DNA from: Muribaculum gordoncarteri
Lineage (GTDB): Bacteria; Bacteroidota; Bacteroidia; Bacteroidales; Muribaculaceae
Length of the DNA stretch: 64,000 nucleotides
NCBI RefSeq assembly: GCF_004803695.1
Contig: NZ_CP039393.1
Coordinates: 1,364,001-1,428,000 of the forward strand
Reading direction: 5' to 3'
Of this stretch, positions 1-64,000 are shown piece by piece. Made by a program: the position numbers and the translations under genes. Positions within the stretch are counted from its first letter, which is position 1. Each line of letters begins with the position of its first letter. A model generated the notes under the pieces. That model saw only the letters and a list, made by a program, of their open reading frames with translations. It made no database searches and was not told where the DNA came from.

Positions 1-1532
1 ATTTGTTGACATATTAATCGCTTCCGATTAAAGTCATAAGTACGGTAGTCCTTAGAACGTGTAGGAATAAATGATTCTAAAACAAATTCTCCATTAATGT
101 CCTTTACTTCTGATTCTCCAATCATATTCCCACGTACTAATCTATAGGGAGTCTGTGCTGAAGTAACGAACTCTCTGCATAGAGATAAATCTAATTCTCC
201 GCGACGGTTTCTAATTGAAGGAAATTGCTTAAGTTTTTTCAATGTAGATAATTTTCGCAAAATATCCCATTCTGAAGACTTTATAGTTGGAATTTCAAGA
301 TTTTCAGGAAACAATTCTTTAACTAAAGAAATGTTTACATCAAAGACATCCTCCTCCTCAGATATTGTAATATCTGAGGTAGTGCCTCCTTTTTGTAGTA
401 TAAAAATATTTGTTGCCTGATTAACATTCTCAAACAATGGAATTTTTTCTGCAAAGAAGCGAATACTTCTAACATTGTTACGGAGTAATAAATGTTTGCG
501 AAGTTTTTTTGCAGAAACATCCCCGAACAAAGTAGAAGGGCAAATAATTCCCAACTCTCCACCTATCTTCAACATTTGAAGCATTCTTTCTATGGAAAGT
601 TGGTATAAATTTAGCATACCTTCAATAGAATATTGATAAAACCCACAAGTACGATAATAATTTACCTGTTCCTGAATTTTATCGGAGCCTCCAACGCCAG
701 CTTTGGATTTGTTGGGCTTTAGAACAAGATATGGAGGGTTTGAAACAATCGCATCAAAGCCACCTTCTGCAAGCCCATCAAGATCCGCAGGTGAGATTTG
801 CAGTGGTTCCGGGAAAAATGAGTTGTTTTTACGAAGAGCGTCTTTTAAGACAATGTGTTGGCATAGTGTAAAGCATTCTTCTTTAGATAAGGAGTCAATA
901 AAAGAAAGAGCCTTTAAACGAGTTATGTTTAATGCGTCTAAGTCCAAATCGATAGCATAGACATTAAATAATACTCCTTTTTTCTTATCTTCAAAGTATG
1001 GAATTACATTTTCGTAAAAGCGCCCAGTACCACAAGCGAAGTCAAGTACTTTTGCTTCTTGTATGGGAACAGGAAGATTAGCAAAAGTATCATCAACAAT
1101 GTTCTTTGCAATATGAGATTGTGTATATACTGCACCAAGTTCAATAAACTGTTCCTTAGATTTAGACCGAACTTTAGAAGACTTAATACTAAGAGAGAAT
1201 TTAGAATTTAGGAATGAAATATGCAACTGCTCACACAAAGAGGGAATGGTGTCTATGTTTGAAATAGATAAGCCGGTAGTACAGATACTATTTGTATTGA
1301 AGCAAATTTGCATTATATCAGTGCAATTTGAGAATTTATTAGAAACATAAATGTATATTAGTTCTAATAAAATATGATGATGAATGCGAGTAGCTATTTC
1401 TCGAATCTTAACATTTGCGTTTTCAATAACCTCTGAGGTTATCGGAGCAAATGGATCATCCGAGTTTAAAAGTTCAATTGCATCCTGATAAATATATTTG
1501 TCTTCTAATGAAATAAGTGTCTTAATTTCCAT
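1..1532 (-). CDS. Adenine-specific DNA methyltransferase of a type II R-M system (3' end beyond window)
   Basis: The frame opens at ATG 1532 and stays open for 510 codons to the window edge, so the C-terminus is missing. It has the class I SAM-binding motif VLDFACGTGRF at about residues 162-172 and the amino-methyltransferase motif NPPY at 265-268, typical of N6-adenine methylases in which specificity and catalysis share one chain. The N-terminal 150 residues are helical and not recognised. It is the last gene of a minus-strand operon: the controller-type HTH gene upstream overlaps its start by 11 bp, suggesting translational coupling, and a nuclease gene lies before that. The role is inferred to be self-protection against the neighbouring nuclease. 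The recognition sequence cannot be told from the sequence. The base composition is AT-rich compared with the conjugation genes, consistent with acquired cargo. Confidence 0.88.
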   Translation of the reverse strand, partial: MEIKTLISLEDKYIYQDAIELLNSDDPFAPITSEVIENANVKIREIATRIHHHILLELIYIYVSNKFSNCTDIMQICFNTNSICTTGLSISNIDTIPSLCEQLHISFLNSKFSLSIKSSKVRSKSKEQFIELGAVYTQSHIAKNIVDDTFANLPVPIQEAKVLDFACGTGRFYENVIPYFEDKKKGVLFNVYAIDLDLDALNITRLKALSFIDSLSKEECFTLCQHIVLKDALRKNNSFFPEPLQISPADLDGLAEGGFDAIVSNPPYLVLKPNKSKAGVGGSDKIQEQVNYYRTCGFYQYSIEGMLNLYQLSIERMLQMLKIGGELGIICPSTLFGDVSAKKLRKHLLLRNNVRSIRFFAEKIPLFENVNQATNIFILQKGGTTSDITISEEEDVFDVNISLVKELFPENLEIPTIKSSEWDILRKLSTLKKLKQFPSIRNRRGELDLSLCREFVTSAQTPYRLVRGNMIGESEVKDINGEFVLESFIPTRSKDYRTYDFNRKRLICQQ

Positions 1533-1827
1533 AATCGGATTTCTTGCCATCGTTAATATTCTCAGCCACAATATTCAGAATGTCGGATGCATCTTCTTCT
1601 TCGTTCACTACTGAAAGAACTTTGTCAGCAATCCACATCTTTCTCAATTCTCCGCAATCAACTTTGAGTTTTGAAGCAAGAATGGGAATATGTTCTTCTT
1701 TAAGTGGTCTTTGACCTCGTTCATATCGGCTATACATAGGCACATCCACCGAGAGGACTTCCGCAAGTTCTTTCTGCGCAAGTCCCAACGATTCACGGTG
1801 TTGCCGTATATAATCACAAAACTTCAT
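1522..1827 (-). CDS. XRE-family HTH regulator, R-M controller-like
   Basis: A 101-residue protein with a Cro/C1-type helix-turn-helix in residues 4-60 (LGLAQKELAEVLSVDVPMYS then RYERGQRP) and an acidic C-terminal tail. It lies between a nuclease gene and an adenine methylase gene and overlaps the methylase start by 11 bp, the usual position of a controller (C) protein. Two near-identical palindromes bracket the promoter immediately upstream, which supports autoregulation: by analogy with C proteins, the protein would bind them to time methylase and nuclease expression. It is slightly longer than typical C proteins because of the acidic tail. It could instead be a simple repressor of the methylase. 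Confidence 0.8.
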   Translation of the reverse strand: MKFCDYIRQHRESLGLAQKELAEVLSVDVPMYSRYERGQRPLKEEHIPILASKLKVDCGELRKMWIADKVLSVVNEEEDASDILNIVAENINDGKKSDYGN

Positions 1828-1836
1828 TGTCTTATA

Positions 1837-1907
1837 TTGTCAAAATTTGACAACAAAGTTAGCTCAAATTTTCTACACTGCCAAATGGAATTGTCAAAAT
1901 TAGACAA
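1837..1907 (-). promoter_or_regulatory. HTH/methylase promoter with two palindromic operators
   Basis: The minus strand carries TAACTTTG (1854-1861) and TTTG (1882-1885) separated by 20 nt, a good Bacteroides -7/-33 pair. TTGTCAAAATTTGACAA at 1837-1853 is a perfect odd-centred dyad just downstream of the -7 box. A second copy with one mismatch (TTGTCAAAATTAGACAA) lies at 1891-1907, just upstream of the -33 box. The spacing between copies is 54 bp. This layout fits activation from the distal site and repression from the proximal one; that reading is inferred. Confidence 0.7.
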
Positions 1908-1950
1908 ACTGGATAGTATTTTGTGTTTCACATAGAGTTGCAAGACTCGC

Positions 1951-3338
1951 TTACTCGTCAAGTCTAACAAATGGAATTATTGGGTTTGATGGTAAATTCC
2001 CAGCTTGAGCAAAATGTACTACTGGAGAATATTCGATATCAATTTCATTTTCCATTCCCTTATTAACAACAAGGGAATGGTGCATTGAGTAATTTGAAAT
2101 TCCAAGTCTATTTGCAATCTCCCAAAATTCTTGTTGTTTTAAGTCAGTACCGATCCCCTCAATTAATAGCTTAAAAAATTTAGCTTCACATTCTTTATGA
2201 ATTTTTTATGGTACTTACTCTTAAAGAGTATACTATTACGAGATGCGTTTACCAACATTGTGTCTTCGTAAATAACGTTACAGATAGCAGACGGAGAACA
2301 TCTAAGAATAAATAGTGCCTTTTCTTGGTTTTCGGTGTCTAAAACGAGATTCCCTTGCATTAAAAGCACTTCATTTAGAAAAGACTGATTGACCAAAGTT
2401 TGGTAATCATTAGAAATAATTGAAGAAGGGAAGAATAGATTTGAAAATAAATATCTAAAGAAGGCTATATAGGAAGAAGGTTGAATTATCTTTATCGGAA
2501 GTGAATCAGAAACATATTTAGTGTCTTTAAGAACTGAAACAACATCATGAAAAGTGAAATTCATCTTTGTTTTAGACAAAGTGGATTCAATCTCTGCTTT
2601 ACAATTTCCACAATTGCAAAGAGCGCAATATAGAATAAAACCTCGTAAAGAAGAAATTTTTAATTGGGTTTCCCTTTCTTCGATAAGATCAATATAGTTA
2701 AAAAAAGATTTTTTTGACAACTTCGGTAAAGATTTTTTTAATTCTTTGGAAGTAAGAGGTGTTTCATCATTCTTAATTATCGTAAAGTCTTTTGAATTAA
2801 ACCGAAGCAGCCAGTAGATTTGATTATCATATAAAATAAAATCTACTGTATCAACTACACGATTAGAATAGAGTTCTCCGATTCGTCGTATATGTTCGAT
2901 TGGAGATAAATTGTACTCCTTGACCACATACTTGATTAAATCGTCTTTAGCAATTATATGAATATTACTTTCGGTAGAGATTAATGGAGTTGCAGCCCCC
3001 CATACATTTCCGTTGACACCACATAGTGCAACAAAATATCCTTCTGCCAACTTATTGTTTAATTGTGCAGTATGAAATTTACCAAGAAATTTAAGCCAAT
3101 GTGTCATTTCACAAGGCTTATTATAAGCCTTGCATTCGGCAATTATTGGAATGGAAACTTCTGTTCCATCTTCTTGCTGAATGATTTTTTCCGCGGTAAC
3201 ATCGTATTCATTACCACCCGCAGCAATAAAATTCAAGGTAGAATTTTTAAAGCCTAATTTTATAAATAATCGTCTACAAAACCTTTCTAATTCTGCACCT
3301 TTACTTTTAGTATTCTTCCCAAGTATTATTAGTTCCAT
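1951..3338 (-). pseudogene. PD-(D/E)xK restriction endonuclease-like gene with a homopolymer frameshift
   Basis: The uninterrupted frame gives 391 residues (stop at 2163). A nuclease core is visible near the N-terminus: NEYDV with Asp46, then AECKAY with Glu68 and Lys70, the PD-(D/E)xK pattern of Mrr-like endonucleases. The ending KNVKLNFLSY looks unnatural. In the neighbouring frame, coding continues for about 85 codons (KLLIEGIGTDLKQQ, FWEIANRLGISNYS, ending FVRLDE) to a stop at 1951. One extra A in the coding-strand A6 run (plus-strand T6, 2202-2207) would join the frames. So the gene is frameshifted, or switches by slippage, or the base is a sequencing error. It lies upstream of the controller and methylase genes, consistent with being the restriction subunit. 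Confidence 0.72.
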
Positions 3339-3353
3339 TTATCGTATACGGCT

Positions 3354-3620
3354 TTAATAATTTTCGATGGCTTCGATGAACGGTGCATCGGCTTCCTCGC
3401 ACGAGCGGAGCGGATAGCGGTCGGGAGTGGCACTTTCGTTTGCGCCGTAGCCTATGCCGGCGCAGAAAGCGAGAGCCTGCTGCTCGGTGTCAAACACTTC
3501 GGGGTCGGGGAAGTAGAGCATATCGTCGGAGTCAAGGTATTCCTTGAAGCCGTCGATGTCATCGTCAACGAGGAAATTTATTGCGAGAGGGTCGGAAATC
3601 ACATAAACTTTTACTGCCAT
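3354..3620 (-). CDS. Small acidic protein of unknown function
   Basis: An 88-residue, strongly acidic protein starting MAVKVYVISDPLAINFLVDD and ending ADAPFIEAIENY. No signal peptide, membrane segment or known domain is recognised. The codon use is GC-richer than the R-M operon beside it, so it is probably a separate unit. A Bacteroides-type -7 box (TAACTTTG, minus strand, plus coordinates 3654-3661) stands about 33 nt before the start codon, with GTTG at 3682-3685 as a possible -33. The promoter and clean start make it likely to be a real gene; the function is unknown. Confidence 0.62.
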   Translation of the reverse strand: MAVKVYVISDPLAINFLVDDDIDGFKEYLDSDDMLYFPDPEVFDTEQQALAFCAGIGYGANESATPDRYPLRSCEEADAPFIEAIENY

Positions 3621-3733
3621 AGTCGAGAGATTTTGAAGTTGTTTTTATAGGTACAAAGTTACGAAAAATCCGCGAGAAAAACAACTATTTCAGCAAAGTA
3701 TTTGCCTGAAAAAGAGCGGTTTTGTGAGAAATT

Positions 3734-3877
3734 TTATCGCTTCCAAATATTCTCCCAATAGGTATATTCAGGCATACGGAGATTGTGGAAAATCCAATTA
3801 ATGATTACCACAATCAGGGCGAGCAGTAGCATAGGCGAAACTGTGAGCCATTGAAGTATTTTTTTGAGCCTTTGCAT
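3734..3877 (-). CDS. 47-residue single-span membrane protein
   Basis: A short frame from ATG 3877 to TAA 3734 reading MQRLKKILQWLTVS, then a hydrophobic stretch (about residues 16-30, MLLLALIVVIINWIF), then a polar tail ending YWENIWKR. The basic N-terminus followed by one membrane segment is a normal small inner-membrane protein layout. TATCTTTG (plus coordinates 3883-3890) fits a -7 box but ends only 5 nt before the ATG, so the transcript would be nearly leaderless, or translation may start at the internal Met16. Not recognised as a family. Confidence 0.45.
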   Translation of the reverse strand: MQRLKKILQWLTVSPMLLLALIVVIINWIFHNLRMPEYTYWENIWKR

Positions 3878-3932
3878 ATCTGCAAAGATAGTAAATAATT
3901 TTCAGTTGGGGGCGTGAGGTCCTCAACTGAAA

Positions 3933-4141
3933 TCAGATTACTCCTGACATTGACAGGCTGAAAGAGTCGTGATATGGGAATTTTTCGCAGCCGATGAAAA
4001 GAGTATCGAAAGCGTCGGTGCCGTCGGTGCGGTGTTCGAGGAGGTCTTCTTCGGATTCCGCAAGTTTCTCGCCGGACTTGTCTTTGCGGAAGCCGTTGCG
4101 ACCGCGGCTGACCCTGCCGACTGTAAGGCGATGCAATGCAT
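3933..4141 (-). other. Possible degraded coding remnant
   Basis: A GC-rich stretch of about 200 bp with overlapping short minus-strand frames. One of them reads GRVSRGRNGF, EKLAESEEDLLEHRTDGTDA, FDTLFIGCEKFP and ends SLSMSGVI, which has the look of the C-terminus of a real protein. The upstream (higher-coordinate) part is absent: the sequence passes straight into the promoter region of the ATPase gene at 4276. I cannot name the parent gene. The remaining bases of 3878-4275 show no other gene. Low confidence. Confidence 0.25.
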
Positions 4142-4275
4142 CTTATATGGCGTAATTTGATTTTAGATTTGGAGAAAAATGCCCTAAAACAAGAATTAAA
4201 ACCACTAAAAATTCGATTTTGATTTTGTGATGCGACGGATTTTCGCTATATTTGCGCCATTAAAACGCATCGGAT

Positions 4276-5457
4276 ATGATACAAGAGCTGAAAATACGTA
4301 ATTTCAAGTCGTTTCGCGATGAAGTGGAATTGAGTTTTGAGCCGTCGACAGACGACCGTTACAACAGTGTGGTCACGATGCCTGACGGCGTGAAGCTGTT
4401 GCGCTTTGCAGTGGTGCTCGGCGCAAACGCCAGCGGCAAATCAAATCTGCTTGAAGCGATTGAGTTCCTGCGCGGTTTCTGGAACACACTTCCATCCACC
4501 AACGATGACGGTACGGATGTGCAGCCATTCCTGTTACGCGACGATGCGCTGTCTTTCGACACGGAATTTGAACTTAAATTCTATGCTGACGGTCTGCGCT
4601 ATTGGTACAAACTCAAGGTAAATCCTGAAAAGGTCTGCCATGAGTCGCTCTTCGTCTATCTCACCAACCGCCCGACAAAGGTGTTCTGTCGCGAGGATGT
4701 CGGTGGTATATCCAGGTTGAATTTCAATCCGGCTGTCGTCAGACTCTCTCAGGCGGAGGTGGACGTCATGACGATGAACTGTCTCCGCAATATGTCGCTG
4801 CTGGCTACCATGAAGAAGGTGAATGTCTCGGTCGCATATCTTGACAATATGCGCCGGTGGATTGACAGCCGTATTCTTTCATTGCAGAGCGGTTCGCTTT
4901 CCTCTCTTTCAAATGATGCGAAAAAGCATATAGCGGACAGTGAGGATTTCCGCGAGTATCTTCTGCAATTCGCAAAGGAGGCAGACTTTAATATATCAGA
5001 CATAAAGATTCAGAAAATGGCAGCTCTGTTCGGCCATAAGGTAGAGCATGCCGGCGGTTCGCAGGATTATATACTCCCTGAGGCTTGCCAGAGCACGGGC
5101 ACAAAGCGGATGGTGGAACTGGAGTCTCTGATTTACGAACAACTCAACCGTCAGGCGTTCCTTTGCATTGACGAGATTGAAGCCTCGATGCACCCCAACC
5201 TGATGGAGTATATACTCTCGAAATTTGTCAATACACAAGATAACCAGTCTCAGCTTCTTGTCTCTACACATTACGATCCGATTCTTAAAGACATCGACGA
5301 CATTTTCGGCAAGGACTCCGTATGGTTTACAGAGAAAGGGAAGGACGGCAACTCGCAGTTGTTCTCGCTGGTTGATTTCAATGGTCTAAACAAACTCTCA
5401 TCTATCCACCGCGCTTATATGAACGGTCGTTTCGGCGCACTTCCCAACGTATTGTAA
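4276..5457 (+). CDS. RloA/AbiLi-type AAA (OLD-like) ATPase
   Basis: A 393-residue ABC-class ATPase of the AAA15/RloA kind. It starts with the family hallmark IRNFKSFRDEVELSF. Walker A is GANASGKSN at 49-57, Walker B is FLCIDEIEASMHP with Glu at about 300, and the switch histidine is in LVSTHYD at about 328-334. Such ATPases pair with a Toprim-like RloB protein in anti-phage systems (RloAB, AbiL). A RloB-type gene follows two bases after this stop codon, so the pair is an operon. The ATPase itself looks intact, but its partner is truncated, so the system is probably inactive. Confidence 0.85.
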   Translation: MIQELKIRNFKSFRDEVELSFEPSTDDRYNSVVTMPDGVKLLRFAVVLGANASGKSNLLEAIEFLRGFWNTLPSTNDDGTDVQPFLLRDDALSFDTEFELKFYADGLRYWYKLKVNPEKVCHESLFVYLTNRPTKVFCREDVGGISRLNFNPAVVRLSQAEVDVMTMNCLRNMSLLATMKKVNVSVAYLDNMRRWIDSRILSLQSGSLSSLSNDAKKHIADSEDFREYLLQFAKEADFNISDIKIQKMAALFGHKVEHAGGSQDYILPEACQSTGTKRMVELESLIYEQLNRQAFLCIDEIEASMHPNLMEYILSKFVNTQDNQSQLLVSTHYDPILKDIDDIFGKDSVWFTEKGKDGNSQLFSLVDFNGLNKLSSIHRAYMNGRFGALPNVL

Positions 5458-5459
5458 TC

Positions 5460-5671
5460 ATGGCAAGAAGAATCAAAGAGCGTAAACTCAAAAATCCGGC
5501 GATTACAATCATCGGCGAGGGTGCTACCGAGCGCTACTACTTCACACACCTGAAACTCCTCAACGGTTATAACTACGTCTGCAAGCCCCGCAACTTTGCC
5601 GAGCAGAACATTGATGACATTCAACGGCAGGTGGAACGGGTACTCGCTGATGACGGGATAGCCGTATGTGT
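5460..5671 (+). pseudogene. RloB-like protein, truncated after about 70 residues
   Basis: The frame begins MARRIKERKLKNPAITIIGE and has the family motif GEGATERYYFTHLK, the N-terminal acidic motif of RloB/Toprim-like effectors. Similarity is lost after DDGIAVCV. From about 5671 the plus-strand reading is the antisense of the adjoining GH43 gene and runs to an unrelated stop at 5729. The C-terminal two thirds, with the remaining acidic residues, is missing. The junction joins the end of a minus-strand hydrolase to the middle of this gene without visible insertion sequence ends. It could be a recombination scar or an assembly join. Confidence 0.72.
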
Positions 5672-7315
5672 ATTATATCCTAAAGTTTTATCAAGTTTTT
5701 GTGTCTCGATATCCTCAACCCTTTTATAGTCGAACTTATCAATATCGACATATCCTCCACTATTTAGAGTGGCATAGTTGAATATCGCAAATCTCGTTCC
5801 CATGAAAAGACGAGTATAGTCAAATCTCATTTGGAATGGATTTCCAATTTCATTCCATACTTTACCATCGAGGCTATAAAAACAGGTCGCCAGATCTTTG
5901 CCAAGACGGAAATCAGCAACGATGCGCAGGTAGATTGTATTACCCTTGATCTCTATCCGCTCCTCTTCTTCATCATCGACTTGAACCTCGAGTGTTATGG
6001 GGTTGCTGAAATTGACCAATTCGTTATGTTTGACAAGATATTTCTTCCGTCCCATTTTCTTAACTGATAATAGAACTGAATGTCCATTGAATGCTGCCAG
6101 ACCAGCTATGTCACCATCTTTCATTTTTGACATATCCATTTTAATGGATCCAAAGCATTCCGGGCCTTCCATACGCTGACTGAGTGTATTAACAGCCTGA
6201 TAGATATTTCTGGCAATCCTGGAAGTTTTAAGCCTCAAGAATCCTGGCCGGTCGGTCAACGACCAGAATTCATTGTCCGGACAATGGTTCCATTGCCAGT
6301 TTAAGCCTATTGTATCTGAGTCGAAATCGTCACTTGATACGATACGAGATGGCGCTTCTCCTCGATTAGTATAAGTAATTGTCTTTGGTATCCTGCCGTC
6401 TTCATTCCCGAGCATGGGCCAACCGTCAATCCATCGGCAAGGCATAACTGTGGGTACACGACCTACGGCTCCGCGGTCCTGAAATATAAAGCCCCACCAG
6501 TTTCCGTCTACATCATCTACAATGGTGCCTTGAGCTGCGTATGGAAAACCGTCAAGATTATCTTCAAGAACCACATGCTTCTCGTATGGGCCCGTGATGT
6601 TGTCGGCACGATAACACAATTGACGACGATTTCGTCCTTCGGGCCAGTTGATTATCATAATATAATACTTGCCGTTATACTTTACTGCTCTACTGCCCTC
6701 GTGAAGTCCTCTGGCTTCTTCATCAGGCTCGATTACTGTCATGTCGATTCCTCCTTCTTTCACACCGGTCATATCCGGTTTTAATTCACGAAGGTTGATA
6801 GCGCCGGAACCATAAAAAACGTATGCCCTGCCATCATCATCAAAAAATAGTGATGAATCATGGAAGTGGTTTGTTCGGCACACCTGCTCCCATTTATCCC
6901 GAGGGTTCTTTGCTGCAAAAATATAAGACTGGAAAGGTGCGTCATTGGGCGAAAACATAACATAAAACATTCCGTCGTGATATCTCAAGGAAGTAGCCCA
7001 TTGACCTTTGCCATAGACAGTCCCTCCTTCGAGATGGTAACGAAGAGAGTCCTCCAGTGTATCAAAAACATAGTTAATTATTTCCCAGTTGACAAGATCT
7101 TTTGAGTGCATGATAGGACATCCCGGCATCAAATGCATGGTGGTGGATACCATATAAAAGTCATCTCCGACCCTTATCACATCTGGATCGGGAACGTCTG
7201 CCCATATAACTGGGTTAGGAGAGTTTGCAAATCTCTCTCCTGGACTTTCTTCACCGGCAGAAGCGCTGAGGCACAGCAACAGGCTTGCAGACATTATAAT
7301 ATTACGTAGAATCAT
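5621..7315 (-). CDS. GH43-family arabinofuranosidase/xylosidase (C-terminus fused to a junction)
   Basis: A 564-residue secreted glycoside hydrolase with signal peptide IIMSASLLLCLSASAG. It has the GH43 five-bladed propeller motifs: the catalytic base region WADVPDPDVIRVGDDFYMVS (residues 38-57), the second acid in HDSSLFFDDDGRAY, and the proton donor Glu in GLHEGSRAVKYNGKYYI. The second half (from about residue 340) is a ConA-like beta-sandwich typical of GH43 enzymes acting on arabinose- or xylose-decorated polysaccharides. The last roughly 17 residues (from NTHTAIPSSA) are antisense to the RloB remnant, so the native end is replaced. It is transcribed away from the hybrid regulator, the usual layout of a regulated PUL. 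Periplasmic or surface location is inferred. Confidence 0.86.
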   Translation of the reverse strand: MILRNIIMSASLLLCLSASAGEESPGERFANSPNPVIWADVPDPDVIRVGDDFYMVSTTMHLMPGCPIMHSKDLVNWEIINYVFDTLEDSLRYHLEGGTVYGKGQWATSLRYHDGMFYVMFSPNDAPFQSYIFAAKNPRDKWEQVCRTNHFHDSSLFFDDDGRAYVFYGSGAINLRELKPDMTGVKEGGIDMTVIEPDEEARGLHEGSRAVKYNGKYYIMIINWPEGRNRRQLCYRADNITGPYEKHVVLEDNLDGFPYAAQGTIVDDVDGNWWGFIFQDRGAVGRVPTVMPCRWIDGWPMLGNEDGRIPKTITYTNRGEAPSRIVSSDDFDSDTIGLNWQWNHCPDNEFWSLTDRPGFLRLKTSRIARNIYQAVNTLSQRMEGPECFGSIKMDMSKMKDGDIAGLAAFNGHSVLLSVKKMGRKKYLVKHNELVNFSNPITLEVQVDDEEEERIEIKGNTIYLRIVADFRLGKDLATCFYSLDGKVWNEIGNPFQMRFDYTRLFMGTRFAIFNYATLNSGGYVDIDKFDYKRVEDIETQKLDKTLGYNTHTAIPSSASTRSTCR

Positions 7316-7465
7316 ATTTTGTTATTAAAAATTAATATTCGTTACAGCGAATGCTCTATTGTAGTGGACAACTATAAGTGTAGAGCCGTTTTCAAATATT
7401 CATAATATGATTGAATGAATTCTGCCCTAACATGACAGACCACGGCACACACGATATAGGATTTG

Positions 7466-7473
7466 CAAAGTTA
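7466..7473 (-). promoter_or_regulatory. -7 box for the GH43 gene
   Basis: TAACTTTG on the minus strand, a perfect TAnnTTTG match, about 150 nt upstream of the GH43 start. It lies in the 379-bp divergent region 7316-7694, which otherwise holds only AT-rich sequence and the regulator promoter; no further gene is seen there. A binding site for the hybrid regulator is expected upstream of this box but I could not define one. Confidence 0.5.
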
Positions 7474-7672
7474 CATCATTGCCTCAGAGTGGAGAGGAAT
7501 ATGTTGTTTCTTTCATTCATCAAGATGTATCGGTGTAAAGAATTTATGTTTCACATCTTTTACCAGATGTAATGGATGAATACTGAAGTCATCTGACACA
7601 TACGATGAATAGTATGATACAAAAAATACAGTGTAACCATCAGTTATTAAGGCGTTAAACATGATTTTTTTG

Positions 7673-7680
7673 TAATTTTG
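7673..7680 (+). promoter_or_regulatory. -7 box for the hybrid two-component regulator
   Basis: TAATTTTG, a TAnnTTTG match, followed by a 14-nt leader to the ATG at 7695. No clear TTTG -33 element is visible at the usual distance, so expression is probably weak and constitutive, as expected for a sensor gene. That last point is inference. Confidence 0.5.
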
Positions 7681-7694
7681 CAAACGAAACAACA

Positions 7695-10600
7695 ATGGTT
7701 ATGTTACGCATCATTATTATATCTATAATACTATTATTTGGTATCGTATCGCACGCTCAGCGTCTGCGCACCTATGACTATGCTGAGTTGACGTGTGGAA
7801 GAATCAATGCGATGGCGCAGGACTCTGACGGTTTTATATGGATTGCCACAGAGAATGGACTCAACCGTTTTGACGGATGGAAAATGAAGTACTATCTGTC
7901 CGACCAAAATGACTCGACCGCACTGTGCAATAATTTCGTAGGGATGATTTATGTCGATAATGATGATCGGTTATGGGTAGGAAGCGGCAGTGGATTACAA
8001 CGTTATTCTTCCTACTCTGATGCGTTTGAGAATGTCAACTTCACCGGAGGAGAGAAACCGTCAGTTATGGCTATGAAAGAGCTGTCAAACGGCGAAATGT
8101 GGGCTGTGACCAATGGCTATGGCATCTATCGGATCAACCCTGTTGATATGAGAGCCGATCGATTGACTGAAATCAACAGCATGTTTGACTCGGAGTTCAT
8201 GCTCACAATTACCGAAGACAGCTATAAGCGTATCTGGATAACAACCAACAATCAAAGAATATTCTACATCACACCCGACCGCAGTAAAATAGTATCGGTA
8301 AACAGTCCGGGAATGATTCAGAACATAACAGTCGACATATTAGGTAATATTTGGTGTGCGACTCGAGACGATATATATTATTGGGACGAGGCCAAATCGC
8401 ACTTCTGTAAAATAGAACTCACAGGAACAACAATCAAAAATATAAGCGAAATAATATCGTTGTGTGATGGAACTTTGTATATAGTAACCCGTAACAGCGG
8501 TGTGTGGCAACTCAAAGACAAGCAACAGTGTCCGACTATTTATTTCCATGAATGGTCATACAGTGCAGACAATCTTTACAAGTGTCTCTTTGATAGCAAG
8601 AATCGTTTATGGCTTGGCTATCATAAATCAGGAATTGCCCAACTCTCATCAAATCCGTTCAGATTTTCCTTTGAGGATATCACGCCGAGCATAGACCAAT
8701 ATCTTACCGGTATTGCAGAAGATTCTGCCGGAAGAATTTGGGTCTCGACTAATGACGGTAATATGCGTTGCTATACCCCAGACATGCATTTGGTCAACAG
8801 TTTAAGTATAGGCAAATCTATAACCGGCATGACTATAGACCATGATGATATGATATGGACGGTATCATCAGACGGAATTATAAACAGGGTCCGTAAGGAT
8901 GGAAGCGTTGCTGAGACATACGAGGTAAACAATAGATCTTACCTGAGCAACGTGATTGAAGGAAATGACAGGCGCATGTATGTAGCGACCATAGGAAGTG
9001 GTTTTCTGCAGATAGCGAATGGAAAAATAGTCAATGCGATAACTAGCAATACGCAGCTTGCCACTGACAAGTCTTTGTATAATGATTACATAATGACACT
9101 TTACTGTGATTCCAACGGGTTTATATGGATAGGACATTGCGATGGCATCGATTGCTATGACCCGTATAATAACCGCATGCTTGACTTAGATTGCAGTGAA
9201 GCACTCAAATCGCACGTCGTCTACGCATTAGCGAGCGATCACTACGGTCGGATGTGGATCGGTACAAGTAAGGGGATGTATGTGTATGATGTAAACAAAA
9301 GTAAGTTGGCACACTACTATATGTCGGATGGATTGCCGAGTAATATGGTGTGTGGTTTGAACGTTGCCGATAACGGCGACGTATGGTTCTCGACCTATAA
9401 GGGACTTGGTAAGCTAAATGCTTCAACAGGTGCGATTAACGCGTATATCTCAGGCAACGGACTGGTCGATACAGAGTATATCAAATCAGTGTACTTGAAA
9501 TCCTCGACTGGCAGGATGTATTTTGGTGGACTCAGAGGGGTGTCTTACTTTATACCAGATGTTGTACTGCCAGGCAGTGAACCCGGCTGTCCGGTACTAA
9601 CCAATCTCTATATTAACAACGAACAAATTTCTGCAGATACTTATATTAATGGTAACCGGGTCGCAGATAACAACTGGAGTGAGTGCTCTCAGATAAATCT
9701 TGACCTTGAGCACAACTCCTTGGTACTGGAATTTTCGACATTTAGTTTTGATGACAGGGAGACAATACAGTTTGAATTTCGGATACCTGAGATTAATGAC
9801 AGCTGGCAGACTTTGTTAATTGGCGACAACAAGGTAATGTGCAACTACTTACCATCGGGTAAGTATCATCTGGAAGTGCGTGCTAACGAGAATGGCGTTT
9901 ACTCACCAGTGCGAAAATTCAATATCTCGATAGCCCCTCCATGGTATGCATCCAACACGGCTATAATCATGTATTTATTTCTGGTGATAGCGTTAATATC
10001 GTTAACACTGTATGTGTACAAACGCCAGCTTAATCGAAAGAAAAAGGAGGAAGTACACGAGGAACGTTTTCGGTCGTTTATCAACATAGCCCATGAACTT
10101 CGATCACCCTTGTCTCTTATTGTCAGTCCACTTTCTTCATTGATTAAGTCCGAGACCGACAGCAAGAAAAAAAAGGCTCTAATTACTATGTCGCGTAGTG
10201 CGTCGAGAATTGAAAATCTTGTGAATCAAATCCTGGATATAAGAAAGATTGAAAAAGGGCAGATGAAACTTGGGTTTATCAAGACTGATGTCGTCATTCT
10301 TGTGAAGAACATTGTTGATGAGTTTGAGTATGTAGCAGCCGAACGTCATATCACCTTATCATTTGAACATGACAAGGAGTCTCTTTTCCTTTGGATTGAC
10401 CCTCACAATTTTGATAAAATCATTATCAACCTTATTGCGAATGCATTTAAATTCACTCCGGACAATGGAATAATCAAGGTAACTATTACGTCTGATGAAC
10501 AAGAAGCCAAAATCATAGTTGAGGATTCCGGAATAGGATTAGATGAAGGGAAAATAAATAAGATTTTCGAACGCTTTTATCAAGCGTCAAATGAAACGGC

Positions 10601-11666
10601 AGGTTATGGAATTGGACTTCATCTCACCAAAATGCTGGTAGACCTTCACCATGGAAGACTTACTGCGGAGAACCGAAAAGAAGAGAACGGTAGCCGTTTC
10701 ATTGTCATAGTCCCTTGCGGGAAAGGACACTTGTCTGAAAAAGAAATTATTAACCCCATTCAAACTAATGCATTGCATGAACGTCCTGTGATACTCAGAG
10801 ATAATATTGTCCAGGTTGAAAAACCAAACAGTCATTCAATCAAACGCAAACCGCGGTTACTTATCGTGGATGACGATGAGGATATACTTATGTACTTACA
10901 GACCAATATGTCTATTGAATATAAAGTATTAACGGCTAAAGATGGTATCGAGGCTTTCAACATAGCCCAGACTTCGGGTGTAGATCTGATTGTTTCAGAT
11001 GTCATGATGCCTCGCATGGATGGTTTTGAACTTTTGAAACGATTGAAATCCAACTCACGCACCTCTATCATACCGATTATCTTGCTTACCACAAGAGCTG
11101 AATATGAGACACGGATCAAGGGTTGGGATATAGGAGCAGAAGCCTTTATCTCAAAACCATTTAAGTTGGAGGAACTTCTTCTTTTGTGTGAAAATCTAAT
11201 AAATGGTCGTATAAAATTAAAAGGTAGATTGTCAGTAGATAAAGATATCCAAGAGAAAATACAGCCATTAAAGATGAAAAGCAATGATGACATATTTATG
11301 GATAAACTCACTGCAGTCATCAATGAGAATATCTCAAATTCGGATTTTAAGATTGAAGATCTGGCAGACAATATAGGCATGAGCCGTGTCACTCTGCACC
11401 GAAGAATTAAGAATCTCACCGGCATTTCTCCGGTGGAGTTTGTACGTAACATCCGGCTTGCACAGGCAGCAAAATTGTTGCGCTCATGTGACACAAATAT
11501 TTCACAAGTTGCCTATGCGGTAGGATTTTCTAATCCTGGTGTATTCTCCACTGCTTTCAAAAACCTATATGGATATACACCTTCTGATTATGCCGAGTTA
11601 TCAGAAGAACAAGTAAATATTCTTAATAATACCGAAAATTCATATGAATCTGCTATCGACAACTAA
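7695..11666 (+). CDS. Hybrid two-component system regulator (sensor, kinase, receiver, AraC domain)
   Basis: A 1323-residue one-protein signalling system typical of Bacteroidetes polysaccharide utilisation loci. After a signal peptide come two periplasmic seven-bladed propellers built from repeats such as DSDGFIWIATENGLNRFD, then a Y_Y_Y domain and a membrane segment at about 752-775. The cytoplasmic part has the kinase H-box (AHELRSPLS, His800), an ATPase domain (NLIANAFKFT, DSGIGLDEG), a receiver domain (VDDDEDI; phosphoacceptor Asp1102 in SDVMMPRMDG) and a C-terminal AraC-type HTH (IEDLADNIGMSRVTLHRRIK, about 1215-1310). All key residues are present. It likely senses an oligosaccharide in the periplasm and activates the flanking hydrolase genes. 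Confidence 0.95.
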   Translation: MVMLRIIIISIILLFGIVSHAQRLRTYDYAELTCGRINAMAQDSDGFIWIATENGLNRFDGWKMKYYLSDQNDSTALCNNFVGMIYVDNDDRLWVGSGSGLQRYSSYSDAFENVNFTGGEKPSVMAMKELSNGEMWAVTNGYGIYRINPVDMRADRLTEINSMFDSEFMLTITEDSYKRIWITTNNQRIFYITPDRSKIVSVNSPGMIQNITVDILGNIWCATRDDIYYWDEAKSHFCKIELTGTTIKNISEIISLCDGTLYIVTRNSGVWQLKDKQQCPTIYFHEWSYSADNLYKCLFDSKNRLWLGYHKSGIAQLSSNPFRFSFEDITPSIDQYLTGIAEDSAGRIWVSTNDGNMRCYTPDMHLVNSLSIGKSITGMTIDHDDMIWTVSSDGIINRVRKDGSVAETYEVNNRSYLSNVIEGNDRRMYVATIGSGFLQIANGKIVNAITSNTQLATDKSLYNDYIMTLYCDSNGFIWIGHCDGIDCYDPYNNRMLDLDCSEALKSHVVYALASDHYGRMWIGTSKGMYVYDVNKSKLAHYYMSDGLPSNMVCGLNVADNGDVWFSTYKGLGKLNASTGAINAYISGNGLVDTEYIKSVYLKSSTGRMYFGGLRGVSYFIPDVVLPGSEPGCPVLTNLYINNEQISADTYINGNRVADNNWSECSQINLDLEHNSLVLEFSTFSFDDRETIQFEFRIPEINDSWQTLLIGDNKVMCNYLPSGKYHLEVRANENGVYSPVRKFNISIAPPWYASNTAIIMYLFLVIALISLTLYVYKRQLNRKKKEEVHEERFRSFINIAHELRSPLSLIVSPLSSLIKSETDSKKKKALITMSRSASRIENLVNQILDIRKIEKGQMKLGFIKTDVVILVKNIVDEFEYVAAERHITLSFEHDKESLFLWIDPHNFDKIIINLIANAFKFTPDNGIIKVTITSDEQEAKIIVEDSGIGLDEGKINKIFERFYQASNETAGYGIGLHLTKMLVDLHHGRLTAENRKEENGSRFIVIVPCGKGHLSEKEIINPIQTNALHERPVILRDNIVQVEKPNSHSIKRKPRLLIVDDDEDILMYLQTNMSIEYKVLTAKDGIEAFNIAQTSGVDLIVSDVMMPRMDGFELLKRLKSNSRTSIIPIILLTTRAEYETRIKGWDIGAEAFISKPFKLEELLLLCENLINGRIKLKGRLSVDKDIQEKIQPLKMKSNDDIFMDKLTAVINENISNSDFKIEDLADNIGMSRVTLHRRIKNLTGISPVEFVRNIRLAQAAKLLRSCDTNISQVAYAVGFSNPGVFSTAFKNLYGYTPSDYAELSEEQVNILNNTENSYESAIDN

Positions 11667-11969
11667 GAAGGTACTTTTGTTTATTGCCTTTTCAACTATA
11701 TCCGTCTTGTCTATCTCATGTAACATGGCAGCCTTGACCGGAAAAGCCGTATTCTCTGATTTTGATTATCGTGTGACCGAACAATTCTTCCAGCCCGATA
11801 CATCCCATGGTGTGTATTCGTTCTATTATTCAATGGATAATAATTCATTTGAACAAGTGCCGCTGAAACTTCCTGCTGATATATTAAGCACTAAGACTGC
11901 AGGAAATTTACTGGTACTATGGTTGGAGTGTATGCCACATCACAACAAAAGAATTCTCGAGAACAATAA
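11644..11969 (+). pseudogene. GH43 C-terminal-domain remnant behind a lipoprotein signal, frameshifted
   Basis: As read, 11644-12003 gives 119 residues beginning MNLLSTTKKVLLFIAF with a lipobox-like LSISC. Then comes SHGVYSFYYSMDNNSFEQVP, which resembles the ConA-like C-terminal domain of GH43 enzymes, and an unnatural tail rich in Asn. Adding one T to the TTT at 11907-11909 restores GNFTGTMVGVYATSQQKNSR and a stop at 11969, the normal end of such a domain. So this is a gene with its catalytic domain deleted and a 1-bp frameshift near the 3' end. It overlaps the regulator gene by 23 bp. Intact relatives would be a second GH43 of the locus. Confidence 0.6.
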
Positions 11970-11999
11970 TAATAACATTATTCATTTTTTAATTAAGCA

Positions 12000-14345
12000 A
12001 TGAAGAAACTTTTTTTCATGGCTGTAATCGCCATTTTTTCTTCGTCAGGCTTACTGGCGCAGAAAATTGACTTCTATACCCCTGGTATAGTGAGAGTTAC
12101 AAGAGATAATGGAGAGGATGCTTCTAAGAATGTATCTCTTGTAGTCACTGCTACTCCTGAAAATGTTGCAGTAGTAAAAAAATCAGAGGATGGTAAAACT
12201 GTATATACTACAGACCAGCTCACAGTCACAGTGGAAAACGGTAAGGTGTCTTTTGCCGACTCAAAAGGTAATCTCTTGATGACCGAAGGCGAATATGCTT
12301 TCACGCCTCGCCATACTGGTCCTGACCGTAATTCTTATAAGGTAAAGCAAACATTCTCGGTAGAACCTGACGAGGCTATATACGGTATCGGTATGCTTCA
12401 AAACGGCAAACTGAATCAGCGCGGCGAGCAACGTCGTATGGAACAGGCTAATACCGAGGACTATGCTCACTTCTATCAGAGTGTCAAAGGTTACGGCGTA
12501 TACTGGGATAATTATTCTCCAACGTTCATATCGGTACCCGAAAATGGCATGGCCGGTGAACTTGTTCTCGAATCGGAAGTCGGTGATATCATAGACTACT
12601 ATTTCATCTACGGCGGCGACGCCGACGGTGTAATAGCCGGTATGCGTCATCTTTCTGGTAAAGTGCCTATGGCTCCCCTTTGGACCTATGGTTTTCATCA
12701 GAGCCGCGAACGCTATGCAACACAATCTGAATTACTTGAGGTTGTGGATAAATATCGCGACCTGAAAATCCCCTATGATGGTATCGTACAGGACTGGGAA
12801 TACTGGGGCAGTCCTTTCCTTTGGAATGCAATGGAATTCCTTGCAGAAGGTTTTCCCGAACCTCAGAAGATGATCGATCATGTACATGATCAGAATGCTC
12901 ATATAAGCGTATCTGTATGGCAGTCTTTTGGCATAGGTACAAAACCTTATCGCGAACTGGCTCGCAAAGGTCACCTGCTTGATTTTGAGACATTCCCTCC
13001 CAGTGGTCTCCCAGGCTGGCCTCCTCGCGATGATTATCCCAGCGGTTCAAGAGTCTATGACGCGTATAGCGCTGAAGCCCGTGACATATATTGGAAAAAT
13101 CTCTCACGTCTCCACCGTATGGGTGTTGATTGCTGGTGGATGGACTCTACCGATCCCGATTTCTATAACGAAAACGACCGCGACCTTGATGTGCCGACGG
13201 CGCTCGGATCACTGCGATCGGTGCGCAATGCATATCCTCTTATGACTGTAGAGGGCGTGTACAACCATCAGCGCGATGTCGACAGCACCAAGCGCGCATT
13301 TATCTTTACGCGTTCCTATTTTGCTGGTCAGCAGCGCACAGGTGCCAATACATGGAGTGGCGACGTAGCTTCGTCATGGGATGCAATGCGTAAGCAAATA
13401 CCTGTGTGCCTGAACTTTACCCTGACTGCTAATCCAAATGTTCATTCAGACATAAGTGGTTTCCTTGCCCACGACTACAATACAAATGGTTGGGCTTCAG
13501 CAAAAGATAATCCTCAGTTCCGAGAACTATATGTAAGATGGATGCAGCTTGGCGCATTCATGACAATGATGCGAAGCCATGGTACAGGAGCTCCCCGTGA
13601 AATATATCTCTATGGAAAAAAGGGAGAACCTGTTTATGACGCCCTTGTAGATGCTGTAAAACTACGCTATCGTTTCCTACCGTATATATATAGCCACGCC
13701 TGGCAAGTGTCAAAAAATGATGATTCGTTCATGAGAGCTCTCTTCATGGACTTTAAAAACGATAAAAAAACATGGGATATAAACGATGAATTTATGTTTG
13801 GCCGCAATCTGCTGGTTTGTCCTATAGGCAGAGCGCTCTTTACTCCTGAAGAGATCGACCGTTCCGGGAAATTCGCAGAAGTTGACTGGAATGCCGCCAA
13901 GACCTATGATGTATATCTTCCCGAAGGAATACGCTGGTATGATTTCTGGACAGGAGAGCTGTTTGACGGCGGGCAGACTATTGCTGCCGATGCACCTATT
14001 TCAAGATGTCCGTTATATGTTAAGGAGGGTAGTATTCTCCCATTAGGTCCTGACGTACAGTATGCCAATGAAAACAAATACGATAATATTGACATAGTCG
14101 TATATCCCGGAAAAGATGCTTCATTCCTGCTTTATGAGGACGAGGGTGACAATTATAATTACGAAAAGGGCAAATATTCTACTATTCCCTTGAAATGGAA
14201 TGATAAAGCCAAGAGGCTTACAATAGGCAAACGCAGTGGATCTTTTGACGGCATGCCTCTCTCTCGCAAGTTTAATGTAAAGATTGTCGGTGATGATAAA
14301 GTCAGAGAGATACGCTACAACGGAAATCAGATTTCAGTGAAATAA
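12000..14345 (+). CDS. GH31 alpha-xylosidase/alpha-glucosidase
   Basis: A 781-residue secreted GH31 enzyme with signal peptide KLFFMAVIAIFSSSGLLAQ. The catalytic (beta/alpha)8 barrel shows the nucleophile Asp382 in CWWMDSTDPD, the acid/base Asp455 in NTWSGDVASSW, and the substrate-site motif IVQDWEYWG. A C-terminal beta-domain follows, ending with the YEDEGDNYNY motif common to the family. In Bacteroidetes loci that also contain GH2, GH3 and GH43 enzymes, such proteins are usually alpha-xylosidases acting on xyloglucan oligosaccharides; this specificity is inferred from context. A strong terminator-like hairpin follows, so the downstream GH2 gene may have its own promoter or depend on readthrough. 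Confidence 0.9.
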   Translation: MKKLFFMAVIAIFSSSGLLAQKIDFYTPGIVRVTRDNGEDASKNVSLVVTATPENVAVVKKSEDGKTVYTTDQLTVTVENGKVSFADSKGNLLMTEGEYAFTPRHTGPDRNSYKVKQTFSVEPDEAIYGIGMLQNGKLNQRGEQRRMEQANTEDYAHFYQSVKGYGVYWDNYSPTFISVPENGMAGELVLESEVGDIIDYYFIYGGDADGVIAGMRHLSGKVPMAPLWTYGFHQSRERYATQSELLEVVDKYRDLKIPYDGIVQDWEYWGSPFLWNAMEFLAEGFPEPQKMIDHVHDQNAHISVSVWQSFGIGTKPYRELARKGHLLDFETFPPSGLPGWPPRDDYPSGSRVYDAYSAEARDIYWKNLSRLHRMGVDCWWMDSTDPDFYNENDRDLDVPTALGSLRSVRNAYPLMTVEGVYNHQRDVDSTKRAFIFTRSYFAGQQRTGANTWSGDVASSWDAMRKQIPVCLNFTLTANPNVHSDISGFLAHDYNTNGWASAKDNPQFRELYVRWMQLGAFMTMMRSHGTGAPREIYLYGKKGEPVYDALVDAVKLRYRFLPYIYSHAWQVSKNDDSFMRALFMDFKNDKKTWDINDEFMFGRNLLVCPIGRALFTPEEIDRSGKFAEVDWNAAKTYDVYLPEGIRWYDFWTGELFDGGQTIAADAPISRCPLYVKEGSILPLGPDVQYANENKYDNIDIVVYPGKDASFLLYEDEGDNYNYEKGKYSTIPLKWNDKAKRLTIGKRSGSFDGMPLSRKFNVKIVGDDKVREIRYNGNQISVK

Positions 14346-14367
14346 GCCCCAGACTTCATTTAATCTT

Positions 14368-14403
14368 AAAAAGGGGGATACGTGAATACTTATTCCCCTT
14401 TTT
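14368..14403 (+). terminator. Terminator-like hairpin after the GH31 gene
   Basis: AAAAAGGGGGATA (14368-14380) pairs with TATTCCCCTTTTT (14391-14403) over 13 bp with one G-T pair and a 10-nt loop. The 3' arm ends in a run of seven T, giving an intrinsic-terminator shape. It sits between the GH31 stop and the GH2 start. Confidence 0.7.
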
Positions 14404-14417
14404 TTACAACCAAATTT

Positions 14418-16829
14418 ATGAATAGATTAAGATATATTTTCTCGATTTGTGTGGTTATGCTTACACCGGCATTTGTAATCAATGCCAGATCAAACATTTC
14501 TGCAATAAACTCTACGCAAAGAAAACAACTGATTGACGATGCGTGGCAATTCACCCTTGTACAAAACGATAAAGGAGAGCAGGTGCCAACCAGTTTCCAG
14601 ATGGTTGATCTACCTCATGACTGGAGTATATTGAATGACTTTACCAAAGGCGCTGCCATGGGTAATGACGGCGGGTACCTTCCTGCTGGTAAGGGTTTGT
14701 ATAAGAAAACATTGGTAGCAACAAACGATGATATAGGCAAAGGTAGACATATGCTGTATCTTGAGGGAGCGTATATGGACGCCCATGTCTTTGTAAACGA
14801 TTCATTAGTAGGCCATAGACCGTATGGATATTCATCTGTGTTATATGACCTTTCCTCATATCTCAAACCGGGCGAGAATGAGCTGTCGATTTCTGTAGAC
14901 AATTCACAACAAAGAAACGCACGATGGTACACAGGTTCGGGAATATATCGTCATGTGTGGCTGTTGAATCTGCCAAACACGCATGTAAAGCCATGGTCGG
15001 TTTATATCACCACGCCCAAGGTAGAGAAATATAGATCCACAGTCAAGGCTTCGTTTGATGTAAACGGTCAATCCGACGGATTCACAGCAAGTGTTTATAT
15101 AAAGAATTCCGATGGCAAACTTCTATATGAAACCAATACCCCTATAAACAGTGAGTCAAACAACGTAGAGTTTAAAGATGTCCCCTTAGAGCTTTGGGAT
15201 ATTGACTCTCCATATATTTACACGTTGGAAATTTGTCTTAAAGACAAAGATGGAAACATAATTGATACTATTGACGAAACTTTCGGCGTGAGAAAGATTG
15301 AATACTCGGTATCTGAAGGGTTCAAATTAAATGATAGACCGGTATTGTTGACTGGTGCGTGTGTACATAGTGATAACGGACTTATCGGAGCAAGAAGCTA
15401 TGACGCTGCAGAAGCCCACAAGGTTAAAATGCTTAAGGAGGCTGGATTCAATGCCGTTCGTACGAGCCATAATCATCCGGCACCGTCATTTCTTGACGAG
15501 TGTGACCGTCAGGGAATCCTCGTTATTGACGAAGCTTTTGATGGATGGCGTTGGGAGAAAAAACCGTTTGATTATTCCAAACACATTGATCAGTGGTGGG
15601 ACGCCGACATTAAGTCTCTCGTGCTCCGTGATAGAAATCACCCGTCCATAATATGCTGGAGTATCGGCAATGAAGTAATAGAGCGTAAGCAGATTGAAGT
15701 TGTGAAGACTGCTAAAAAACTTGCTGACCTTTGCCGGGAACTCGACCCGACACGTCCTGTGACAAGTGCACTGTGTACCTGGGACCATGAGTGGGACATT
15801 TTCGACCCTTTGGCAGCCGAGCTTGACATAGTAGGTTATAATTATCTAATGCATAAGGCCGAAGATGATCATAATCGTGTGCCCGACAGAATCATGTGGC
15901 AGACGGAGTCTTATCCCCGCGATGCTTTTGACAACTGGAGTAGAACTGCGAACCTTCCTTATGTGATAGGTGATTTCGTATGGACCGGAATTGACTATTT
16001 GGGCGAATCAGGAATAGGAAAGTATTATTATGCAGGTGAAAATAATACCGAATTTTTTGTAAGTGATCAATGGCCCTGGCATTCTTCATATTGTGGAGAT
16101 ATCGACCTGATATATCAGCGCAAGCCTATATCTCACTATCGAGAAATTCTTTATAGTGATAAGCCTTCATTATTCATGTATGTGAAGGAGCCAGAGGGGT
16201 ATTATGGCTCTATAAATGAAAGTATGTGGGGAACTTATCCTTCATGGGAAAGCTGGACATGGCCCGGATATGAAGGTAAGCCTATAGAAATAGAAGTTAT
16301 TACCAAATTCCCTGCTGTAAGACTTTATGTGAATGGCTCAGAATATGATACCAAAAAAGTAACATATGACACAAAGTATAAAGCAGTATTCAGCGTGCCC
16401 TATGAGGCGGGTAATATAAAATCTGTAGCCCTGGATAAAAATGGCGATGAGACTGATTATTTATCAATCATGGAAACAGCCGGGAATCCAGTGGCTGTCA
16501 AGCTTACCGCAAATAGAAATATCCTTACAGCTAACAACCAGGATCTTATATTTGTGTTGGCAGAGGTCGTTGATAAAAATGGGAATTTAGTCCCTATTGC
16601 CGACAATGAAATAACTTTTTCAGTGCTTGGTGAAGGAGAATTGATTGGATCTGGAAGTGCAGACCCCAAATCAACTCAGGGCTATCATCACCCAAACCAT
16701 AAAGCATGGAAAGGGAAAGTCGGTGCTGTAATTAAGTCTACCGGTAAGCCCGGTAATGTTATTATTAAGGCTGAAGCCATAGGTCTTAAGGTTGCACAAA
16801 TAAAACTCAAGTCACTACGACAGAAATGA
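14418..16829 (+). CDS. GH2 beta-galactosidase-like enzyme
   Basis: An 803-residue GH2 enzyme. I place the start at ATG 14418 (MNRLRYIFSICVVML, a signal peptide) rather than the GTG 36 nt upstream inside the hairpin. Domains in order are a jelly-roll sugar-binding domain (about 40-190), an Ig-like domain, the TIM barrel (about 310-600) with acid/base Glu419 in WSIGNEV and probable nucleophile Glu497 in MWQTESYP, then C-terminal Ig-like domains. The motif RTSHNHP of the barrel start is present. With GH31, GH3 and GH43 neighbours it probably removes galactose from xyloglucan side chains (inference). Its stop overlaps the next ATG (ATGA), indicating translational coupling. Confidence 0.9.
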   Translation: MNRLRYIFSICVVMLTPAFVINARSNISAINSTQRKQLIDDAWQFTLVQNDKGEQVPTSFQMVDLPHDWSILNDFTKGAAMGNDGGYLPAGKGLYKKTLVATNDDIGKGRHMLYLEGAYMDAHVFVNDSLVGHRPYGYSSVLYDLSSYLKPGENELSISVDNSQQRNARWYTGSGIYRHVWLLNLPNTHVKPWSVYITTPKVEKYRSTVKASFDVNGQSDGFTASVYIKNSDGKLLYETNTPINSESNNVEFKDVPLELWDIDSPYIYTLEICLKDKDGNIIDTIDETFGVRKIEYSVSEGFKLNDRPVLLTGACVHSDNGLIGARSYDAAEAHKVKMLKEAGFNAVRTSHNHPAPSFLDECDRQGILVIDEAFDGWRWEKKPFDYSKHIDQWWDADIKSLVLRDRNHPSIICWSIGNEVIERKQIEVVKTAKKLADLCRELDPTRPVTSALCTWDHEWDIFDPLAAELDIVGYNYLMHKAEDDHNRVPDRIMWQTESYPRDAFDNWSRTANLPYVIGDFVWTGIDYLGESGIGKYYYAGENNTEFFVSDQWPWHSSYCGDIDLIYQRKPISHYREILYSDKPSLFMYVKEPEGYYGSINESMWGTYPSWESWTWPGYEGKPIEIEVITKFPAVRLYVNGSEYDTKKVTYDTKYKAVFSVPYEAGNIKSVALDKNGDETDYLSIMETAGNPVAVKLTANRNILTANNQDLIFVLAEVVDKNGNLVPIADNEITFSVLGEGELIGSGSADPKSTQGYHHPNHKAWKGKVGAVIKSTGKPGNVIIKAEAIGLKVAQIKLKSLRQK

Positions 16830-17161
16830 AAGCTATGTCTGTAATAATGTCTTTAATCATTATCCCTGCAATGGGAGTTAAGGCAGAGATGCCTATATAT
16901 CAGAATGATTCATATCCAATACAAGAACGTGTGGAAGATGTTCTCAACCGTATGACTCTTGATGAAAAAGTAGCGATGTGTCATGCTCAGGGGAAATTTT
17001 CCTCGCCAGGTGTTCCTCGTCTTGGAATCCCTGATTTATGGCTCAGCGATGGTCCTCACGGTGTTAGAGCCGAGATTAACTGGAACGACTGGAGTTCTTG
17101 TAATCGTACAAACGACTCAACTACTGCATTTCCGGCGTTGACTGCGTTGGCAGCTACATGG
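16826..17161 (+). pseudogene. GH3 beta-glucosidase, N-terminal stump
   Basis: The ATGA overlap with the GH2 stop marks a genuine operon start. The frame encodes a signal peptide and the first roughly 112 residues of a GH3 enzyme: YPIQERVEDVLNRMTLDEKV, GIPDLWLSDGPHGVRAE, and FPALTALAATW. Similarity stops exactly after LAATW; GH3 enzymes normally run on for another 600 or more residues. From about 17162 the sequence is the start of a different hydrolase (GH97) in another frame, and the hybrid frame ends at 17218. This is a deletion scar or chimeric join, and the stump is not functional. Confidence 0.82.
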
Positions 17162-17440
17162 CGGGAAAACAGTTGTCACCATCTCCGACAATGGCGGCAA
17201 AGCTGTGTATTCTGTTGATTATGACGGAAAACGTTTTATACAGGACTCCCCGCTTGGCATGAAAACCAATATCGGTGACTACACAGATGGGCTTTCCATT
17301 TCAGGAAATCCTGTTATTGAAAAGATAACAGACTCAGATTCTCTTCCCAACATAAAAAAGAGTGAGGTAAACTATAATGCTAACAAGGGGGAACTGACTT
17401 TTGCCAAAGGGGAAACGCCTGTGTTCGATTTCAAATTATC
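17162..17440 (+). pseudogene. GH97 glycosidase fragment (SusB-like N-terminal domain)
   Basis: An internal piece of a GH97 N-terminal domain without a start codon: GKTVVTISDNGGKAVYSVDY at its beginning, then LGMKTNIGDYTDGLSISGNP and KGETPVFDFKL at its end. GH97 enzymes (alpha-glucosidases or alpha-galactosidases) are normally about 650-700 residues; only about 92 codons remain. The left side is fused to the GH3 stump. The right side ends at a palindrome (17439-17485) that I take as the edge of the conjugative element. It was probably a further gene of the same locus, lost by deletion and insertion. Confidence 0.68.
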
Positions 17441-17485
17441 GGCAAATATATGTCTATATTGTTAATAGATATTAAATATTGCCGA
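17439..17485. repeat. Imperfect 47-bp palindrome at the edge of the GH97 fragment
   Basis: The outer arms are TCGGCAAATAT (17439-17449) and ATATTGCCGA (17476-17485), differing by one base; inner arms TCTAT/ATAGA lie around 17453-17469. It starts precisely where similarity to GH97 ends. It could be a terminal inverted repeat, a recombinase binding site at the end of the conjugative element, or a terminator. Confidence 0.45.
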
Positions 17486-17597
17486 TTCCACACGATTTTA
17501 ACCTTGAATTTGAGCAAAATCTTGTTCAAAACCCCACTTTTGAGGCTCGCAACTTCCGTACTGTGTTGATATACCGTATATTGTAAGCCCACATCCT

Positions 17598-17625
17598 CAA
17601 TCGTGTGCAAAACTGCACACGATTG
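17598..17625. repeat. Perfect 12-bp inverted repeat
   Basis: CAATCGTGTGCA (17598-17609) and TGCACACGATTG (17614-17625) are perfect arms around a 4-nt loop. A partial third copy of the half-site (TTGCACACGA) follows at 17629-17638. There is no T run, so a recombinase or regulator binding site near the element end is more likely than a terminator. The function is inferred. Confidence 0.5.
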
Positions 17626-17694
17626 GTCTTGCACACGAATTACACACGGCAGAGCCGCACAGGGCGCACTCAGATGCCGTTTGGACATAAAGAA

Positions 17695-17727
17695 AAAACA
17701 CTGCTACTGAACCAGTTGCAGTGTTTT
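17695..17727. terminator. Bidirectional terminator-like hairpin
   Basis: AAAACACTGC (17695-17704) pairs with GCAGTGTTTT (17718-17727) around a 13-nt loop, with A-rich and T-rich flanks. It fits insulation of the element end. The rest of 17486-18038 has no convincing gene: short frames on the minus strand (for example 17704-17943) show no recognisable domain. Confidence 0.55.
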
Positions 17728-18038
17728 GCAGTATTCTGCCGAATACTTCTGTGATCCGAGCGGGCCTTGTGAGAGTGGTGTTATCTTGTTGATTTTCAAT
17801 TTGTTGGTTGATATAATTGAGAAGCAATGTACCACGGTTTGTACCACATTTTCCGCTCTATTTTGGAGGGCAAAATTGCCCTGATTTATCACTACCTGCG
17901 AGAGCATCACAAAATTAACACTTATTATCCGAATATTTGCCAAATAAACAATATTTAACTATTAAAAATTGTGGTTCTCATACTTGAACGCCTGTTTTCG
18001 GGCAAAAGTTCGGTGCTGTGGACGGGTGTCCGGGAGCC

Positions 18039-18326
18039 TCAAAAAAGGTGGCGAAAAAGGTGGCGCACACTGACCGAAAAAGTGGCGGAAAAGGTGTCTG
18101 TAAAAGTGTCCCCAAAGGTGTCCCCATAAGTGTCCGAAAGAGTGTCCCCAAGAGTGTATGTAAGTGTGTCTGTATCAGTGGCGGTAAATGTGTCGGAACG
18201 GGTGTCTGAAATGGTGGCGGCAGAAGTGGCGGATAAGGTGTCGGTCAAGGTGACGGCAAAGGTGGCGCATATCAGCCGAAATCCGTACTGTTTTTCCCAC
18301 TTGCTTCCCAGTCTGAAAAATCCCAC
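18039..18326 (-). CDS. Possible Thr/Asp-rich tetrapeptide-repeat protein
   Basis: This minus-strand frame of 95 residues spans the whole 12-bp array without a stop. It reads MGFFRLGSKWEKQYGFRLIC and then repeated tetrapeptides of the form (S/G/T)-D-T-(F/L), for example GDTFGDTFTDTFSATF. It lies 52 bp downstream of a small membrane-protein gene in the same orientation. No ribosome binding site or promoter stands out, and a repeat whose length is a multiple of three stays open easily by chance, so the coding status is doubtful. If made, the protein would be Thr/Asp-rich and low in complexity. Confidence 0.28.
   Translation of the reverse strand: MGFFRLGSKWEKQYGFRLICATFAVTLTDTLSATSAATISDTRSDTFTATDTDTLTYTLGDTLSDTYGDTFGDTFTDTFSATFSVSVRHLFRHLF
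18048..18273. repeat. 12-bp tandem repeat array, 18 units
   Basis: GTG recurs at 18048 and 18060, then at every twelfth base from 18082 to 18262 without a slip (16 units). The unit consensus is close to GTGTCSGWAAAG; typical units are GTGTCCCCAAAG, GTGGCGGATAAG and GTGTCGGTCAAG. The first two units are offset by 22 nt, and both ends carry a longer related sequence (GTGGCGCAC-ACTGACCGAAA and GTGGCGCAT-ATCAGCCGAAA). The plus strand would read Val-Ser/Ala-x-Lys tetrapeptides but has a stop at 18139. The minus strand reads through all units. It lies about 0.7 kb before the oriT candidate. Confidence 0.8.
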
Positions 18327-18378
18327 CGCAGGGAGAAGATTATGCCTGCCCTCCTGATTTTCTCCCTTAAAGAAAATT

Positions 18379-18633
18379 TCACGGAGCAGTCCTGTGTCGA
18401 TACCGTCTCCACAACGACCGTAATCCTCTCCAGCCGAGCAGAAGCAGCCAACAAATCATACGCCATACCAAAGACACAATCCGGCAGGCAAGACGTATAA
18501 TCATTACAAGCGACCATCGGATAAAGCGGAGCAATAATCCTGCGACTATCGCAACGGGCAATAGATATATCATCAATAGAAGTGCGAACATGGTGAGAGA
18601 TATTATGATGTTCAGATAGTCTGATAATGCCAT
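18379..18633 (-). CDS. Small two-span, Arg-rich membrane protein
   Basis: An 84-residue frame starting MALSDYLNIIISLTMFALLL, with two hydrophobic stretches in residues 8-37 and a third amphipathic region rich in Trp and Arg (MICWLLLLGWRGLRSLWRRY). It ends in a basic tail. The composition is that of a real membrane protein. No family is recognised. It lies between the 12-bp repeat array and the oriT region and points away from the mob genes. The region 18634-18930 upstream is AT-rich and shows no gene. Confidence 0.45.
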   Translation of the reverse strand: MALSDYLNIIISLTMFALLLMIYLLPVAIVAGLLLRFIRWSLVMIIRLACRIVSLVWRMICWLLLLGWRGLRSLWRRYRHRTAP

Positions 18634-18931
18634 TTCAACATCATCAAACTATCGCCCGAAGTAATGCTCCGAGTATGTAAATATACTAAATTTCAATGAC
18701 TTATGCAAATTTTCAAGCCATTATTTTAGTACATATTCATCTGATTTTCACATCATTTCATGCTCTGATACAAGCCATATCACTGTATATGATAATGTGA
18801 TTGTCGTGACAGCAACAGCAGTCACTATCCGATAACGACAGTATGTGATAATAAGAGTGTATGATACATAGGGCAAATCATTATTCTTTGATTGAGTACC
18901 GATGTTCCAAGTTGTCAGATAAAAAGATTAT

Positions 18932-18973
18932 GTTCGGAATTTGTGCGCGGTCAACCGAAGTGAGCTAACTTCG
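18932..18973 (+). promoter_or_regulatory. mob promoter with conjugation-regulon box
   Basis: GTTCGGAATTT at 18932-18942 is followed exactly 34 nt from its first base by TAACTTCG (18966-18973), a TAnnTTTG-like -7 box with one mismatch. The same box and distance occur before traA and on both strands of the 41.3-41.4 kb divergent region. No TTTG -33 element is present, which suggests an activator-dependent promoter. The leader to mobA would be about 177 nt and contains the oriT hairpins. Confidence 0.55.
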
Positions 18974-19120
18974 CCGCGCGAAGCGAGGTCGGGAGTGCAT
19001 CAGGGCACTCGTGCCAAAGGTGCAGAATTTGTTAAGCAAGTTGTACTTTTCCCCGGATAAAACGGAGTTTTACCGAAGAAAAGTAACTTGCCACCCTGTC
19101 GGGCGGAGAAAATCAGCTCG
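18945..19120. other. oriT: Candidate origin of transfer (oriT) with nested hairpins
   Basis: This non-coding stretch directly upstream of the relaxosome genes holds three strong hairpins. The first has GCGCGG/CCGCGC and CGAAGT/ACTTCG arms (18945-18979). The second is GAGTGC/GCACTC (18993-19010). The third is a large nested one: GCAAGTTGTACTTTTC (19036-19051) with GAAAAGTAACTTGC (19078-19091), enclosing GGATAAAAC/GTTTTACC (19055-19074). Relaxase genes in Bacteroides elements normally lie just downstream of oriT. The nick site itself cannot be assigned from sequence alone. Confidence 0.55.
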
Positions 19121-19150
19121 CAACTCGCCGATTTTTAATCACTGGAAAAT

Positions 19151-19549
19151 ATGGAAAAGAGAACCAACAGAATAGAGATTCTATTTACCGACACCGAACT
19201 TGAACGGCTCAAAGTCCGCTCAAAGGAATTCAGGAGCATAAGCTCGTATATCCGTGCCGCACTTGTGGAGTTTTCCGACAAGGACGCGAAAGACCGTATG
19301 CAAGCCGTGGAAGAGATGGCCTCGCTCTGCCGGAGATTCAAGGACGAACTTGGCTGGGCCGGCGGCAATCTCAACCAGGCAATGAAACGCGCCAACGAAC
19401 TTTCCGTAGCCGGATTGTTGAGCGAGACATATTATAAAGAGGTACTGATACCTTCCATAGATGGCTTGAAGAAGACTATGGATAAAATCATAGCCGAACA
19501 CTCCGATGTAGTAAGCAAGATAATACGCAGTGTACTGAAGAACGGATAA
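19151..19549 (+). CDS. mobA: MobA/MobC-type relaxosome accessory protein
   Basis: A 132-residue protein starting MEKRTNRIEILFTDTELERL, a ribbon-helix-helix N-terminus followed by the mobilisation-protein motif RSISSYIRAALVEFS and a long helical C-terminus with GWAGGNLNQAMKRANE, the conserved core of MobC-like relaxosome proteins. It probably binds oriT next to the nick site and recruits the relaxase. It lies directly after the oriT hairpins and 100 bp before the relaxase gene, the standard order. In Bacteroides conjugative transposons this gene is usually called mobA. Confidence 0.85.
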   Translation: MEKRTNRIEILFTDTELERLKVRSKEFRSISSYIRAALVEFSDKDAKDRMQAVEEMASLCRRFKDELGWAGGNLNQAMKRANELSVAGLLSETYYKEVLIPSIDGLKKTMDKIIAEHSDVVSKIIRSVLKNG

Positions 19550-19649
19550 TCCGAACATCTGATGCAACTATAACCGAATTATCATATAGCCCCGGTTCCT
19601 TATACTCATATAATCCCAAACCGTGATTTTATCTTAATCATATATTCAC

Positions 19650-21209
19650 ATGATAGCGACAATACTTCCTTCAAGCACCTGCTTCCATGCAGTCGGATAT
19701 AATGAACGCAAGGTAGCCAAAGGCTCGGCACATCTGCTGGAAATGAAAAATTTTGATGCGGTCGAAATGTTGGGACACCATACCCCCGACGACCTCGTCG
19801 CCTATCTTGAAAATTACTCTTCCAAAAATCCGAGAATCAAGAAAGCGCAGTTCCACATGGCGTTTTCATGCCGGGGACACGAAAAGACGGAACAGGAACT
19901 TCTGGACTTCGCCCATGAATATCTCCGGGAGATGGGATATGGAGAAGAAGGACAGCTCCTGCTGGTTTACGGACATACCGATACTGACAACACACATATA
20001 CATATAATAACATCGCGTGTGGCACCGGACGGTCGCAAGATAGACCATAACCATGAACGGGTAAGGTCGCAACGTGTGGTCGAGCGGTTGCTTGGAAACG
20101 ACATTAACGAGAAAGCACACAGGGATATGGAAGAAGCCTTGTCTTATAAATTCGCATCCATCACACAGTTCAAGGCTCTTATGAACTCGCTCGGTTATGA
20201 GTGTTACGACAATGAGGGAGTGGTATCCATAAAACGTGGCGGTGCCGTGTGTCTTAAAATACCGCTGGAGGAAATCAGCTCACATTACCGTTCAACGACA
20301 TTCGACCGCCAGCGCAGGAGACAGCTCCGCGCCATATTCGCCAAATACCGAGACCTGACCGCCAACAAGAAAGAACTCGCCGATGAACTGAAAAGGAAAT
20401 TCGGTATCGAGCTTGTGTTTTTCGGAAAGAAAGATTCTCCATACGGCTATATGATAATCGACCATAACAAGAAAGCTGTCATCAACGGAGGCAAGATATA
20501 TCCGATAAAGGAGCTGCTGGATTTTGCGACACCTGATGAACGGTTCGCAAGAATAGACTCACAAATCGACGCCCAGTTAGCAAATGATCCAAAAATCACC
20601 ATCGGCGAGCTTAACGACATACTGAGCCGCCAGTACAAAGCCTATGTGAAACAAGGGCAGATATGGCGAGGCAGAGACAGCCGTCCTCTCCGTTCCCATA
20701 TGTGGGAGGCTCTGAGACGCAACAACCGTATTCAATGGGTGGAGTCATTCGCTCCGGCAACGGAAGCGGAGCGGGACTTTCTCTGTTCGATCGGAAAGGT
20801 GACTGTGCCCCACATGGTGGAAATCAACGGGACAAGGACAACACAATACAATAATCGGCTGTCAGATCTGAGAAGCATATTTGACAGCAGCACAGGTTAT
20901 ATACACCGTCAGACACTCCGCAGTGCAGGATTTACAATCCGGGATATTGAGGGAGAAATGTATGCCTTTGACATGAAAGCCCGCGTCCTTATAAATCTTG
21001 AAAACGAGGGCTTCGATATAAGACGGCTCCAGTTTGTCAAGAATCCCGTCGAGGACAAAAAACAAAACGCGGCCGTCAGACGAAAGCCCGGTTCCGGAAT
21101 AAGGAAGCCGCATGACGTGGAGTCAGGTCAAGGCCAGAACAGGGAATGGGAAGTAGGCTACAAAGGGGACTATGACAGGATAGATGATGAGTCCTCGATA
21201 AAACGATAG
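19650..21209 (+). CDS. mobB: Relaxase (MobB, MOB_P-like)
   Basis: A 519-residue relaxase. The likely catalytic tyrosine is Tyr17 in AVGYNERKVAKGSA. The metal-binding three-histidine motif is GHTDTDNTHIHII with His109, His116 and His118. The C-terminal half is basic and not assigned. It cuts oriT and pilots the single strand into the recipient, working with the accessory protein encoded upstream and the coupling ATPase encoded at 35946. The start at 19650 follows an AT-rich gap. The 3' end is followed by a copy of a 19-bp repeat that reappears before traA, with two accessory genes between. Confidence 0.92.
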   Translation: MIATILPSSTCFHAVGYNERKVAKGSAHLLEMKNFDAVEMLGHHTPDDLVAYLENYSSKNPRIKKAQFHMAFSCRGHEKTEQELLDFAHEYLREMGYGEEGQLLLVYGHTDTDNTHIHIITSRVAPDGRKIDHNHERVRSQRVVERLLGNDINEKAHRDMEEALSYKFASITQFKALMNSLGYECYDNEGVVSIKRGGAVCLKIPLEEISSHYRSTTFDRQRRRQLRAIFAKYRDLTANKKELADELKRKFGIELVFFGKKDSPYGYMIIDHNKKAVINGGKIYPIKELLDFATPDERFARIDSQIDAQLANDPKITIGELNDILSRQYKAYVKQGQIWRGRDSRPLRSHMWEALRRNNRIQWVESFAPATEAERDFLCSIGKVTVPHMVEINGTRTTQYNNRLSDLRSIFDSSTGYIHRQTLRSAGFTIRDIEGEMYAFDMKARVLINLENEGFDIRRLQFVKNPVEDKKQNAAVRRKPGSGIRKPHDVESGQGQNREWEVGYKGDYDRIDDESSIKR

Positions 21210-21215
21210 GTAATT

Positions 21216-21234
21216 CCGTGACTTTTATCCGATG
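21216..21234 (+). repeat. Direct repeat, left copy, bordering an accessory insert
   Basis: CCGTGACTTTTATCCGATG lies 7 bp after the relaxase stop codon. A 17/19 match is at 22467-22485, before the traA promoter. The roughly 1.25 kb between them holds two AT-rich genes not typical of the transfer region. Confidence 0.5.
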
Positions 21235-21330
21235 GCCTTTTTACCGCCATTTTAATTAGAAACGTCATTTGGAGTCTGTTAATGTAATCTTTCTTGGGGT
21301 TATGTCAGGAATATGTATTAATTTTGAGCA

Positions 21331-21546
21331 GTGAAAGAAGTTTTCTACATATCGGCTTTGATAATTGCAATCATTGGGGCTATTATTATAGTCCGATGGT
21401 TTGCTCGTTTCATATCAAGACGGTTAAATCCCTGGCTTTCTACATTACTAACTCTTATTGTTACCGGTTTGCTAATTATATTTTTGATAATGTGCATTTT
21501 CACTGTCAGCATGAGCTTGGGGCCAACAAATCCAAATATCTTATAG
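21331..21546 (+). CDS. Small two-span membrane protein
   Basis: A 71-residue frame from GTG 21331 (a stop codon lies two codons upstream, so no earlier start is possible). It reads KEVFYISALIIAIIGAIIIV, a second hydrophobic segment around residues 37-60 (LSTLLTLIVTGLLIIFLIMC), and a short polar end. Base composition is AT-rich, unlike the mob and tra genes. It lies inside an insert bordered by 19-bp direct repeats and converges with the next gene. No family is recognised. Confidence 0.42.
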   Translation: MKEVFYISALIIAIIGAIIIVRWFARFISRRLNPWLSTLLTLIVTGLLIIFLIMCIFTVSMSLGPTNPNIL

Positions 21547-21616
21547 CCGAGTTTTGTTGATATTAAACCGTAGCAGTAGAATATACATAGGTCGCTTATG
21601 TAGCAAAATACATAAC

Positions 21617-22225
21617 CTAAACTCCTAATTTGCCGCGAGTATATGACTGCCACAAAAGCATTATATCGCTGACTTCTGCATAATTATTATGTTGAATTAA
21701 TTTACATATGTGAGTAGCTGAGGAAATTATAGGTGAATACCATTCTTTGTTATCATCGTCATTTAGCGTAATGAGAGTAGTTAAGAATGGGATAGCTTGA
21801 GCATATTCATTTAGGACAAGATACGAATAGGCAAATAATTCAGTCCGTGCAACCGAACTACCATAAAAACGGATTTGACAATTCAATACGGCATTGACAA
21901 CATCAATTATTGAATTTAGATGAGATAGCTTATCATTATACACCCGGCAAATTTCATCTAAAGAAGTATCTATCTCGGTATATTCCCATTCTCCAATCAC
22001 ATCACCCAAAGAAAGATCTATATAATCAAATTTTATGTATAATGGTTGAATGAAATATCTAATAGAAAATGTATTAGATTGGAAACGATTTGGTTCTACA
22101 CAAAACCCCGCTACCATCAAAAAATTATTATGATTGAGGAATTTATAAGCAATTTGTTTATGATGATGTAAAGATAGCTTATTTGCTATCTTTAATGCCA
22201 CATTTGAAATCCGAGAATTACGCAT
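21617..22225 (-). CDS. AT-rich accessory protein of unknown function
   Basis: About 202 residues when started at ATG 22225 (MRNSRISNVALKIANKLSLH). An upstream TTG overlaps the promoter and is less likely. The protein is soluble, with no signal peptide or membrane segment; the middle and C-terminal part looks helical (ELFAYSYLVLNEYAQAIPFL). A perfect -7 box TATATTTG on the minus strand (plus coordinates 22244-22251) lies about 18 nt before the start. It is cargo between mobB and traA, in the opposite orientation to both. Function not recognised. Confidence 0.6.
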   Translation of the reverse strand: MRNSRISNVALKIANKLSLHHHKQIAYKFLNHNNFLMVAGFCVEPNRFQSNTFSIRYFIQPLYIKFDYIDLSLGDVIGEWEYTEIDTSLDEICRVYNDKLSHLNSIIDVVNAVLNCQIRFYGSSVARTELFAYSYLVLNEYAQAIPFLTTLITLNDDDNKEWYSPIISSATHICKLIQHNNYAEVSDIMLLWQSYTRGKLGV

Positions 22226-22466
22226 ATTACTTGGTCTTGAGTGCAAATATAGTAATAATTCTGGTATATATCTTCTTCCATATCAAGCAATTTTCAGTGG
22301 TTACCCTTAATAGAAAGAGGAAAGGCATCCTATGCAATCACTATTTCCTGAGAATGGGGTATGAACTCCTTGCCGACTATGCTACTATAATGTGCTTACG
22401 GCTTGCGCTTCTCGTTTGAGCTATTATCAAGAAAACATCAGTCGTCTTATAAAACTAATGGCTTTC

Positions 22467-22485
22467 CCGTGACTTCTATCCGGTG
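22467..22485 (+). repeat. Direct repeat, right copy, bordering an accessory insert
   Basis: CCGTGACTTCTATCCGGTG, 17 of 19 bases identical to 21216-21234. Together the two copies delimit the accessory insert between the mob and tra operons. The gap 22420-22637 otherwise holds only the tra promoter. Confidence 0.5.
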
Positions 22486-22567
22486 ACAATGTGTGCGTGA
22501 TAGCCACTATATTACACGCTCAGATAGCCATTTCAACACAATATCGCATTATCCGATGATGAAAACT

Positions 22568-22609
22568 GTTCGGAATTTCGGGTTTAGCAATCGGCCCATG
22601 ATAATTTTG
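22568..22609 (+). promoter_or_regulatory. tra operon promoter with conjugation-regulon box
   Basis: GTTCGGAATTT at 22568-22578, TTTAGCAATC at 22583-22592, and the -7 box TAATTTTG at 22602-22609, starting exactly 34 nt after the box start. The 28-nt leader runs to the traA ATG at 22638. The 41313-41354 promoter shares the box, the TTTAGCAATC element, the -7 box and all spacings, so the two operons are very likely co-regulated. Confidence 0.65.
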
Positions 22610-22637
22610 CTCAAAAACCAACCGACAGTTTCTATCA

Positions 22638-23336
22638 ATGGAATCAACCTGTATAATCACATTCGCCAATCAGAAAGGCGGAGTCGGCAAGACAACGCTG
22701 TGCGCCCTTTTCGCAAGCTACCTTGTGTCAAGGGGGCACAGCGTGACCGTGTTCGACACCGATCCGCAGCAGTCCATCGTCAAGAAACGCACAGCGGACA
22801 CCGCCACCTATGCAGGAGTGCCGCTGCCTTATAACATATATCCTTTCAGCATGAGCAACGAGCCGGCTCTTATCGCGCTGATCGAGAACCTGCACAACTC
22901 AGCCGCCGTGGACTTCGCTCTGTTTGACTCGGCAGGCAGTCTCAACGACCAGGCGTTGCTGGCACTTTTCGCCAATACGGATTATTTGCTGACTCCGTTC
23001 CACTATGACAATCTGACCGTACCCTCCACCGCTATATTTGTCGCCATGATAGTCGAATTGAGACGAAGCATCGGAAATGCCATGAAAACGGTACACTATG
23101 TAATACCCAATCTTGAAGAACAGGGTGTCGGCACCAAAGAGGAAAAGGAGTTATGGAAGCTCGTGAACAAGAAGCTGAGCGAACACGTGCGTATAGCACC
23201 GACCGTTTATAAACGCCAGACACTACGCCGTTTCAGCACAATCTCCGGCATGGACGACCAGATGCTCGTAGTTTCACCGGCCTTCGACCATATTTACAAT
23301 GACATATTCGGCATACCAAATACAGAAGAAGAATGA
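22638..23336 (+). CDS. traA: ParA-family ATPase, TraA of CTnDOT-type elements
   Basis: A 232-residue ParA/MinD-type ATPase with the deviant Walker A FANQKGGVGKTTLCALFASY near the N-terminus, the FDTDPQQS motif, and the FALFDSAGS motif of Walker A'. The first gene of CTnDOT-type tra operons encodes this kind of protein; it may position the transfer apparatus or the element, but its role in conjugation is not settled. It follows the tra promoter directly, and its stop overlaps the next start (ATGA), so it is coupled to the DUF3408 gene. Confidence 0.88.
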   Translation: MESTCIITFANQKGGVGKTTLCALFASYLVSRGHSVTVFDTDPQQSIVKKRTADTATYAGVPLPYNIYPFSMSNEPALIALIENLHNSAAVDFALFDSAGSLNDQALLALFANTDYLLTPFHYDNLTVPSTAIFVAMIVELRRSIGNAMKTVHYVIPNLEEQGVGTKEEKELWKLVNKKLSEHVRIAPTVYKRQTLRRFSTISGMDDQMLVVSPAFDHIYNDIFGIPNTEEE

Positions 23337-23707
23337 ACCAGGACACCCCATACCCCAAACTGAACGACCTGCTCGGAGGACTCGGCAACCTTGTTCCCGG
23401 AGCGGAGACCATGCCACCGGCACCGGAACAGCATACCGTTCCCGAACCTGAGCCGTCGCCCGACAATGACGATGACTGGGAGCTTTTCAGAAAGAACCTT
23501 GCCCTGTATAATTTCAGGGAGAAAAAAGATGACCGCATGATATGCAAGCTCGACCGCGACCTTGCGGACTCCCTCGATGCCTGCGACATCGACCGCAAAT
23601 GCCGCTCCGATATTGTGAACGCAATAGTCAGGACTTTTGTAAACCGGTATCTTGACAGGCTTCGGCAATTCAGGAAAAACAACAGGTCATTACTCGGCAA
23701 CACATAA
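23333..23707 (+). CDS. DUF3408-type conjugation protein (TraB-like)
   Basis: A 124-residue protein with a Pro/Glu-rich, disordered N-terminus and a folded C-terminus reading KKDDRMICKLDRDLADSLDA, then IVNAIVRTFVNRYLDRLRQF. This is the ribbon-helix-helix-like DUF3408 core seen as the second tra gene in Bacteroides elements, always beside a ParA gene. It may act as the ParB-like or DNA-binding partner of TraA; that is inference from gene order. It overlaps traA by 4 bp. Confidence 0.75.
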   Translation: MNQDTPYPKLNDLLGGLGNLVPGAETMPPAPEQHTVPEPEPSPDNDDDWELFRKNLALYNFREKKDDRMICKLDRDLADSLDACDIDRKCRSDIVNAIVRTFVNRYLDRLRQFRKNNRSLLGNT

Positions 23708-23720
23708 AAACTTACTGGAT

Positions 23721-24308
23721 ATGAGAACAATCAAATGGTCTTATGATATGCTCCGCACACTGCGTGAGATGTATCCGCACGACACGAATACACGGATAGC
23801 AGCAGCTATCGGTGTGGGTACGAGGTGTGTGGTGGCGAAAGCAGCCGAACTCGGACTTGAAAAGGAACGTGACATCAGACGCAAGGAAGCTGAGAGAATC
23901 CTGATGGAGAATTACCGCACTCATTCCCAGTCCGAACTGTCACGCCTGACAGGATTGAGTCTCCGCACCGTCAAACGCATGGCCGGACGTTTGGGACTGA
24001 AACGCGATGCCGATGATGCCTCACGGTTCATTTCCTCCAGACGCAAGGAAATAATACGTCGTGAGAGACTGCGCCTGAGGATAGGACTTGCCCCGATAAC
24101 CAATGTCAAGGTCACAGGCAACCGCCGACGAGCCATCTTACGCAACCGGCTCAAACAATACGGATATGTGGTCATGCGAGGCAATGACACCGTATTTTTC
24201 AGTCCTGACATGGCACGCTGTTCAAGACACGAGGACAGAGGCGCATCCCTCGGCCTTACTTTTCTCCCCTTGCCGCAACAACAATCATTCACAACAAAAA
24301 TAATCTGA
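23721..24308 (+). CDS. HTH-containing conjugation protein
   Basis: 195 residues from ATG 23721 (MRTIKWSYDMLRTLREMYPH), a start that avoids the long overlap given by earlier codons. Two HTH-like segments are visible: DTNTRIAAAIGVGTRCVVAK at about 20-40 and SQSELSRLTGLSLRTVKRMA at about 75-95. Strongly basic stretches follow (RRKEIIRRERLRLRI). It is probably DNA-binding. Its place, third in the tra operon between the DUF3408 gene and a short membrane protein gene, matches the TraC position, but I cannot confirm the family. Confidence 0.65.
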   Translation: MRTIKWSYDMLRTLREMYPHDTNTRIAAAIGVGTRCVVAKAAELGLEKERDIRRKEAERILMENYRTHSQSELSRLTGLSLRTVKRMAGRLGLKRDADDASRFISSRRKEIIRRERLRLRIGLAPITNVKVTGNRRRAILRNRLKQYGYVVMRGNDTVFFSPDMARCSRHEDRGASLGLTFLPLPQQQSFTTKII

Positions 24309-24313
24309 TAATC

Positions 24314-24679
24314 ATGTTCGGAACTATTTTTACCTGCCTGACAGCCGTACTCATATTATATTATGCAGTCCTTGTCTGTATGGATCTTTTCATAAAGCCT
24401 ACGGGAGCCGCCGATGAATCCGGCACACCCGATGAAGCTGAGATCGACATATCCGATGAAGCAAACTCATTCAAGGCAATCGAAATCAAGCGCGGTCAAC
24501 AGAGTGCCAAGAAGCCGGTCAAGGCTCCGGCCGAGAAACCGACCCTCTCCAAGCCGCTGATGACAAATTATCTTCCGGTTGAACAGCTTGCAAGAAAAGC
24601 CCGCAACATAACCAGTTCTGAAGATGCCTCCCTCGCCGGCCTCGGAGAAATCATCATCAAATGTGAATCCGCTGCTTGA
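24314..24679 (+). CDS. Single-span conjugation protein (TraD position)
   Basis: A 121-residue protein with an N-terminal membrane anchor (TIFTCLTAVLILYYAVLVCM, residues 4-23), an acidic then Lys/Pro-rich linker (KKPVKAPAEKP), and a C-terminal segment with NYLPVEQLARKARNI. It follows the HTH gene by 5 bp and is fourth in the tra operon. Its position before the TraE gene suggests the TraD-type protein of CTnDOT-like elements, with an unknown role in the inner membrane. Confidence 0.55.
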   Translation: MFGTIFTCLTAVLILYYAVLVCMDLFIKPTGAADESGTPDEAEIDISDEANSFKAIEIKRGQQSAKKPVKAPAEKPTLSKPLMTNYLPVEQLARKARNITSSEDASLAGLGEIIIKCESAA

Positions 24680-24843
24680 CATCAACTGACTTGCCGCTAA
24701 CCATATTCGTATAACCCGATACCTCTCTCTCCAACCGATGCCTTTATTGAACTAAGTTGTCTTTACTGCCCGACACTGCCTTTAACGCCCTGCATTGCCT
24801 TTAACGCCCGATAACCTTTTCAAGAACTTATCAATCAGCGTAT
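24680..24843 (+). other. Spacer before traE with short tandem repeat
   Basis: A 164-bp spacer inside the tra operon. TGCCTTTAACGCCC occurs at 24777-24790 and again at 24796-24809 (19-nt period), with weaker CTGCC matches before it. There is no hairpin with a T run and no clear promoter. It may be an RNA processing or translation-control region. Confidence 0.3.
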
Positions 24844-25200
24844 ATGCAGAAAATCAAATCAAAGTGTCAGCGTGCTATCTCACGCCTCGGCAACTCAGCC
24901 TTCGCCCGTAAGGGTATGCTTGCTATGGGCGCGGTGATGCTCACCGTGTCCGACATGATGGCCGCCAGCAAGGGTGCGGCAGGCTTCACCAAAGCCACAC
25001 AGGAGGTAAGCTCCTACCAGACCCCTGTCTCCAATCTCATGAAGGCGATCGCCGCAGTGATTGTCCTCGTGGGTGCCTTCAACGTCTATTTCAAGATGCA
25101 GAACGGCGACCAGGATGTCAAGAAGACCATCATGCTCACCATCGGCGGCTGTATCGCCTTCATCGCACTGAGCGAGGCTCTTCCGCTCTTCTTCAAGTAA
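24844..25200 (+). CDS. traE: TraE (DUF4134), pilin-like inner-membrane protein
   Basis: A 118-residue protein with an N-terminal hydrophobic leader containing MLAMGAVMLTVSDMMAASKG and two membrane segments (LMKAIAAVIVLVGAFNVYFK and IMLTIGGCIAFIALSEALPL). This small two-span layout, followed directly by TraF and TraG, corresponds to VirB2-like proteins in type IV secretion. DUF4134 proteins occupy this slot in Bacteroides elements. It is likely processed after the Ala-Ala before SKG. Confidence 0.85.
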   Translation: MQKIKSKCQRAISRLGNSAFARKGMLAMGAVMLTVSDMMAASKGAAGFTKATQEVSSYQTPVSNLMKAIAAVIVLVGAFNVYFKMQNGDQDVKKTIMLTIGGCIAFIALSEALPLFFK

Positions 25201-25222
25201 GCAACCGCAGATCCATACAGTC

Positions 25223-25510
25223 ATGGCGATATACAACGACGGCTATCCGGTTTACAAAGGGTTACAGAAACCATTGGAGTTCATGGGAATACGCGGACGT
25301 TTCCTGACATTGGCGGCTGCCGCCATAGGAGTGTCCTTCGTGGGGTTCATAGTGTTCTCCATAGCATTGGGAAAGCTCGCGGGGTTTATCGCCATGCTTG
25401 TAATGGCCGCCGCAGGGCTGGTGACAATATATGTCAAGCAGCGCGGCGGACTGCACAACAAGCGGAAAGACCGTGGAATCTTTATCTATCACAATTTATT
25501 CAAGCACTGA
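25223..25510 (+). CDS. traF: TraF (DUF4133), VirB3-like membrane protein
   Basis: 95 residues: NDGYPVYKGLQKPLEFMGIR, then two membrane segments (about 29-48 and 51-70), then a short basic tail (KQRGGLHNKRKDRG). The conserved YPVYKGLQKP start and the small two-span fold identify the DUF4133 (TraF) family, equivalent to VirB3. Its stop codon is immediately followed by the TraG ATG, so the two are tightly coupled, as in other systems where VirB3 works with VirB4. Confidence 0.85.
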   Translation: MAIYNDGYPVYKGLQKPLEFMGIRGRFLTLAAAAIGVSFVGFIVFSIALGKLAGFIAMLVMAAAGLVTIYVKQRGGLHNKRKDRGIFIYHNLFKH

Positions 25511-28345
25511 ATGGCAAAGGAAAACAAAAAAGTCTTCGACGGGATATACGCCCAGTTGGAGGAAACGGACGGTAATGTGGTGCTGTTCGACGCAAAGGGG
25601 GCCCCCTCTGTCATTTTTGAAATGACAAACCCTGTTCTCCGGCTGTGTACCGACTCGGAGCGGTACATGGTATTTCAGGACGTGCTGGCTAACATCGTCC
25701 AGACGCTCGGCGAGGGCTATGCCTTGCAGAAGCAGGACATATTCTGCCGCCAGCGTTACCACCGCGACGTGCCCGAAGACGCCGAGTTCCTGACCCGGAG
25801 TTATTTCAATTACTTCGAGGGCCGTGAGTTCACTGAAATCACAACCTATCTGATAGTGACACAGGAGGCGCAGCGCGGACAGTTCGTGCAATACGACCCC
25901 AAGAAATGGCTCGACTTCCATTCAAAGGTCGCCAAAGTTGACGACATCCTTACCGAGAAAGGGATAAGCCACCGCAAGCTGACAAAGCCGGAGGTCAACG
26001 AGTACCTGCACCGCTTCATGGCGTTCCATTTCCAGCACGGCCCATTCTCCATGACAAATTTCAAGGCTTCCGACGAATACCTGCGGACAGGCAGCCGCAT
26101 TATCCGCTCATATCCCCTTGTGGATATTGACGAAATAAATCTCCCCTCGGTAGTGAAGCCATATACCGAGATGAGTGTCAACGGTTATCCCGTGGCTACC
26201 GATGTGTTCTCATTTCTTGCCGAAGTGCCCCACGCCGACTGTGTGGTGTTCAATCAGGTGGTGCAGATACCGGGACAGCGGAAGCTGCTCAGAAAACTGC
26301 AAGGTAAGGCGAAACGTCACGGCTCCATGCCCGATCCGAGCAACAAGATAGCGAAAGCCGACATTGAGGAAGTTCTCAACATCCTCGCCGTTGACTCTTC
26401 CCTTCTTGTCAACACCAATTTCAACATCATCGTGAGCTGTCCTCCCGACAAGGTTACACCGGTCACATCGTTTCTTGAGACCAAACTCTACGAGTGCGGC
26501 ATAATGCCGTCACGAACAGCCTACAACCAGCTGGAACTGTTCATCAACTCCTTTCCGGGCTGTGCCTACGGCTTCAATCCCGACTATGACCTGTTCCTCA
26601 CACTGTCGGACTCGGCACTGTGCCTTTTCTTCAAGGAACACCTCAAAGGGTGCGAGGACACGCCTCTCACCACATTCTACACCGACCGTCAGGGACTCCC
26701 GGTGTGCATAGACATAACCGGCAAGGAGGGCAAGGTGAAGATGACCGACAACGCCAACTTCTTCTGCATCGGGCCAAGCGGCAGCGGCAAATCCTTCCAC
26801 ATGAACAGTGTGGTAAGGCAGCTGTTGGAGCAGAACACCGATGTCGTGATGGTCGATACCGGCGACTCCTACGAGGGTATTTGCGGCTATTTCGGCGGCA
26901 CATATATCTCATACTCAAAGGAGAAGCCTATCTCGATGAACCCGTTTAAGGTGACACGCGAGGAATATGAGCAGAACTTCGGGGAGAAGAAGAATTTTCT
27001 CAAATCGCTGATATTCCTGATTTTCAAAGGCAACGAGGCTCCTTCAAAAATTGAGGATATGCTTGTCAACCAGGCCATAGTGGAATATTACGAGGCATAT
27101 TTCAATCCGTTCACCTCATTTTCCGACACGGAGCGCGAGGGCTTGCGCCAGAAATTGCTTGTGGCAGCCAAGATGGAGGACGACTACGAGAAGTTCGCCA
27201 CCGATATGCGTGACATCGAGGAACAGATAAACGCCCCTGAACCGGAGACCAAGACAACCGTCCGCGCCCTCATACTCCCTTCGGAGGAACGGCGCAACAA
27301 GATTATCCGCCAGTGCCGGGCACTGAGGGCCATGATTGTTGACCGTGCCACTACCGAGGCGGAGAAAGAGAAAGCTGCCTCAAAGATTGAGGTATATAAG
27401 AAAGAGCTGCACGAGACCTCGATGCTGATGAAGATTGACAAGCAGATAGACCACATGGAGGAGCAGAAACGCCGCCTCAAAGTGCCGTCGCTCTCCTTCA
27501 ACACCTACTACGAGTTCGCCCTTGAACGGATACCGCAGATCACATCGCTGGAGAAGATACATTTCGACATACGAGACTTTGCCGCTATCCTCAAACAGTT
27601 CTACCGTGGTGGAGAGCTGGAGGTGACGCTCAACTCCGACCTTGACACCAATCTTTTCGACGAGCGGTTCATTGTCTTTGAGATTGACAAGATAAAGGAT
27701 GACCCCGTGCTTTTCCCGATCATCGTGCTGATAATCATGGACGTGTTTCTTCAGAAAATGCGTATCAAGAAAGGACGCAAGGCCCTGATAATCGAGGAGG
27801 CATGGAAAGCGATAGCCTCGCCCACTATGGCGGAGTACATAAAGTTCCTGTATAAGACCGTCCGCAAGTTCCACGGCATAGCCGGTGTGGTGACACAGGA
27901 GCTTAACGATGTGATCGACTCTCCCATCGTTAAGGAGGCGATAATCAACAACTCCGATGTGAAGATATTGCTCGACCAGTCGAAATTCAAGGACAGATAC
28001 AGCGACATAGCGGCCATACTCGGACTGACGCCTATTCAGAAGCAGCAGATATTCACAGTCAACGCCCTCAATAACAAGGAGGGACGCAACTACTTCAAAG
28101 AGGTGTGGATATGCCGCGGCCAGAACTCCGATGTGTATGGCGTCGAGGAGCCGCCGGAATGTTACTGGGCCTACACCACCGAGCGGGCCGAGAAAGAGGC
28201 TCTGAAAATATATCTCCGTCATTACGGCACCATGCAGGAGGCGATAACCAACATCGAGGCCGACCGCAAGAGAGCCGGAATATCCAATTATCTTGATTTT
28301 GCCCGTAAGGTCAACCAACAACAGAAAGTAATGTCGCTATGGTAA
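25511..28345 (+). CDS. traG: TraG, VirB4-like conjugation ATPase
   Basis: A 944-residue ATPase that powers the type IV secretion channel. Walker A is GPSGSGKSFH starting at residue 421; Walker B is KALIIEEAWKA with Glu762-Glu763. The N-terminal domain has the TraG motif NPVLRLCTDSERYMVFQD. Between the two nucleotide-binding motifs, about residues 540-665 form a long charged insert rich in Glu/Lys (for example AEKEKAASKIEVYKKELHET, MEEQKRRLKVP) that looks like coiled coil and makes this protein longer than the simple VirB4 core. The gene abuts traF and overlaps the next gene by 7 bp. Confidence 0.93.
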   Translation: MAKENKKVFDGIYAQLEETDGNVVLFDAKGAPSVIFEMTNPVLRLCTDSERYMVFQDVLANIVQTLGEGYALQKQDIFCRQRYHRDVPEDAEFLTRSYFNYFEGREFTEITTYLIVTQEAQRGQFVQYDPKKWLDFHSKVAKVDDILTEKGISHRKLTKPEVNEYLHRFMAFHFQHGPFSMTNFKASDEYLRTGSRIIRSYPLVDIDEINLPSVVKPYTEMSVNGYPVATDVFSFLAEVPHADCVVFNQVVQIPGQRKLLRKLQGKAKRHGSMPDPSNKIAKADIEEVLNILAVDSSLLVNTNFNIIVSCPPDKVTPVTSFLETKLYECGIMPSRTAYNQLELFINSFPGCAYGFNPDYDLFLTLSDSALCLFFKEHLKGCEDTPLTTFYTDRQGLPVCIDITGKEGKVKMTDNANFFCIGPSGSGKSFHMNSVVRQLLEQNTDVVMVDTGDSYEGICGYFGGTYISYSKEKPISMNPFKVTREEYEQNFGEKKNFLKSLIFLIFKGNEAPSKIEDMLVNQAIVEYYEAYFNPFTSFSDTEREGLRQKLLVAAKMEDDYEKFATDMRDIEEQINAPEPETKTTVRALILPSEERRNKIIRQCRALRAMIVDRATTEAEKEKAASKIEVYKKELHETSMLMKIDKQIDHMEEQKRRLKVPSLSFNTYYEFALERIPQITSLEKIHFDIRDFAAILKQFYRGGELEVTLNSDLDTNLFDERFIVFEIDKIKDDPVLFPIIVLIIMDVFLQKMRIKKGRKALIIEEAWKAIASPTMAEYIKFLYKTVRKFHGIAGVVTQELNDVIDSPIVKEAIINNSDVKILLDQSKFKDRYSDIAAILGLTPIQKQQIFTVNALNNKEGRNYFKEVWICRGQNSDVYGVEEPPECYWAYTTERAEKEALKIYLRHYGTMQEAITNIEADRKRAGISNYLDFARKVNQQQKVMSLW

Positions 28346-29097
28346 ATCCAAAACATAATTCACAATACGCCATGCGTAATCTCATGCTGATTATATGCGT
28401 GACGTGCTTTTTCGGCACTGCCTCGGCTTGGAAAGTGGTGATCGACCCGTACTGCCTGAAAGCGGTGACAACCAATCTCGCATCGCAGAAAGCCATCGAG
28501 GATCAGCACAACAGGAGACTCGACTCCATATCCGCAAAGCAGAACAAGCTGGAGCAATACACCGTGAGCATGGCTACCATCACCGAACTCTACAAGGTGA
28601 CTATGGAGAATATCTCAGGCTTCGGCACCGAGAGCAAATATTATGTGGAGATAGGACTGTGCGCCTTCGACATAGTTAAGAGCGTGCCGGAACTGGTAAA
28701 GACCGTAAGCAAGGCCAAGTTCACCAACAAGGCTCTCTGCCTTAACGAACTCGGCAACCTCACGGCCCAGACACAGCAGCTTGTGGCCGACTTCATCAAT
28801 ATAGTCAACAACGGCAAGGTTCAGAATCCCCTCAAAGGCCAGGCCACCGCCGCAACCAAGAGCGACGGATACAATCTCCTTGACCGTTACGACCGACTGA
28901 CGGTAGCCAACAGGATATACACCGACCTTCTTGAAATCCGCTACAAGGTTCAGGCTATGATGGCTATGGCTCAGTACGCCACAAAAGATGACCTGTTTTT
29001 CGCCATAGACCCGGAGGGCTGGGCCAACATGAAAGTCATGCAGAATCAGGTCGGTATGCTGATACTCAACTGGAACGGACTGCGGATTATAAAATGA
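28339..29097 (+). CDS. Secreted conjugation protein, TraI-like
   Basis: A 252-residue exported protein: signal peptide NLMLIICVTCFFGTASAW, then a helical body with a coiled-coil segment (NRRLDSISAKQNKLEQYTVS). The C-terminus DDLFFAIDPEGWANMKVMQN ends NWNGLRIIK. That C-terminal block is also present in the protein at 46238, which indicates paralogy. Its place between TraG and TraJ matches the TraI-type periplasmic protein of CTnDOT-like elements. Its role in the channel is unknown. It starts 7 bp before the traG stop. Confidence 0.65.
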   Translation: MVNPKHNSQYAMRNLMLIICVTCFFGTASAWKVVIDPYCLKAVTTNLASQKAIEDQHNRRLDSISAKQNKLEQYTVSMATITELYKVTMENISGFGTESKYYVEIGLCAFDIVKSVPELVKTVSKAKFTNKALCLNELGNLTAQTQQLVADFINIVNNGKVQNPLKGQATAATKSDGYNLLDRYDRLTVANRIYTDLLEIRYKVQAMMAMAQYATKDDLFFAIDPEGWANMKVMQNQVGMLILNWNGLRIIK

Positions 29098-29107
29098 CGG
29101 AGCCATT

Positions 29108-29782
29108 ATGATACGCAAACTTACAACTCTCGTTCTTGTGGCTCTGCTTCTTTCCTTCAAGTCATTCGCCTTCGACTTCCCGAAAGACCTGCCGACATTC
29201 GAGGCACTTATGGCTCTGCACAAGGCTGTCAAGAAAGATGAAGACCAGGCGTTGGCACGCATAGCCACGAGCTTCGGGGAGCAATCGCTTGTCACCAAAG
29301 GGGCGGAGAAGTTCAATGATGTACGCTCGACGCTCGACACCAAACTCAACAACACATACTCATACGTGATACTCGCCGCTGCCATATCCTCGACCGCCAG
29401 CTCACTCTATCTGCTGACAAAGGAGTACAAGGACTTTACGGTAAACACCTACAAGTATGTGACCATGAAGCCTTTTGTCGCGTGGTACTATGCCGACGCC
29501 AACCTTGCCATAGCACGCGAGATAAAGCACGCCCAGAAACTCTACGCTACCGTGGCCGCCTCCGGCATAAACCTCATGAAAGCCTCGATGGACGAGAAGA
29601 TGAACCTTGTCATGTCGTTGAAGGACACCATAGAGAACGCCCGGCGGATTATCGACAACGCCAACCTGTGGTGCTACCTCATGACAAACTGCGGCTGGAA
29701 GCCTGACTACATCTGGGAGATACTCACCTCCGATGTCAAGGACGAGATTGTGGGAGCGGTAATCAACAAGTGGAACCAATAA
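29108..29782 (+). CDS. Secreted conjugation-operon protein of unknown function
   Basis: 224 residues with a signal peptide (KLTTLVLVALLLSFKSFAF), then a mainly helical protein containing one further hydrophobic stretch (YVILAAAISSTASSLYLLTK, about 80-99) and a conserved-looking C-terminus NLWCYLMTNCGWKPDYIW with two cysteines. No family name is recognised. It is in line with the tra operon (10 bp after the previous gene, 13 bp before the next), so it is probably a periplasmic or inner-membrane part of the transfer machine. Confidence 0.6.
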   Translation: MIRKLTTLVLVALLLSFKSFAFDFPKDLPTFEALMALHKAVKKDEDQALARIATSFGEQSLVTKGAEKFNDVRSTLDTKLNNTYSYVILAAAISSTASSLYLLTKEYKDFTVNTYKYVTMKPFVAWYYADANLAIAREIKHAQKLYATVAASGINLMKASMDEKMNLVMSLKDTIENARRIIDNANLWCYLMTNCGWKPDYIWEILTSDVKDEIVGAVINKWNQ

Positions 29783-29795
29783 ACATATACCGATC

Positions 29796-30485
29796 ATGAA
29801 ATTCAGAACAATCACCGCATTATCGCTCGCCCTGCTCATCGCGGCACTCCCGGCGGCGGTATCGGCCAAGACGCCCAAAATCCATGACGACCAGAAGGAG
29901 AAGCAATGGCAGTCGATGGAGAACGGGCCGTGGGGCTTCGCTCCCGACTGGTACTATTATTTCCTGCACAAGAATTATTCCGGCGCGGAAATGTACTGGA
30001 AGTGGGCCGGCTTCAAATCCGGCTACCGCGTCCGCTTCAAGGAGGAGAAATCAAATGTAAAACGCATCATGCCCGTGCGTGTCACGGCGGAAGAGACCCA
30101 GCGGCAGAAACTCTCTAAAGTTGAGAAAGAGCGTGCATACGTCGAATCTCTCTACAAGGAGGAACTGGCACGCGAGGCTGACCGGGCTGTCGATGTCACC
30201 TATTCGATCTACAAGGACGAGTTCAGCCGTATGCAGGACTGTATCGCCGACGGGCTTCTCTACTGCCTTAACAAGAGCAAGGGAAAGATGAAGTATCAGG
30301 TTGACGAGCTGTCGCGGCAGAACGAGATCATCTGCGCCAATATCGCCTATATCCATAAACAGGGTGTCGGCTACGGGCTGGAGAATGCAAAGCGTCAGCA
30401 GGCATACGAGGAGGCAAAGTCCGAGATGGGAAAACTGGTGTCGCGCACCGCCCGCCTCGCGGCAGTGGCAGCCACCCACTACTAA
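29796..30485 (+). CDS. Secreted conjugation-operon protein of unknown function
   Basis: 229 residues with a signal peptide (ITALSLALLIAALPAAVSAK), an aromatic-rich segment (GPWGFAPDWYYYFLHKNYSG, then MYWKWAGFKSGYRVRF), and a charged helical C-terminal half (VEKERAYVESLYKEELAREA). This aromatic pattern recurs in Bacteroides tra operons between TraG and TraJ. It is likely periplasmic. No enzymatic motif is visible. Confidence 0.6.
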   Translation: MKFRTITALSLALLIAALPAAVSAKTPKIHDDQKEKQWQSMENGPWGFAPDWYYYFLHKNYSGAEMYWKWAGFKSGYRVRFKEEKSNVKRIMPVRVTAEETQRQKLSKVEKERAYVESLYKEELAREADRAVDVTYSIYKDEFSRMQDCIADGLLYCLNKSKGKMKYQVDELSRQNEIICANIAYIHKQGVGYGLENAKRQQAYEEAKSEMGKLVSRTARLAAVAATHY

Positions 30486-30511
30486 CATTAACCTGACTAA
30501 TTGAAAACTAT

Positions 30512-31657
30512 ATGACTTTATTATCAATACTCTGCACAATGGGGCTTCCGGCTATCGACCAGAGCCTCGACAAGCTGCTTGTGGCGATGGAGGCGTTTCC
30601 GAATGTGGCGATTTTAGGCGATACAATCAGCTTCGCCCGTATGCTCGGACTGTTGCTCGCCCTGTGCGTAGGCTCATACGAGTGCTGGATGATGATGCTC
30701 GGACGGCGAGGCATGGACGTGATGAAGCTGCTCCGCATCATAGGCATATCAATGTGCATATCATCTTCATCATGGATATGCTCGGCTCTCCAGATGCCAG
30801 GCAAGTCTTTGGAAGCCACCACTAAGTCAATGGCTATGGCGAAGAACAAGGAGGTCGCGGCACTGGAGCTGAAAGTGGCCCAGAAGCAAGGCGAGTACCT
30901 TGAACGCCTCCGTGCAGTGCAGGATTCAATATCCACTGCAAAACAGGTGGCGTCCATAGGCGAGGACGCGAACTGGTGGGACAAACTCGTGTATAACGTG
31001 GAAAACCTCGGCGAGACCATCAACAACTACGCCCAGCGTGCGGCGGTGGCCGCTGAGACAAAGGTAAGCGAATGGATAAACGACGTGATACGCTTTGTCG
31101 GGGAGCTGATTTTCCAGATGTCCTACTACGGCATACTTGTGGCGCAGAGGATATTCATAGCGATAATGATTGTGTTCTGCCCCATAATGTTCGCCCTGTC
31201 ACTCGCTCCGCCGTGGAACTCGGCATGGAGCCAATGGATGTCAAAATTCCTCTCCCTCACGTTATGGGGCTTCGTGACCTATATGTGCCTGTACTATATA
31301 GACTTCATACTGATGTATAATCTTCAGGAGGATCTGGTGGCCTACAACCACCTGTTGCACGGTGCTGTCAACTCATGGGAGCAGATAGGCGCGCTCGGTT
31401 TGCAGGGCATAGGCTCCAACTGCATGTACGCTATGGGTATGCTTGTCGGGGCCTATATCATACGCTTCGTTCCCGAAGTCGCCTCATGGCTTATACCCGG
31501 CGGTGTCAGCAGCGGTGCCGCCTCTCCCTCAGGCAGTGTCGCTATGGGCGCGGCGATGATGGGCGGCTCGGCGGCTCTCAAAGCCACCAACGTGACCCGG
31601 AACGTGGCCGGTTCAATCGGCGCACAGGCAGGAAGAAATCTGAAACACACCCCTTAA
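30512..31657 (+). CDS. traJ: TraJ, polytopic inner-membrane channel protein
   Basis: A 381-residue polytopic membrane protein, the TraJ/VirB6-like component. Hydrophobic segments occur around residues 45-65, 80-95, 215-240 and 250-275, and a glycine/alanine-rich tail follows (GAASPSGSVAMGAAMMGGSA). The central MSYYGILVAQRIFIAIMIVF and FCPIMFALSLAPPWNSAWSQ motifs are characteristic of the CTnDOT TraJ family. It probably forms the inner-membrane pore together with TraG. The spacing to its neighbours is 26 and 19 bp within the operon. Confidence 0.88.
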   Translation: MTLLSILCTMGLPAIDQSLDKLLVAMEAFPNVAILGDTISFARMLGLLLALCVGSYECWMMMLGRRGMDVMKLLRIIGISMCISSSSWICSALQMPGKSLEATTKSMAMAKNKEVAALELKVAQKQGEYLERLRAVQDSISTAKQVASIGEDANWWDKLVYNVENLGETINNYAQRAAVAAETKVSEWINDVIRFVGELIFQMSYYGILVAQRIFIAIMIVFCPIMFALSLAPPWNSAWSQWMSKFLSLTLWGFVTYMCLYYIDFILMYNLQEDLVAYNHLLHGAVNSWEQIGALGLQGIGSNCMYAMGMLVGAYIIRFVPEVASWLIPGGVSSGAASPSGSVAMGAAMMGGSAALKATNVTRNVAGSIGAQAGRNLKHTP

Positions 31658-31676
31658 TCCGACTAACAAGATTATC

Positions 31677-32273
31677 ATGCTGATAAAATCCCTTGAACAG
31701 AAAACACGGCTCGCAATGATGACGGTAATGGCAACCATAATAGGTTGCGCCGCCATCTGCGGGTTCACCGTGTGGCGTTGCGTGTCGCTCGTGACCGAGG
31801 AGCGCAAGCAGATATATATTCTTGACGGCGACATACCGTTCCTTGCCGAGCGTGCCGGACTTGAAGCCAATTTCATCATGGAGGCGAAAGCGCATATCCA
31901 GCTCTTCCACCAGTATTTTTTCAATCTCCCTCCCGACAACGACTATATCAAGTGGACTGTCGGCAAGGCCATGTATATGGCAGACGGCACAGCCCTGAAG
32001 CAGAAGCAGGCCCTTGACGAAAACGGCTTTTACTCCGACATCATATCATCTTCGGCTGTCTGCACCATAATCTGCGACTCTATCCAGTTCGACGAGCATA
32101 CACGCAAGTTCAGCTACTACGGGACGCAGATTATCAAGAGGCGCACGCGCGATCTAAAACGCACCATGCTCACCACCGGCTATGTGGAGAATGTGCCACG
32201 TACACAGAACAATCCCCACGGACTGATGATAACCAACTGGCGTACTCTTGAAAACAAAGACCTTGACTATTAA
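31677..32273 (+). CDS. traK: TraK, VirB8-like bitopic protein
   Basis: A 198-residue protein with one N-terminal membrane segment (residues 13-33, ALMMTVMATIIGCAAICGF-like hydrophobic run) and a periplasmic NTF2-like domain containing HIQLFHQYFFNLPPDNDYIK, a hallmark of TraK in Bacteroides elements. VirB8-type proteins connect the inner-membrane complex to the periplasmic core. All residues after the anchor look intact. It sits between TraJ and TraL as in CTnDOT. Confidence 0.87.
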   Translation: MLIKSLEQKTRLAMMTVMATIIGCAAICGFTVWRCVSLVTEERKQIYILDGDIPFLAERAGLEANFIMEAKAHIQLFHQYFFNLPPDNDYIKWTVGKAMYMADGTALKQKQALDENGFYSDIISSSAVCTIICDSIQFDEHTRKFSYYGTQIIKRRTRDLKRTMLTTGYVENVPRTQNNPHGLMITNWRTLENKDLDY

Positions 32274-32283
32274 AACCTGACTT

Positions 32284-32781
32284 ATGAAATCACTCAGACA
32301 AACTTTCAGCGACAACCGGAGGAAAGCGCATGGCGCAATACGCTCATGGCTCCGGCCGAAGATGGGTGCCATAGGCACACGTTACCGTCTGGCCGCCCGG
32401 ATCAGAAAGGCCAATTCATGGGCCACGCGACACCCTCGCCGGACTTTCGGCTATGTCGTCGGCTCCCTGCTGATGATACTCTTGTGCGACATAATAGTGA
32501 CCGGGGCGCGGATGGAATCACAGGAGCCGGAACTGCAATCCATCGCCAAGGTCGAGCCTATCTTCAGCGGTTTCCGCACCATTCAGGCCAACAAGGAGGC
32601 GCAACGCCGACGGCTCATGGAGATAACAGGCGACGGTCAGACGGTCAAGCATGAACTTGACTCCCTTATCGCAATTCCACGCAAGAGCCATGCCGACTCA
32701 ATCGGCATAATACGCCGGTACAGGCAACTCGAACAGATTGTAAAATCCCTCAAACATAACGATAACAATGAAAAAAATTAA
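32284..32781 (+). CDS. traL: TraL-like bitopic protein (DUF3989-type)
   Basis: 165 residues: a basic cytoplasmic N-terminus (RQTFSDNRRKAHGAIRSWLR), one membrane segment (GYVVGSLLMILLCDIIVTGA, about 59-78), and a periplasmic helical part with IFSGFRTIQANKEAQRRRLM. Its place between TraK and TraM identifies the TraL slot; it is somewhat longer than short TraL proteins because of the basic N-terminus. It overlaps the traM start by 14 bp. Confidence 0.65.
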   Translation: MKSLRQTFSDNRRKAHGAIRSWLRPKMGAIGTRYRLAARIRKANSWATRHPRRTFGYVVGSLLMILLCDIIVTGARMESQEPELQSIAKVEPIFSGFRTIQANKEAQRRRLMEITGDGQTVKHELDSLIAIPRKSHADSIGIIRRYRQLEQIVKSLKHNDNNEKN

Positions 32782-33967
32782 TTTCAGACAACCGAAGTAT
32801 ATCTTCCCTGCGGTGATTTTCGTGCCGCTGTGTGCGCTGATATATTTCGCAATGGAGACTTTCGGCGGCGGTGGCGATGACCCTCAGGCCGTGGCTACAG
32901 ACCGTATCAACTCCACTCTGCCGGAGGCCAACGCCGAGGCTCCCGGTGACAAGATGTTCGAGATGTCACGCCGCTTCGGTGACGAAGACGCCTTTACCGC
33001 CGTGGGCGCGCTCGGCGAGGAACAGGAGGAACGCGAGGCTCTTGAACACGGCTACACCGAGGACGAGCTGAACCGTCTCGACGCGGCCGAGGCCGAGCGT
33101 ATCCGTCAGCAGCAGGAGCTGGAGGAACTGGAGCGTTCCCTTGCTGAATCGCGCCGGCATATCAACTCATACGCTTACGGTGACGGCTATAATCCTGCCG
33201 ACTATGAACCTGCCGTTGACCCCCGGAGCGAATATGCACGCGACCTTGAGGCGATACAGCAGCGCAGCTACGAGCGTCAGAAAGCTATCGAGGCCGGACT
33301 TGGCATAGGACAGCCCGACCCGGAGGAAGCCATGCGCAAGCACCGGGCCGACTCCATAGCAAGGGCGCGGGAGATAGAGCGTGAGAAGAACCGCCCATTG
33401 CTGGTGCTTAAATCACGGGAGACAAATGCCGACAAATTCAATACAGTGGGTAGTTCGGCCGATAATGTCGATGCTCCGCTTATCCGTGCCATGATCGACA
33501 AGACAACAAAGGCGCATGAGGGCACGAGGCTACGCTTCAAGTTGCTCGACGATGTGACAATACATGATGTGAGGCTTGCCAAAGGCACATATCTGTACGG
33601 CACCGTCACCGGCTTCGGCCAACAGCGTGTCCGCGCCGCCATCACTTCAATTCTTGTAGGCGGAAAGTTCCTGAAAGTGAATCTTTCGGTGTTCGACAAC
33701 GACGGCATGGAGGGCTTCTATGTCCCGGAGTCCGCTTTCCGCGATTTTATGAAAGAGGCGGGTGCCAGCACAGTGCAGCAGAATATCAGCTTTGAGTCCG
33801 AGAGCGGCTACGGCTCCGGAATATCCGGCGAGGCCATCGCTTTGCAGGCTCTCCAGAATATGTATAACTCCGCGACTTCCGCTGTGTCGGCCAATATCCG
33901 CAAGAACAAGGCGAAAATCAAATACAACACCATCGTTTACCTTATCAATTCAGACGAAGCATATTAA
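32768..33967 (+). CDS. traM: TraM, VirB10-like core protein
   Basis: A 399-residue protein with a short cytoplasmic N-terminus, one membrane segment (IFPAVIFVPLCALIYFAMET), a long charged, disordered periplasmic linker (residues 60-220, with the Glu-rich run DAAEAERIRQQQELEELERS) and a C-terminal beta-barrel domain with LLDDVTIHDVRLAKGTYLYG and GGKFLKVNLSVFDNDGMEGF. This is the TraM architecture of Bacteroides elements, equivalent to VirB10, spanning from inner to outer membrane. It overlaps traL and precedes traN by 21 bp. Confidence 0.9.
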   Translation: MKKINFRQPKYIFPAVIFVPLCALIYFAMETFGGGGDDPQAVATDRINSTLPEANAEAPGDKMFEMSRRFGDEDAFTAVGALGEEQEEREALEHGYTEDELNRLDAAEAERIRQQQELEELERSLAESRRHINSYAYGDGYNPADYEPAVDPRSEYARDLEAIQQRSYERQKAIEAGLGIGQPDPEEAMRKHRADSIARAREIEREKNRPLLVLKSRETNADKFNTVGSSADNVDAPLIRAMIDKTTKAHEGTRLRFKLLDDVTIHDVRLAKGTYLYGTVTGFGQQRVRAAITSILVGGKFLKVNLSVFDNDGMEGFYVPESAFRDFMKEAGASTVQQNISFESESGYGSGISGEAIALQALQNMYNSATSAVSANIRKNKAKIKYNTIVYLINSDEAY

Positions 33968-33988
33968 ACGGTAATCAACCAACCCATT

Positions 33989-34861
33989 ATGAAAGATAAA
34001 ATAATTGCAGCTACCCTCGCGCTATGCGCCGTCGCAATCCCGGCGACCGCCAAAGAGAAGATCCTTGTCAACTCGGAAGTGACAACACATATCGTCATGC
34101 CTGAGAATATCAAGATGGTGGACTTATCCACCACAAAGATTATCGGCAACCAGTGTGCCGACAACATCGTGCGTATCAAGCCGTTCATCGAGGCTGACTC
34201 CGTACTTACCCACTACCGGGAGGGTGAGCTGATGGGTACTCTCACACTCATCGGCGAGCGACATCTGGCACAGTACGATGTGGTATATACCGCCGCCCCT
34301 TCGCGTGCCGCCTCTATCCACCGTGTGCCATACGCCGGTTTGGACTCCTACATCAATCCGGAGGTATCCATGCCTCAGTCGGAAATGGCACGTTACGCCT
34401 GGGCCGTATATGGCAGCGGTCGAAAATACAATCAGGTGGTGTCTAAAGCCAACGGCATGAAGGCGATTGTTAACAACATCTATTCGATAGGCGACTATTT
34501 CTTCATCGACTATTCCCTTCAGAACAGCACCAAGATAGCATACGACATCGCCGAGGTGCGTGTGAAGCTCACAGACAAGAAGGAGGTCAAGGCCACAAAC
34601 TCTCAGACGGTGGAACTGTCGCCTGTTTATTCGCTGAACCTTGCAAAGAAGTTCAAGAAGAACTACCGCAACGTGCTTGTGCTCGATAAGCTGACTTTCC
34701 CGGACGAGAAGGTGCTCCGCATCGAAATATCGGAGAACCAGATAAGCGGACGTGTCATAACCCTTACCGTGGAGTATGACGATATTCTCAACGCCGACGG
34801 CTTCGACTCCGACATACTCAAAAATCTGCCGTTCAACTATTCACCCCATATCTACAAATAA
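33989..34861 (+). CDS. traN: TraN (DUF4138), VirB9-like outer core protein
   Basis: A 290-residue secreted protein with a signal peptide (IIAATLALCAVAIPATA) and a beta-rich body: EKILVNSEVTTHIVMPENIK at the start, QNSTKIAYDIAEVRVKLTDK in the middle, and LRIEISENQISGRVITLTVE near the end. These motifs define DUF4138 (TraN), the partner of TraM in the periplasmic/outer-membrane core. It lies in the expected order after traM and 10 bp before traO. Confidence 0.88.
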   Translation: MKDKIIAATLALCAVAIPATAKEKILVNSEVTTHIVMPENIKMVDLSTTKIIGNQCADNIVRIKPFIEADSVLTHYREGELMGTLTLIGERHLAQYDVVYTAAPSRAASIHRVPYAGLDSYINPEVSMPQSEMARYAWAVYGSGRKYNQVVSKANGMKAIVNNIYSIGDYFFIDYSLQNSTKIAYDIAEVRVKLTDKKEVKATNSQTVELSPVYSLNLAKKFKKNYRNVLVLDKLTFPDEKVLRIEISENQISGRVITLTVEYDDILNADGFDSDILKNLPFNYSPHIYK

Positions 34862-34870
34862 TCCGGCACT

Positions 34871-35341
34871 ATGAAAAAGATACTGTTCGCAATCATCTGT
34901 GCAGTGGCTTCTATCACGGCCACCGCTCAGGAAAACAAGATAGCCGTCAACGCCGGCTTCCTGTTCCCGTCAACTCTCAACGCCACCGTTGGCTACGAGA
35001 GGTCGTTCACCTACGGCAACGCCGTGGAGGTCTATGGAGAGATTGGCAATCACTGGAAATCGGGCGAGGGTCAGTTCTGGAAAGGCTATTACTGGGACGG
35101 CGGTATAATCTACAAACACCGTCTGCACCGTTACAAGAACGGCAGCTTCCGTGTCCGCTTCGGCCCTCAGTTCGGAGCGGTGGAGAGAAAGTTTTTCATC
35201 GGTATCGAGGGGGGCTTTGAATACAACTATGTGTTTCAGAATGGGTGCGAGTTCTCGATCATACAGAAGAATAATGTAAATTTCCTGCATGGCGACACGT
35301 TCCGCAACGGCCTCATGCTCGGATTCAAGATACCGTTCTGA
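34871..35341 (+). CDS. traO: TraO-like outer-membrane conjugation protein
   Basis: A 156-residue protein with a signal peptide (MKKILFAIICAVASITATAQ) and alternating hydrophobic/aromatic strands (VGYERSFTYGNAVEVYGEIG, GGIIYKHRLHRYKNGSFRVR, FGPQFGAVERKFFIGIEGGF) ending in a C-terminal Phe, as in small outer-membrane beta-barrels and the CTnDOT TraO family. It is the last gene of this tra run; the next two genes are on the other strand. Confidence 0.8.
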   Translation: MKKILFAIICAVASITATAQENKIAVNAGFLFPSTLNATVGYERSFTYGNAVEVYGEIGNHWKSGEGQFWKGYYWDGGIIYKHRLHRYKNGSFRVRFGPQFGAVERKFFIGIEGGFEYNYVFQNGCEFSIIQKNNVNFLHGDTFRNGLMLGFKIPF

Positions 35342-35343
35342 AA

Positions 35344-35616
35344 TCAGCCGAACAATTCCGAATGGGAGCCGAGACGCACAAGATTGATCTCATCTGTGTC
35401 CGGGTCAAACCATATCAAAAGGAAATCACCTTCGATATGGCACTCCATGTGGCCGGCATAATTCCCCGTCAGAGGGTGAGGACGGTTTTCTTCCGGTATC
35501 GGCTCCTCATTTTGTAGCAACTCCATAATCCTGAACAGTTTTTCAACCTTTTTCGGATTATTGCGGAAACGCTTGTAGTCTTTCTTGTATTGACTGCCGG
35601 GTTTGAGTTTTTTCAT
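35344..35616 (-). CDS. YafQ/RelE-family toxin
   Basis: A 90-residue, basic type II toxin of the YafQ family: KKLKPGSQYKKDYKRFRNNP at the start, then NRPHPLTGNYAGHMECHIEG, FLLIWFDPDTDEINLVRLGS and a final HSELFG. The conserved catalytic His and Asp/Phe region (HMECHIEGDFLLIW, HSELF) is present, so it is likely an active ribosome-dependent mRNase. It overlaps the antitoxin gene by 4 bp. The pair sits antisense between traO and the coupling ATPase and may stabilise the element. Confidence 0.88.
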   Translation of the reverse strand: MKKLKPGSQYKKDYKRFRNNPKKVEKLFRIMELLQNEEPIPEENRPHPLTGNYAGHMECHIEGDFLLIWFDPDTDEINLVRLGSHSELFG

Positions 35617-35873
35617 AATCCCATGGATTTTTCCATCGCCTCAATCGAGGAAAGATTCAGGGCAGGCTCGTTGCGGAGACGTCCGCTTGCCGCCTCTTCC
35701 ATTGCCTCAAGTGTAACAGCATTAGGCTCGTGGTAGGCGGCATCAAGTAGAACAGTCTCAACATAATTGTTAAGGCTGCGGTTCTGCCGTTTTGCAAGCT
35801 GCTTCAATCTTTCAATGAGTTCCACTGAAAGGCGGAAGCTCTGGTTCTTTTTCAGTGCTATTTCCATATCCAT
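35613..35873 (-). CDS. RHH antitoxin paired with the YafQ-type toxin
   Basis: An 86-residue protein with a ribbon-helix-helix N-terminus (QSFRLSVELIERLKQLAKRQ, NRSLNNYVETVLLDAAY) and a C-terminal toxin-binding tail (LNLSSIEAMEKSMGL). It is first in the two-gene operon, as usual for antitoxins. The promoter on the minus strand has TAACTTTG (plus coordinates 35888-35895) and TTG (35916-35918) 20 nt apart, leaving a leader of about 14 nt. Autorepression by the RHH domain is expected. Confidence 0.85.
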   Translation of the reverse strand: MDMEIALKKNQSFRLSVELIERLKQLAKRQNRSLNNYVETVLLDAAYHEPNAVTLEAMEEAASGRLRNEPALNLSSIEAMEKSMGL

Positions 35874-35945
35874 ATTATTTTATACTGCAAAGTTAGTGTA
35901 AATGTATTACAAAAACAATAATTCTACCATATAAGTTCCCAGACT

Positions 35946-38255
35946 ATGGCTTTTGAAGAAACAAAGGAACAGCAACAGATGTATAACTACTTCCGTAGCT
36001 GTATCTACATATTCCTGATTATCGAGATTGTGATGAACCTGCCTATCACGTCTGACAACCGCGTGACGCAGTTCATACTCGACCTGCTCGGACGCTTCAA
36101 GATGTTCAACTCCGTGGCCGGGTGCAAGGTTGCCGAACTTGTCTGCATCTGTGTGGTATGTATCGGCACCAAAGCGAAAAAGGCGTTGAAGTTCAATCTG
36201 AAGACTATGGTGGTATATCCGGTGCTTGCAGGTCTCACTCTCGTAGGACTGTGCTTCATCTTCCATCACGGCACATGGGGTATGTCGCTCTTCGGCTTCC
36301 CTGCAAGCCGTGTCCTGTATGCCTTCTGCTCGGTGGTCGGCACCATGCTCGTTCACCAGGGACTTGACGGTATCGCCAAGTATTACAACCACAAGGTCGG
36401 CGAGGACAGGTTTAATTTTGAGAATGAATCTTTTGAACAGTCCCGTCAGGAGGTCAATACCCCTTATTCAGTGAACATCCCGATGATATTCTACTGGAAA
36501 AAGCGTATGCACAACGGCTACATCAACATTATCAATCCGTTCCGTGGTACGATTGTGCTGGGTACTCCCGGCTCCGGCAAGTCTTTCGGCATAATAGATC
36601 CGTTCATAAGGCAGCACGCACGAAAGGGCTTCGCCATGATGGTATATGACTATAAGTTCCCGACGCTTGCCAAGACGCTTTTCTATCAGTATTGCAAGAA
36701 TTTGCACTACGGCAATCTGCCGAATGGGTGTGGTTTCCGCATAGTCAATTTTACCGATGTGGAGTATTCAAACCGTATCAACCCCATCCAGCGTAAATAC
36801 ATTCCCGACCTCGCGGCGGCTTCGGAGACGGCGGCCACGCTTCTTGCCTCGCTCAACAAGGGCGGTGGCGAGAAAAAGGGCGGCTCGGAGGCTTTCTTCT
36901 CCAACTCGGCAGAGAATTTCCTCGCGGCGATCATCTATTTCTTTGTGAATTTCCACCCGACAGGTTTTCTGAAAGGGAAAAAACTGAAACGCTATATATC
37001 GCACGAGGGCAAGAAATTGGAGCTTGTGATACGCAACTGGGACGATTTCAACGCTCTGGACGAGAACGGCGAGGTCATGCTTGACTTCGTGAACGAGAAC
37101 GGGCGCGACGTATCCACCGACGAGGACAAGATGTTCGTTGACCTTAACGGCTTCTCCTATATCGACCGCATGGGTAAGCTGATATTGATTGACCGCTGCT
37201 GGTATGAGGACGAGAACGGAAACGAGGTTGAGCCGGACACTATCACAGGTGAGTTTTCGGATATGCCCCATGTGCTGTCGTTCCTCGGACGCAAGTATTC
37301 GGAGGTGTTCGACATTCTGATGATGGACGATAAGATAGCCTCGCTGATGGCCCCCTTCAAGTCCGCATACGAGAACAAAGCCAACGACCAGCTTGAAGGT
37401 ATGGTGGGTACTCTCCGCGTAAATGCGGCACGGCTTGTATCCCCTGAAGCCTATTGGGTGTTCACCGGCGATGATTTTGACTTGAAGATTTCCGACCCGG
37501 TGAGTCCGAGCTATCTTGTGATTGCCAACGACCCCGAAAAGGAACAGGTCATCGGCTCTCTGAACGCTCTTGTGCTTAACCGTCTGATAACCCGTGTCAA
37601 TTCCAAAGGCAATATACCTGTTAGTATCATCGTTGACGAGCTTCCCACTCTGTACTTCCACAAGATTGACCGACTGATCGGCACGGCGCGAAGCAACAAG
37701 GTTGCCGTGACTCTCGGTTTTCAGGAGCTTCCGCAGTTGGAGGCTGACTACGGCAAGGTGGGTATGCAGAAGATTATCACGACCTGCGGCAACATATTCA
37801 TGGGTGCGGCACGAAACAAGGAGACTCTTGAATGGGCGCAGAATGATGTGTTCGGCAAGGCGAAGCAGACATCGACATCAATCACCATAAACGACCAGAA
37901 AATCTCAACCTCCATTTCCGAGAAGATGGACTATCTCGTTCCGGCGGCAAAAATCGCAGACATGGCTACGGGCTGGCTTGCGGGTCAGGCGGCACGTGAC
38001 TTCACGGCCACCGATGAAAAGATGCTGTCGCATTTTGACATCGAGGACTCCGAGGAGTTCAAGACAACCAAGTATTTCTGCAAGACGCACTTCGATATGG
38101 CACGTATCAAGGAGGAGGAATCCAACTATGTGGAGCTGCCTAAAATTTATTCTTTCGACAGTGAGCGAGAGAAGGAGATTATGCTCAACCGCAATTTCAA
38201 GCGTGTCAACCAGGAGGTGGCCGATATGGTGAAGGAACTTCTCGGCACTGAATAA
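35946..38255 (+). CDS. mobC: VirD4-type coupling ATPase (MobC)
   Basis: A 769-residue type IV coupling protein. The N-terminus has several membrane segments (about 18-34, 80-105, 115-135), and the cytoplasmic ATPase has Walker A GTPGSGKSFG at 206-213 and Walker B VSIIVDELPTL with Asp564-Glu565. The segment RTGTARSNKVAVTL-like IGTARSNKVAVTLGFQELPQ matches the sensor region of the family. It connects the relaxase-DNA complex to the transfer channel. In CTnDOT the equivalent gene stands beside mobA/mobB; here it follows traO, on the far side of the toxin-antitoxin pair. Confidence 0.92.
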   Translation: MAFEETKEQQQMYNYFRSCIYIFLIIEIVMNLPITSDNRVTQFILDLLGRFKMFNSVAGCKVAELVCICVVCIGTKAKKALKFNLKTMVVYPVLAGLTLVGLCFIFHHGTWGMSLFGFPASRVLYAFCSVVGTMLVHQGLDGIAKYYNHKVGEDRFNFENESFEQSRQEVNTPYSVNIPMIFYWKKRMHNGYINIINPFRGTIVLGTPGSGKSFGIIDPFIRQHARKGFAMMVYDYKFPTLAKTLFYQYCKNLHYGNLPNGCGFRIVNFTDVEYSNRINPIQRKYIPDLAAASETAATLLASLNKGGGEKKGGSEAFFSNSAENFLAAIIYFFVNFHPTGFLKGKKLKRYISHEGKKLELVIRNWDDFNALDENGEVMLDFVNENGRDVSTDEDKMFVDLNGFSYIDRMGKLILIDRCWYEDENGNEVEPDTITGEFSDMPHVLSFLGRKYSEVFDILMMDDKIASLMAPFKSAYENKANDQLEGMVGTLRVNAARLVSPEAYWVFTGDDFDLKISDPVSPSYLVIANDPEKEQVIGSLNALVLNRLITRVNSKGNIPVSIIVDELPTLYFHKIDRLIGTARSNKVAVTLGFQELPQLEADYGKVGMQKIITTCGNIFMGAARNKETLEWAQNDVFGKAKQTSTSITINDQKISTSISEKMDYLVPAAKIADMATGWLAGQAARDFTATDEKMLSHFDIEDSEEFKTTKYFCKTHFDMARIKEEESNYVELPKIYSFDSEREKEIMLNRNFKRVNQEVADMVKELLGTE

Positions 38256-38268
38256 TAAATTACTTATC

Positions 38269-38988
38269 ATGGAAACTACCGCCAAAATATCCGTTCCCCT
38301 CTCGCTCCGCTTATCCGGAAGTGCGTTGAAGATTATCGCCATTCTCTCGATGGTGGCCGACCATTGCGCCTACTTCCTTATGGAGCCTGACACTCCGATG
38401 TACGACTGTCTGCGATGTATCGGCAGGATAGCGTTCCCTGTGTTCGCTTTCCTTGTTGCCGAGGGGTTCGCACATAGCCGCGACCGTATGAGATATTTTC
38501 TGATACTGTTGCTTGCCGGTGCAGTCAGTGAATTGCCGTGGTATCTGCTCAACGGAGCGGACGGCACGCATAATGTCATGTTCACTCTCTCCCTCGGAGT
38601 TGTGGCACTCGCCATATTCGACCGTATGTGTGAACATGGGCCGCTGTCGTTCATCGGTATTTCAGGTATCGCTGTTCTGGCATGGTGGCTCGGAACGGAT
38701 TATGACTGGCGCGGAGTTCTGATGATAGCGGTGTTCTACATTCTCCGGCACCAGACTATGCGTCCGTGGCTGGAGCGTTCATCGACAAATTTTCCCTCTC
38801 AGGCTATTCTTCAGATTATATTCACGTTTCCTTTGATGGCTCACTACGGCATAGCCGGTGCGTTGCTCGCCTCCGCAATAATCTTCCTGTATGACGGCAC
38901 CCGTGGCTTCATACGAAGCAAATCGGCCAAATACAGCTTATATGCCATATACCCCGTACATCTGATGTTGATTTGGTTATGTGGTTGA
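38269..38988 (+). CDS. traX: TraX-family membrane protein
   Basis: A 239-residue polytopic protein with about seven membrane segments. The N-terminal SGSALKIIAILSMVADHCAY and the following RCIGRIAFPVFAFLVAEGFA are the TraX family signature; the histidine in MVADHCAY and the arginine in GRIAFP are present. TraX of plasmid F acetylates the pilin N-terminus, so this may modify the pilin-like TraE protein; that link is inference. It starts 13 bp after the coupling ATPase stop and is followed by a strong terminator. Confidence 0.8.
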   Translation: METTAKISVPLSLRLSGSALKIIAILSMVADHCAYFLMEPDTPMYDCLRCIGRIAFPVFAFLVAEGFAHSRDRMRYFLILLLAGAVSELPWYLLNGADGTHNVMFTLSLGVVALAIFDRMCEHGPLSFIGISGIAVLAWWLGTDYDWRGVLMIAVFYILRHQTMRPWLERSSTNFPSQAILQIIFTFPLMAHYGIAGALLASAIIFLYDGTRGFIRSKSAKYSLYAIYPVHLMLIWLCG

Positions 38989-39014
38989 CTACTGACCTTT
39001 AGTAATATCTTTGC

Positions 39015-39061
39015 AAAAGGCACTATCTGTTATTTGTATAATAATACGGATAGTGCCTTTT
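39015..39061 (+). terminator. Terminator after traX
   Basis: AAAAGGCACTATC (39015-39027) pairs perfectly with GATAGTGCCTTTT (39049-39061), a 13-bp stem with a partly paired 21-nt loop, ending in a T run. It closes the coupling ATPase/traX unit. The remaining bases to 39202 show no gene. Confidence 0.8.
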
Positions 39062-39202
39062 GATTCAATCTATTACATGAAGCATACATGAGTATGACCT
39101 TTGCAAAGTCTTTGTAAGAGTCTGAAAAATAAAGAAGTGATGTATTGTCGGCTATTATCGGCTATTCAATATCGCCTTGTTCATTACATGAAATTACATG
39201 AC

Positions 39203-40651
39203 TCATCCCCAACTGGGTATATAAGCAATATCACGTCTGTTAGTCCCTTCGGGTGTTCCAACTTTAATCAAGCCTTGCGCCAATGCTTCCTTTATGACAA
39301 TAGACACCAAGGGATAATTCTTTTCATCAACACCCAATCTTTCGCGTAATGATTTGTTTGTGAGCATTTCATTCGCCAAATACTTTAAGCAAGCATGTTG
39401 ATAGCAAGCCTGCACACGTTCTTCCTTTGAGGTCTGTGACCATGTTTTGTATGCTGATAAAATTATTGTTGTACGAATATCAGATACGCGATACTTAATA
39501 GGCGGAAGTTGGTATTTTTCTATTGCAGAAAGGGCCTTGTCCATACCACTGCCTTTTTCCTCGCAAAATCCCATTCGGCGCATTATATCTGCAAGTTCTT
39601 CGTTGCGCGACTGATATTCATCTATAAAGCGGTCTGTGCTTATAAGTGGTTGACCCGGTGACGATATTTCGACTCTATCAGAATAAATCTCAATCATAGG
39701 GAAGCCAAGTACGGAAAAATCCTGATGAATTATCATATTTGCTGAGACTTCTCTTATCGCTATTTCAGGATACATTCTGACATCTTCACGTAATGCTTTG
39801 CCAATCTCTTCGTTTGCTGGCAGTTGACCATTTACCCAGTCAATCATTTTTGGAAAACAAACGGCATAACCTTGTTCAAAGCCCTGTTCCCTGACAGTCT
39901 CAACTTTGCTTTTCCCGTTATATACAATTACACGCATAGCCTTACGGTAAAGATTATCAAAGTCACGTAAGTCTTTTGCAAGCAGTATCGCGCCTAATTC
40001 AGTAATGCCATATCCTGTAAGTGTAGCGATAATGAATTTTTCTGAAATAAAACGGTCGATGATACTATCTACTGTTTGGGGCATAGGTATCTTCAACCGA
40101 TCATAATATGTCTCCACGCTGAGTAATCGGGTAATATCAGCGGAGCTTCCACATTCTTTTACAACAGTCTTATCCAGAGTCTTACTGCGATTTTTTCTCC
40201 ATAGTTTTGCTTCTTTCTCCGGATAGCCTATAAGAGGTTTTGTAAGTGAGCCTACACGAATATAGGCCGTATTCAAAAAAGTTACCGGACGTTCAGTTGC
40301 GGCTGGGATACGATAAAGAGAGATGTGCTCTTCCTCATAATCAAACTCAAAGCACTCAATGTCAATTCTTGGATTAAGACGGTTGAGGAGCCACATTTCA
40401 AGTTCCTCATTACCTTTCTTATGGCGTTTTGCCTTAAATGATGTACCAACGATTTTGTGGGTGCCATCCTCGACTCCGAACACAAGATATCCGAATGGTT
40501 TGTTTAGAAGAGCAGCACTGTTAGATAACGCCGACAGTCTTTGACCTATCTCTTCTTCCGAATGAAAATTATGCTTGAACTCAACCCATTCCGTTTCTTG
40601 AGGAAGCGAAACAAGTTTATCAAGAAGCTGCGTAAGTCCCAATGTATTCAT
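39203..40651 (-). CDS. Schlafen/AlbA_2-domain ATP-binding protein
   Basis: A 482-residue protein with an N-terminal AlbA_2 (Schlafen) domain: EWVEFKHNFHSEEEIGQRLS, ALLNKPFGYLVFGVEDGTHK and ISLYRIPAATERPVTFLNTA. A HATPase_c_4-type region (IREVSANMIIHQDF, VEISSPGQPL) and a C-terminal winged-helix-like part (LTNKSLRERLGVDEKNYPLV) follow. Proteins of this layout are regulators or defence-associated ATPases; the exact role here is unknown. A minus-strand -7 box (TAACTTTG, plus 40656-40663) ends only 4 nt before the ATG, so the mRNA may be leaderless. It is cargo convergent with traX. Confidence 0.82.
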   Translation of the reverse strand: MNTLGLTQLLDKLVSLPQETEWVEFKHNFHSEEEIGQRLSALSNSAALLNKPFGYLVFGVEDGTHKIVGTSFKAKRHKKGNEELEMWLLNRLNPRIDIECFEFDYEEEHISLYRIPAATERPVTFLNTAYIRVGSLTKPLIGYPEKEAKLWRKNRSKTLDKTVVKECGSSADITRLLSVETYYDRLKIPMPQTVDSIIDRFISEKFIIATLTGYGITELGAILLAKDLRDFDNLYRKAMRVIVYNGKSKVETVREQGFEQGYAVCFPKMIDWVNGQLPANEEIGKALREDVRMYPEIAIREVSANMIIHQDFSVLGFPMIEIYSDRVEISSPGQPLISTDRFIDEYQSRNEELADIMRRMGFCEEKGSGMDKALSAIEKYQLPPIKYRVSDIRTTIILSAYKTWSQTSKEERVQACYQHACLKYLANEMLTNKSLRERLGVDEKNYPLVSIVIKEALAQGLIKVGTPEGTNRRDIAYIPSWG

Positions 40652-40718
40652 ACTACAAAGTTAATAATTTTAATCGAGCCATGCTATATTTTTATTGAGA
40701 GTCAACGCTTTTAGCACA

Positions 40719-41339
40719 TTATAGCATTTTCAATACGCTTATCACAGCACGGATATAGCCCGGATCTTCAGCGTAGCCAATCTTTTTCAGCCACAGCAGA
40801 TAATTTCCTCCCTTATATCGGTACTGTACTTTTGTGTAGTAGGCTTTGACTGATTCAGTCCAATGGTTGAACTCGTAGTATTTACCTGTGCGTGGATTTG
40901 TAAGCCCGAAAAGGTTGTGCTTGTTGCGGCATACCGGAGATTTGAACCAGCCTGTTTCAAGTATTGCCTGTGCCAAAACTATTTTCGGATATTTTATGCC
41001 GTTCTTTTCAATCTCGGCAATCAGATTTGGAATGGTCAGATCCGGGAGTCCGGAACTGACCGGTGCTTGCCGGAAATGTGACTTTGATGTGGTGACAATG
41101 CTTGCAGATAGCGTTTGTGGCATATTTTTTACGCCAATAACCGTTTCCGGGATTGATGATATTTGAGGCAATATACTATCACTCTTATTATCAGTGTTAT
41201 AAACTTCTCTATTGTGCATTTCAACCGTCACGGGAGAATCTTTTGTAACGGTGTAAAACTGGGCTGCGGCATACTGTGAACAGAAAACTGCACAGGCAAT
41301 CGCAACAAAAATGTTCGGAATTTCAAATTTAGCAATCAT
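40719..41339 (-). CDS. Secreted glucosaminidase (peptidoglycan hydrolase)
   Basis: A 206-residue exported protein with signal peptide IPNIFVAIACAVFCSQYAAA, a disordered linker, and a C-terminal glucosaminidase (FlgJ/LytG-type) domain: YPKIVLAQAILETGWFKSPV with the catalytic Glu128, and NKHNLFGLTNPRTGKYYEFN. It probably opens the cell wall locally for the transfer channel, like VirB1-type enzymes. Its promoter shares the conjugation-regulon geometry (box 41418-41408 read on the minus strand, -7 TAAATTTG at 41384-41377), so it is switched on with the transfer genes. Confidence 0.87.
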   Translation of the reverse strand: MIAKFEIPNIFVAIACAVFCSQYAAAQFYTVTKDSPVTVEMHNREVYNTDNKSDSILPQISSIPETVIGVKNMPQTLSASIVTTSKSHFRQAPVSSGLPDLTIPNLIAEIEKNGIKYPKIVLAQAILETGWFKSPVCRNKHNLFGLTNPRTGKYYEFNHWTESVKAYYTKVQYRYKGGNYLLWLKKIGYAEDPGYIRAVISVLKML

Positions 41340-41354
41340 GTGGGGATAATTTTG
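41313..41354 (+). promoter_or_regulatory. Plus-strand conjugation-regulon promoter (accessory operon)
   Basis: GTTCGGAATTT at 41313-41323, TTTAGCAATC at 41328-41337 and TAATTTTG at 41347-41354, identical in element order and spacing to the traA promoter. The box lies inside the first codons of the divergent glucosaminidase gene. The leader to the ATG at 41404 is 49 nt. Confidence 0.65.
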
Positions 41355-41376
41355 AGGTCGACAAGCGGTTACGCCG

Positions 41377-41418
41377 CAAATTTATAACCTCTAATTCATT
41401 GACATGGAAATTCCGAAC
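41377..41418 (-). promoter_or_regulatory. Minus-strand conjugation-regulon promoter (glucosaminidase)
   Basis: Read on the minus strand, GTTCGGAATTT starts at 41418 and the -7 box TAAATTTG starts at 41384, again exactly 34 nt later. The box lies inside codons 2-5 of the divergent DUF4099 gene, so each promoter's box is embedded in the start of the opposite gene. The leader to the ATG at 41339 is 37 nt. The TTTAGCAATC element is absent here. Confidence 0.6.
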
Positions 41419-42189
41419 AAAAATCAGCAGGACACGCTCCCTTATGAAAAACTCGCCCTTTTGGGTATCGACAGGGAGAAAGCTGATATGCTTCCGCAGG
41501 ACGTGAAGCAAAAACTGATGCAGGGGGAGGTCACGCCTCTTTTGCAGGTGTCTATCGACACCGGGAATGGCATGGTTATCTCATTACCCCTCAAACTTCA
41601 GCTCGCAGCCGACAAGGACGGCACCCCCACGCTGATCGCTTATCCCGTGCAGCGTGAACTGTCGGTTGACAGGAACAACGAGCTTCGCCTGTCACAACAG
41701 GAACTTGACGCACTGCGCCGTGGCGACGTGTTGCAGAAAGCCATCGACATCAACGGCGAGAAGACTCAGCAGTATCTCCAGCTCGACCCGGAAACGAAGT
41801 CAATCATCCACCGCCGCATAACCGAGGTGCAGATTGAGCAGAAGTTGAAGGACATGGAAAAGGTCAACGACATCGAGCTTGGCTCCCAGCAGAAACAGCA
41901 GGCACGCGAAGGCAAACCGGTGGAACTGTCGGTAGGCGGCGAAAAGGTATCGGTCGGTATCGACCTAAAGGAACCGCAGGGCTTCAAGGTCGTAAAAGGC
42001 GACCTCAAGGAGTGGGAGCGTCAGCAGAAACTCCGCTATGACGAGCAGCACCCCGAATATCTCGGACTGGTAATGACTGACAAGAACCGCTGGGAATATC
42101 AGAAAGTTGTCGAGCATGACTCTAAGGAACGTGCCATCAGCCTCGACCCCACGCAGAAAGAGGAACGGAAATCAGGCCTCAAACGCTGA
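41404..42189 (+). CDS. DUF4099/DUF3945-type conjugation accessory protein
   Basis: A 261-residue soluble protein: NQQDTLPYEKLALLGIDREK, ADMLPQDVKQKLMQGEVTPL, and a C-terminal part with GFKVVKGDLKEWERQQKLRY. These belong to the DUF4099 and DUF3945 families found widely in Bacteroides conjugative elements, often fused or adjacent to primase and topoisomerase-like proteins. The function is unknown but likely concerns DNA processing in the recipient. It is the first gene of the second regulon operon, 5 bp ahead of the next gene. Confidence 0.75.
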   Translation: MEIPNKNQQDTLPYEKLALLGIDREKADMLPQDVKQKLMQGEVTPLLQVSIDTGNGMVISLPLKLQLAADKDGTPTLIAYPVQRELSVDRNNELRLSQQELDALRRGDVLQKAIDINGEKTQQYLQLDPETKSIIHRRITEVQIEQKLKDMEKVNDIELGSQQKQQAREGKPVELSVGGEKVSVGIDLKEPQGFKVVKGDLKEWERQQKLRYDEQHPEYLGLVMTDKNRWEYQKVVEHDSKERAISLDPTQKEERKSGLKR

Positions 42190-42194
42190 CGCAC

Positions 42195-43466
42195 ATGGCA
42201 GCTTCAAGAAAAAAAGAGCCGGGCCAACTCTCCGTAATGGATCAGTTCGACCACATGAAAGAGAAACACCCCGACGCCTTGCTACTTTTCCGCACCGGCA
42301 GCACATACGAAATCTACCGTCAGGACGCGAAAAAGGTGTCGGAAATTCTCGGAACACCAGTCTCCACCCGTACAGTCGGCAAAGAAAAGAATGTCGATGT
42401 GGCATCCTTCCCGCACGAAGCACTCGACACTTATTTGCCTCGGCTTGTAAGAGCCGGAATGAGAGTGGCTATATGCGAGCAGCTTGAAAACCCCAAGCAG
42501 AAGAAAAAGGAACAGGCGGCTAAACACGGGGAGACTACATCACAACAACCCATTAACAAAGAATCCGATATGCCAAGAAAAAAGAAAGAAAAGACTCCCC
42601 AGGAGGAGCCTGTAAAGACCACAAAGAGCGCGGTCGATGAAACGACCCCGAAAGAGAAGAAATCAGAATCCCAATCCGCCACACAGGGCGAAGCCGCCGA
42701 GCGCAAGCCCCGCGAGCCTCAGATGGTGACTGTCAACGGCGACAAGGTGACACACGGCCACGCCTACCAGAGCAAGACCAACCCGGAGGACTGGTATTTC
42801 ACCGCCAAGATCAACGGCGAACAACTGAAGCCTCAGAAGATGGATCCGGCTGACCTCGTCGCCTATAAGGAGAAGGAACTCACCGTGCCGCAGCTAATGG
42901 AACGCTACTATCCCACGAAACTTATGCCGAGGGTGCCGGATGTAGCCTATCAAGTGGCAAATGTGCTGCCCGGACCCGGCGGAAACCTGACCATAGACAA
43001 GTTCAATGTCTATAAGGAGACCGACGAGACCCGCGCCGACTACGGCAAGTATAAGTTCTACGCACAGGTGGGAGACAAGAAGATGTCAACAACTGCCTCA
43101 CGCGAGGACCTGAACGCATACTTCGACCGCGTGGCAACTCCCGGACAGCTTGTGGAGCGCAACTTCGGCGACCGTCTGCACCTGCAATCCCACTACGAGC
43201 AGTTCAGGCTCCCGGAGGGCATCGACCCCAAGGGTATCCGTGTCGCAAAGGACAAGGAAGATGGAAAGTGGAAGGTGTCGGCCGACCTCGGCGACGGACG
43301 TGGACGCACTTCCCGTCAGGAGCTGTCCTTCGACGACGGCTATTCGCTTTTCAAGACGAAGACCGCCACACGCGAGCAGATAGCCGCAAAATATCTCACT
43401 GAGGAGATAAGCACCAAACTCGCCGCTCCGCTATCTATGGAGAAATCAGCCTCCATGAAAATGTAA
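42195..43466 (+). CDS. MutS domain I-like protein with DUF3945-type C-terminus
   Basis: A 423-residue protein. Residues 10-101 resemble the mismatch-recognition domain I of MutS: SVMDQFDHMKEKHPDALLLF, RTGSTYEIYRQDAKKVSEIL, FPHEALDTYLPRLVRAGMRV, AICEQLENPK. The Phe of the MutS Phe-x-Glu motif is replaced by Thr37, while Glu39 is kept. A Lys/Glu-rich linker follows, then a C-terminal region with YQSKTNPEDWYFTAKINGEQ and RKDGKWK-like DKEDGKWKVSADLGDGRGRT motifs shared with DUF3945 proteins. There is no MutS ATPase. It is probably a DNA-binding accessory protein of transfer. Confidence 0.72.
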   Translation: MAASRKKEPGQLSVMDQFDHMKEKHPDALLLFRTGSTYEIYRQDAKKVSEILGTPVSTRTVGKEKNVDVASFPHEALDTYLPRLVRAGMRVAICEQLENPKQKKKEQAAKHGETTSQQPINKESDMPRKKKEKTPQEEPVKTTKSAVDETTPKEKKSESQSATQGEAAERKPREPQMVTVNGDKVTHGHAYQSKTNPEDWYFTAKINGEQLKPQKMDPADLVAYKEKELTVPQLMERYYPTKLMPRVPDVAYQVANVLPGPGGNLTIDKFNVYKETDETRADYGKYKFYAQVGDKKMSTTASREDLNAYFDRVATPGQLVERNFGDRLHLQSHYEQFRLPEGIDPKGIRVAKDKEDGKWKVSADLGDGRGRTSRQELSFDDGYSLFKTKTATREQIAAKYLTEEISTKLAAPLSMEKSASMKM

Positions 43467-43501
43467 AACCGTTTCCCCACAACACTTAAAAGAATACCAC
43501 T

Positions 43502-43729
43502 ATGGCAAAATTAGAATATGACGAACTTGTGCAGCTCCTTCAGGACGGTACAATAGGCTTCCTCCGCTTCATGCTTGAAAGCGATAATGCGGAGTCCTAC
43601 CTCGAATGGTGCGAGCTTCATGGCATCGAACCCTCTGAAGAATCCGCCGAGTTCTACTACGACGAGACCGAGATTGACATGATGGAGCGTCAGCTGATAG
43701 ATGACGAGGATTATGGCATCTGGAACTAA
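43502..43729 (+). CDS. Small acidic conjugation-associated protein
   Basis: A 75-residue, very acidic soluble protein: MAKLEYDELVQLLQDGTIGF, then YLEWCELHGIEPSEESAEFY and a C-terminus with METQL-like MMERQLIDDEDYGIWN. Not recognised as a domain family. It overlaps the next gene by 29 bp and has a good AG-rich region before its start, so it is an integral member of the accessory operon. The strong negative charge suggests a DNA mimic or chaperone, which is only a guess. Confidence 0.7.
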   Translation: MAKLEYDELVQLLQDGTIGFLRFMLESDNAESYLEWCELHGIEPSEESAEFYYDETEIDMMERQLIDDEDYGIWN

Positions 43730-45035
43730 CGGCGCGTCCAACAGTTCAGGCCAGCAGGCTCTCGACCGCTTCGCCCAGATGATGATCGAGCGTATGGAGA
43801 AGATGAAGGGCTCGGACTGGGAGAAGGGCTGGATTGGCGGAGCCTCCTCCGCCGGCCTGCCCCAGAACATCATGGGGCGCAACTACTCCGGCTCAAACTC
43901 CTTCTTTCTCCAGTTGCACACTGCGGCGCAAGGCTACGAGCTTCCAGTGTTCCTCACATTCAAGCAGGCACACAACTTCAAGGCCCATGTCCTCAAAGGA
44001 GAGAAAGCCTTTCCGGTGATATACTGGGACATGATGGTGCGAGACAAGGACGGCAAGAGAATATCCTCCGACGAGTACCGAGCCATGAGCCGTGACGAGC
44101 GTAAAAATCTTGACGTGATACCCTTTGTCAAGGCGTTCCCGGTTTACAACATCGACCAGACCAATTTCCGTGAGGCACAGCCTGAGAGGGTGCAGAAACT
44201 ACTCGACCGCTTCAAGGTGCCTGAAATGCGTGACACACAGGGTATGTACGCCCACGGGGCACTCGACCGCATGGTTGCCGAGCAGACATGGCTCTGCCCC
44301 ATACAGGCCGACCGCAAGGAGAGCGGCGCGTATTATTCCCCCTCGCGTGATATTGTGGTGCTTCCCATGAAGCAGCAGTTCAACAAGGGCGCGACTCCGG
44401 AGGACATATACCGCGACGGCATGGAGTTCTACTCGACCATGCTACACGAAATGACGCACTCCACCATGACACCCGAAAGGCTCAACCGTGAGGCGGGCGC
44501 GAAGTTCGGCGACCCGAAATATGCGAAAGAGGAACTGGTGGCCGAACTTACAGCGGCCATGATAAGCCACTCCATGGGCTTTGACTCCAGAGTCACCGAC
44601 AACTCGGCGGCCTACCTCGATTCATGGATAGGCGCGCTCCGGCAGGAGCCGAAGTTCATCGTGTCGGTGATGGCCGATGTCAACAAGGCTTCGGAAATGA
44701 TACTCGACCGTGTGGACGCACAGCGCATATCGCTCGGCGAACAGCCTTATCTGGCGAAGAACGACCCTCTGATGGCTCCTTTGGAGGACGAGATATGCCC
44801 GTTCAGGAACGCTGCCATAATCAAGACCCGCTCCGGCGACTTCGCCCTGCGTGCCTCATACAACGGTGTCGATCTCGGTGTGAAGCCTATCGAGCGTTCA
44901 ACCGCGAGAATGTATTTCCAGCTCACCGACCAACGCGAGAAAGACATATTCCTCGGAAGCGCGATACGCAAGAATTATGAATCGGAGATTGCAGGCATCG
45001 ACCGCCGCGCCTCCAAGTCACTCTCAATCGTCTGA
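43701..45035 (+). CDS. ArdC-like antirestriction protein (ssDNA-binding domain plus zincin)
   Basis: A 444-residue protein. The N-terminal ArdC/DUF1738 domain contains GWIGGASSAGLPQNIMGRNY, FFLQLHTAAQGYELPVFLTF and AHNFKAHVLKGEKAFPVIYW. A metallopeptidase domain with the HExxH motif LHEMTHST (His249, Glu250, His253) and a third ligand region KEELVAELTAAM follows. ArdC proteins bind single-stranded DNA and protect incoming plasmid DNA from restriction. Start codons at 43701 or 43713 are both possible; each overlaps the previous gene. It directly precedes the primase gene. Confidence 0.85.
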   Translation: MTRIMASGTNGASNSSGQQALDRFAQMMIERMEKMKGSDWEKGWIGGASSAGLPQNIMGRNYSGSNSFFLQLHTAAQGYELPVFLTFKQAHNFKAHVLKGEKAFPVIYWDMMVRDKDGKRISSDEYRAMSRDERKNLDVIPFVKAFPVYNIDQTNFREAQPERVQKLLDRFKVPEMRDTQGMYAHGALDRMVAEQTWLCPIQADRKESGAYYSPSRDIVVLPMKQQFNKGATPEDIYRDGMEFYSTMLHEMTHSTMTPERLNREAGAKFGDPKYAKEELVAELTAAMISHSMGFDSRVTDNSAAYLDSWIGALRQEPKFIVSVMADVNKASEMILDRVDAQRISLGEQPYLAKNDPLMAPLEDEICPFRNAAIIKTRSGDFALRASYNGVDLGVKPIERSTARMYFQLTDQREKDIFLGSAIRKNYESEIAGIDRRASKSLSIV

Positions 45036-45039
45036 AGCT

Positions 45040-46230
45040 ATGGCACCGGCTGACTATAAAGTTAAGTTCAAAGAACTTAAATCGCGTGTTGGTATTGATG
45101 ATGTCGCCTATTCGCTCGGCTACCGCCTCGACCGCAAGGCAGGTGTGGGCCGGTACATCGAGCTTGTGCTGGGCGAGGGACGCGACAAGCGCGACACAAT
45201 CATCGTCAGCAACCGCCGCGACAAGGCTTCGCAGACTTTCTTCCGGCGTGACGGCTCAAAGGGCGACGTGGTGTCGTTCATACGCGAGAACCTTTCATCT
45301 TTCAATGTTATCGGGCTTACCGAATGGCAGAAGATAGCGAAAGTGATGGCGCAGTTCGCCAATATGCCGGAGCCGGATTATGACCGCGACAGGGATTATG
45401 TACGCTCGGCATCCGCGCCTCAGGTGTTCGACCCTTCGCGCTACCGTGTCAAGGAACTGGACGCGGCCAATATCCCCCGGCTGTTCGCACAGCGCGGACT
45501 GTCGGCAGATACGGTCAAGGCTCTCGCCCCGTTCATTTCCCTTGTGTCTGACAGACGCAACGAGAATTTCAACGGCTACAATATTGGCTTCCCCTACACG
45601 GAAGCCGGGAGTGACAAGACTGTGGGATATGAGATCCGCGGCGTGAGCGGTTACAAGTCAAAGGCCGCCGGCACCAATTCCTCCACGGCGGCGTGGGTGG
45701 CCGACCTGTCGCACGGCAACAACGGTCTCGTGCGTCATGTGTTCTTTTGTGAATCCGCCTTTGACGCTATGGCTTTTTTCCAGCTGAACCGGCCCCGGTT
45801 AGGCGAGGATATCGCCCTTGTCTCCCTCGGCGGCACGTTCTCCGACCGTCAGGTACTGGGCGTGATGGAGCGTTTTCCAAACGCCCGTGCCTACGACTGC
45901 TTCGACAACGACCTTGCCGGACGCATCAACGGACTCCGCCTCATGGCTCTTGTCGAGGACATTCCACTCAAAATCACCAAGACACCGGAGGGCTTGATGG
46001 TGGAGGCCAAAGGCAAGAGTTTTCCGGTGTCACCCGACCGCTCCGCCTACACTCAGTTTGAGCCGCATATCTCCGTGCGTTACCGCATGGGGCAGTGGCA
46101 GCCTCCTAAGGACTTCAAGGACTGGAACGACTGCCTGTTGGGTAAACGCTCATCAATCAAGATACTCCCTACCAAACATGACCGTGACGATAACCTCGCC
46201 GAGCAACGCGCTTCCGGCTTAAAAATATGA
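45040..46230 (+). CDS. Toprim-domain primase (DUF3991-type)
   Basis: 396 residues from ATG 45040 (MAPADYKVKFKELKSRVGID), just after the upstream stop codon. The N-terminus has the DUF3991 region (FFRRDGSKGDVVSFIRENLS). The Toprim domain has HVFFCESAFDAMAFFQLNRP with the catalytic Glu, and RAYDCFDNDLAGRINGLRLM with the acidic DxD-like pair. Such conjugative primases make the complementary strand in the recipient. The C-terminus reads DFKDWNDCLLGKR, common to these proteins. It precedes the TraI-like paralog by 7 bp. Confidence 0.85.
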   Translation: MAPADYKVKFKELKSRVGIDDVAYSLGYRLDRKAGVGRYIELVLGEGRDKRDTIIVSNRRDKASQTFFRRDGSKGDVVSFIRENLSSFNVIGLTEWQKIAKVMAQFANMPEPDYDRDRDYVRSASAPQVFDPSRYRVKELDAANIPRLFAQRGLSADTVKALAPFISLVSDRRNENFNGYNIGFPYTEAGSDKTVGYEIRGVSGYKSKAAGTNSSTAAWVADLSHGNNGLVRHVFFCESAFDAMAFFQLNRPRLGEDIALVSLGGTFSDRQVLGVMERFPNARAYDCFDNDLAGRINGLRLMALVEDIPLKITKTPEGLMVEAKGKSFPVSPDRSAYTQFEPHISVRYRMGQWQPPKDFKDWNDCLLGKRSSIKILPTKHDRDDNLAEQRASGLKI

Positions 46231-46237
46231 CTGACCG

Positions 46238-46972
46238 ATGAAGACTATCAAACCGAAAACAGCCCTGCTCGCACTATCCCTCCTTGTCATTCCTGGAGCG
46301 GACATGATGGCGCAACAGACCGACCCGACGCTCACGGCGGCGGTGATAGCGCAGACTGTGGAGCTTAACAATATCCACAAGAAGCGTAAGTCAACCCAGG
46401 AGAAGATCATTGCGGCTGAAGCCGCCGTGACAGTAGCCCTCGACCGCGTTCACTCCGTGGAGAACAAGATGCTTGAGTATCTTTCCAACGCCCAGGGTGC
46501 CATGCAGAATCTCTACCAGATAAAGCGTGCCGGTGAACTGGTGCTTACGGAGATACCCAAGAACTGTGATCTGTTGCGTAAATCGGTACCTGGGCATCTT
46601 AAAGGCACGGCCATAGCGGTGCTGGTGTCCGATGAGCTGACTGACGCGGCCACGCAGATGGCGGCTCTCTATCCCTTCATGCAACAGCTTGTCACGTCGG
46701 GTAGCTACACTGTCACAGGTTCTGATGGCAAAAAAGAGAAACACAAAGTCAACCTGCTCAACTCCGCCGAGAGGTACTATGTGGCAAACGAGGTGGTGAC
46801 ACGTCTGGAGACAATCAACACCGACCTGTGGCTACTGGCGTGGCAGATACGCACTCTCTCATGGAACGACCTGTGGTTCTCGCTTGACCCCGACGGCTGG
46901 GCCTCGGTTATGTCGGGAAAGGCTATCGCGGAGACCCTTGTGTGGGAGTGGAACACGATAAAATACAGATAA
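46238..46972 (+). CDS. Secreted TraI-like paralog
   Basis: A 244-residue exported protein with signal peptide TALLALSLLVIPGADMMAQ and a helical body (SVENKMLEYLSNAQGAMQNL). The C-terminus NDLWFSLDPDGWASVMSGKA, ending WNTIKYR, matches the end of the protein at 28339 (DDLFFAIDPEGWANM, WNGLRIIK), as does the preceding VANEVVTRLE (VANRIYTDLLE there). The two are therefore paralogs serving different operons of the same regulon. The role is unknown; a periplasmic location is predicted. Confidence 0.65.
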   Translation: MKTIKPKTALLALSLLVIPGADMMAQQTDPTLTAAVIAQTVELNNIHKKRKSTQEKIIAAEAAVTVALDRVHSVENKMLEYLSNAQGAMQNLYQIKRAGELVLTEIPKNCDLLRKSVPGHLKGTAIAVLVSDELTDAATQMAALYPFMQQLVTSGSYTVTGSDGKKEKHKVNLLNSAERYYVANEVVTRLETINTDLWLLAWQIRTLSWNDLWFSLDPDGWASVMSGKAIAETLVWEWNTIKYR

Positions 46973-46997
46973 ACGAACTATCAACAACATTTTTTAC

Positions 46998-47543
46998 ATG
47001 GATACAGAAACAAAGATTATCGGCCGTTGCCCTGTGTGCGGCGGCAATGTGGTGAAGACCTGCAAGGGCTACCGCTGTGAGAACAACACCGGGGAGGACG
47101 GCAAGTGCGGACTCTTCATCAACGGGGTTATAGGCAACCGCAAGATGGCGGATGCCGAGGTCGCGGAACTGCTGGAGAAGCGGAGCATATTGCTCGACGG
47201 CTTCGCCACAAAGGAGTGGAAGACTTTTCCGACCGTGCTTGTCATGGCGGCTGACGGCTCGATCAATATGGAGTCGGTGGTGGCACACTGCCCCCGTTGC
47301 GGCGGCGAGATCCGCGTGGGCGCAAAGGCTTTCAACTGCTCCAACTACCGGCAGGAGGGAAGCCCCTGCGACTTCGTGATATGGCGCAATATCGCCGGGC
47401 ATCTCATGACGCTCGATGAAGTGCGAGAGATATGTGCCGATGGTGTCACATCCCACGAGGTCGAGATGTTCGGCGAGAATGGCTCTGTCTATCGCCGCAA
47501 ACTCGGCTTATCTCCCGACAAACTAAAGGTTATCAAGGTATGA
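46998..47543 (+). CDS. Two-zinc-ribbon protein like topoisomerase C-terminal repeats
   Basis: A 181-residue soluble protein with two topoisomerase-type zinc ribbons: CPVCGGNVVKTCKGYRCENN (with a further Cys in GKCGLFI) and CPRCGGEIRVGAKAFNCSNY (with SPCDFVIW). Each is followed by the short helix-forming repeat (MADAEVAELLEKRS, MTLDEVREICADGV). Topoisomerase III-like proteins carry such repeats at the C-terminus; here they stand alone without a catalytic domain. It probably binds single-stranded DNA during transfer. The stop overlaps the next start by 4 bp. Confidence 0.72.
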   Translation: MDTETKIIGRCPVCGGNVVKTCKGYRCENNTGEDGKCGLFINGVIGNRKMADAEVAELLEKRSILLDGFATKEWKTFPTVLVMAADGSINMESVVAHCPRCGGEIRVGAKAFNCSNYRQEGSPCDFVIWRNIAGHLMTLDEVREICADGVTSHEVEMFGENGSVYRRKLGLSPDKLKVIKV

Positions 47544-48079
47544 AGCCGGGAACGAAACTCGCCATACTGCTCATAAGCTGTGTGGCTATGTGGGGCGGCA
47601 TAGGATATGCCTTCCACTACTTCGGCCAGCCGTCGAAACGGGCGCAGTCGGTGGCGGAGAAGGCACTGATGGCCTCGGTGGATAATCCGGAGTCGGTAAA
47701 GGTCATAGCGGTCAGCAAGCCTGACAGTGTGTTCGGCCGCAACTACATCAACAACGACGAGAAAATGGCGATAGCCATGTCGATGATGAAAGTCAACGAA
47801 CAGGTCATGTCCCGGACAGACGGTCTTCAGAACCTCGATTTTGAGGACAACACCGTTTCCGAGCTTGTCGGCCGCCAGATGTCGGCGATGTCCGCTCTAC
47901 GCTCGATGGTGGGCTTTGAGACTCCTGACGCTCCACGCAAGCCGTTCTCCGGCTGGAAAGTGAAAATAGAGTATGAGGCTCTGTCGGAAAGCGGCTCTCC
48001 ATACCGCTCGGAATACTGGTTTATCCTCGACCGCGACGCACAGTGCGTCGTAAACTCTTTTGAAATACCTCTTTTATAA
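47540..48079 (+). CDS. Membrane-anchored protein of unknown function
   Basis: 179 residues from ATG 47540, which overlaps the previous stop (ATGA). An N-terminal anchor or signal (KLAILLISCVAMWGGIGYAF) is followed by SVAEKALMASVDNPESVKVI, a Met-rich helix (MAIAMSMMKVNEQVM) and a beta-rich end (WKVKIEYEALSESGSPYRSE, YWFILDRDAQCVVNSFEIPL). No family is recognised. Its coupling to the zinc-ribbon gene places it in the accessory transfer operon. Confidence 0.6.
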   Translation: MKPGTKLAILLISCVAMWGGIGYAFHYFGQPSKRAQSVAEKALMASVDNPESVKVIAVSKPDSVFGRNYINNDEKMAIAMSMMKVNEQVMSRTDGLQNLDFEDNTVSELVGRQMSAMSALRSMVGFETPDAPRKPFSGWKVKIEYEALSESGSPYRSEYWFILDRDAQCVVNSFEIPLL

Positions 48080-48100
48080 ATCCCTAAACTGAATACAACG

Positions 48101-48286
48101 ATGAAAGAACTACTTGATCAGATCGAAAAACTCACATCTACATTCCTGAAAGACGCCGCCTCCCAGCTCGACAAGGGCAACAGGGCTGCCGGACTCCGCG
48201 CTCGTCGCGCATCCCTCGAACTGGAGCCGTTGCTTAAACGCTTCCGCAAACTCTCGCTGGAAGCCGCCAACAACAAGGCTGAATAA
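48101..48286 (+). CDS. Histone H1-like Hc1 protein
   Basis: A 61-residue helical, charged protein: MKELLDQIEKLTSTFLKDAA, SQLDKGNRAAGLRARRASLE, LEPLLKRFRKLSLEA. The KGNRAAGLRARRASLELE core is the signature of bacterial Hc1-like histone H1 analogues common in Bacteroidetes. It probably binds or compacts DNA. It is the last gene of the accessory operon, followed by a terminator-like hairpin. Confidence 0.8.
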   Translation: MKELLDQIEKLTSTFLKDAASQLDKGNRAAGLRARRASLELEPLLKRFRKLSLEAANNKAE

Positions 48287-48328
48287 TCCGCCCTCGATAG
48301 GACAATTTCTTTGCTGCCAAAAACCGGG

Positions 48329-48354
48329 ACTCCCTGTGCGTGAGCATGGGGAGT
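48329..48354 (+). terminator. Terminator-like hairpin after the Hc1 gene
   Basis: ACTCCC (48329-48334) pairs with GGGAGT (48349-48354), and TGC/GCA inside adds to the stem around a GTGA loop; TTTCCTATTATTT follows. It closes the accessory operon and separates it from the minus-strand, AT-rich genes. Confidence 0.5.
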
Positions 48355-48360
48355 TTCCTA

Positions 48361-48675
48361 TTATTTAATCCAACCTTTTTTCAGTACCCGGAATGAATAA
48401 AAAGGACTATATATGATGAATAAGCAACTCAGTAGAAACTGGTATCTTAGTGTGTCTTTTTTTCCACTTATAAAATAATTTATTCTTAATAAGATTCCTG
48501 AAGGTATCAATAAGGCAATCAGCATCCAAATAGACATTAAATCACCCCGAGGCCATAAGTGAAACGAATCTACGATAGCACACACCACAATATAAACGAA
48601 CAAAAATATATTGCAAAATGTAAATATCAGATATAATTGTTTGAAATTAGGAATTTTTTCGCAATTAAATTTCAT
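48361..48675 (-). CDS. Three-span membrane protein, AT-rich cargo
   Basis: A 104-residue protein with hydrophobic segments at about 15-36 (YLIFTFCNIFLFVYIVVCAI), 47-62 (MLIALLIPSGILL) and 78-95 (FLLSCLFIIYSPFYSF), and a basic C-terminus. It is the last gene of a four-gene minus-strand operon and overlaps the upstream gene by 4 bp. AT-rich codon use sets it apart from the transfer genes. No family is recognised. Confidence 0.6.
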   Translation of the reverse strand: MKFNCEKIPNFKQLYLIFTFCNIFLFVYIVVCAIVDSFHLWPRGDLMSIWMLIALLIPSGILLRINYFISGKKDTLRYQFLLSCLFIIYSPFYSFRVLKKGWIK

Positions 48676-48911
48676 CGCTTACCTCCTTTCCTCCAGAGAA
48701 TAATGAACAGGACAAGGGATAAAAAATAGGTTATCCACATCAGAGTGGACAAACCATCTATATACATATAGTATCGTTCCTCTATTATGTCTATATTGTA
48801 TGGTTCAATAATATACTTTGCATCTACATAGGCATTAATCCACGTCAATATGCCAACGATGAATATTGCGATAAATGTTATCAAGCCAACTATCTTCTGC
48901 CAAGTCTTCAT
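48672..48911 (-). CDS. Two-span membrane protein, AT-rich cargo
   Basis: A 79-residue protein with an N-terminal membrane segment (KIVGLITFIAIFIVGILTWI) and a second one near the C-terminus (TLMWITYFLSLVLFIILW), ending in RKGGKR. The loop between (residues 27-50) would face the periplasm by the positive-inside rule. It is third in the four-gene operon, 7 bp after the previous gene. Function unknown. Confidence 0.6.
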   Translation of the reverse strand: MKTWQKIVGLITFIAIFIVGILTWINAYVDAKYIIEPYNIDIIEERYYMYIDGLSTLMWITYFLSLVLFIILWRKGGKR

Positions 48912-48918
48912 TAATCTA

Positions 48919-49572
48919 TCAATCTATTGGGAATTGTTGCTCCATTGAATCTATTATTTCCTCAAGTCGTGGATAATACTCTACTATATTCGGCTCTTGT
49001 CGTTTATTCATCCACTCAATTTGCTTTATAATAACATCCTTTACTATTTCATAATCTTTCGGAGAAATAATACGTGTTAATGTCAAATATTCAAACGCCC
49101 AATCTGCACCAATATCCGGTAATTGTTGCTTGCCTTCCAATATAGGTACAATTCTGCGATCATACATATTCTGTAAGTTGGCATAATGACTAAACACTAT
49201 CTCAGCACACTCCTTGATAGTGTCACATAGTTTACAATATTCCGTATCAATAGTGGACTCCGTAAAAATAAATTTGTCCTGTCTTTCAAGCATATTACCG
49301 CTAAAGCCAACCGATGGATTATCTCGTTGGTCCCGCAACGTCTTGAAACTATACGCCTCAAACCATTTTTTCAATATATCAAAGCGCACCATATATATTG
49401 GATATATTGTCAGCATATTATCTCTTATCCAATGATCCAACTCAATCATACTACCAATGCCATTTTCATGCCAGATGAAACAGTTGTCTCGTTTTCTGAA
49501 CTTGAAATCCATAAGGAAATCCTCACTCTTCAACCGCTCAATTATATATGTGAATATATGTGACGCTTTCAT
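48919..49572 (-). CDS. Soluble protein of a cargo operon, DUF4304-like
   Basis: A 217-residue protein without membrane segments. The N-terminus (IFTYIIERLKSEDFLMDFKF, RKRDNCFIWH) resembles the start of DUF4304-type proteins, which are found in immunity and toxin neighbourhoods; the match is from memory and weak. The rest is helical (YCKLCDTIKECAEIVFSHYA). Second gene of the AT-rich operon with three membrane-protein genes. It may be an immunity-type or cargo-specific factor. Confidence 0.6.
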   Translation of the reverse strand: MKASHIFTYIIERLKSEDFLMDFKFRKRDNCFIWHENGIGSMIELDHWIRDNMLTIYPIYMVRFDILKKWFEAYSFKTLRDQRDNPSVGFSGNMLERQDKFIFTESTIDTEYCKLCDTIKECAEIVFSHYANLQNMYDRRIVPILEGKQQLPDIGADWAFEYLTLTRIISPKDYEIVKDVIIKQIEWMNKRQEPNIVEYYPRLEEIIDSMEQQFPID

Positions 49573-49576
49573 TTAT

Positions 49577-50083
49577 TCAAAATTTAATAAACTTACCGTT
49601 AAGCGAGCTGGGCAAAATATGTTCATATGTCCCGGCAGTCCTTAAAGTGTTGCAAATAGAATCATTAAATATTATATGTCTATTCCTTGAACTAATTTCA
49701 ACATATTCCATATCATCTTTTAATGACAAAGGTGTTGATGCAATAATCATCACAGAAGACGAATCTGAAGAATATACTCCGACATGGCTATCTCCATTAT
49801 TAATTTTGTTTTTGCTTATTTCAAAGGTAGTGGGCGTAAACTCAATCAGATAATAGGAACCCCCGACATTTCGATATGATTCTACTGAACCTTCCAAATG
49901 ATAGTCCACCTTTGAGAAATATTCATCTTGGCCGTGGTGATAAGATGCAGACGTTGAAAAAAAGATAACCATAACCCCGACAATACCGGCCATGATTATC
50001 AAAATCACGACTAACGACCAACATATAATCCGTATGTATTTACGTCTCGCTGTCATTATAGAGATATTATTGGTTAAATCCAT
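49577..50083 (-). CDS. Single-span membrane protein, first gene of the AT-rich operon
   Basis: About 168 residues from ATG 50083 (MDLTNNISIM); ATG 50056 (MTARRKYIRI) is an alternative. One membrane segment (WSLVVILIIMAGIVGVMVIF) is followed by a periplasmic beta-rich domain (YLIEFTPTTFEISKNKINNG, VMIIASTPLSLKDDMEYVEI). Minus-strand TAACTTTG at plus coordinates 50226-50233 is a probable -7 box, giving a leader of about 140 nt. It leads an operon with 48919, 48672 and 48361. No known family. Confidence 0.6.
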   Translation of the reverse strand: MDLTNNISIMTARRKYIRIICWSLVVILIIMAGIVGVMVIFFSTSASYHHGQDEYFSKVDYHLEGSVESYRNVGGSYYLIEFTPTTFEISKNKINNGDSHVGVYSSDSSSVMIIASTPLSLKDDMEYVEISSRNRHIIFNDSICNTLRTAGTYEHILPSSLNGKFIKF

Positions 50084-50225
50084 AGGCTGTGACAACAGAC
50101 AGTCATTATCAAAAGCACATAAAAAGATAATCGCTTCCTGTCGGTGGAGAGGCGATGACGGGAGATGCCAATTATTTTTGCTCGGTCGGGAGGCATTGCT
50201 GTCGGATCGGCATAAGAGCCTATCG

Positions 50226-50233
50226 CAAAGTTA
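50226..50233 (-). promoter_or_regulatory. -7 box of the AT-rich four-gene operon
   Basis: TAACTTTG on the minus strand, a perfect TAnnTTTG match. The leader contains a short frame overlapping the first gene (about 50074-50200) that I do not regard as a gene. Apart from this and the parB leader, 50096-50624 holds no gene. Confidence 0.5.
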
Positions 50234-50399
50234 ATAAGAATATTTGACATTAGGGTGGTTTGCACGCATAAAAATCACCGTTATATCCTGACAGATGATG
50301 ATTTATGAATAAAAAGGTACTGGAGGCGGTAACTTATCTTTGATTACTTGCGGCTTCTGCGTCCGTTGGTTTTTCGCTACGAAGTAACGGCGGGCGGTG

Positions 50400-50600
50400 A
50401 CGCCGGCAAGCGACCGCCTCCGGCTTGGCTGCATGAAAAAATCCGGCAGCCTTCCACGATTTGCGCCAAATCGGGTATTCCGTATTTTTTCACTTGCCAC
50501 ACTTGCCTTGCGTCACCGCCCGCCGTCTTGATTGTATCGAAAAAATCCCCCGGATGCGAGAAGCCACAAGGCTTCAAACAAAAGGGAAAAAACAAAAAAC
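50400..50600 (+). promoter_or_regulatory. Structured leader of the parB unit (copy A)
   Basis: The stretch ends in a hairpin GAAGCC-ACAA-GGCTTC (50560-50575) followed by AAACAAAAGGGA. The same arrangement (GAAGCTC-AAA-GAGCTTC, then AAACAAAAGGGA) ends the leader at 59947-59975; the stems differ by paired changes. ACACTTGCCTT and a CGAAAAA..CCGG segment further upstream are also shared. This looks like a conserved RNA leader or transcription start region used by two units. Confidence 0.5.
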
Positions 50601-50624
50601 TCAAACATCTAAAACACTCAAATT

Positions 50625-52577
50625 ATGGAAGCAACAGCAATTCAGACCAACACCGCAAACGTACAGGAAGCCACAATCTCTCTCGCTCTCATTCAGCCGA
50701 GCAACTACAACCCCCGTAAGAATTTCGACGAGCAGAGCCTCACCGAACTCGCTGACTCTATCAGCCGTCAAGGTATTCTCCACGCGATAGGTGTGCGACC
50801 AATCGCCGGCACCGACCGCTACGAAATCGTGTATGGCGAGCGAAGATACCGCGCCTCCCTCATAGCAGGGAAAGAGGACATCAAGGCAACCGTCTATACC
50901 GACCTTTCCGATGATGAAGCCGAACAAAAGGCTATTGCGGAGAACCTGCACCGCCAGGACATCACGCCTATGGAAGAAGCCGAGACGTTAAAGGCTGCAA
51001 TCGACAGCGGACGCTACGACTATGCCACACTCGCCACGCAGATAGGCAAGAGCGAGACCTATATCCGCACCCGAATAAAACTCACAACCCTCATACCCGA
51101 AATCGCACGGCTGATTGACACCGAAGAAATCACGGTGGCAGTGGCTACCGAGATAAGCCGTTACGGAGTTGACATACAGACCGATGTTTACAACTCGCAC
51201 CTCAAAGACGGTGTGACCTACAATAATTGGCGAGGAATGAACGCCTCCAATGTGGCTCGGCTCATAGAAAAGAACTACACCACCGACCTAAGCCGTTACT
51301 GCTTCGACAAATCGGCGTGTGCCTCATGCCCTTTCAATACCATAAATCTTCTGCTGTTCTGCGAGGACGGCTGTGAGGGCAACTGCTCCAATCCCTCTTG
51401 TCTCCGAGAGAAGCACATCGGCTATCTCACTGACAAGGCGGTTGAAATGCTGAACGAACACCCCACCGCCAATTTCTGCCACTCCGAATATGACCTAAAC
51501 GAGAGGGTAAACGCACTGCTGACTGAAATGGGCTATGACATAGAAAAACTCAGTGGCTATCTGACACCTTACCCCTGCGAACCTGCCGTACCACAATCCG
51601 ACCGCTTCGACACCGAGGAAGAATATGCCGAGGCTGTAAAGGCATACGAGGGCAGAATGGAGGCACATAGGGAAAAGTGTGCCGACATCACGGCAAAAGC
51701 CGAGGCAGGAGAAATCTCACTCTACATCACAATCGGGCGCAATGATGTGACGCTCGGATATATGGCTGTAACTGCCAATCCGAGCGAGAACGGCAACAAT
51801 CCGAAAGCCGAAATCGCCAAGTTGGAGGCAAAGGACAAACGCAACAAGGAGATAGCCGTGGAGCGTACAATCGAGGACACGAAGAAGAAAATCCTCGAAG
51901 CCGACATCACCGAGACTAAATTCTCGCAGGACGAGGACAAGATGATATATTTCTTCCTGCTCTCATCGCTCCGCAAAGAGCATTACGAAGCCGTCGGACT
52001 GACCGACCGCAAATCTCACAGCGCACTCAACGACAGCGAGAAAATGACAATCCTCGCCAATCTCAACGCCAAGACAAAGGCAATAATCCGCAGGGATTTT
52101 CTGATTGACAATTTCAAGGGTGCGTATCGTGACAACGCTATCGCCGACCTCCTGCTCTCATTTGCCAAGAAGCATATGCCGGAAGAACTCGCCAACATCG
52201 AAGCCGAGTACAACGATGTTTATGAGAAGCGACACCAACGTATAGAGGAACGCAAGGCTCTACTCGCCAAAGATACCGAACCCGAACCAACCGAGCCGGA
52301 AGCCGAGGACGCACCCGAAGAAGAAATCGTGCCGGAGGCAGAAACCACCACGGAAGAAGCCACTCCCGACACTTCCGAGGCAGAGACCGAGGTTGCACCC
52401 GAAGCCGAGAACTCACCCGAAGAAGAACCTATGCCGGAGGTAGAACCGACCACGGAAGAAGCCACTCCTGACACTTCCGAGTCAGAGACCGAGGCTATCC
52501 AATACGAACCAACGGAAGAAGAAGCCGAGACGATACTAACCGAAGAAGAAAGGTACTGCGAAGAAGCTGTTGCATAA
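50625..52577 (+). CDS. ParB/Spo0J-family protein with acidic repeat tail
   Basis: A 650-residue protein. The N-terminal ParB domain has IQPSNYNPRKNFDEQSLTEL, YEIVYGERRYRASLIAG and AIAENLHRQDITPMEEAETL; an HTH (DYATLATQIGKSETYIRTRI) follows. The middle has a Cys-rich segment (CASCPFNTINLLLFCEDGCE, GNCSNPSC), possibly a metal site. The last 110 residues are an acidic Glu/Pro/Thr repeat in which EEATPDTSEAETE occurs twice with small changes. Many conjugative elements carry such ParB-like proteins; roles include partition, CTP-dependent DNA sliding or regulation. It stands alone between a structured leader and a trailing hairpin. Confidence 0.85.
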   Translation: MEATAIQTNTANVQEATISLALIQPSNYNPRKNFDEQSLTELADSISRQGILHAIGVRPIAGTDRYEIVYGERRYRASLIAGKEDIKATVYTDLSDDEAEQKAIAENLHRQDITPMEEAETLKAAIDSGRYDYATLATQIGKSETYIRTRIKLTTLIPEIARLIDTEEITVAVATEISRYGVDIQTDVYNSHLKDGVTYNNWRGMNASNVARLIEKNYTTDLSRYCFDKSACASCPFNTINLLLFCEDGCEGNCSNPSCLREKHIGYLTDKAVEMLNEHPTANFCHSEYDLNERVNALLTEMGYDIEKLSGYLTPYPCEPAVPQSDRFDTEEEYAEAVKAYEGRMEAHREKCADITAKAEAGEISLYITIGRNDVTLGYMAVTANPSENGNNPKAEIAKLEAKDKRNKEIAVERTIEDTKKKILEADITETKFSQDEDKMIYFFLLSSLRKEHYEAVGLTDRKSHSALNDSEKMTILANLNAKTKAIIRRDFLIDNFKGAYRDNAIADLLLSFAKKHMPEELANIEAEYNDVYEKRHQRIEERKALLAKDTEPEPTEPEAEDAPEEEIVPEAETTTEEATPDTSEAETEVAPEAENSPEEEPMPEVEPTTEEATPDTSESETEAIQYEPTEEEAETILTEEERYCEEAVA

Positions 52578-52623
52578 AGCGATAAGCCCCTATGTTTGAG
52601 CAAGCCACCCCATGCCGAGAGGC

Positions 52624-52679
52624 GCGGGGCGGCATTTGCTCGTCCCCTCCCAAAAGCCGCCTCTTTGGAAAACGACAAA
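52624..52679 (+). repeat. Trailing hairpin element, copy A (after parB)
   Basis: GGCGGCATTTG (52628-52638) pairs with CAAAAGCCGCC (52651-52661) around a 12-nt loop CTCGTCCCCTCC. The flanks GCGGGG and TCTTTGGAAAAC are shared with 61380-61436. There is no T run after the stem, so it may be an RNA 3' end structure rather than a simple intrinsic terminator. Confidence 0.6.
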
Positions 52680-52739
52680 GCCCCCGACTCGCGCCGGAAG
52701 CTGGCTATTTTAGCATTATATGATGTTTAACAGTATTTA

Positions 52740-53408
52740 TCAAAAGTAATATGATGCGGTAAGATATGCTCCTTGCATGAATGATTTCTTCGGATAGTAT
52801 TTGCTGAAGGAAGTGCCTTTATAGGAAAGTTGTCGATATTGGCTGTAAACATCCAAATTTGACATTATATATCCAGCACTGAATCCGCAAGGTCCAAAAT
52901 TCACAAAAATACCCACACGCAAATCTATGGCAAACCATTGACCTTTGGATGTGCTCACGTATTTATAATCATAATCAGGCCAATTGATATATTGTCGTAT
53001 ATTGATACGTTGATACGGAATGTTTAGCATAATGCCGGGTTCTGCATATAACCCCAAATCAACCTGTTTAATCTTTAACGCCGGTGATTTAAGCACAATC
53101 GATGGGCGCAAATAAAAATTTGACGGTTTATTATCGTCGCTCTCTATTTCCCAGTCTTTTTCTGCGGCCCAGCCATCTTCATACCATACGCTCCAATATC
53201 CGAATGCTCCACCAAGTCCAATGTAACGGTTGAACATATAGTGGTACGATGCTTCCAACTGGTAAGAGTCCGACGAGGTTACAAGACCACTGAATGAAAC
53301 TTTGCTATTGGCAAAATTAAAGTTTTCTTCACTTTTATCTTGTGCTAAAGCCGGCATTGCAATCAATATAGTGATTAGACAAAATATTTCAGTGATTCTC
53401 TTATTCAT
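52740..53408 (-). CDS. Outer-membrane beta-barrel protein of a two-component cassette
   Basis: A 222-residue protein with signal peptide ITEIFCLITILIAMPALAQ and a barrel-like body of alternating strands (YQLEASYHYMFNRYIGLGGA, FAIDLRVGIFVNFGPCGFSA, GYIMSNLDVY), ending with SFMQGAYLTASYYF, a C-terminal Phe typical of barrels. It is the third gene of the minus-strand unit, 10 bp after the response regulator gene, so probably an outer-membrane protein controlled or sensed by that system. Confidence 0.72.
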   Translation of the reverse strand: MNKRITEIFCLITILIAMPALAQDKSEENFNFANSKVSFSGLVTSSDSYQLEASYHYMFNRYIGLGGAFGYWSVWYEDGWAAEKDWEIESDDNKPSNFYLRPSIVLKSPALKIKQVDLGLYAEPGIMLNIPYQRINIRQYINWPDYDYKYVSTSKGQWFAIDLRVGIFVNFGPCGFSAGYIMSNLDVYSQYRQLSYKGTSFSKYYPKKSFMQGAYLTASYYF

Positions 53409-53418
53409 ATTTTGTGGA

Positions 53419-54087
53419 TTAGTTGATTGTTAGAATATATCCTTTCTTCTTCAGAGAAGTTATCGTTATAGAAGGATCGGTGAGGAGTTTTCGGATATAG
53501 GTTATCTGCACGTTGAGAGCAAGGGAGTTGGCGTAACTGCTGTCGCCCCACACGGTGTTGAGAATAGTGTCGCGGTCAACAACCTTACCGACATTTTTAG
53601 CGAGGATTGCAAGAATCTCCGTTTGGCGCACAGAAAGAGAGTGCGTTTCGCCTTTATATGTCAATGATGCAAGATTTGGTCGGAACAATGTATTACCCAA
53701 TAGATACTCAATATCCTGTGAGGTTATGTCGCTTTCAAATCGTTCATTTATCTTGGCTATCAACTCTTCAGGATAGAATGGCTTAGGTATATAGTCGTTG
53801 CCCTTTAGTTTGAAGCCATATAGGCGGTCAACCTTGTCGGTACGGTCTGTGAGGAAAAATATTATTATGCGACGATCGGTTTCACGTATGGTCTGTGCGA
53901 CCTCAAAACCGTTCATCTCCGGCATATTTATGTCGAGAAGTATCAAATCGGGATGGACGTCTCGGTATAGTTCCAATCCCACTTTGCCATTAGAGGCATA
54001 TACAACCTCATACCCCTCAGCCTCTATGAAGCGTTTGAGAAGCATGGAGTTTTTCAAATCATCGTCAACGAGCAGTATTTTTTTCAT
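53419..54087 (-). CDS. OmpR-family response regulator (RprY-like)
   Basis: A 222-residue response regulator. The receiver has the acidic pocket VDDD (residues 7-10), the phosphoacceptor Asp52 in LLDINMPEMNG and Lys in PKPFYPEEL. The C-terminal winged helix reads SVRQTEILAILAKNVGKVVD, then NTVWGDSSYANSLALNVQIT and YIRKLLTDPSI. All key residues are present. It overlaps the kinase gene by 4 bp. The size and organisation resemble the RprX/RprY pair of Bacteroides. Four 11-bp direct repeats upstream of the divergent GLPGLI gene are its likely binding sites. Confidence 0.92.
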   Translation of the reverse strand: MKKILLVDDDLKNSMLLKRFIEAEGYEVVYASNGKVGLELYRDVHPDLILLDINMPEMNGFEVAQTIRETDRRIIIFFLTDRTDKVDRLYGFKLKGNDYIPKPFYPEELIAKINERFESDITSQDIEYLLGNTLFRPNLASLTYKGETHSLSVRQTEILAILAKNVGKVVDRDTILNTVWGDSSYANSLALNVQITYIRKLLTDPSITITSLKKKGYILTIN

Positions 54088-55556
54088 TGCGGTAGTTTTA
54101 TTGAGAATGATGAGCCGACACCCACGGTGCTTTCCACAGATATTTCGCCACCATGAGCATCCGTCAGGAGTTTGACGTATGCAAGACCAAGTCCCATTCC
54201 TGGGATGTCGGAAGCAGATGCTTTGCCCCGATAGAAACGGTTGAAGATTCTGTTTATATCATCGGCCGCGATACCGTTGCCATTATCCTTGACAATAATC
54301 TGGCAACCGTCCGAAGTGCTGACAGCATTTATTTTTATCGTCACCTTATCGCTTGAGTATTTTATTGCGTTCTCAATCAAATTCGTAAGGATATTAATGA
54401 GATGTGAGCAATCGGCAGAAATCTCAAAATTTTCCGGAACAGCATTTTCAAACACAACATCCTTAGTACTTGGCACTGTGATTGATTTTATAACACTGTC
54501 AACAAGCACAGTAAGGTTGAATGAGGATACATTGAGAGGAATCTGCTCTACGTTATTGAATGTTATGTCACGTAACTTGGAGAAATATGCCGAAAGGTTA
54601 TCAAGAGCCATACGTATCTCTCCGGTGAGTTCATGACGCAATTGGTTATCTTCCATCAGTTTGTCATTGTCAATTCCGGAAACACACATCTTCAATGTTG
54701 AAATTGGTCGTTTCAGTTCGTGAATCATTGTAGTGATAAACGAGTTGCGCATCTTGTCAAGTCGAGTCAGCTTGACTATGGTCTTGATCTGCCATAAGAG
54801 GCAATGAATAAGGAACAACGAGAGAACAACGGCCAGAGCTAACGTCCATCCCATATTGCATAATATCTCCGATGAGGGAATCTCACATTCTATCACTACC
54901 GCCTTTCTTTCAAGTTCGGAATAAGGGGTTGTGACCTTGAATTTGGGCGATATTACAGATGAATGACGTATAGTGGTGGGTTCCCATGTAACGCTGTCCT
55001 GCAAAATCAGAGCGATTTCTGCAATAAGATTGTGCTTTCTGAGGATTGAATCAATACCCTCTTTTGTAAAAGGAGATTGAACCTCACTTTCAAAATTTTT
55101 CATGGCATTCCACGCAATACCGTCAGACGGAGCAGATGAGGCATCGATAGTTGCAATCTTGGCATCAACCATTTCAAGGGAGTCCATGACCATTTCCTCA
55201 AGTCTTTTCATTTCTTCGGGAGTGAGTTTGCGATTCTCCGCAATGCCCAAAAGTTTTCGACCATTTATAACATTTGTCCTTACGGTGACCTTCCGAATTG
55301 ATTTACCTATGGAATCCAAACTATGACTCATTTGGAATCGCGACTGCACCTTTACTGTATCCCCCTGTGTTGCAGAACCGCGAGCACGTGCTTTGCTATA
55401 CTCTTTCAAGGCTTCTATTACTAATAGTCCCGTTCTGTTCTCATATTCAGTCAGAGAGTACTCATATCGACCATACAACCAATATGCTTGCATTCCAAGG
55501 AAAGCAAGTATGGCAACAATCGAGAGTATGTAGAGCGTCTTTATTTTCTTTTCCAT
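54084..55556 (-). CDS. Membrane sensor histidine kinase (RprX-like)
   Basis: A 490-residue kinase with two membrane segments (LYILSIVAILAFLGMQAYWL near the N-terminus, GWTLALAVVLSLFLIHCLLW at about 230-250) and a periplasmic sensor domain between them. The H-box is IHELKRPISTLK with His279, and the ATPase part has NILTNLIENAIKYSS, VKDNGNGIAADDINRIFNRF and GLGLAYVKLLTDAHGG. The minus-strand -7 box TAATTTTG (plus 55561-55568) ends 4 nt before the ATG, so the transcript may be leaderless. It is coupled to the response regulator gene. Confidence 0.92.
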   Translation of the reverse strand: MEKKIKTLYILSIVAILAFLGMQAYWLYGRYEYSLTEYENRTGLLVIEALKEYSKARARGSATQGDTVKVQSRFQMSHSLDSIGKSIRKVTVRTNVINGRKLLGIAENRKLTPEEMKRLEEMVMDSLEMVDAKIATIDASSAPSDGIAWNAMKNFESEVQSPFTKEGIDSILRKHNLIAEIALILQDSVTWEPTTIRHSSVISPKFKVTTPYSELERKAVVIECEIPSSEILCNMGWTLALAVVLSLFLIHCLLWQIKTIVKLTRLDKMRNSFITTMIHELKRPISTLKMCVSGIDNDKLMEDNQLRHELTGEIRMALDNLSAYFSKLRDITFNNVEQIPLNVSSFNLTVLVDSVIKSITVPSTKDVVFENAVPENFEISADCSHLINILTNLIENAIKYSSDKVTIKINAVSTSDGCQIIVKDNGNGIAADDINRIFNRFYRGKASASDIPGMGLGLAYVKLLTDAHGGEISVESTVGVGSSFSIKLPQ

Positions 55557-55616
55557 GATGCAAAATTAGCCATTATCTATGATATAAACGTCTGAAATGA
55601 TGGATAATTGGACGAC

Positions 55617-55695
55617 AGTAATAATTTAGTAATAATTCCATAATGTTTGAGTAATGATTATTTTCGTCTAAAGGGTAATGGCGGCAGTAACTTTG
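55617..55695 (+). promoter_or_regulatory. GLPGLI/TonB operon promoter with four 11-bp direct repeats
   Basis: Units of the form nnTAATnnTTn begin at 55617 (AGTAATAATTT), 55628 (AGTAATAATTC), 55639 (CATAATGTTTG) and 55650 (AGTAATGATTA), each 11 nt apart, so on one face of the helix. The -7 box TAACTTTG is at 55688-55695, and the leader to the ATG at 55723 is 27 nt. OmpR-type regulators bind tandem direct repeats with this period upstream of the promoter, so the neighbouring response regulator is the likely binder. Confidence 0.65.
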
Positions 55696-55722
55696 CATCG
55701 TGAAACTTAAACCACAAAAGAT

Positions 55723-56604
55723 ATGAAGAAAACAGCAATCATCTTTATGGCCATCATGACACTTGCAATGGCCGCTTCGGGCAAAGTTATGCGCCGTACT
55801 CTCGGAATATTCCAGAGCAAAGTTCCCGAAACCGAGACTATCGCACCCGAGACAATGGAATTCGTTTACGATTATTCATGGTGCAATGACACTACCGGCC
55901 AACTTGAAGACAACTACACAACAGACCAGATGCTTCTGCAGATCGGCCCCGACGGTCTCTCCAAATTCTCCAGCTACAAGAATCTTACAGTAGATTCGCT
56001 CCTGATGAACATAACTCCGGAACAGGTGGCAGAGGCCGCCATGGACGGAAAACTCTCCAACGGAGAATTCATGACTATCTTCAAGAATTATCCCCAGGGC
56101 AAACTGACCCATACTGAAAAAATCTGTATGGATTGGTTCTGTTATGAGGACGATATGCCGGAACTTGAATGGGAGCTAACCGACAGCGTTACCAATGTGC
56201 TTGGATATGAATGTCATTCAGCTGTCTGCAATTTTCGTGGACGAGAATGGATGGCATTCTATTCCGAGGAGATTCCTCTGATGGAGGGGCCGTGGAAACT
56301 GTATGGTCTGCCGGGGCTGATTATGAAGGCGTCCGACAAAGACGGACATTATAATTTTGAATGTATCGGCTTAAAGTCAAAAGCAGACAGACCGATAACG
56401 ATGTATAAAGTTCCTTACAACACGACATCACGCGCAAAATATTATGATGCAAAGCATCGCTATGACATAAATCCTTACGCTTACTATGAGGAGGGAGGAC
56501 ATGGACATATAGACGTTTATGACGAAGAGGGCAGTCCCGTGCTGGACGCTTACGATCCTATCGAACTGCCATTTGATTACATTGAACGCGATTGGAGAAA
56601 ATGA
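55723..56604 (+). CDS. GLPGLI-family secreted protein
   Basis: A 293-residue exported protein: signal peptide MKKTAIIFMAIMTLAMAASG, then the family signature WKLYGLPGLIMKASDKDGHY in the C-terminal half, preceded by WELTDSVTNVLGYECHSAVC. GLPGLI proteins occur in Bacteroidetes next to TonB-receptor-like proteins, and their biochemical role is unknown. Here the TonB-like gene follows with an ATGA overlap, so the two are translationally coupled. The promoter region holds regulator-type direct repeats shared with the divergent kinase operon. Confidence 0.88.
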   Translation: MKKTAIIFMAIMTLAMAASGKVMRRTLGIFQSKVPETETIAPETMEFVYDYSWCNDTTGQLEDNYTTDQMLLQIGPDGLSKFSSYKNLTVDSLLMNITPEQVAEAAMDGKLSNGEFMTIFKNYPQGKLTHTEKICMDWFCYEDDMPELEWELTDSVTNVLGYECHSAVCNFRGREWMAFYSEEIPLMEGPWKLYGLPGLIMKASDKDGHYNFECIGLKSKADRPITMYKVPYNTTSRAKYYDAKHRYDINPYAYYEEGGHGHIDVYDEEGSPVLDAYDPIELPFDYIERDWRK

Positions 56605-59156
56605 ACAGATACAGTTTTTTCATACTTTGCCTGTTTCTTGGGCTGCTGTCGGCTTCGGCGGCAGTCCCGGAAACGGCCTCCGGAACAATCATAGACGGAG
56701 AAAATGGCCAACCCATAGTGGGTGCGGTGGTGCAGGCTCTGAATAAGCAAGGAAAAGCCACGGCGTTTGCTTCTTCGAATGCGGATGGCGTTTTCAAAAT
56801 CAAAATATCTGACTCGATAGATTCTATTTCATTCCGCTGTATGGGATATGAGTCATTGAAATTGTCAAAGAACCACGACTTTGCAAAGGGTGTGGAGATG
56901 TGGCCGAAAGCAACGCAGTTGAAAGACGTGATTGTACAGGCCCCCGACATCTATGCAAAGGGGGACACACTGGTGTTCAATGTCTCGCGCTATGCAAACG
57001 CCTCCGACAATGCTATCATTGACGTGATAAAGCGGTTGCCGGGTATAAAAGTCGAGGACGATGGAACAATCAAGTATCAGGGGAAGCCAATCAATAAATT
57101 CTATATTGACGGCGATGATTTCCTTGGAGGTCAGTATGGGCTCGCCACCAACAATATCTCCCACAAGGATGTGAAGTCGGTGGAGGTGATGGAAAATCAT
57201 CAGCCAGTAAAGGCTTTGGAAGGTATTGAATTCCCCGAAGAGGCCGGCATCAATATCAAGCTCAACGAAGGAGCGAAAGGTAAGACAGTCGGCGTGGCCA
57301 AAGCCGGAACAGGTGTGCAACCGTGGCTATACGACGGTTCTCTATACGCCATGCGCATTGCCCCTAAGGTTCAGAATATACTGACCATTCGCGGTGGTAA
57401 CACGGGCTGGAACCCAGACGAGCAGATTACAGAACATGATTTCAGCGATATGTCGTTCACCGGTTATTCCGAGTCCTTGTGGCCGGAGTATATAGCTGCC
57501 GACATTGTCAACGCCCCGCTCAATGAGAAGCGGACACGCGACAACCTGTCGTGGCTTGCCAACTCAATCACGGCATGGAAGCGTGGCGATACCTCAATGC
57601 GTTTCAAACTGAATTATGTGGGCGACAGGCTTGACTACAAATCCGGATTAAGGACGGATTACTTCAGCCAAGCAATTCCTGAATTCATTCAGAACAATAG
57701 CTTGCGCACGCAGAGCCATGATGTTTCGGCTCAATTCAATATGCAGATTAACAAGCGTGGTTATTTCCTGAAGGATAAATTCACGGTTGAAGGTGTGTGG
57801 GAAAAAGCCAATTCCAACATAACCGGCTCTTTTGACCTTGACCAGCGTATCCGTCGCCGCAATTTTTCTGCCAACAACGACCTGAAACTTGTAAAGCGCA
57901 ATGACAAGAAATTGTTTGAGCTGACCTCGCGCAATTCATTTGCTCATCGCCCCGATAGACTCTTTGTAAATGGCGAGGAGTATGCAGTCCAAAACGTTGG
58001 CACTACTGATTTCCGGAGCACCACCGAATCACGTTGGGGCAAGTTGGGTCGTTTTTGGAAATTCTACATCAACGGCGGTGTCGATTTGAATTATCATCGT
58101 CTGAATCTTTTCCTGATTGGAATGGGGGATTTCGACAATTCGAGATATTTCAACACATTCCTTTCCAATCTGTACGCTACTCCGCAACTCGACTATGAAC
58201 GTAATGGATGGCTGCTGTCCGCCAAGATACCCATAAAATGGCTACACCATAGCGTCAATGGCCAGCATGATTATATCAACATCTTACCACGATTTTATGT
58301 ACGCAAGAAAACTTCGGCAAAGAGCGAGGTTTCAGCATCAATTTCTTATCAGCTCAGCTCACCCCAGGCTTATATGAATATCAGTGTACCGGTAATGTCA
58401 GACTATCGCAATCTTTTTATTGCAAGCGATATTGACAAATATTCGCAAAATGTTGTCGCTTCGGCAAGCTATAAATACCGCAATCCTCTGACATCCTTCT
58501 TTGGCAATGCCTCGCTGACATACAATTACAGCCGCTGCTCTTTTATGTCAAACCAACTGTTTATTGATGATTTCATTGTGTCAACATACGCAAATAGGCT
58601 TTCGGGAAGTCATTTCTGGAACGTAAGCGGCGGAATAAGCAAAGGGCTCGGACATAGCCGCATGGTAATTGGCGTGGAAATAAATGCATCTACGAGTTCA
58701 GCATCTTCAATGCGTGACAACATCGTGGAAGATTACAGTCAGCAGACAATCTCGGTCAAACCATATTTCAAGGGAAGTCTTTGCAAATGGCTTTCTGTGA
58801 ACTATGATGCCAATTACGGCTACTCTCGTCTGAAAATTGGAGAAATTGATAACGACACCCACTCATTCAACCAAAAACTTTACACAACAATTATGCCGCA
58901 TGACCGCTGGCAATTCACTTTGGGAGCAGAGCATTTCCTCACCAAATTCCCGGAAGGCAATGTCGAAAACCTCGTGCTTCTGGACGCTTCAGCCGTTTGG
59001 CACGTAAGCAGCAAAGTGCGTCTTTCTCTTACCGCCAATAATCTCCTTGACAAACGGCACTATCAATATGTGACATACGGAACACTCTCCCGATCGGAAC
59101 ACTCATTCCAAATTCGCCCACGCAACATCCTCGCTTCAATCCAATATCGTTTCTGA
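56601..59156 (+). CDS. TonB-receptor-like outer-membrane protein with carboxypeptidase regulatory-like domain
   Basis: 851 residues from ATG 56601, which overlaps the GLPGLI stop. After a signal peptide (FFILCLFLGLLSASAAVPET) comes a carboxypeptidase D regulatory-like domain (TIIDGENGQPIVGAVVQAL). A plug-like region follows: GDTLVFNVSRYANASDNAII, VIKRLPGIKVEDDGTIKYQG, KPINKFYIDGDDFLGGQYGL. A large beta-barrel ends with RPRNILASIQYRF. The plug is the short type found in GLPGLI-linked receptors, and no separate TonB box is evident. It likely imports or exports a substrate across the outer membrane under control of the divergent two-component system. Confidence 0.85.
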   Translation: MNRYSFFILCLFLGLLSASAAVPETASGTIIDGENGQPIVGAVVQALNKQGKATAFASSNADGVFKIKISDSIDSISFRCMGYESLKLSKNHDFAKGVEMWPKATQLKDVIVQAPDIYAKGDTLVFNVSRYANASDNAIIDVIKRLPGIKVEDDGTIKYQGKPINKFYIDGDDFLGGQYGLATNNISHKDVKSVEVMENHQPVKALEGIEFPEEAGINIKLNEGAKGKTVGVAKAGTGVQPWLYDGSLYAMRIAPKVQNILTIRGGNTGWNPDEQITEHDFSDMSFTGYSESLWPEYIAADIVNAPLNEKRTRDNLSWLANSITAWKRGDTSMRFKLNYVGDRLDYKSGLRTDYFSQAIPEFIQNNSLRTQSHDVSAQFNMQINKRGYFLKDKFTVEGVWEKANSNITGSFDLDQRIRRRNFSANNDLKLVKRNDKKLFELTSRNSFAHRPDRLFVNGEEYAVQNVGTTDFRSTTESRWGKLGRFWKFYINGGVDLNYHRLNLFLIGMGDFDNSRYFNTFLSNLYATPQLDYERNGWLLSAKIPIKWLHHSVNGQHDYINILPRFYVRKKTSAKSEVSASISYQLSSPQAYMNISVPVMSDYRNLFIASDIDKYSQNVVASASYKYRNPLTSFFGNASLTYNYSRCSFMSNQLFIDDFIVSTYANRLSGSHFWNVSGGISKGLGHSRMVIGVEINASTSSASSMRDNIVEDYSQQTISVKPYFKGSLCKWLSVNYDANYGYSRLKIGEIDNDTHSFNQKLYTTIMPHDRWQFTLGAEHFLTKFPEGNVENLVLLDASAVWHVSSKVRLSLTANNLLDKRHYQYVTYGTLSRSEHSFQIRPRNILASIQYRF

Positions 59157-59241
59157 TTAAAAATCTTAACATTTAAACGTGGTGGCTCAGAAAAAATTAA
59201 TATTTTGTTGCTATGAGTGGTAACTGATAGGTTTGCAAGCC

Positions 59242-59596
59242 GTGGCTACAGGAGCGTGAGGCAGTGCGCCGGGCGTATTGCCTCACACAACCTTATCACC
59301 ACCGCTTGCTCCCCAAATGATGTGATGATTCAAGTGATAAGCCGTGTCAGTGGCCCGCGGATCCACAGGCACGGCACATCGCCTTGTGCTGTTTACCGGT
59401 TGCCCTACTGATTCCGTGTCTCACACCGATTCAGCTTCGGGCAGTTCTGATTTTGTATATGATGCCCGGCTGAAGCCGGAGGCGGCGACAACGCCAGAGC
59501 AAAGCGAGGGCAAGCCTTCGCTCGACTCTCGCGTTGTAGCCTCTCTTTGGAATACGGTCTGCAAACGATGACTGCGCCGCTTCAAGGCTGGCACTT
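59242..59596 (+). repeat. Structured direct repeat R1 (about 355 bp)
   Basis: About 90 percent identical by eye to 63645-64000. Conserved potential stems include GTGAGGCA/TGCCTCAC, GCCGTG..GTGG/CCAC..CACGGC, TTCAGC-TT-CGGGCA/TGCCCG-GCTGAA (12 bp with a 2-nt bulge) and GGCGACAACGC/GCGTTGT-GCC. Short frames on either strand look non-coding. Sequence 59597-59750 continues in GC-rich, stem-rich style and may belong to the same element, since R2 runs off the window. Confidence 0.75.
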
Positions 59597-59749
59597 TGAA
59601 ACGGCAAGGGTCAACGGTGGCCGGTTCTTTCCCTTGAAGATTTTGAGCCTCGGCAGGGACTGGCGTTTTGGCGTGCGAAGTTACTGCGTCCGGGAGGAAC
59701 GTCAAGTGACGCTACGCTTGTGGTCGGCGTCCGCACTCGTGAGCCTCCA

Positions 59750-59980
59750 CATTTTTTCGCATTGCGCAATAAACTCACGCTCGGCATACCAAAATAAATT
59801 TTGTTCTGCTCTCACTCAATCGTTTATTTCTCCCTCAATTCCGAAAAAAATGGGTATCCCTCGCTTGCCGCAGACTACACACTTGCCTTATCCTCCCTTA
59901 TGGCCGCAGTTGTGGGACTGCACGAAAAACGGCCAGCCCTGCCGGAGAAGCTCAAAGAGCTTCAAACAAAAGGGAGAAAA
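59750..59980 (+). promoter_or_regulatory. Structured leader of the small-gene unit (copy B)
   Basis: It shares with the parB leader the ACACTTGCCTT segment, a CGAAAAA..CCGG stretch, and the final hairpin GAAGCTC-AAA-GAGCTTC (59947-59963) followed by AAACAAAAGGGA. It precedes the ATG at 60003. Region 59157-60002 contains no convincing protein gene. Confidence 0.5.
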
Positions 59981-60002
59981 TTAACTCAAAACTCAAAAAA
60001 CA

Positions 60003-60218
60003 ATGGCACAATTCAGAGTCAGAACAGAGTACATATTCAGTGGCTTCTTCGACATAGAGGCTGAAAACGCGGCACAGGCAAGGGAGTATGTTGAAAAACA
60101 CTGCGGATTGGTTATAGGCAGTGACATACATTCCTCACTTCCTGATGATGAAGTAAACTGGGAGTTTCCGGTTCACCCCGACACAAAAATTGGCAAGACC
60201 ACAAGAATTAAACCGTAG
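60003..60218 (+). CDS. Small conjugative-element protein
   Basis: A 71-residue soluble protein: MAQFRVRTEYIFSGFFDIEA, ENAAQAREYVEKHCGLVIGS, then an acidic-polar end with VNWEFPVHPDTKIGKT. The FxVxAENxxQAREYVEKH pattern suggests a small alpha/beta fold, but no family name is recognised. It is first in the four-gene unit after the structured leader and has a good A-rich upstream region. Confidence 0.65.
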   Translation: MAQFRVRTEYIFSGFFDIEAENAAQAREYVEKHCGLVIGSDIHSSLPDDEVNWEFPVHPDTKIGKTTRIKP

Positions 60219-60246
60219 TATAAAACGCTCAAACATCAAAAAGACT

Positions 60247-60732
60247 ATGCACAGCACTATTTATCAAATCAGCACCGAGCCGATAGCCGAGAACGACTAT
60301 CTGAACATCGACCGTATTGTGGCAGGAGAAAACGCCTCTATATCCTATGTGTGCGAAAACTCCGAGGACGGACGCAAATTCGACATCCGTTTTCTTCTTG
60401 AACATATCCTGCCGAAAGGTATGTTTACGTCCACCGATGAAAACGCCCTTACCTACAATGGTGGCTTCGCAATTTGGCGGAAATCCCATTTCGACAACAT
60501 CAAGGCTATCTCTGCCGAACTTACCCCTGCAAACGTGATGAAATGGAACGGACCAATAGGGCAACTGAAAAAAGCCATTATCAATCCGCTTGGCGTTGAC
60601 GCTCTTTTCGTGACCGAGTTCTATGGAGGTACAGGCACGGCTGAACGCTCCGCTGACCTAATGGATATTATCGCCCGACTGAAAAAGGGCGATAGACTAT
60701 ACATCGGAGCAATATTAGGGTATCACAACTAA
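60247..60732 (+). CDS. Small-unit protein of unknown function
   Basis: 161 residues from ATG 60247 (MHSTIYQISTEPIAENDYLN); an earlier in-frame start would overlap the previous gene and is less likely. The protein is soluble with ISYVCENSEDGRKFDIRFLL, NALTYNGGFAIWRKSHFDNI and a C-terminal FYGGTGTAERSADLMDIIAR. No catalytic motif is recognised. Such genes are common cargo of Bacteroides conjugative elements. It is followed by the next gene after 12 bp. Confidence 0.65.
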   Translation: MHSTIYQISTEPIAENDYLNIDRIVAGENASISYVCENSEDGRKFDIRFLLEHILPKGMFTSTDENALTYNGGFAIWRKSHFDNIKAISAELTPANVMKWNGPIGQLKKAIINPLGVDALFVTEFYGGTGTAERSADLMDIIARLKKGDRLYIGAILGYHN

Positions 60733-60744
60733 AAACATACAGTC

Positions 60745-60981
60745 ATGGAGTTCTTTATCGAGCCTATCCCAACATGGGCGTTATGCTATCTAATCAACGG
60801 AGACCCGACAGGGTTGACTGACGATGAAATTGCGATGATTGACAAATGGTATGCCGACAACAAAGTGCAGACCGTCACCACCGCTTCCGAAGCAGAGGGA
60901 GAGAGCAACCCATATTTCTCTCATTTCCCTGCTTTCGGACTACCTGCCGAGGTCACTGACTGCCATGTAATGACCTTTTAA
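60745..60981 (+). CDS. Small acidic protein of unknown function
   Basis: A 78-residue soluble protein: MEFFIEPIPTWALCYLINGD, PTGLTDDEIAMIDKWYADNK, and an end reading FGLPAEVTDCHVMTF. The DDEIAMIDKWYADN helix recurs in DUF6926-like small CTn proteins as far as I recall, but I do not assign a family. Third gene of the four-gene unit. Confidence 0.6.
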   Translation: MEFFIEPIPTWALCYLINGDPTGLTDDEIAMIDKWYADNKVQTVTTASEAEGESNPYFSHFPAFGLPAEVTDCHVMTF

Positions 60982-61045
60982 TCAACGGAATAATCAATAG
61001 CCACTGCGTCAGCACCAATGGCGCAGTGGCAAAAACAATCAAGAT

Positions 61046-61318
61046 ATGACAACGACTGAAATCAACTACAAGAGTACGGACTATACCTGCCGTATCGTGA
61101 CAAGCAACGAGGGCGAGAGCCTTATTATCGGTGGACTGGAATTGCTTGACGCACTTATGCCTTATCCAATCACCGACAAATGCAACGGCTTCGCCGACAA
61201 GGAAGCGGAGCGTGTCGATGAAGAAATCTTCTACTATACCTCCGAAAATGATTTGAAGCTCCCCGACAACGAACTTGTCGCAATACTCAGAGAGAGCAAC
61301 CCCGAATGGTTTGACTGA
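61046..61318 (+). CDS. Small acidic protein of unknown function
   Basis: A 90-residue soluble protein: MTTTEINYKSTDYTCRIVTS, LIIGGLELLDALMPYPITDK, then the acidic DEEIFYYTSENDLKLPDNEL and a C-terminal ILRESNPEWFD. No known domain. It is the last gene of the unit, followed by the trailing hairpin copy B. It lies 65 bp after the previous gene. Confidence 0.6.
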   Translation: MTTTEINYKSTDYTCRIVTSNEGESLIIGGLELLDALMPYPITDKCNGFADKEAERVDEEIFYYTSENDLKLPDNELVAILRESNPEWFD

Positions 61319-61379
61319 AAATCCAAATGGTTTCCAGTCCCGGAATGTCATAACGACCACCAAGCCGTCCTGCAACTAC

Positions 61380-61436
61380 GCGGGGCGGCTTTTGCTCGTC
61401 ACCTCACAAAAGCCGCCTCTATGGAAAACTATAAAG
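61380..61436 (+). repeat. Trailing hairpin element, copy B
   Basis: GGCGGCTTTTG (61384-61394) pairs perfectly with CAAAAGCCGCC (61407-61417) around CTCGTCACCTCA. The flanking GCGGGG and TCTATGGAAAAC match copy A at 52624-52679, and weak similarity continues to TTAGCAT about 55 bp further on. Between this and the tet(Q) promoter (61437-61522) nothing else is seen. Confidence 0.6.
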
Positions 61437-61522
61437 TACCAGGCGTGAGTAGGGAACTTATAGTCTTAGCATGATTAGCTGTTATCTGCGGAAATAATCT
61501 GCGAAATAATTCCGGCTATAAT

Positions 61523-61687
61523 TTGTTGGGGTGGAAAAAAATAACTAATTTTGTGGTCACCATGCGGCAGTAATAATATACATACCAACACGAGTTAGGA
61601 ATCCTGTAGCTCTCTCATGCTACGAGGAGGTATTAAAAGGTGCGTTCCGACAACGCATCTAATGCAGTATATTATTGCTTAATCCAA
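61523..61687 (+). promoter_or_regulatory. tet(Q) promoter and leader attenuator
   Basis: TTTG (61523-61526) and TAATTTTG (61547-61554) are 20 nt apart, a good -33/-7 pair. The leader encodes a three-codon peptide Met-Arg-Gln (ATG 61562, TAA 61571-61573). AATAATATAC, right after the peptide codons (61572-61581), is complementary to GTATATTATT just before the tet(Q) start (61668-61677). GTAGC/GCTAC and TGCGTT/AACGCA stems lie between. This matches the tetracycline-inducible translational control known for the CTnDOT tetQ-rteA-rteB operon, where a three-residue leader peptide is also used. Confidence 0.75.
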
Positions 61688-63613
61688 ATGAATATTATAA
61701 ATTTAGGAATTCTTGCTCACATTGATGCAGGAAAAACTTCCGTAACCGAGAATCTGCTGTTTGCCAGCGGAGCAACGGAAAAGTGCGGCCGCGTGGATAA
61801 TGGTGACACCATAACAGACTCTATGGATATAGAGAAACGTAGAGGAATTACTGTCCGGGCTTCTACGACATCTATTATCTGGAATGGAGTGAAATGCAAT
61901 ATCATTGACACTCCGGGACACATGGATTTTATTGCGGAAGTGGAGCGGACATTCAAAATGCTTGATGGGGCAGTCCTCATCTTATCCGCAAAGGAAGGCA
62001 TACAGGCGCAGACAAAGTTGCTGTTCAATACTTTACATAAGCTGCAAATCCCGACAATTATATTTATCAATAAGATTGACCGTGCCGGTGTGAATTTGGA
62101 GCGTTTGTATCTGGATATAAAAGCAAATCTGTCTCAAGATGTCCTGTTTATGCAAACTGTTACCGATGGATCGGTTTATCCGGTTTGCTCCCAAACATAT
62201 ATAAAGGAAGAATACAAAGAATTTGTATGCAACCATGACGACGATATATTAGAACGATATTTGTCGGATAGCGAAATTTCACCGGCTGATTATTGGAATA
62301 CGATAATCGCTCTTGTGGCAAAAGCCAAAGTCTATCCGGTGCTACATGGATCAGCAATGTTCAATATCGGCATCAATGAGTTGATGGACGCCATCACTTC
62401 TTTTATACTTCCTCCGGAATCAGTCTCAAACAGACTTTCAGCTTATCTCTATAAGATAGAGCATGATCCCAAAGGACATAAAAGAAGTTTTCTAAAAATA
62501 ATTGACGGAAGTCTGAGACTTCGAGACGTCGTAAGAATCAACGATTCGGAAAAATCCATCAAGATTAAAAATCTAAAGACTATTTATCAGGGCAGAGAGA
62601 TAAATTTTGATGAAGTGGGTGCCAATGATATCGCGATTGTAGAGGATATGGAAGATTTTCGAATCGGAGATTATTTAGGTGTTAAGCCTTGTTTGATTCA
62701 AGGATTATCCCATCAGCATCCCGCCCTCAAATCCTCCGTCCGGCCAGACAAGCCCGAAGAGAGAAGCAAGGTTATATCCGCTCTGAATACATTGTGGATT
62801 GAAGACCCGTCTTTGTCCTTTTCCATAAACTCATATAGCGATGAATTGGAAATCTCGTTATATGGTTTGACCCAAAAGGAAATCATACAGACATTGCTGG
62901 AAGAACGGTTTTCCGTCAAGGTCCATTTTGATGAGATCAAGACTATCTACAAAGAACGACCTGTAAAAAAGGTCAATAAGATTATTCAGATTGAAGTACC
63001 ACCCAACCCTTACTGGGCCACAATAGGGCTGACTCTCGAACCCTTACCGTTAGGGACAGGGTTGCAAATCGAAAGTGACATCTCCTATGGTTATCTGAAC
63101 CATTCTTTTCAAAACGCCGTTTTTGAAGGGATTCGTATGTCTTGCCAATCGGGGTTACATGGTTGGGAAGTTACAGATCTGAAAGTAACTTTCACTCAAG
63201 CCGAGTATTATAGCCCGGTAAGCACACCTGCTGATTTCAGACAGCTGACCCCCTATGTCTTCAGGCTGGCTTTGCAACAGTCAGGTGTGGACATTCTCGA
63301 ACCGATGCTCTGTTTTGAGTTGCAGATACCCCAGGAGGCGAGTTCCAAAGCTATTACAGATTTGCAAAAAATGATGTCTGAGATTGAAGACATCAGTTGC
63401 AATAATGAGTGGTGTCATATTAAAGGGAAAGTTCCATTAAATACAAGTAAAGACTATGCCTCAGAAGTAAGTTCATACACTAAGGGCTTAGGTGTTTTTA
63501 TGGTTAAGCCATGCGGGTATCAAATAACAAAAGGCGGTTATTCTGATAATATCCGCATGAACGAAAAAGATAAACTTTTATTCATGTTCCAAAAATCAAT
63601 GTCATCAAAATAA
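61688..63613 (+). CDS. tetQ: Tet(Q) ribosomal protection protein
   Basis: 641 residues from ATG 61688 ([20 protein letters not shown]), the usual Tet(Q) length; an in-frame ATG at 61640 would add 16 residues that overlap leader pairings. The GTPase motifs are AHIDAGKTS (10-18), DTPGH and NKID. The rest follows the EF-G-like domains II-V and ends [10 protein letters not shown]. It dislodges tetracycline from the ribosome. By recall it differs from the CTnDOT protein at a number of scattered residues (for example in the leader [10 protein letters not shown] and at [10 protein letters not shown]-like positions). In CTnDOT, rteA and rteB follow in the same operon; here repeat R2 follows directly. 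Confidence 0.97.
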
Positions 63614-63644
63614 TGGAGCGGTCAGGGAATTAATATAAGACGCT

Positions 63645-64000
63645 GTGGCGACAGGAGCGTGAGGCAGTGCGCCGGGCGTATTACCTCACACAACCTTATC
63701 ACCACCGCTTGCGTCCAAATGATGTGATAATTCAGGCGATAAGCCGTGTCAGTGGCCCGCGGATCCACAAACACGGCACATCGCCTTGTGCTGTTTATCG
63801 GTTGCCCGACTGATTCCGTGCTGCACACCGATTCAGCTTCGGGCAGTTCTGATTTTGGATATGATGCCCGGCTGAAGCCGGAGGCGGCGACAACGCCAGA
63901 GCAAAGCGAGGGCAAGCCTTCGCTCGACTCTCGCGTTGTCGCCTCTCTTTGGAATATCTGTCTGCAAACGATGACTGTGGCCGCTTCAAGGCTGGCACTT
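63645..64000 (+). repeat. Structured direct repeat R2 (runs to the window edge)
   Basis: Second copy of the R1 element, starting GTGGCGACAGGAGCGTGAGG and 31 bp after the tet(Q) stop. The stems listed for R1 are kept, some with paired changes: the GCCGTG stem closes with CACGGC through GGCACGGC in R1 and ACACGGC here. It probably continues beyond the window. It occupies the place where rteA follows tetQ in CTnDOT. Confidence 0.75.

Follow-up and report, generated by a model that had tools for sequence, protein, structure and literature searches.

A box at a fixed distance from four transfer promoters, shared with a smaller element of the same genome, points to a candidate switch for gene transfer in Muribaculum gordoncarteri

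The DNA analysed here, a window of 64,000 nt from Muribaculum gordoncarteri, holds the mobilization (mob) and transfer (tra) genes of an integrative conjugative element that also carries tet(Q) (Table 1). Downstream of the tra operon, a glucosaminidase gene and an accessory operon (the structure of which was inferred from gene order) are transcribed away from each other. The third gene of the tra operon encodes a tandem helix-turn-helix (HTH) protein, for which AlphaFold2 confidently predicts two three-helix domains (residues 8-44 and 49-91). For this candidate protein, the one searched in this respect, neither Pfam nor NCBIfam gave a match to FlhC or FlhD, and inspection by eye of the 20 kb following the window revealed no ORFs like rteA or rteB, which in the CTnDOT family share an operon with tetQ.

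Table 1. Genes and promoter elements of the conjugative element (window coordinates)
Feature	Position	Strand	Remark
Box, mob promoter	18932..18942	+	exact GTTCGGAATTT
-7 box TAACTTCG, mob	18966..18973	+	34 nt after box start
MobA, NikA-like relaxosome protein	19151..19549	+	Pfam NikA-like E 1.8e-4, under gathering score
MobB-type relaxase	19650..21209	+	NF041325 E 1.8e-30, under curated cut-off
Box, tra promoter	22568..22578	+	exact GTTCGGAATTT
-7 box TAATTTTG, tra	22602..22609	+	34 nt after box start
TraA, ParA-like ATPase, tra operon gene 1	22638..23336	+	
TraB, small protein, ribbon-helix-helix-like C-terminus (by eye)	23333..23707	+	no Pfam match; AlphaFold2 pLDDT 60.5
Tandem HTH protein, tra operon gene 3, candidate activator	23721..24308	+	AlphaFold2 pLDDT 87.7
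Remaining tra operon: DUF4134, DUF4133, TraG, TraJ, TraM, TraN, coupling protein, others	24314..38988	+	
Glucosaminidase (peptidoglycan hydrolase)	40719..41339	-	Pfam Glucosaminidase E 1.3e-18
Box, DUF4099 accessory operon promoter	41313..41323	+	exact GTTCGGAATTT
-7 box TAATTTTG, accessory operon	41347..41354	+	34 nt after box start
-7 box TAAATTTG, hydrolase	41377..41384	-	34 nt after box start
Box, hydrolase (glucosaminidase) promoter	41408..41418	-	exact GTTCGGAATTT
Accessory operon: DUF4099/DUF3945, MutS domain I, ArdC, Toprim primase-like, topoisomerase C-terminal repeat, others	41404..48079	+	

The initial annotation had pointed to four perfect copies of GTTCGGAATTT, each with a -7 box at 34 nt, and this was confirmed. 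The window contains four exact copies, compared to 0.11 expected (mean of 100 dinucleotide shuffles, none of which reached four), while with up to two mismatches the count (25, versus 25.2 expected) is at chance level. A Bacteroidota -7 box lies exactly 34 nt downstream of the box start at all four copies, and all four carry TAANTTNG at exactly +34 with zero mismatches; for this pair with up to three mismatches 0.20 occurrences are expected, and again none of the 100 shuffles reached four. The -7 box reads TAAnTTTG at three of the four sites, the mob site being the variant. Throughout the genome (3.43 Mb) there are eight exact copies of GTTCGGAATTT and none of the reversed pattern. Five of the eight have a -7 box at exactly +34, i.e. 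the four in the window plus a copy within a mobilizable element (L003), whereas the remaining three (L001, L002 and L004) have none and lie inside ORFs resembling host genes. Two further GTGTCCRAAKTK places in the same genome were unconvincing, one having TATTTTTG at 35 nt and the other lacking it.

Related Bacteroidales elements have different boxes at the corresponding promoters, again at 34 (rarely 33) nt. The box families comprise GTTCGGAATTTC, GTCCAAAGTK, GTCYAAACAG and GTTGTGCATTTC, and among the 22 elements compared, 20 of the tra promoters and 18 of the 20 readable mob promoters carried one at a distance of 34 or 33 nt. Boxes inside a single element resemble one another, i.e. they diverge together, and a second element of the same chromosome has a four-site set of its own, all at 34 nt: GTCCAAAGTTAC (tra), GTCCAAAGTTAA (mob), GTCCAAAGTGTT (DUF4099) and GTCCGAATCTTT (hydrolase). 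The suggestion of a single regulon spanning mob, tra, the accessory operon and the hydrolase is therefore supported, with the spacing and orientation being kept and the letters varying by element family. Nor is the box equally common away from promoters, which the initial annotation had named as evidence against a regulon: the 12-mer GTTCGGAATTTC has a -7 box at +34 in 17 of 26 places (nine being without), all 17 belonging to mob, tra, DUF4099, hydrolase or a mobilizable element, and the 12-mer GTTGTGCATTTC has one in 13 of 16, each counted in 10 genomes picked because they carry such elements. For the plain 12-mers pooled, a -7 box is present at 30 of 42 places, every one at 34 nt. In scans of 21 loci, each with its own core, the tra sites that define the cores numbered 20; the further matches were 15 at mob (including four near-identical copies in L105-L108) and three strays, versus one match for the reversed core. 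The -7 box itself changes little between families, the third T of its TTT being T at 41 of 57 distinct sites collected with TAnnTTnG.

Most of the compared elements were found via the HTH gene, so that the joint presence of HTH gene and box is partly by construction. The comparison covers distinct loci with a readable tra promoter; redundant loci with an identical HTH protein, HTH loci with the tra promoter off the contig or unread (L063/L089 and L079/L110), weak DUF4099 matches (at most 27% identity) and a distant HTH homologue without such a box (L080) were set aside. Two type IV elements (L093 and L098) encode the HTH protein, with a recognisable box at neither tra nor mob, and a search for another shared motif in them gave no clear result. 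Searching for TraA in 198 genomes of the order yielded mostly short ParA-type matches, and in a viral contig collection no relative; the tandem-HTH protein (query L065) had no match in a plasmid collection. Among the matches listed, a literature search with the box letters gave unrelated subjects only, and no title or abstract opening described the box or the tandem-HTH protein.

A search for DUF4099 loci is independent of the HTH gene. All nine loci with at least 72% identity were boxed on both arms at 34 nt, and two loci at 43-44% identity had none of the known box families. An HTH homologue was found in four of the five genomes with boxed loci (G000, G249, G261 and G279; none in G025) and in neither of the two genomes with unboxed loci (G216 and G242). 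No matching HTH gene is present in the assembly for the two boxed loci of G025 and one type I locus of G261; their partner may simply be unassembled, the contigs being 7.6-21 kb. In G331, mob/tra and DUF4099/hydrolase are on separate contigs. The DUF4099 protein of G249 is 89% identical to that of the window, yet its locus has a type II box, as does G249's own tra operon, while that of the type I locus L038 is 82% identical. Judged from these sequences, the box tracks the element and not the neighbouring gene, an argument that rests on pairwise identities because the DUF4099 tree does not separate the type I and type II loci.

The box type of the window also occurs, at the same 34-nt distance, in a family of integrative mobilizable elements, where it precedes a DUF3853-primase-mob gene cluster. 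The copies are exact in L122 and L186 (the latter in G331), and those of L123 and L124 each differ by one mismatch. Among the 30 DUF3853 loci that were scanned (from 38 matches), three are boxed, in addition to that of G331, and these are the three closest matches with readable upstream DNA. The mobilizable element of the M. gordoncarteri genome itself (L003/L218) encodes Phage_integrase, Relaxase and NikA-like domains, and no transfer pore genes were seen by eye in its ORF lists. In G300 the mobilizable element is present and the HTH gene is not. A box shared with a smaller element in the same genome points to a shared candidate switch for gene transfer, and the mobilizable family would then be switched on by the activator of its helper element.

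Following these results, it seems probable that the box acts as operator for an activator encoded by the element, most likely the tandem-HTH protein, which turns on all transfer functions of the integrative conjugative element together. The operator would be situated at about -46 to -35 of the inferred start, which is the usual place of the -33 element; this overlap follows from the 34-nt distance. The TAAnTTTG downstream would make an otherwise normal primary-sigma promoter, at which the bound activator would compensate for the missing -33 contact in class II fashion. Each element family would have its own activator specificity and matching box, so that two elements in one chromosome would have private regulons, presumably free of cross-talk. 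With its gene inside the tra operon, the tandem-HTH protein would moreover boost its own synthesis once expression has started (positive feedback). The earlier proposal of an activator site adjoining RNA polymerase finds support in the spacing of 34 (rarely 33) nt and the single orientation across families, although adjacency and activation are both read from the promoter layout. More tentatively, the tandem-HTH protein alone may represent a new family of conjugation master activators, in which a sigma-region-4-like second domain would take over the -33 contact, fast diversification would keep the four-promoter codes private, and mobilizable elements would copy the code in order to eavesdrop.

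Which protein reads the box was approached by comparing box distance with protein distance across 19 elements (1000 permutations). Box distance is correlated with that of the HTH2 recognition helix (rho 0.36, reached in 0/1000 permutations), with that of TraB (rho 0.41, 3/1000) and somewhat with that of MobA (rho 0.27, 13/1000), while TraA (rho 0.04, 307/1000), MobB (0.13, 131/1000) and the HTH1 recognition helix (0.11, 186/1000) showed no correlation. Column-wise mutual information did not separate the proteins either, its top columns being in TraA. Covariation thus does not favour the tandem-HTH protein over TraB. The same regulon could be read by TraB, which is ribbon-helix-helix-like and comes from the same operon as the ParA-like TraA: its distance follows that of the box as well as HTH2 does, and in the alignment its putative strand residues vary with box class (CKLD/CRLD in most of types I and III, CMID in II, YFID in IIb). 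Ribbon-helix-helix dimers, however, generally bind symmetric or repeated sites, unlike this box, a lone asymmetric site with a fixed orientation, and the structure prediction for TraB is weak (pLDDT 60.5), which leaves TraB a rather unlikely reader. As covariation does not decide, the choice of the tandem-HTH protein rests on site asymmetry, fold and presence.

The primary-sigma consensus has TAnnTTTG at -7 and TTTG near -33, according to a passage in PMC7366714. The initial annotation stated that a TTTG -33 element is absent, which does not hold for the mob site, where GTTCGGAATTTG has TTTG 22 nt before its -7 box. Among 60 distinct box promoters, TTTG precedes the -7 box with a spacer of 18-22 nt in two and of 16-25 nt in six. 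Other TAnnTTTG sites upstream of ORFs mostly lack it too (8/46 with a spacer of 16-25, mostly 19-20, and 38/46 without), and the missing TTTG is therefore weak evidence for an activator. DNA-binding proteins encoded within an operon frequently repress that operon themselves. A repressor or autorepressor keeping the transfer genes off through occlusion of the -33 region would fit the overlap of the box with the position of RNA polymerase, and since TTTG is also lacking at those 38 other sites, its absence does not prove that an activator is needed. A repressor would, however, accept more positions than the rigid spacing and orientation seen in all box families, and we consider repression improbable.

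Two other readings are very doubtful. The box could be a -35-like element of an alternative sigma factor, given its fixed distance from a second element and the GGAA in the type I box, but the -7 box is of the ordinary primary-sigma type and nearly constant while the box varies, type II and IIb boxes having little in common with type I. The initial annotation had instead proposed a homologue of the CTnDOT excision proteins (Xis2c, Xis2d or Exc) as the binder, and these proteins are reported to increase tra expression (PMC5729914, and the title of Keeton 2013 cited there). An HTH_17 Xis-like gene lies close to the integrase (L054:4101-4376). Yet five ParA loci (L006-L009 and L011), which we take to be CTnDOT-like, have no TAnnTTTG in the 250 nt preceding the ParA Walker motif and, by eye, no tandem-HTH gene after ParA. 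The proposal thus found no support and seems far-fetched, and a better candidate for the binder is the tandem-HTH protein from the tra operon. The element resembles CTnDOT in being a Bacteroidota conjugative element with TraG/TraJ/TraM/TraN-type genes and tet(Q), and would differ from it (with its RteABC, Xis2c/Xis2d/Exc and RteR) in the box and the tandem-HTH gene, neither of which was seen at the presumed CTnDOT-like loci.

With a tandem-HTH activator, the closest parallel would be the AcaCD/SetCD regulons of IncA/C plasmids and SXT/R391 elements, for which PMC4542580 describes one element-encoded activator serving many transfer promoters, a class II operator that overlaps the -35 region where the promoter's -35 is poor, operators that diverged among related systems, and the same operators in mobilizable islands including SGI1. 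Those activators are FlhCD-like heteromers, whereas the candidate here is a tandem-HTH protein, predicted from sequence, without such a match, and the host is a member of the Bacteroidota with a TAnnTTTG -7 box. NBU1-type elements are likewise mobilizable, with an excision that depends on the main regulator of the helper (as described in a section of PMC5704250), but for the present mobilizable family a shared operator sequence is visible. The two HTH domains also resemble PHROG 323, a D5-like phage transcriptional regulator, in sequence (E between 4e-6 and 1e-10 for the four members scanned), although the match spans part of the 319-position profile and the context differs.

If true, the proposed regulon would explain how these little-studied gut elements, one of them with tet(Q), start their transfer. 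The box would then serve as a DNA tag for finding both the elements and the hitch-hikers responding to one and the same switch, and the families would provide a natural set of matched regulator/operator pairs in which the drift of DNA specificity can be studied. Because two elements with different boxes reside in one chromosome, cross-talk between them would be directly testable.

The promoter boxes over the transfer genes form a real, conserved and co-diverging set. The four exact copies of the 11-bp box reported in the initial annotation (at 18932, 22568 and 41313 on the plus strand and 41418 on the minus strand), as well as their -7 boxes (TAnnTTTG), lie where it had placed them, with a spacing of exactly 34 nt in 4/4. 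Four exact copies in the window are far over chance (0.11 expected), and with up to two mismatches there is no excess (25 found versus 25.2 expected). The whole genome holds eight exact copies, five of them with a -7 box at +34; the other three, without a -7 box at that distance, lie inside host-like ORFs.

The box was also not found to be as frequent away from promoters. In a plain 12-mer search, free of any -7 demand, of 10 genomes picked for carrying such elements or the mobilizable element, GTTCGGAATTTC occurred at 26 places (9/10 genomes) and GTTGTGCATTTC at 16 (7/10), with TAnnTTnG at exactly 34 nt in 17 and 13 cases, respectively, and at 31-33 or 35-37 nt in none of the 42. All 30 places with a -7 box (30/42) belong to mob, tra, DUF4099, hydrolase or mobilizable-element promoters, as assigned by the following ORF or by a match to a mob site already read, and around the remaining 12 the range of 31-37 nt is free of -7 boxes.

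In related elements, the box letters change and the arrangement is kept. Among 23 non-identical HTH proteins picked by eye, the tra promoter is readable in 22 elements and boxed in 20, at a distance of 34 nt from the -7 box that follows (L111 and L112: 33 nt). The mob promoter is readable in 20 elements (L111 and L064 being excluded) and boxed in 18, with L097 and L102 at 33 nt. L103 and L161 have a mob box, located by looser matching or by eye, whose second half is unlike that of the tra box (GTCCAAACGTAA, GTCCAAATGTAA). The sole failures among readable promoters are L093 and L098, without a box at both tra and mob; L080, a distant HTH homologue outside the 22, has no such box either. Scanning each element with its own core gave the 20 tra sites that define the cores, 15 mob sites (including the near-identical L105-L108) and three stray matches, versus one reversed-core match. 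In L093 and L098, where the tandem-HTH protein is present and no box is recognisable, both tra promoters carry GGTAAAAGAGTCCG immediately ahead of the -7 box.

The same arrangement emerges without the HTH gene as query. A DUF4099 protein search of 148 genomes gave matches in 13, and all nine loci with at least 72% identity carry a box pair, one per strand, 34 nt from the -7 box, in element-specific letters (GTTCGGAATTTC, GTCCRAA-type or GTYGTSYATTTC-type). At L040 and L041 (43-44% identity) no known box type was found, and a TTTG lies ~22 nt ahead of TACCTTTG (by eye). An HTH homologue is present in 4/5 genomes with boxed loci (the exception being G025) and was found in 0/2 with unboxed loci.

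On the same chromosome, a second element (~523-561 kb) has its own four type II boxes, at 34 nt in 4/4, and the fifth genomic box lies ahead of DUF3853 in a putative mobilizable element (the hitch-hiker) that adjoins carB and carries integrase, relaxase, NikA-like and DUF3987 genes. A DUF3853 search gave 38 matches in 27/198 genomes, and 3 of the 30 loci scanned have the box at 34 nt (exact in L122, one mismatch each in L123 and L124), these being the closest of the 30 with readable upstream DNA; L125 stops at a contig edge. A fourth mobilizable-element box, exact, occurs in G331, which also carries a type I element. Hitch-hiker and helper do not match throughout, since G279 combines a mobilizable-element box (GTTCTGAATTTC) with a type III element, and G300 has the mobilizable element and no HTH gene was found there.

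In 57 distinct 34-nt sites, TGT at positions -1 to 2 never varies, A/T predominates at -6 to -4, positions 3-8 are family-dependent and the spacer is poorly conserved. As the sites were gathered by family pattern and had to have a -7 box, the GT and the letters of the -7 box are in part a product of the collection; the T at -1 is not. Taking the leading T of the -7 box as about -12 would put the box at about -46 to -35. Its rigid distance and single orientation favour an activator in contact with RNA polymerase. The canonical TTTG (spacer 18-22) is absent from 58/60 box promoters, which adds little to the case for an activator, since TTTG at 16-25 is likewise absent from 38/46 other TAnnTTTG sites upstream of ORFs.

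As to the reader of the box, permutation tests support the second domain of the tandem-HTH protein and TraB equally, and do not support the first domain's recognition helix. The tandem-HTH protein is a good candidate for the inferred activator. This third tra-operon product (195 residues) is predicted to form two three-helix HTH domains (AlphaFold2, mean pLDDT 87.7). It falls below every curated Pfam and NCBIfam cut-off, without a convincing solved relative, and among profiles PHROG 323 (D5-like phage regulator) fits best, with E values of 4e-6 to 1e-10 in four members. Sigma-70 region 4 is matched at E <=0.01 by 8/19 members, the window's own protein having no such match at E 0.01 or better, and other HTH models match at least as strongly, HTH_23 with an E value of 1.3e-8 at best.

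Homologues occur in 26/397 family genomes (weak ones included) and 7/395 class genomes (two strong), with 23 loci in the genome collection and two in the viral collection. The 23 named loci, many from metagenome bins, are labelled Muribaculaceae (10; eight by name and two presumably so by genus), Porphyromonadaceae (6), Bacteroidales (3), Bacteroides sp. (2), Palleniella (1) and Oscillospiraceae (1), a spread that places the host in Bacteroidales, perhaps in Muribaculaceae.

The region itself comprises mob genes, a Bacteroidota-type tra operon, a glucosaminidase, tet(Q) and an accessory operon (DUF4099, MutS domain I, ArdC and Toprim proteins). The abrupt ORF ends left of the mob promoter may mark the element's left edge or a rearrangement.

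Features in and next to the element (L054, DNA following the window; L219, a further locus)
Feature	Position	Remark
ORFs taken, from their translations, to be GH3-like and GH97-like (N-terminal)	window 16826-17465	both end abruptly; GH3-like ORF without Pfam match
~15 tandem repeats of 12 bp	window 18059-18276	immediately left of mob promoter
YafQ-type toxin, HicB-like partner	window 35344-35873, minus	within tra region
Overlapping facing promoters	window 41313-41418	each box within opposite gene's first codons; both proteins start with box-derived EIPN stretch; 5' ends would be mutually antisense
OmpR-type response regulator, histidine kinase, Porph_ging, carboxypeptidase-regulatory-like genes	window 52740-59156	between ParB and tet(Q)
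Similar repeated ORF	window 59547-59984; L054:38-427; L219:3737-4300	contains RSYCVRE and TLRLWSASALVSLH
Integrase, XRE-like gene, Xis-like HTH_17 gene	L054:2342-6203	phage-switch-like arrangement; exact box not found
Tyrosine integrase	L054:5079-6203	immediately outside window

A search of mostly open-access literature gave, among the papers listed, no description of this box or of the tandem-HTH protein. The regulon under an activator that had been proposed initially stands as regards the box set over the transfer genes, with the activator as a candidate, and the set is best read as an activator regulon. According to PMC4542580, the promoters of AcaCD and SetCD (class II transfer activators of IncA/C plasmids and SXT/R391) have no -35 box and carry the operator in its place, and such operators are also found in mobilizable islands. 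By likeness only, the regulon of the window would work in a similar manner, as a putative member of this kind.
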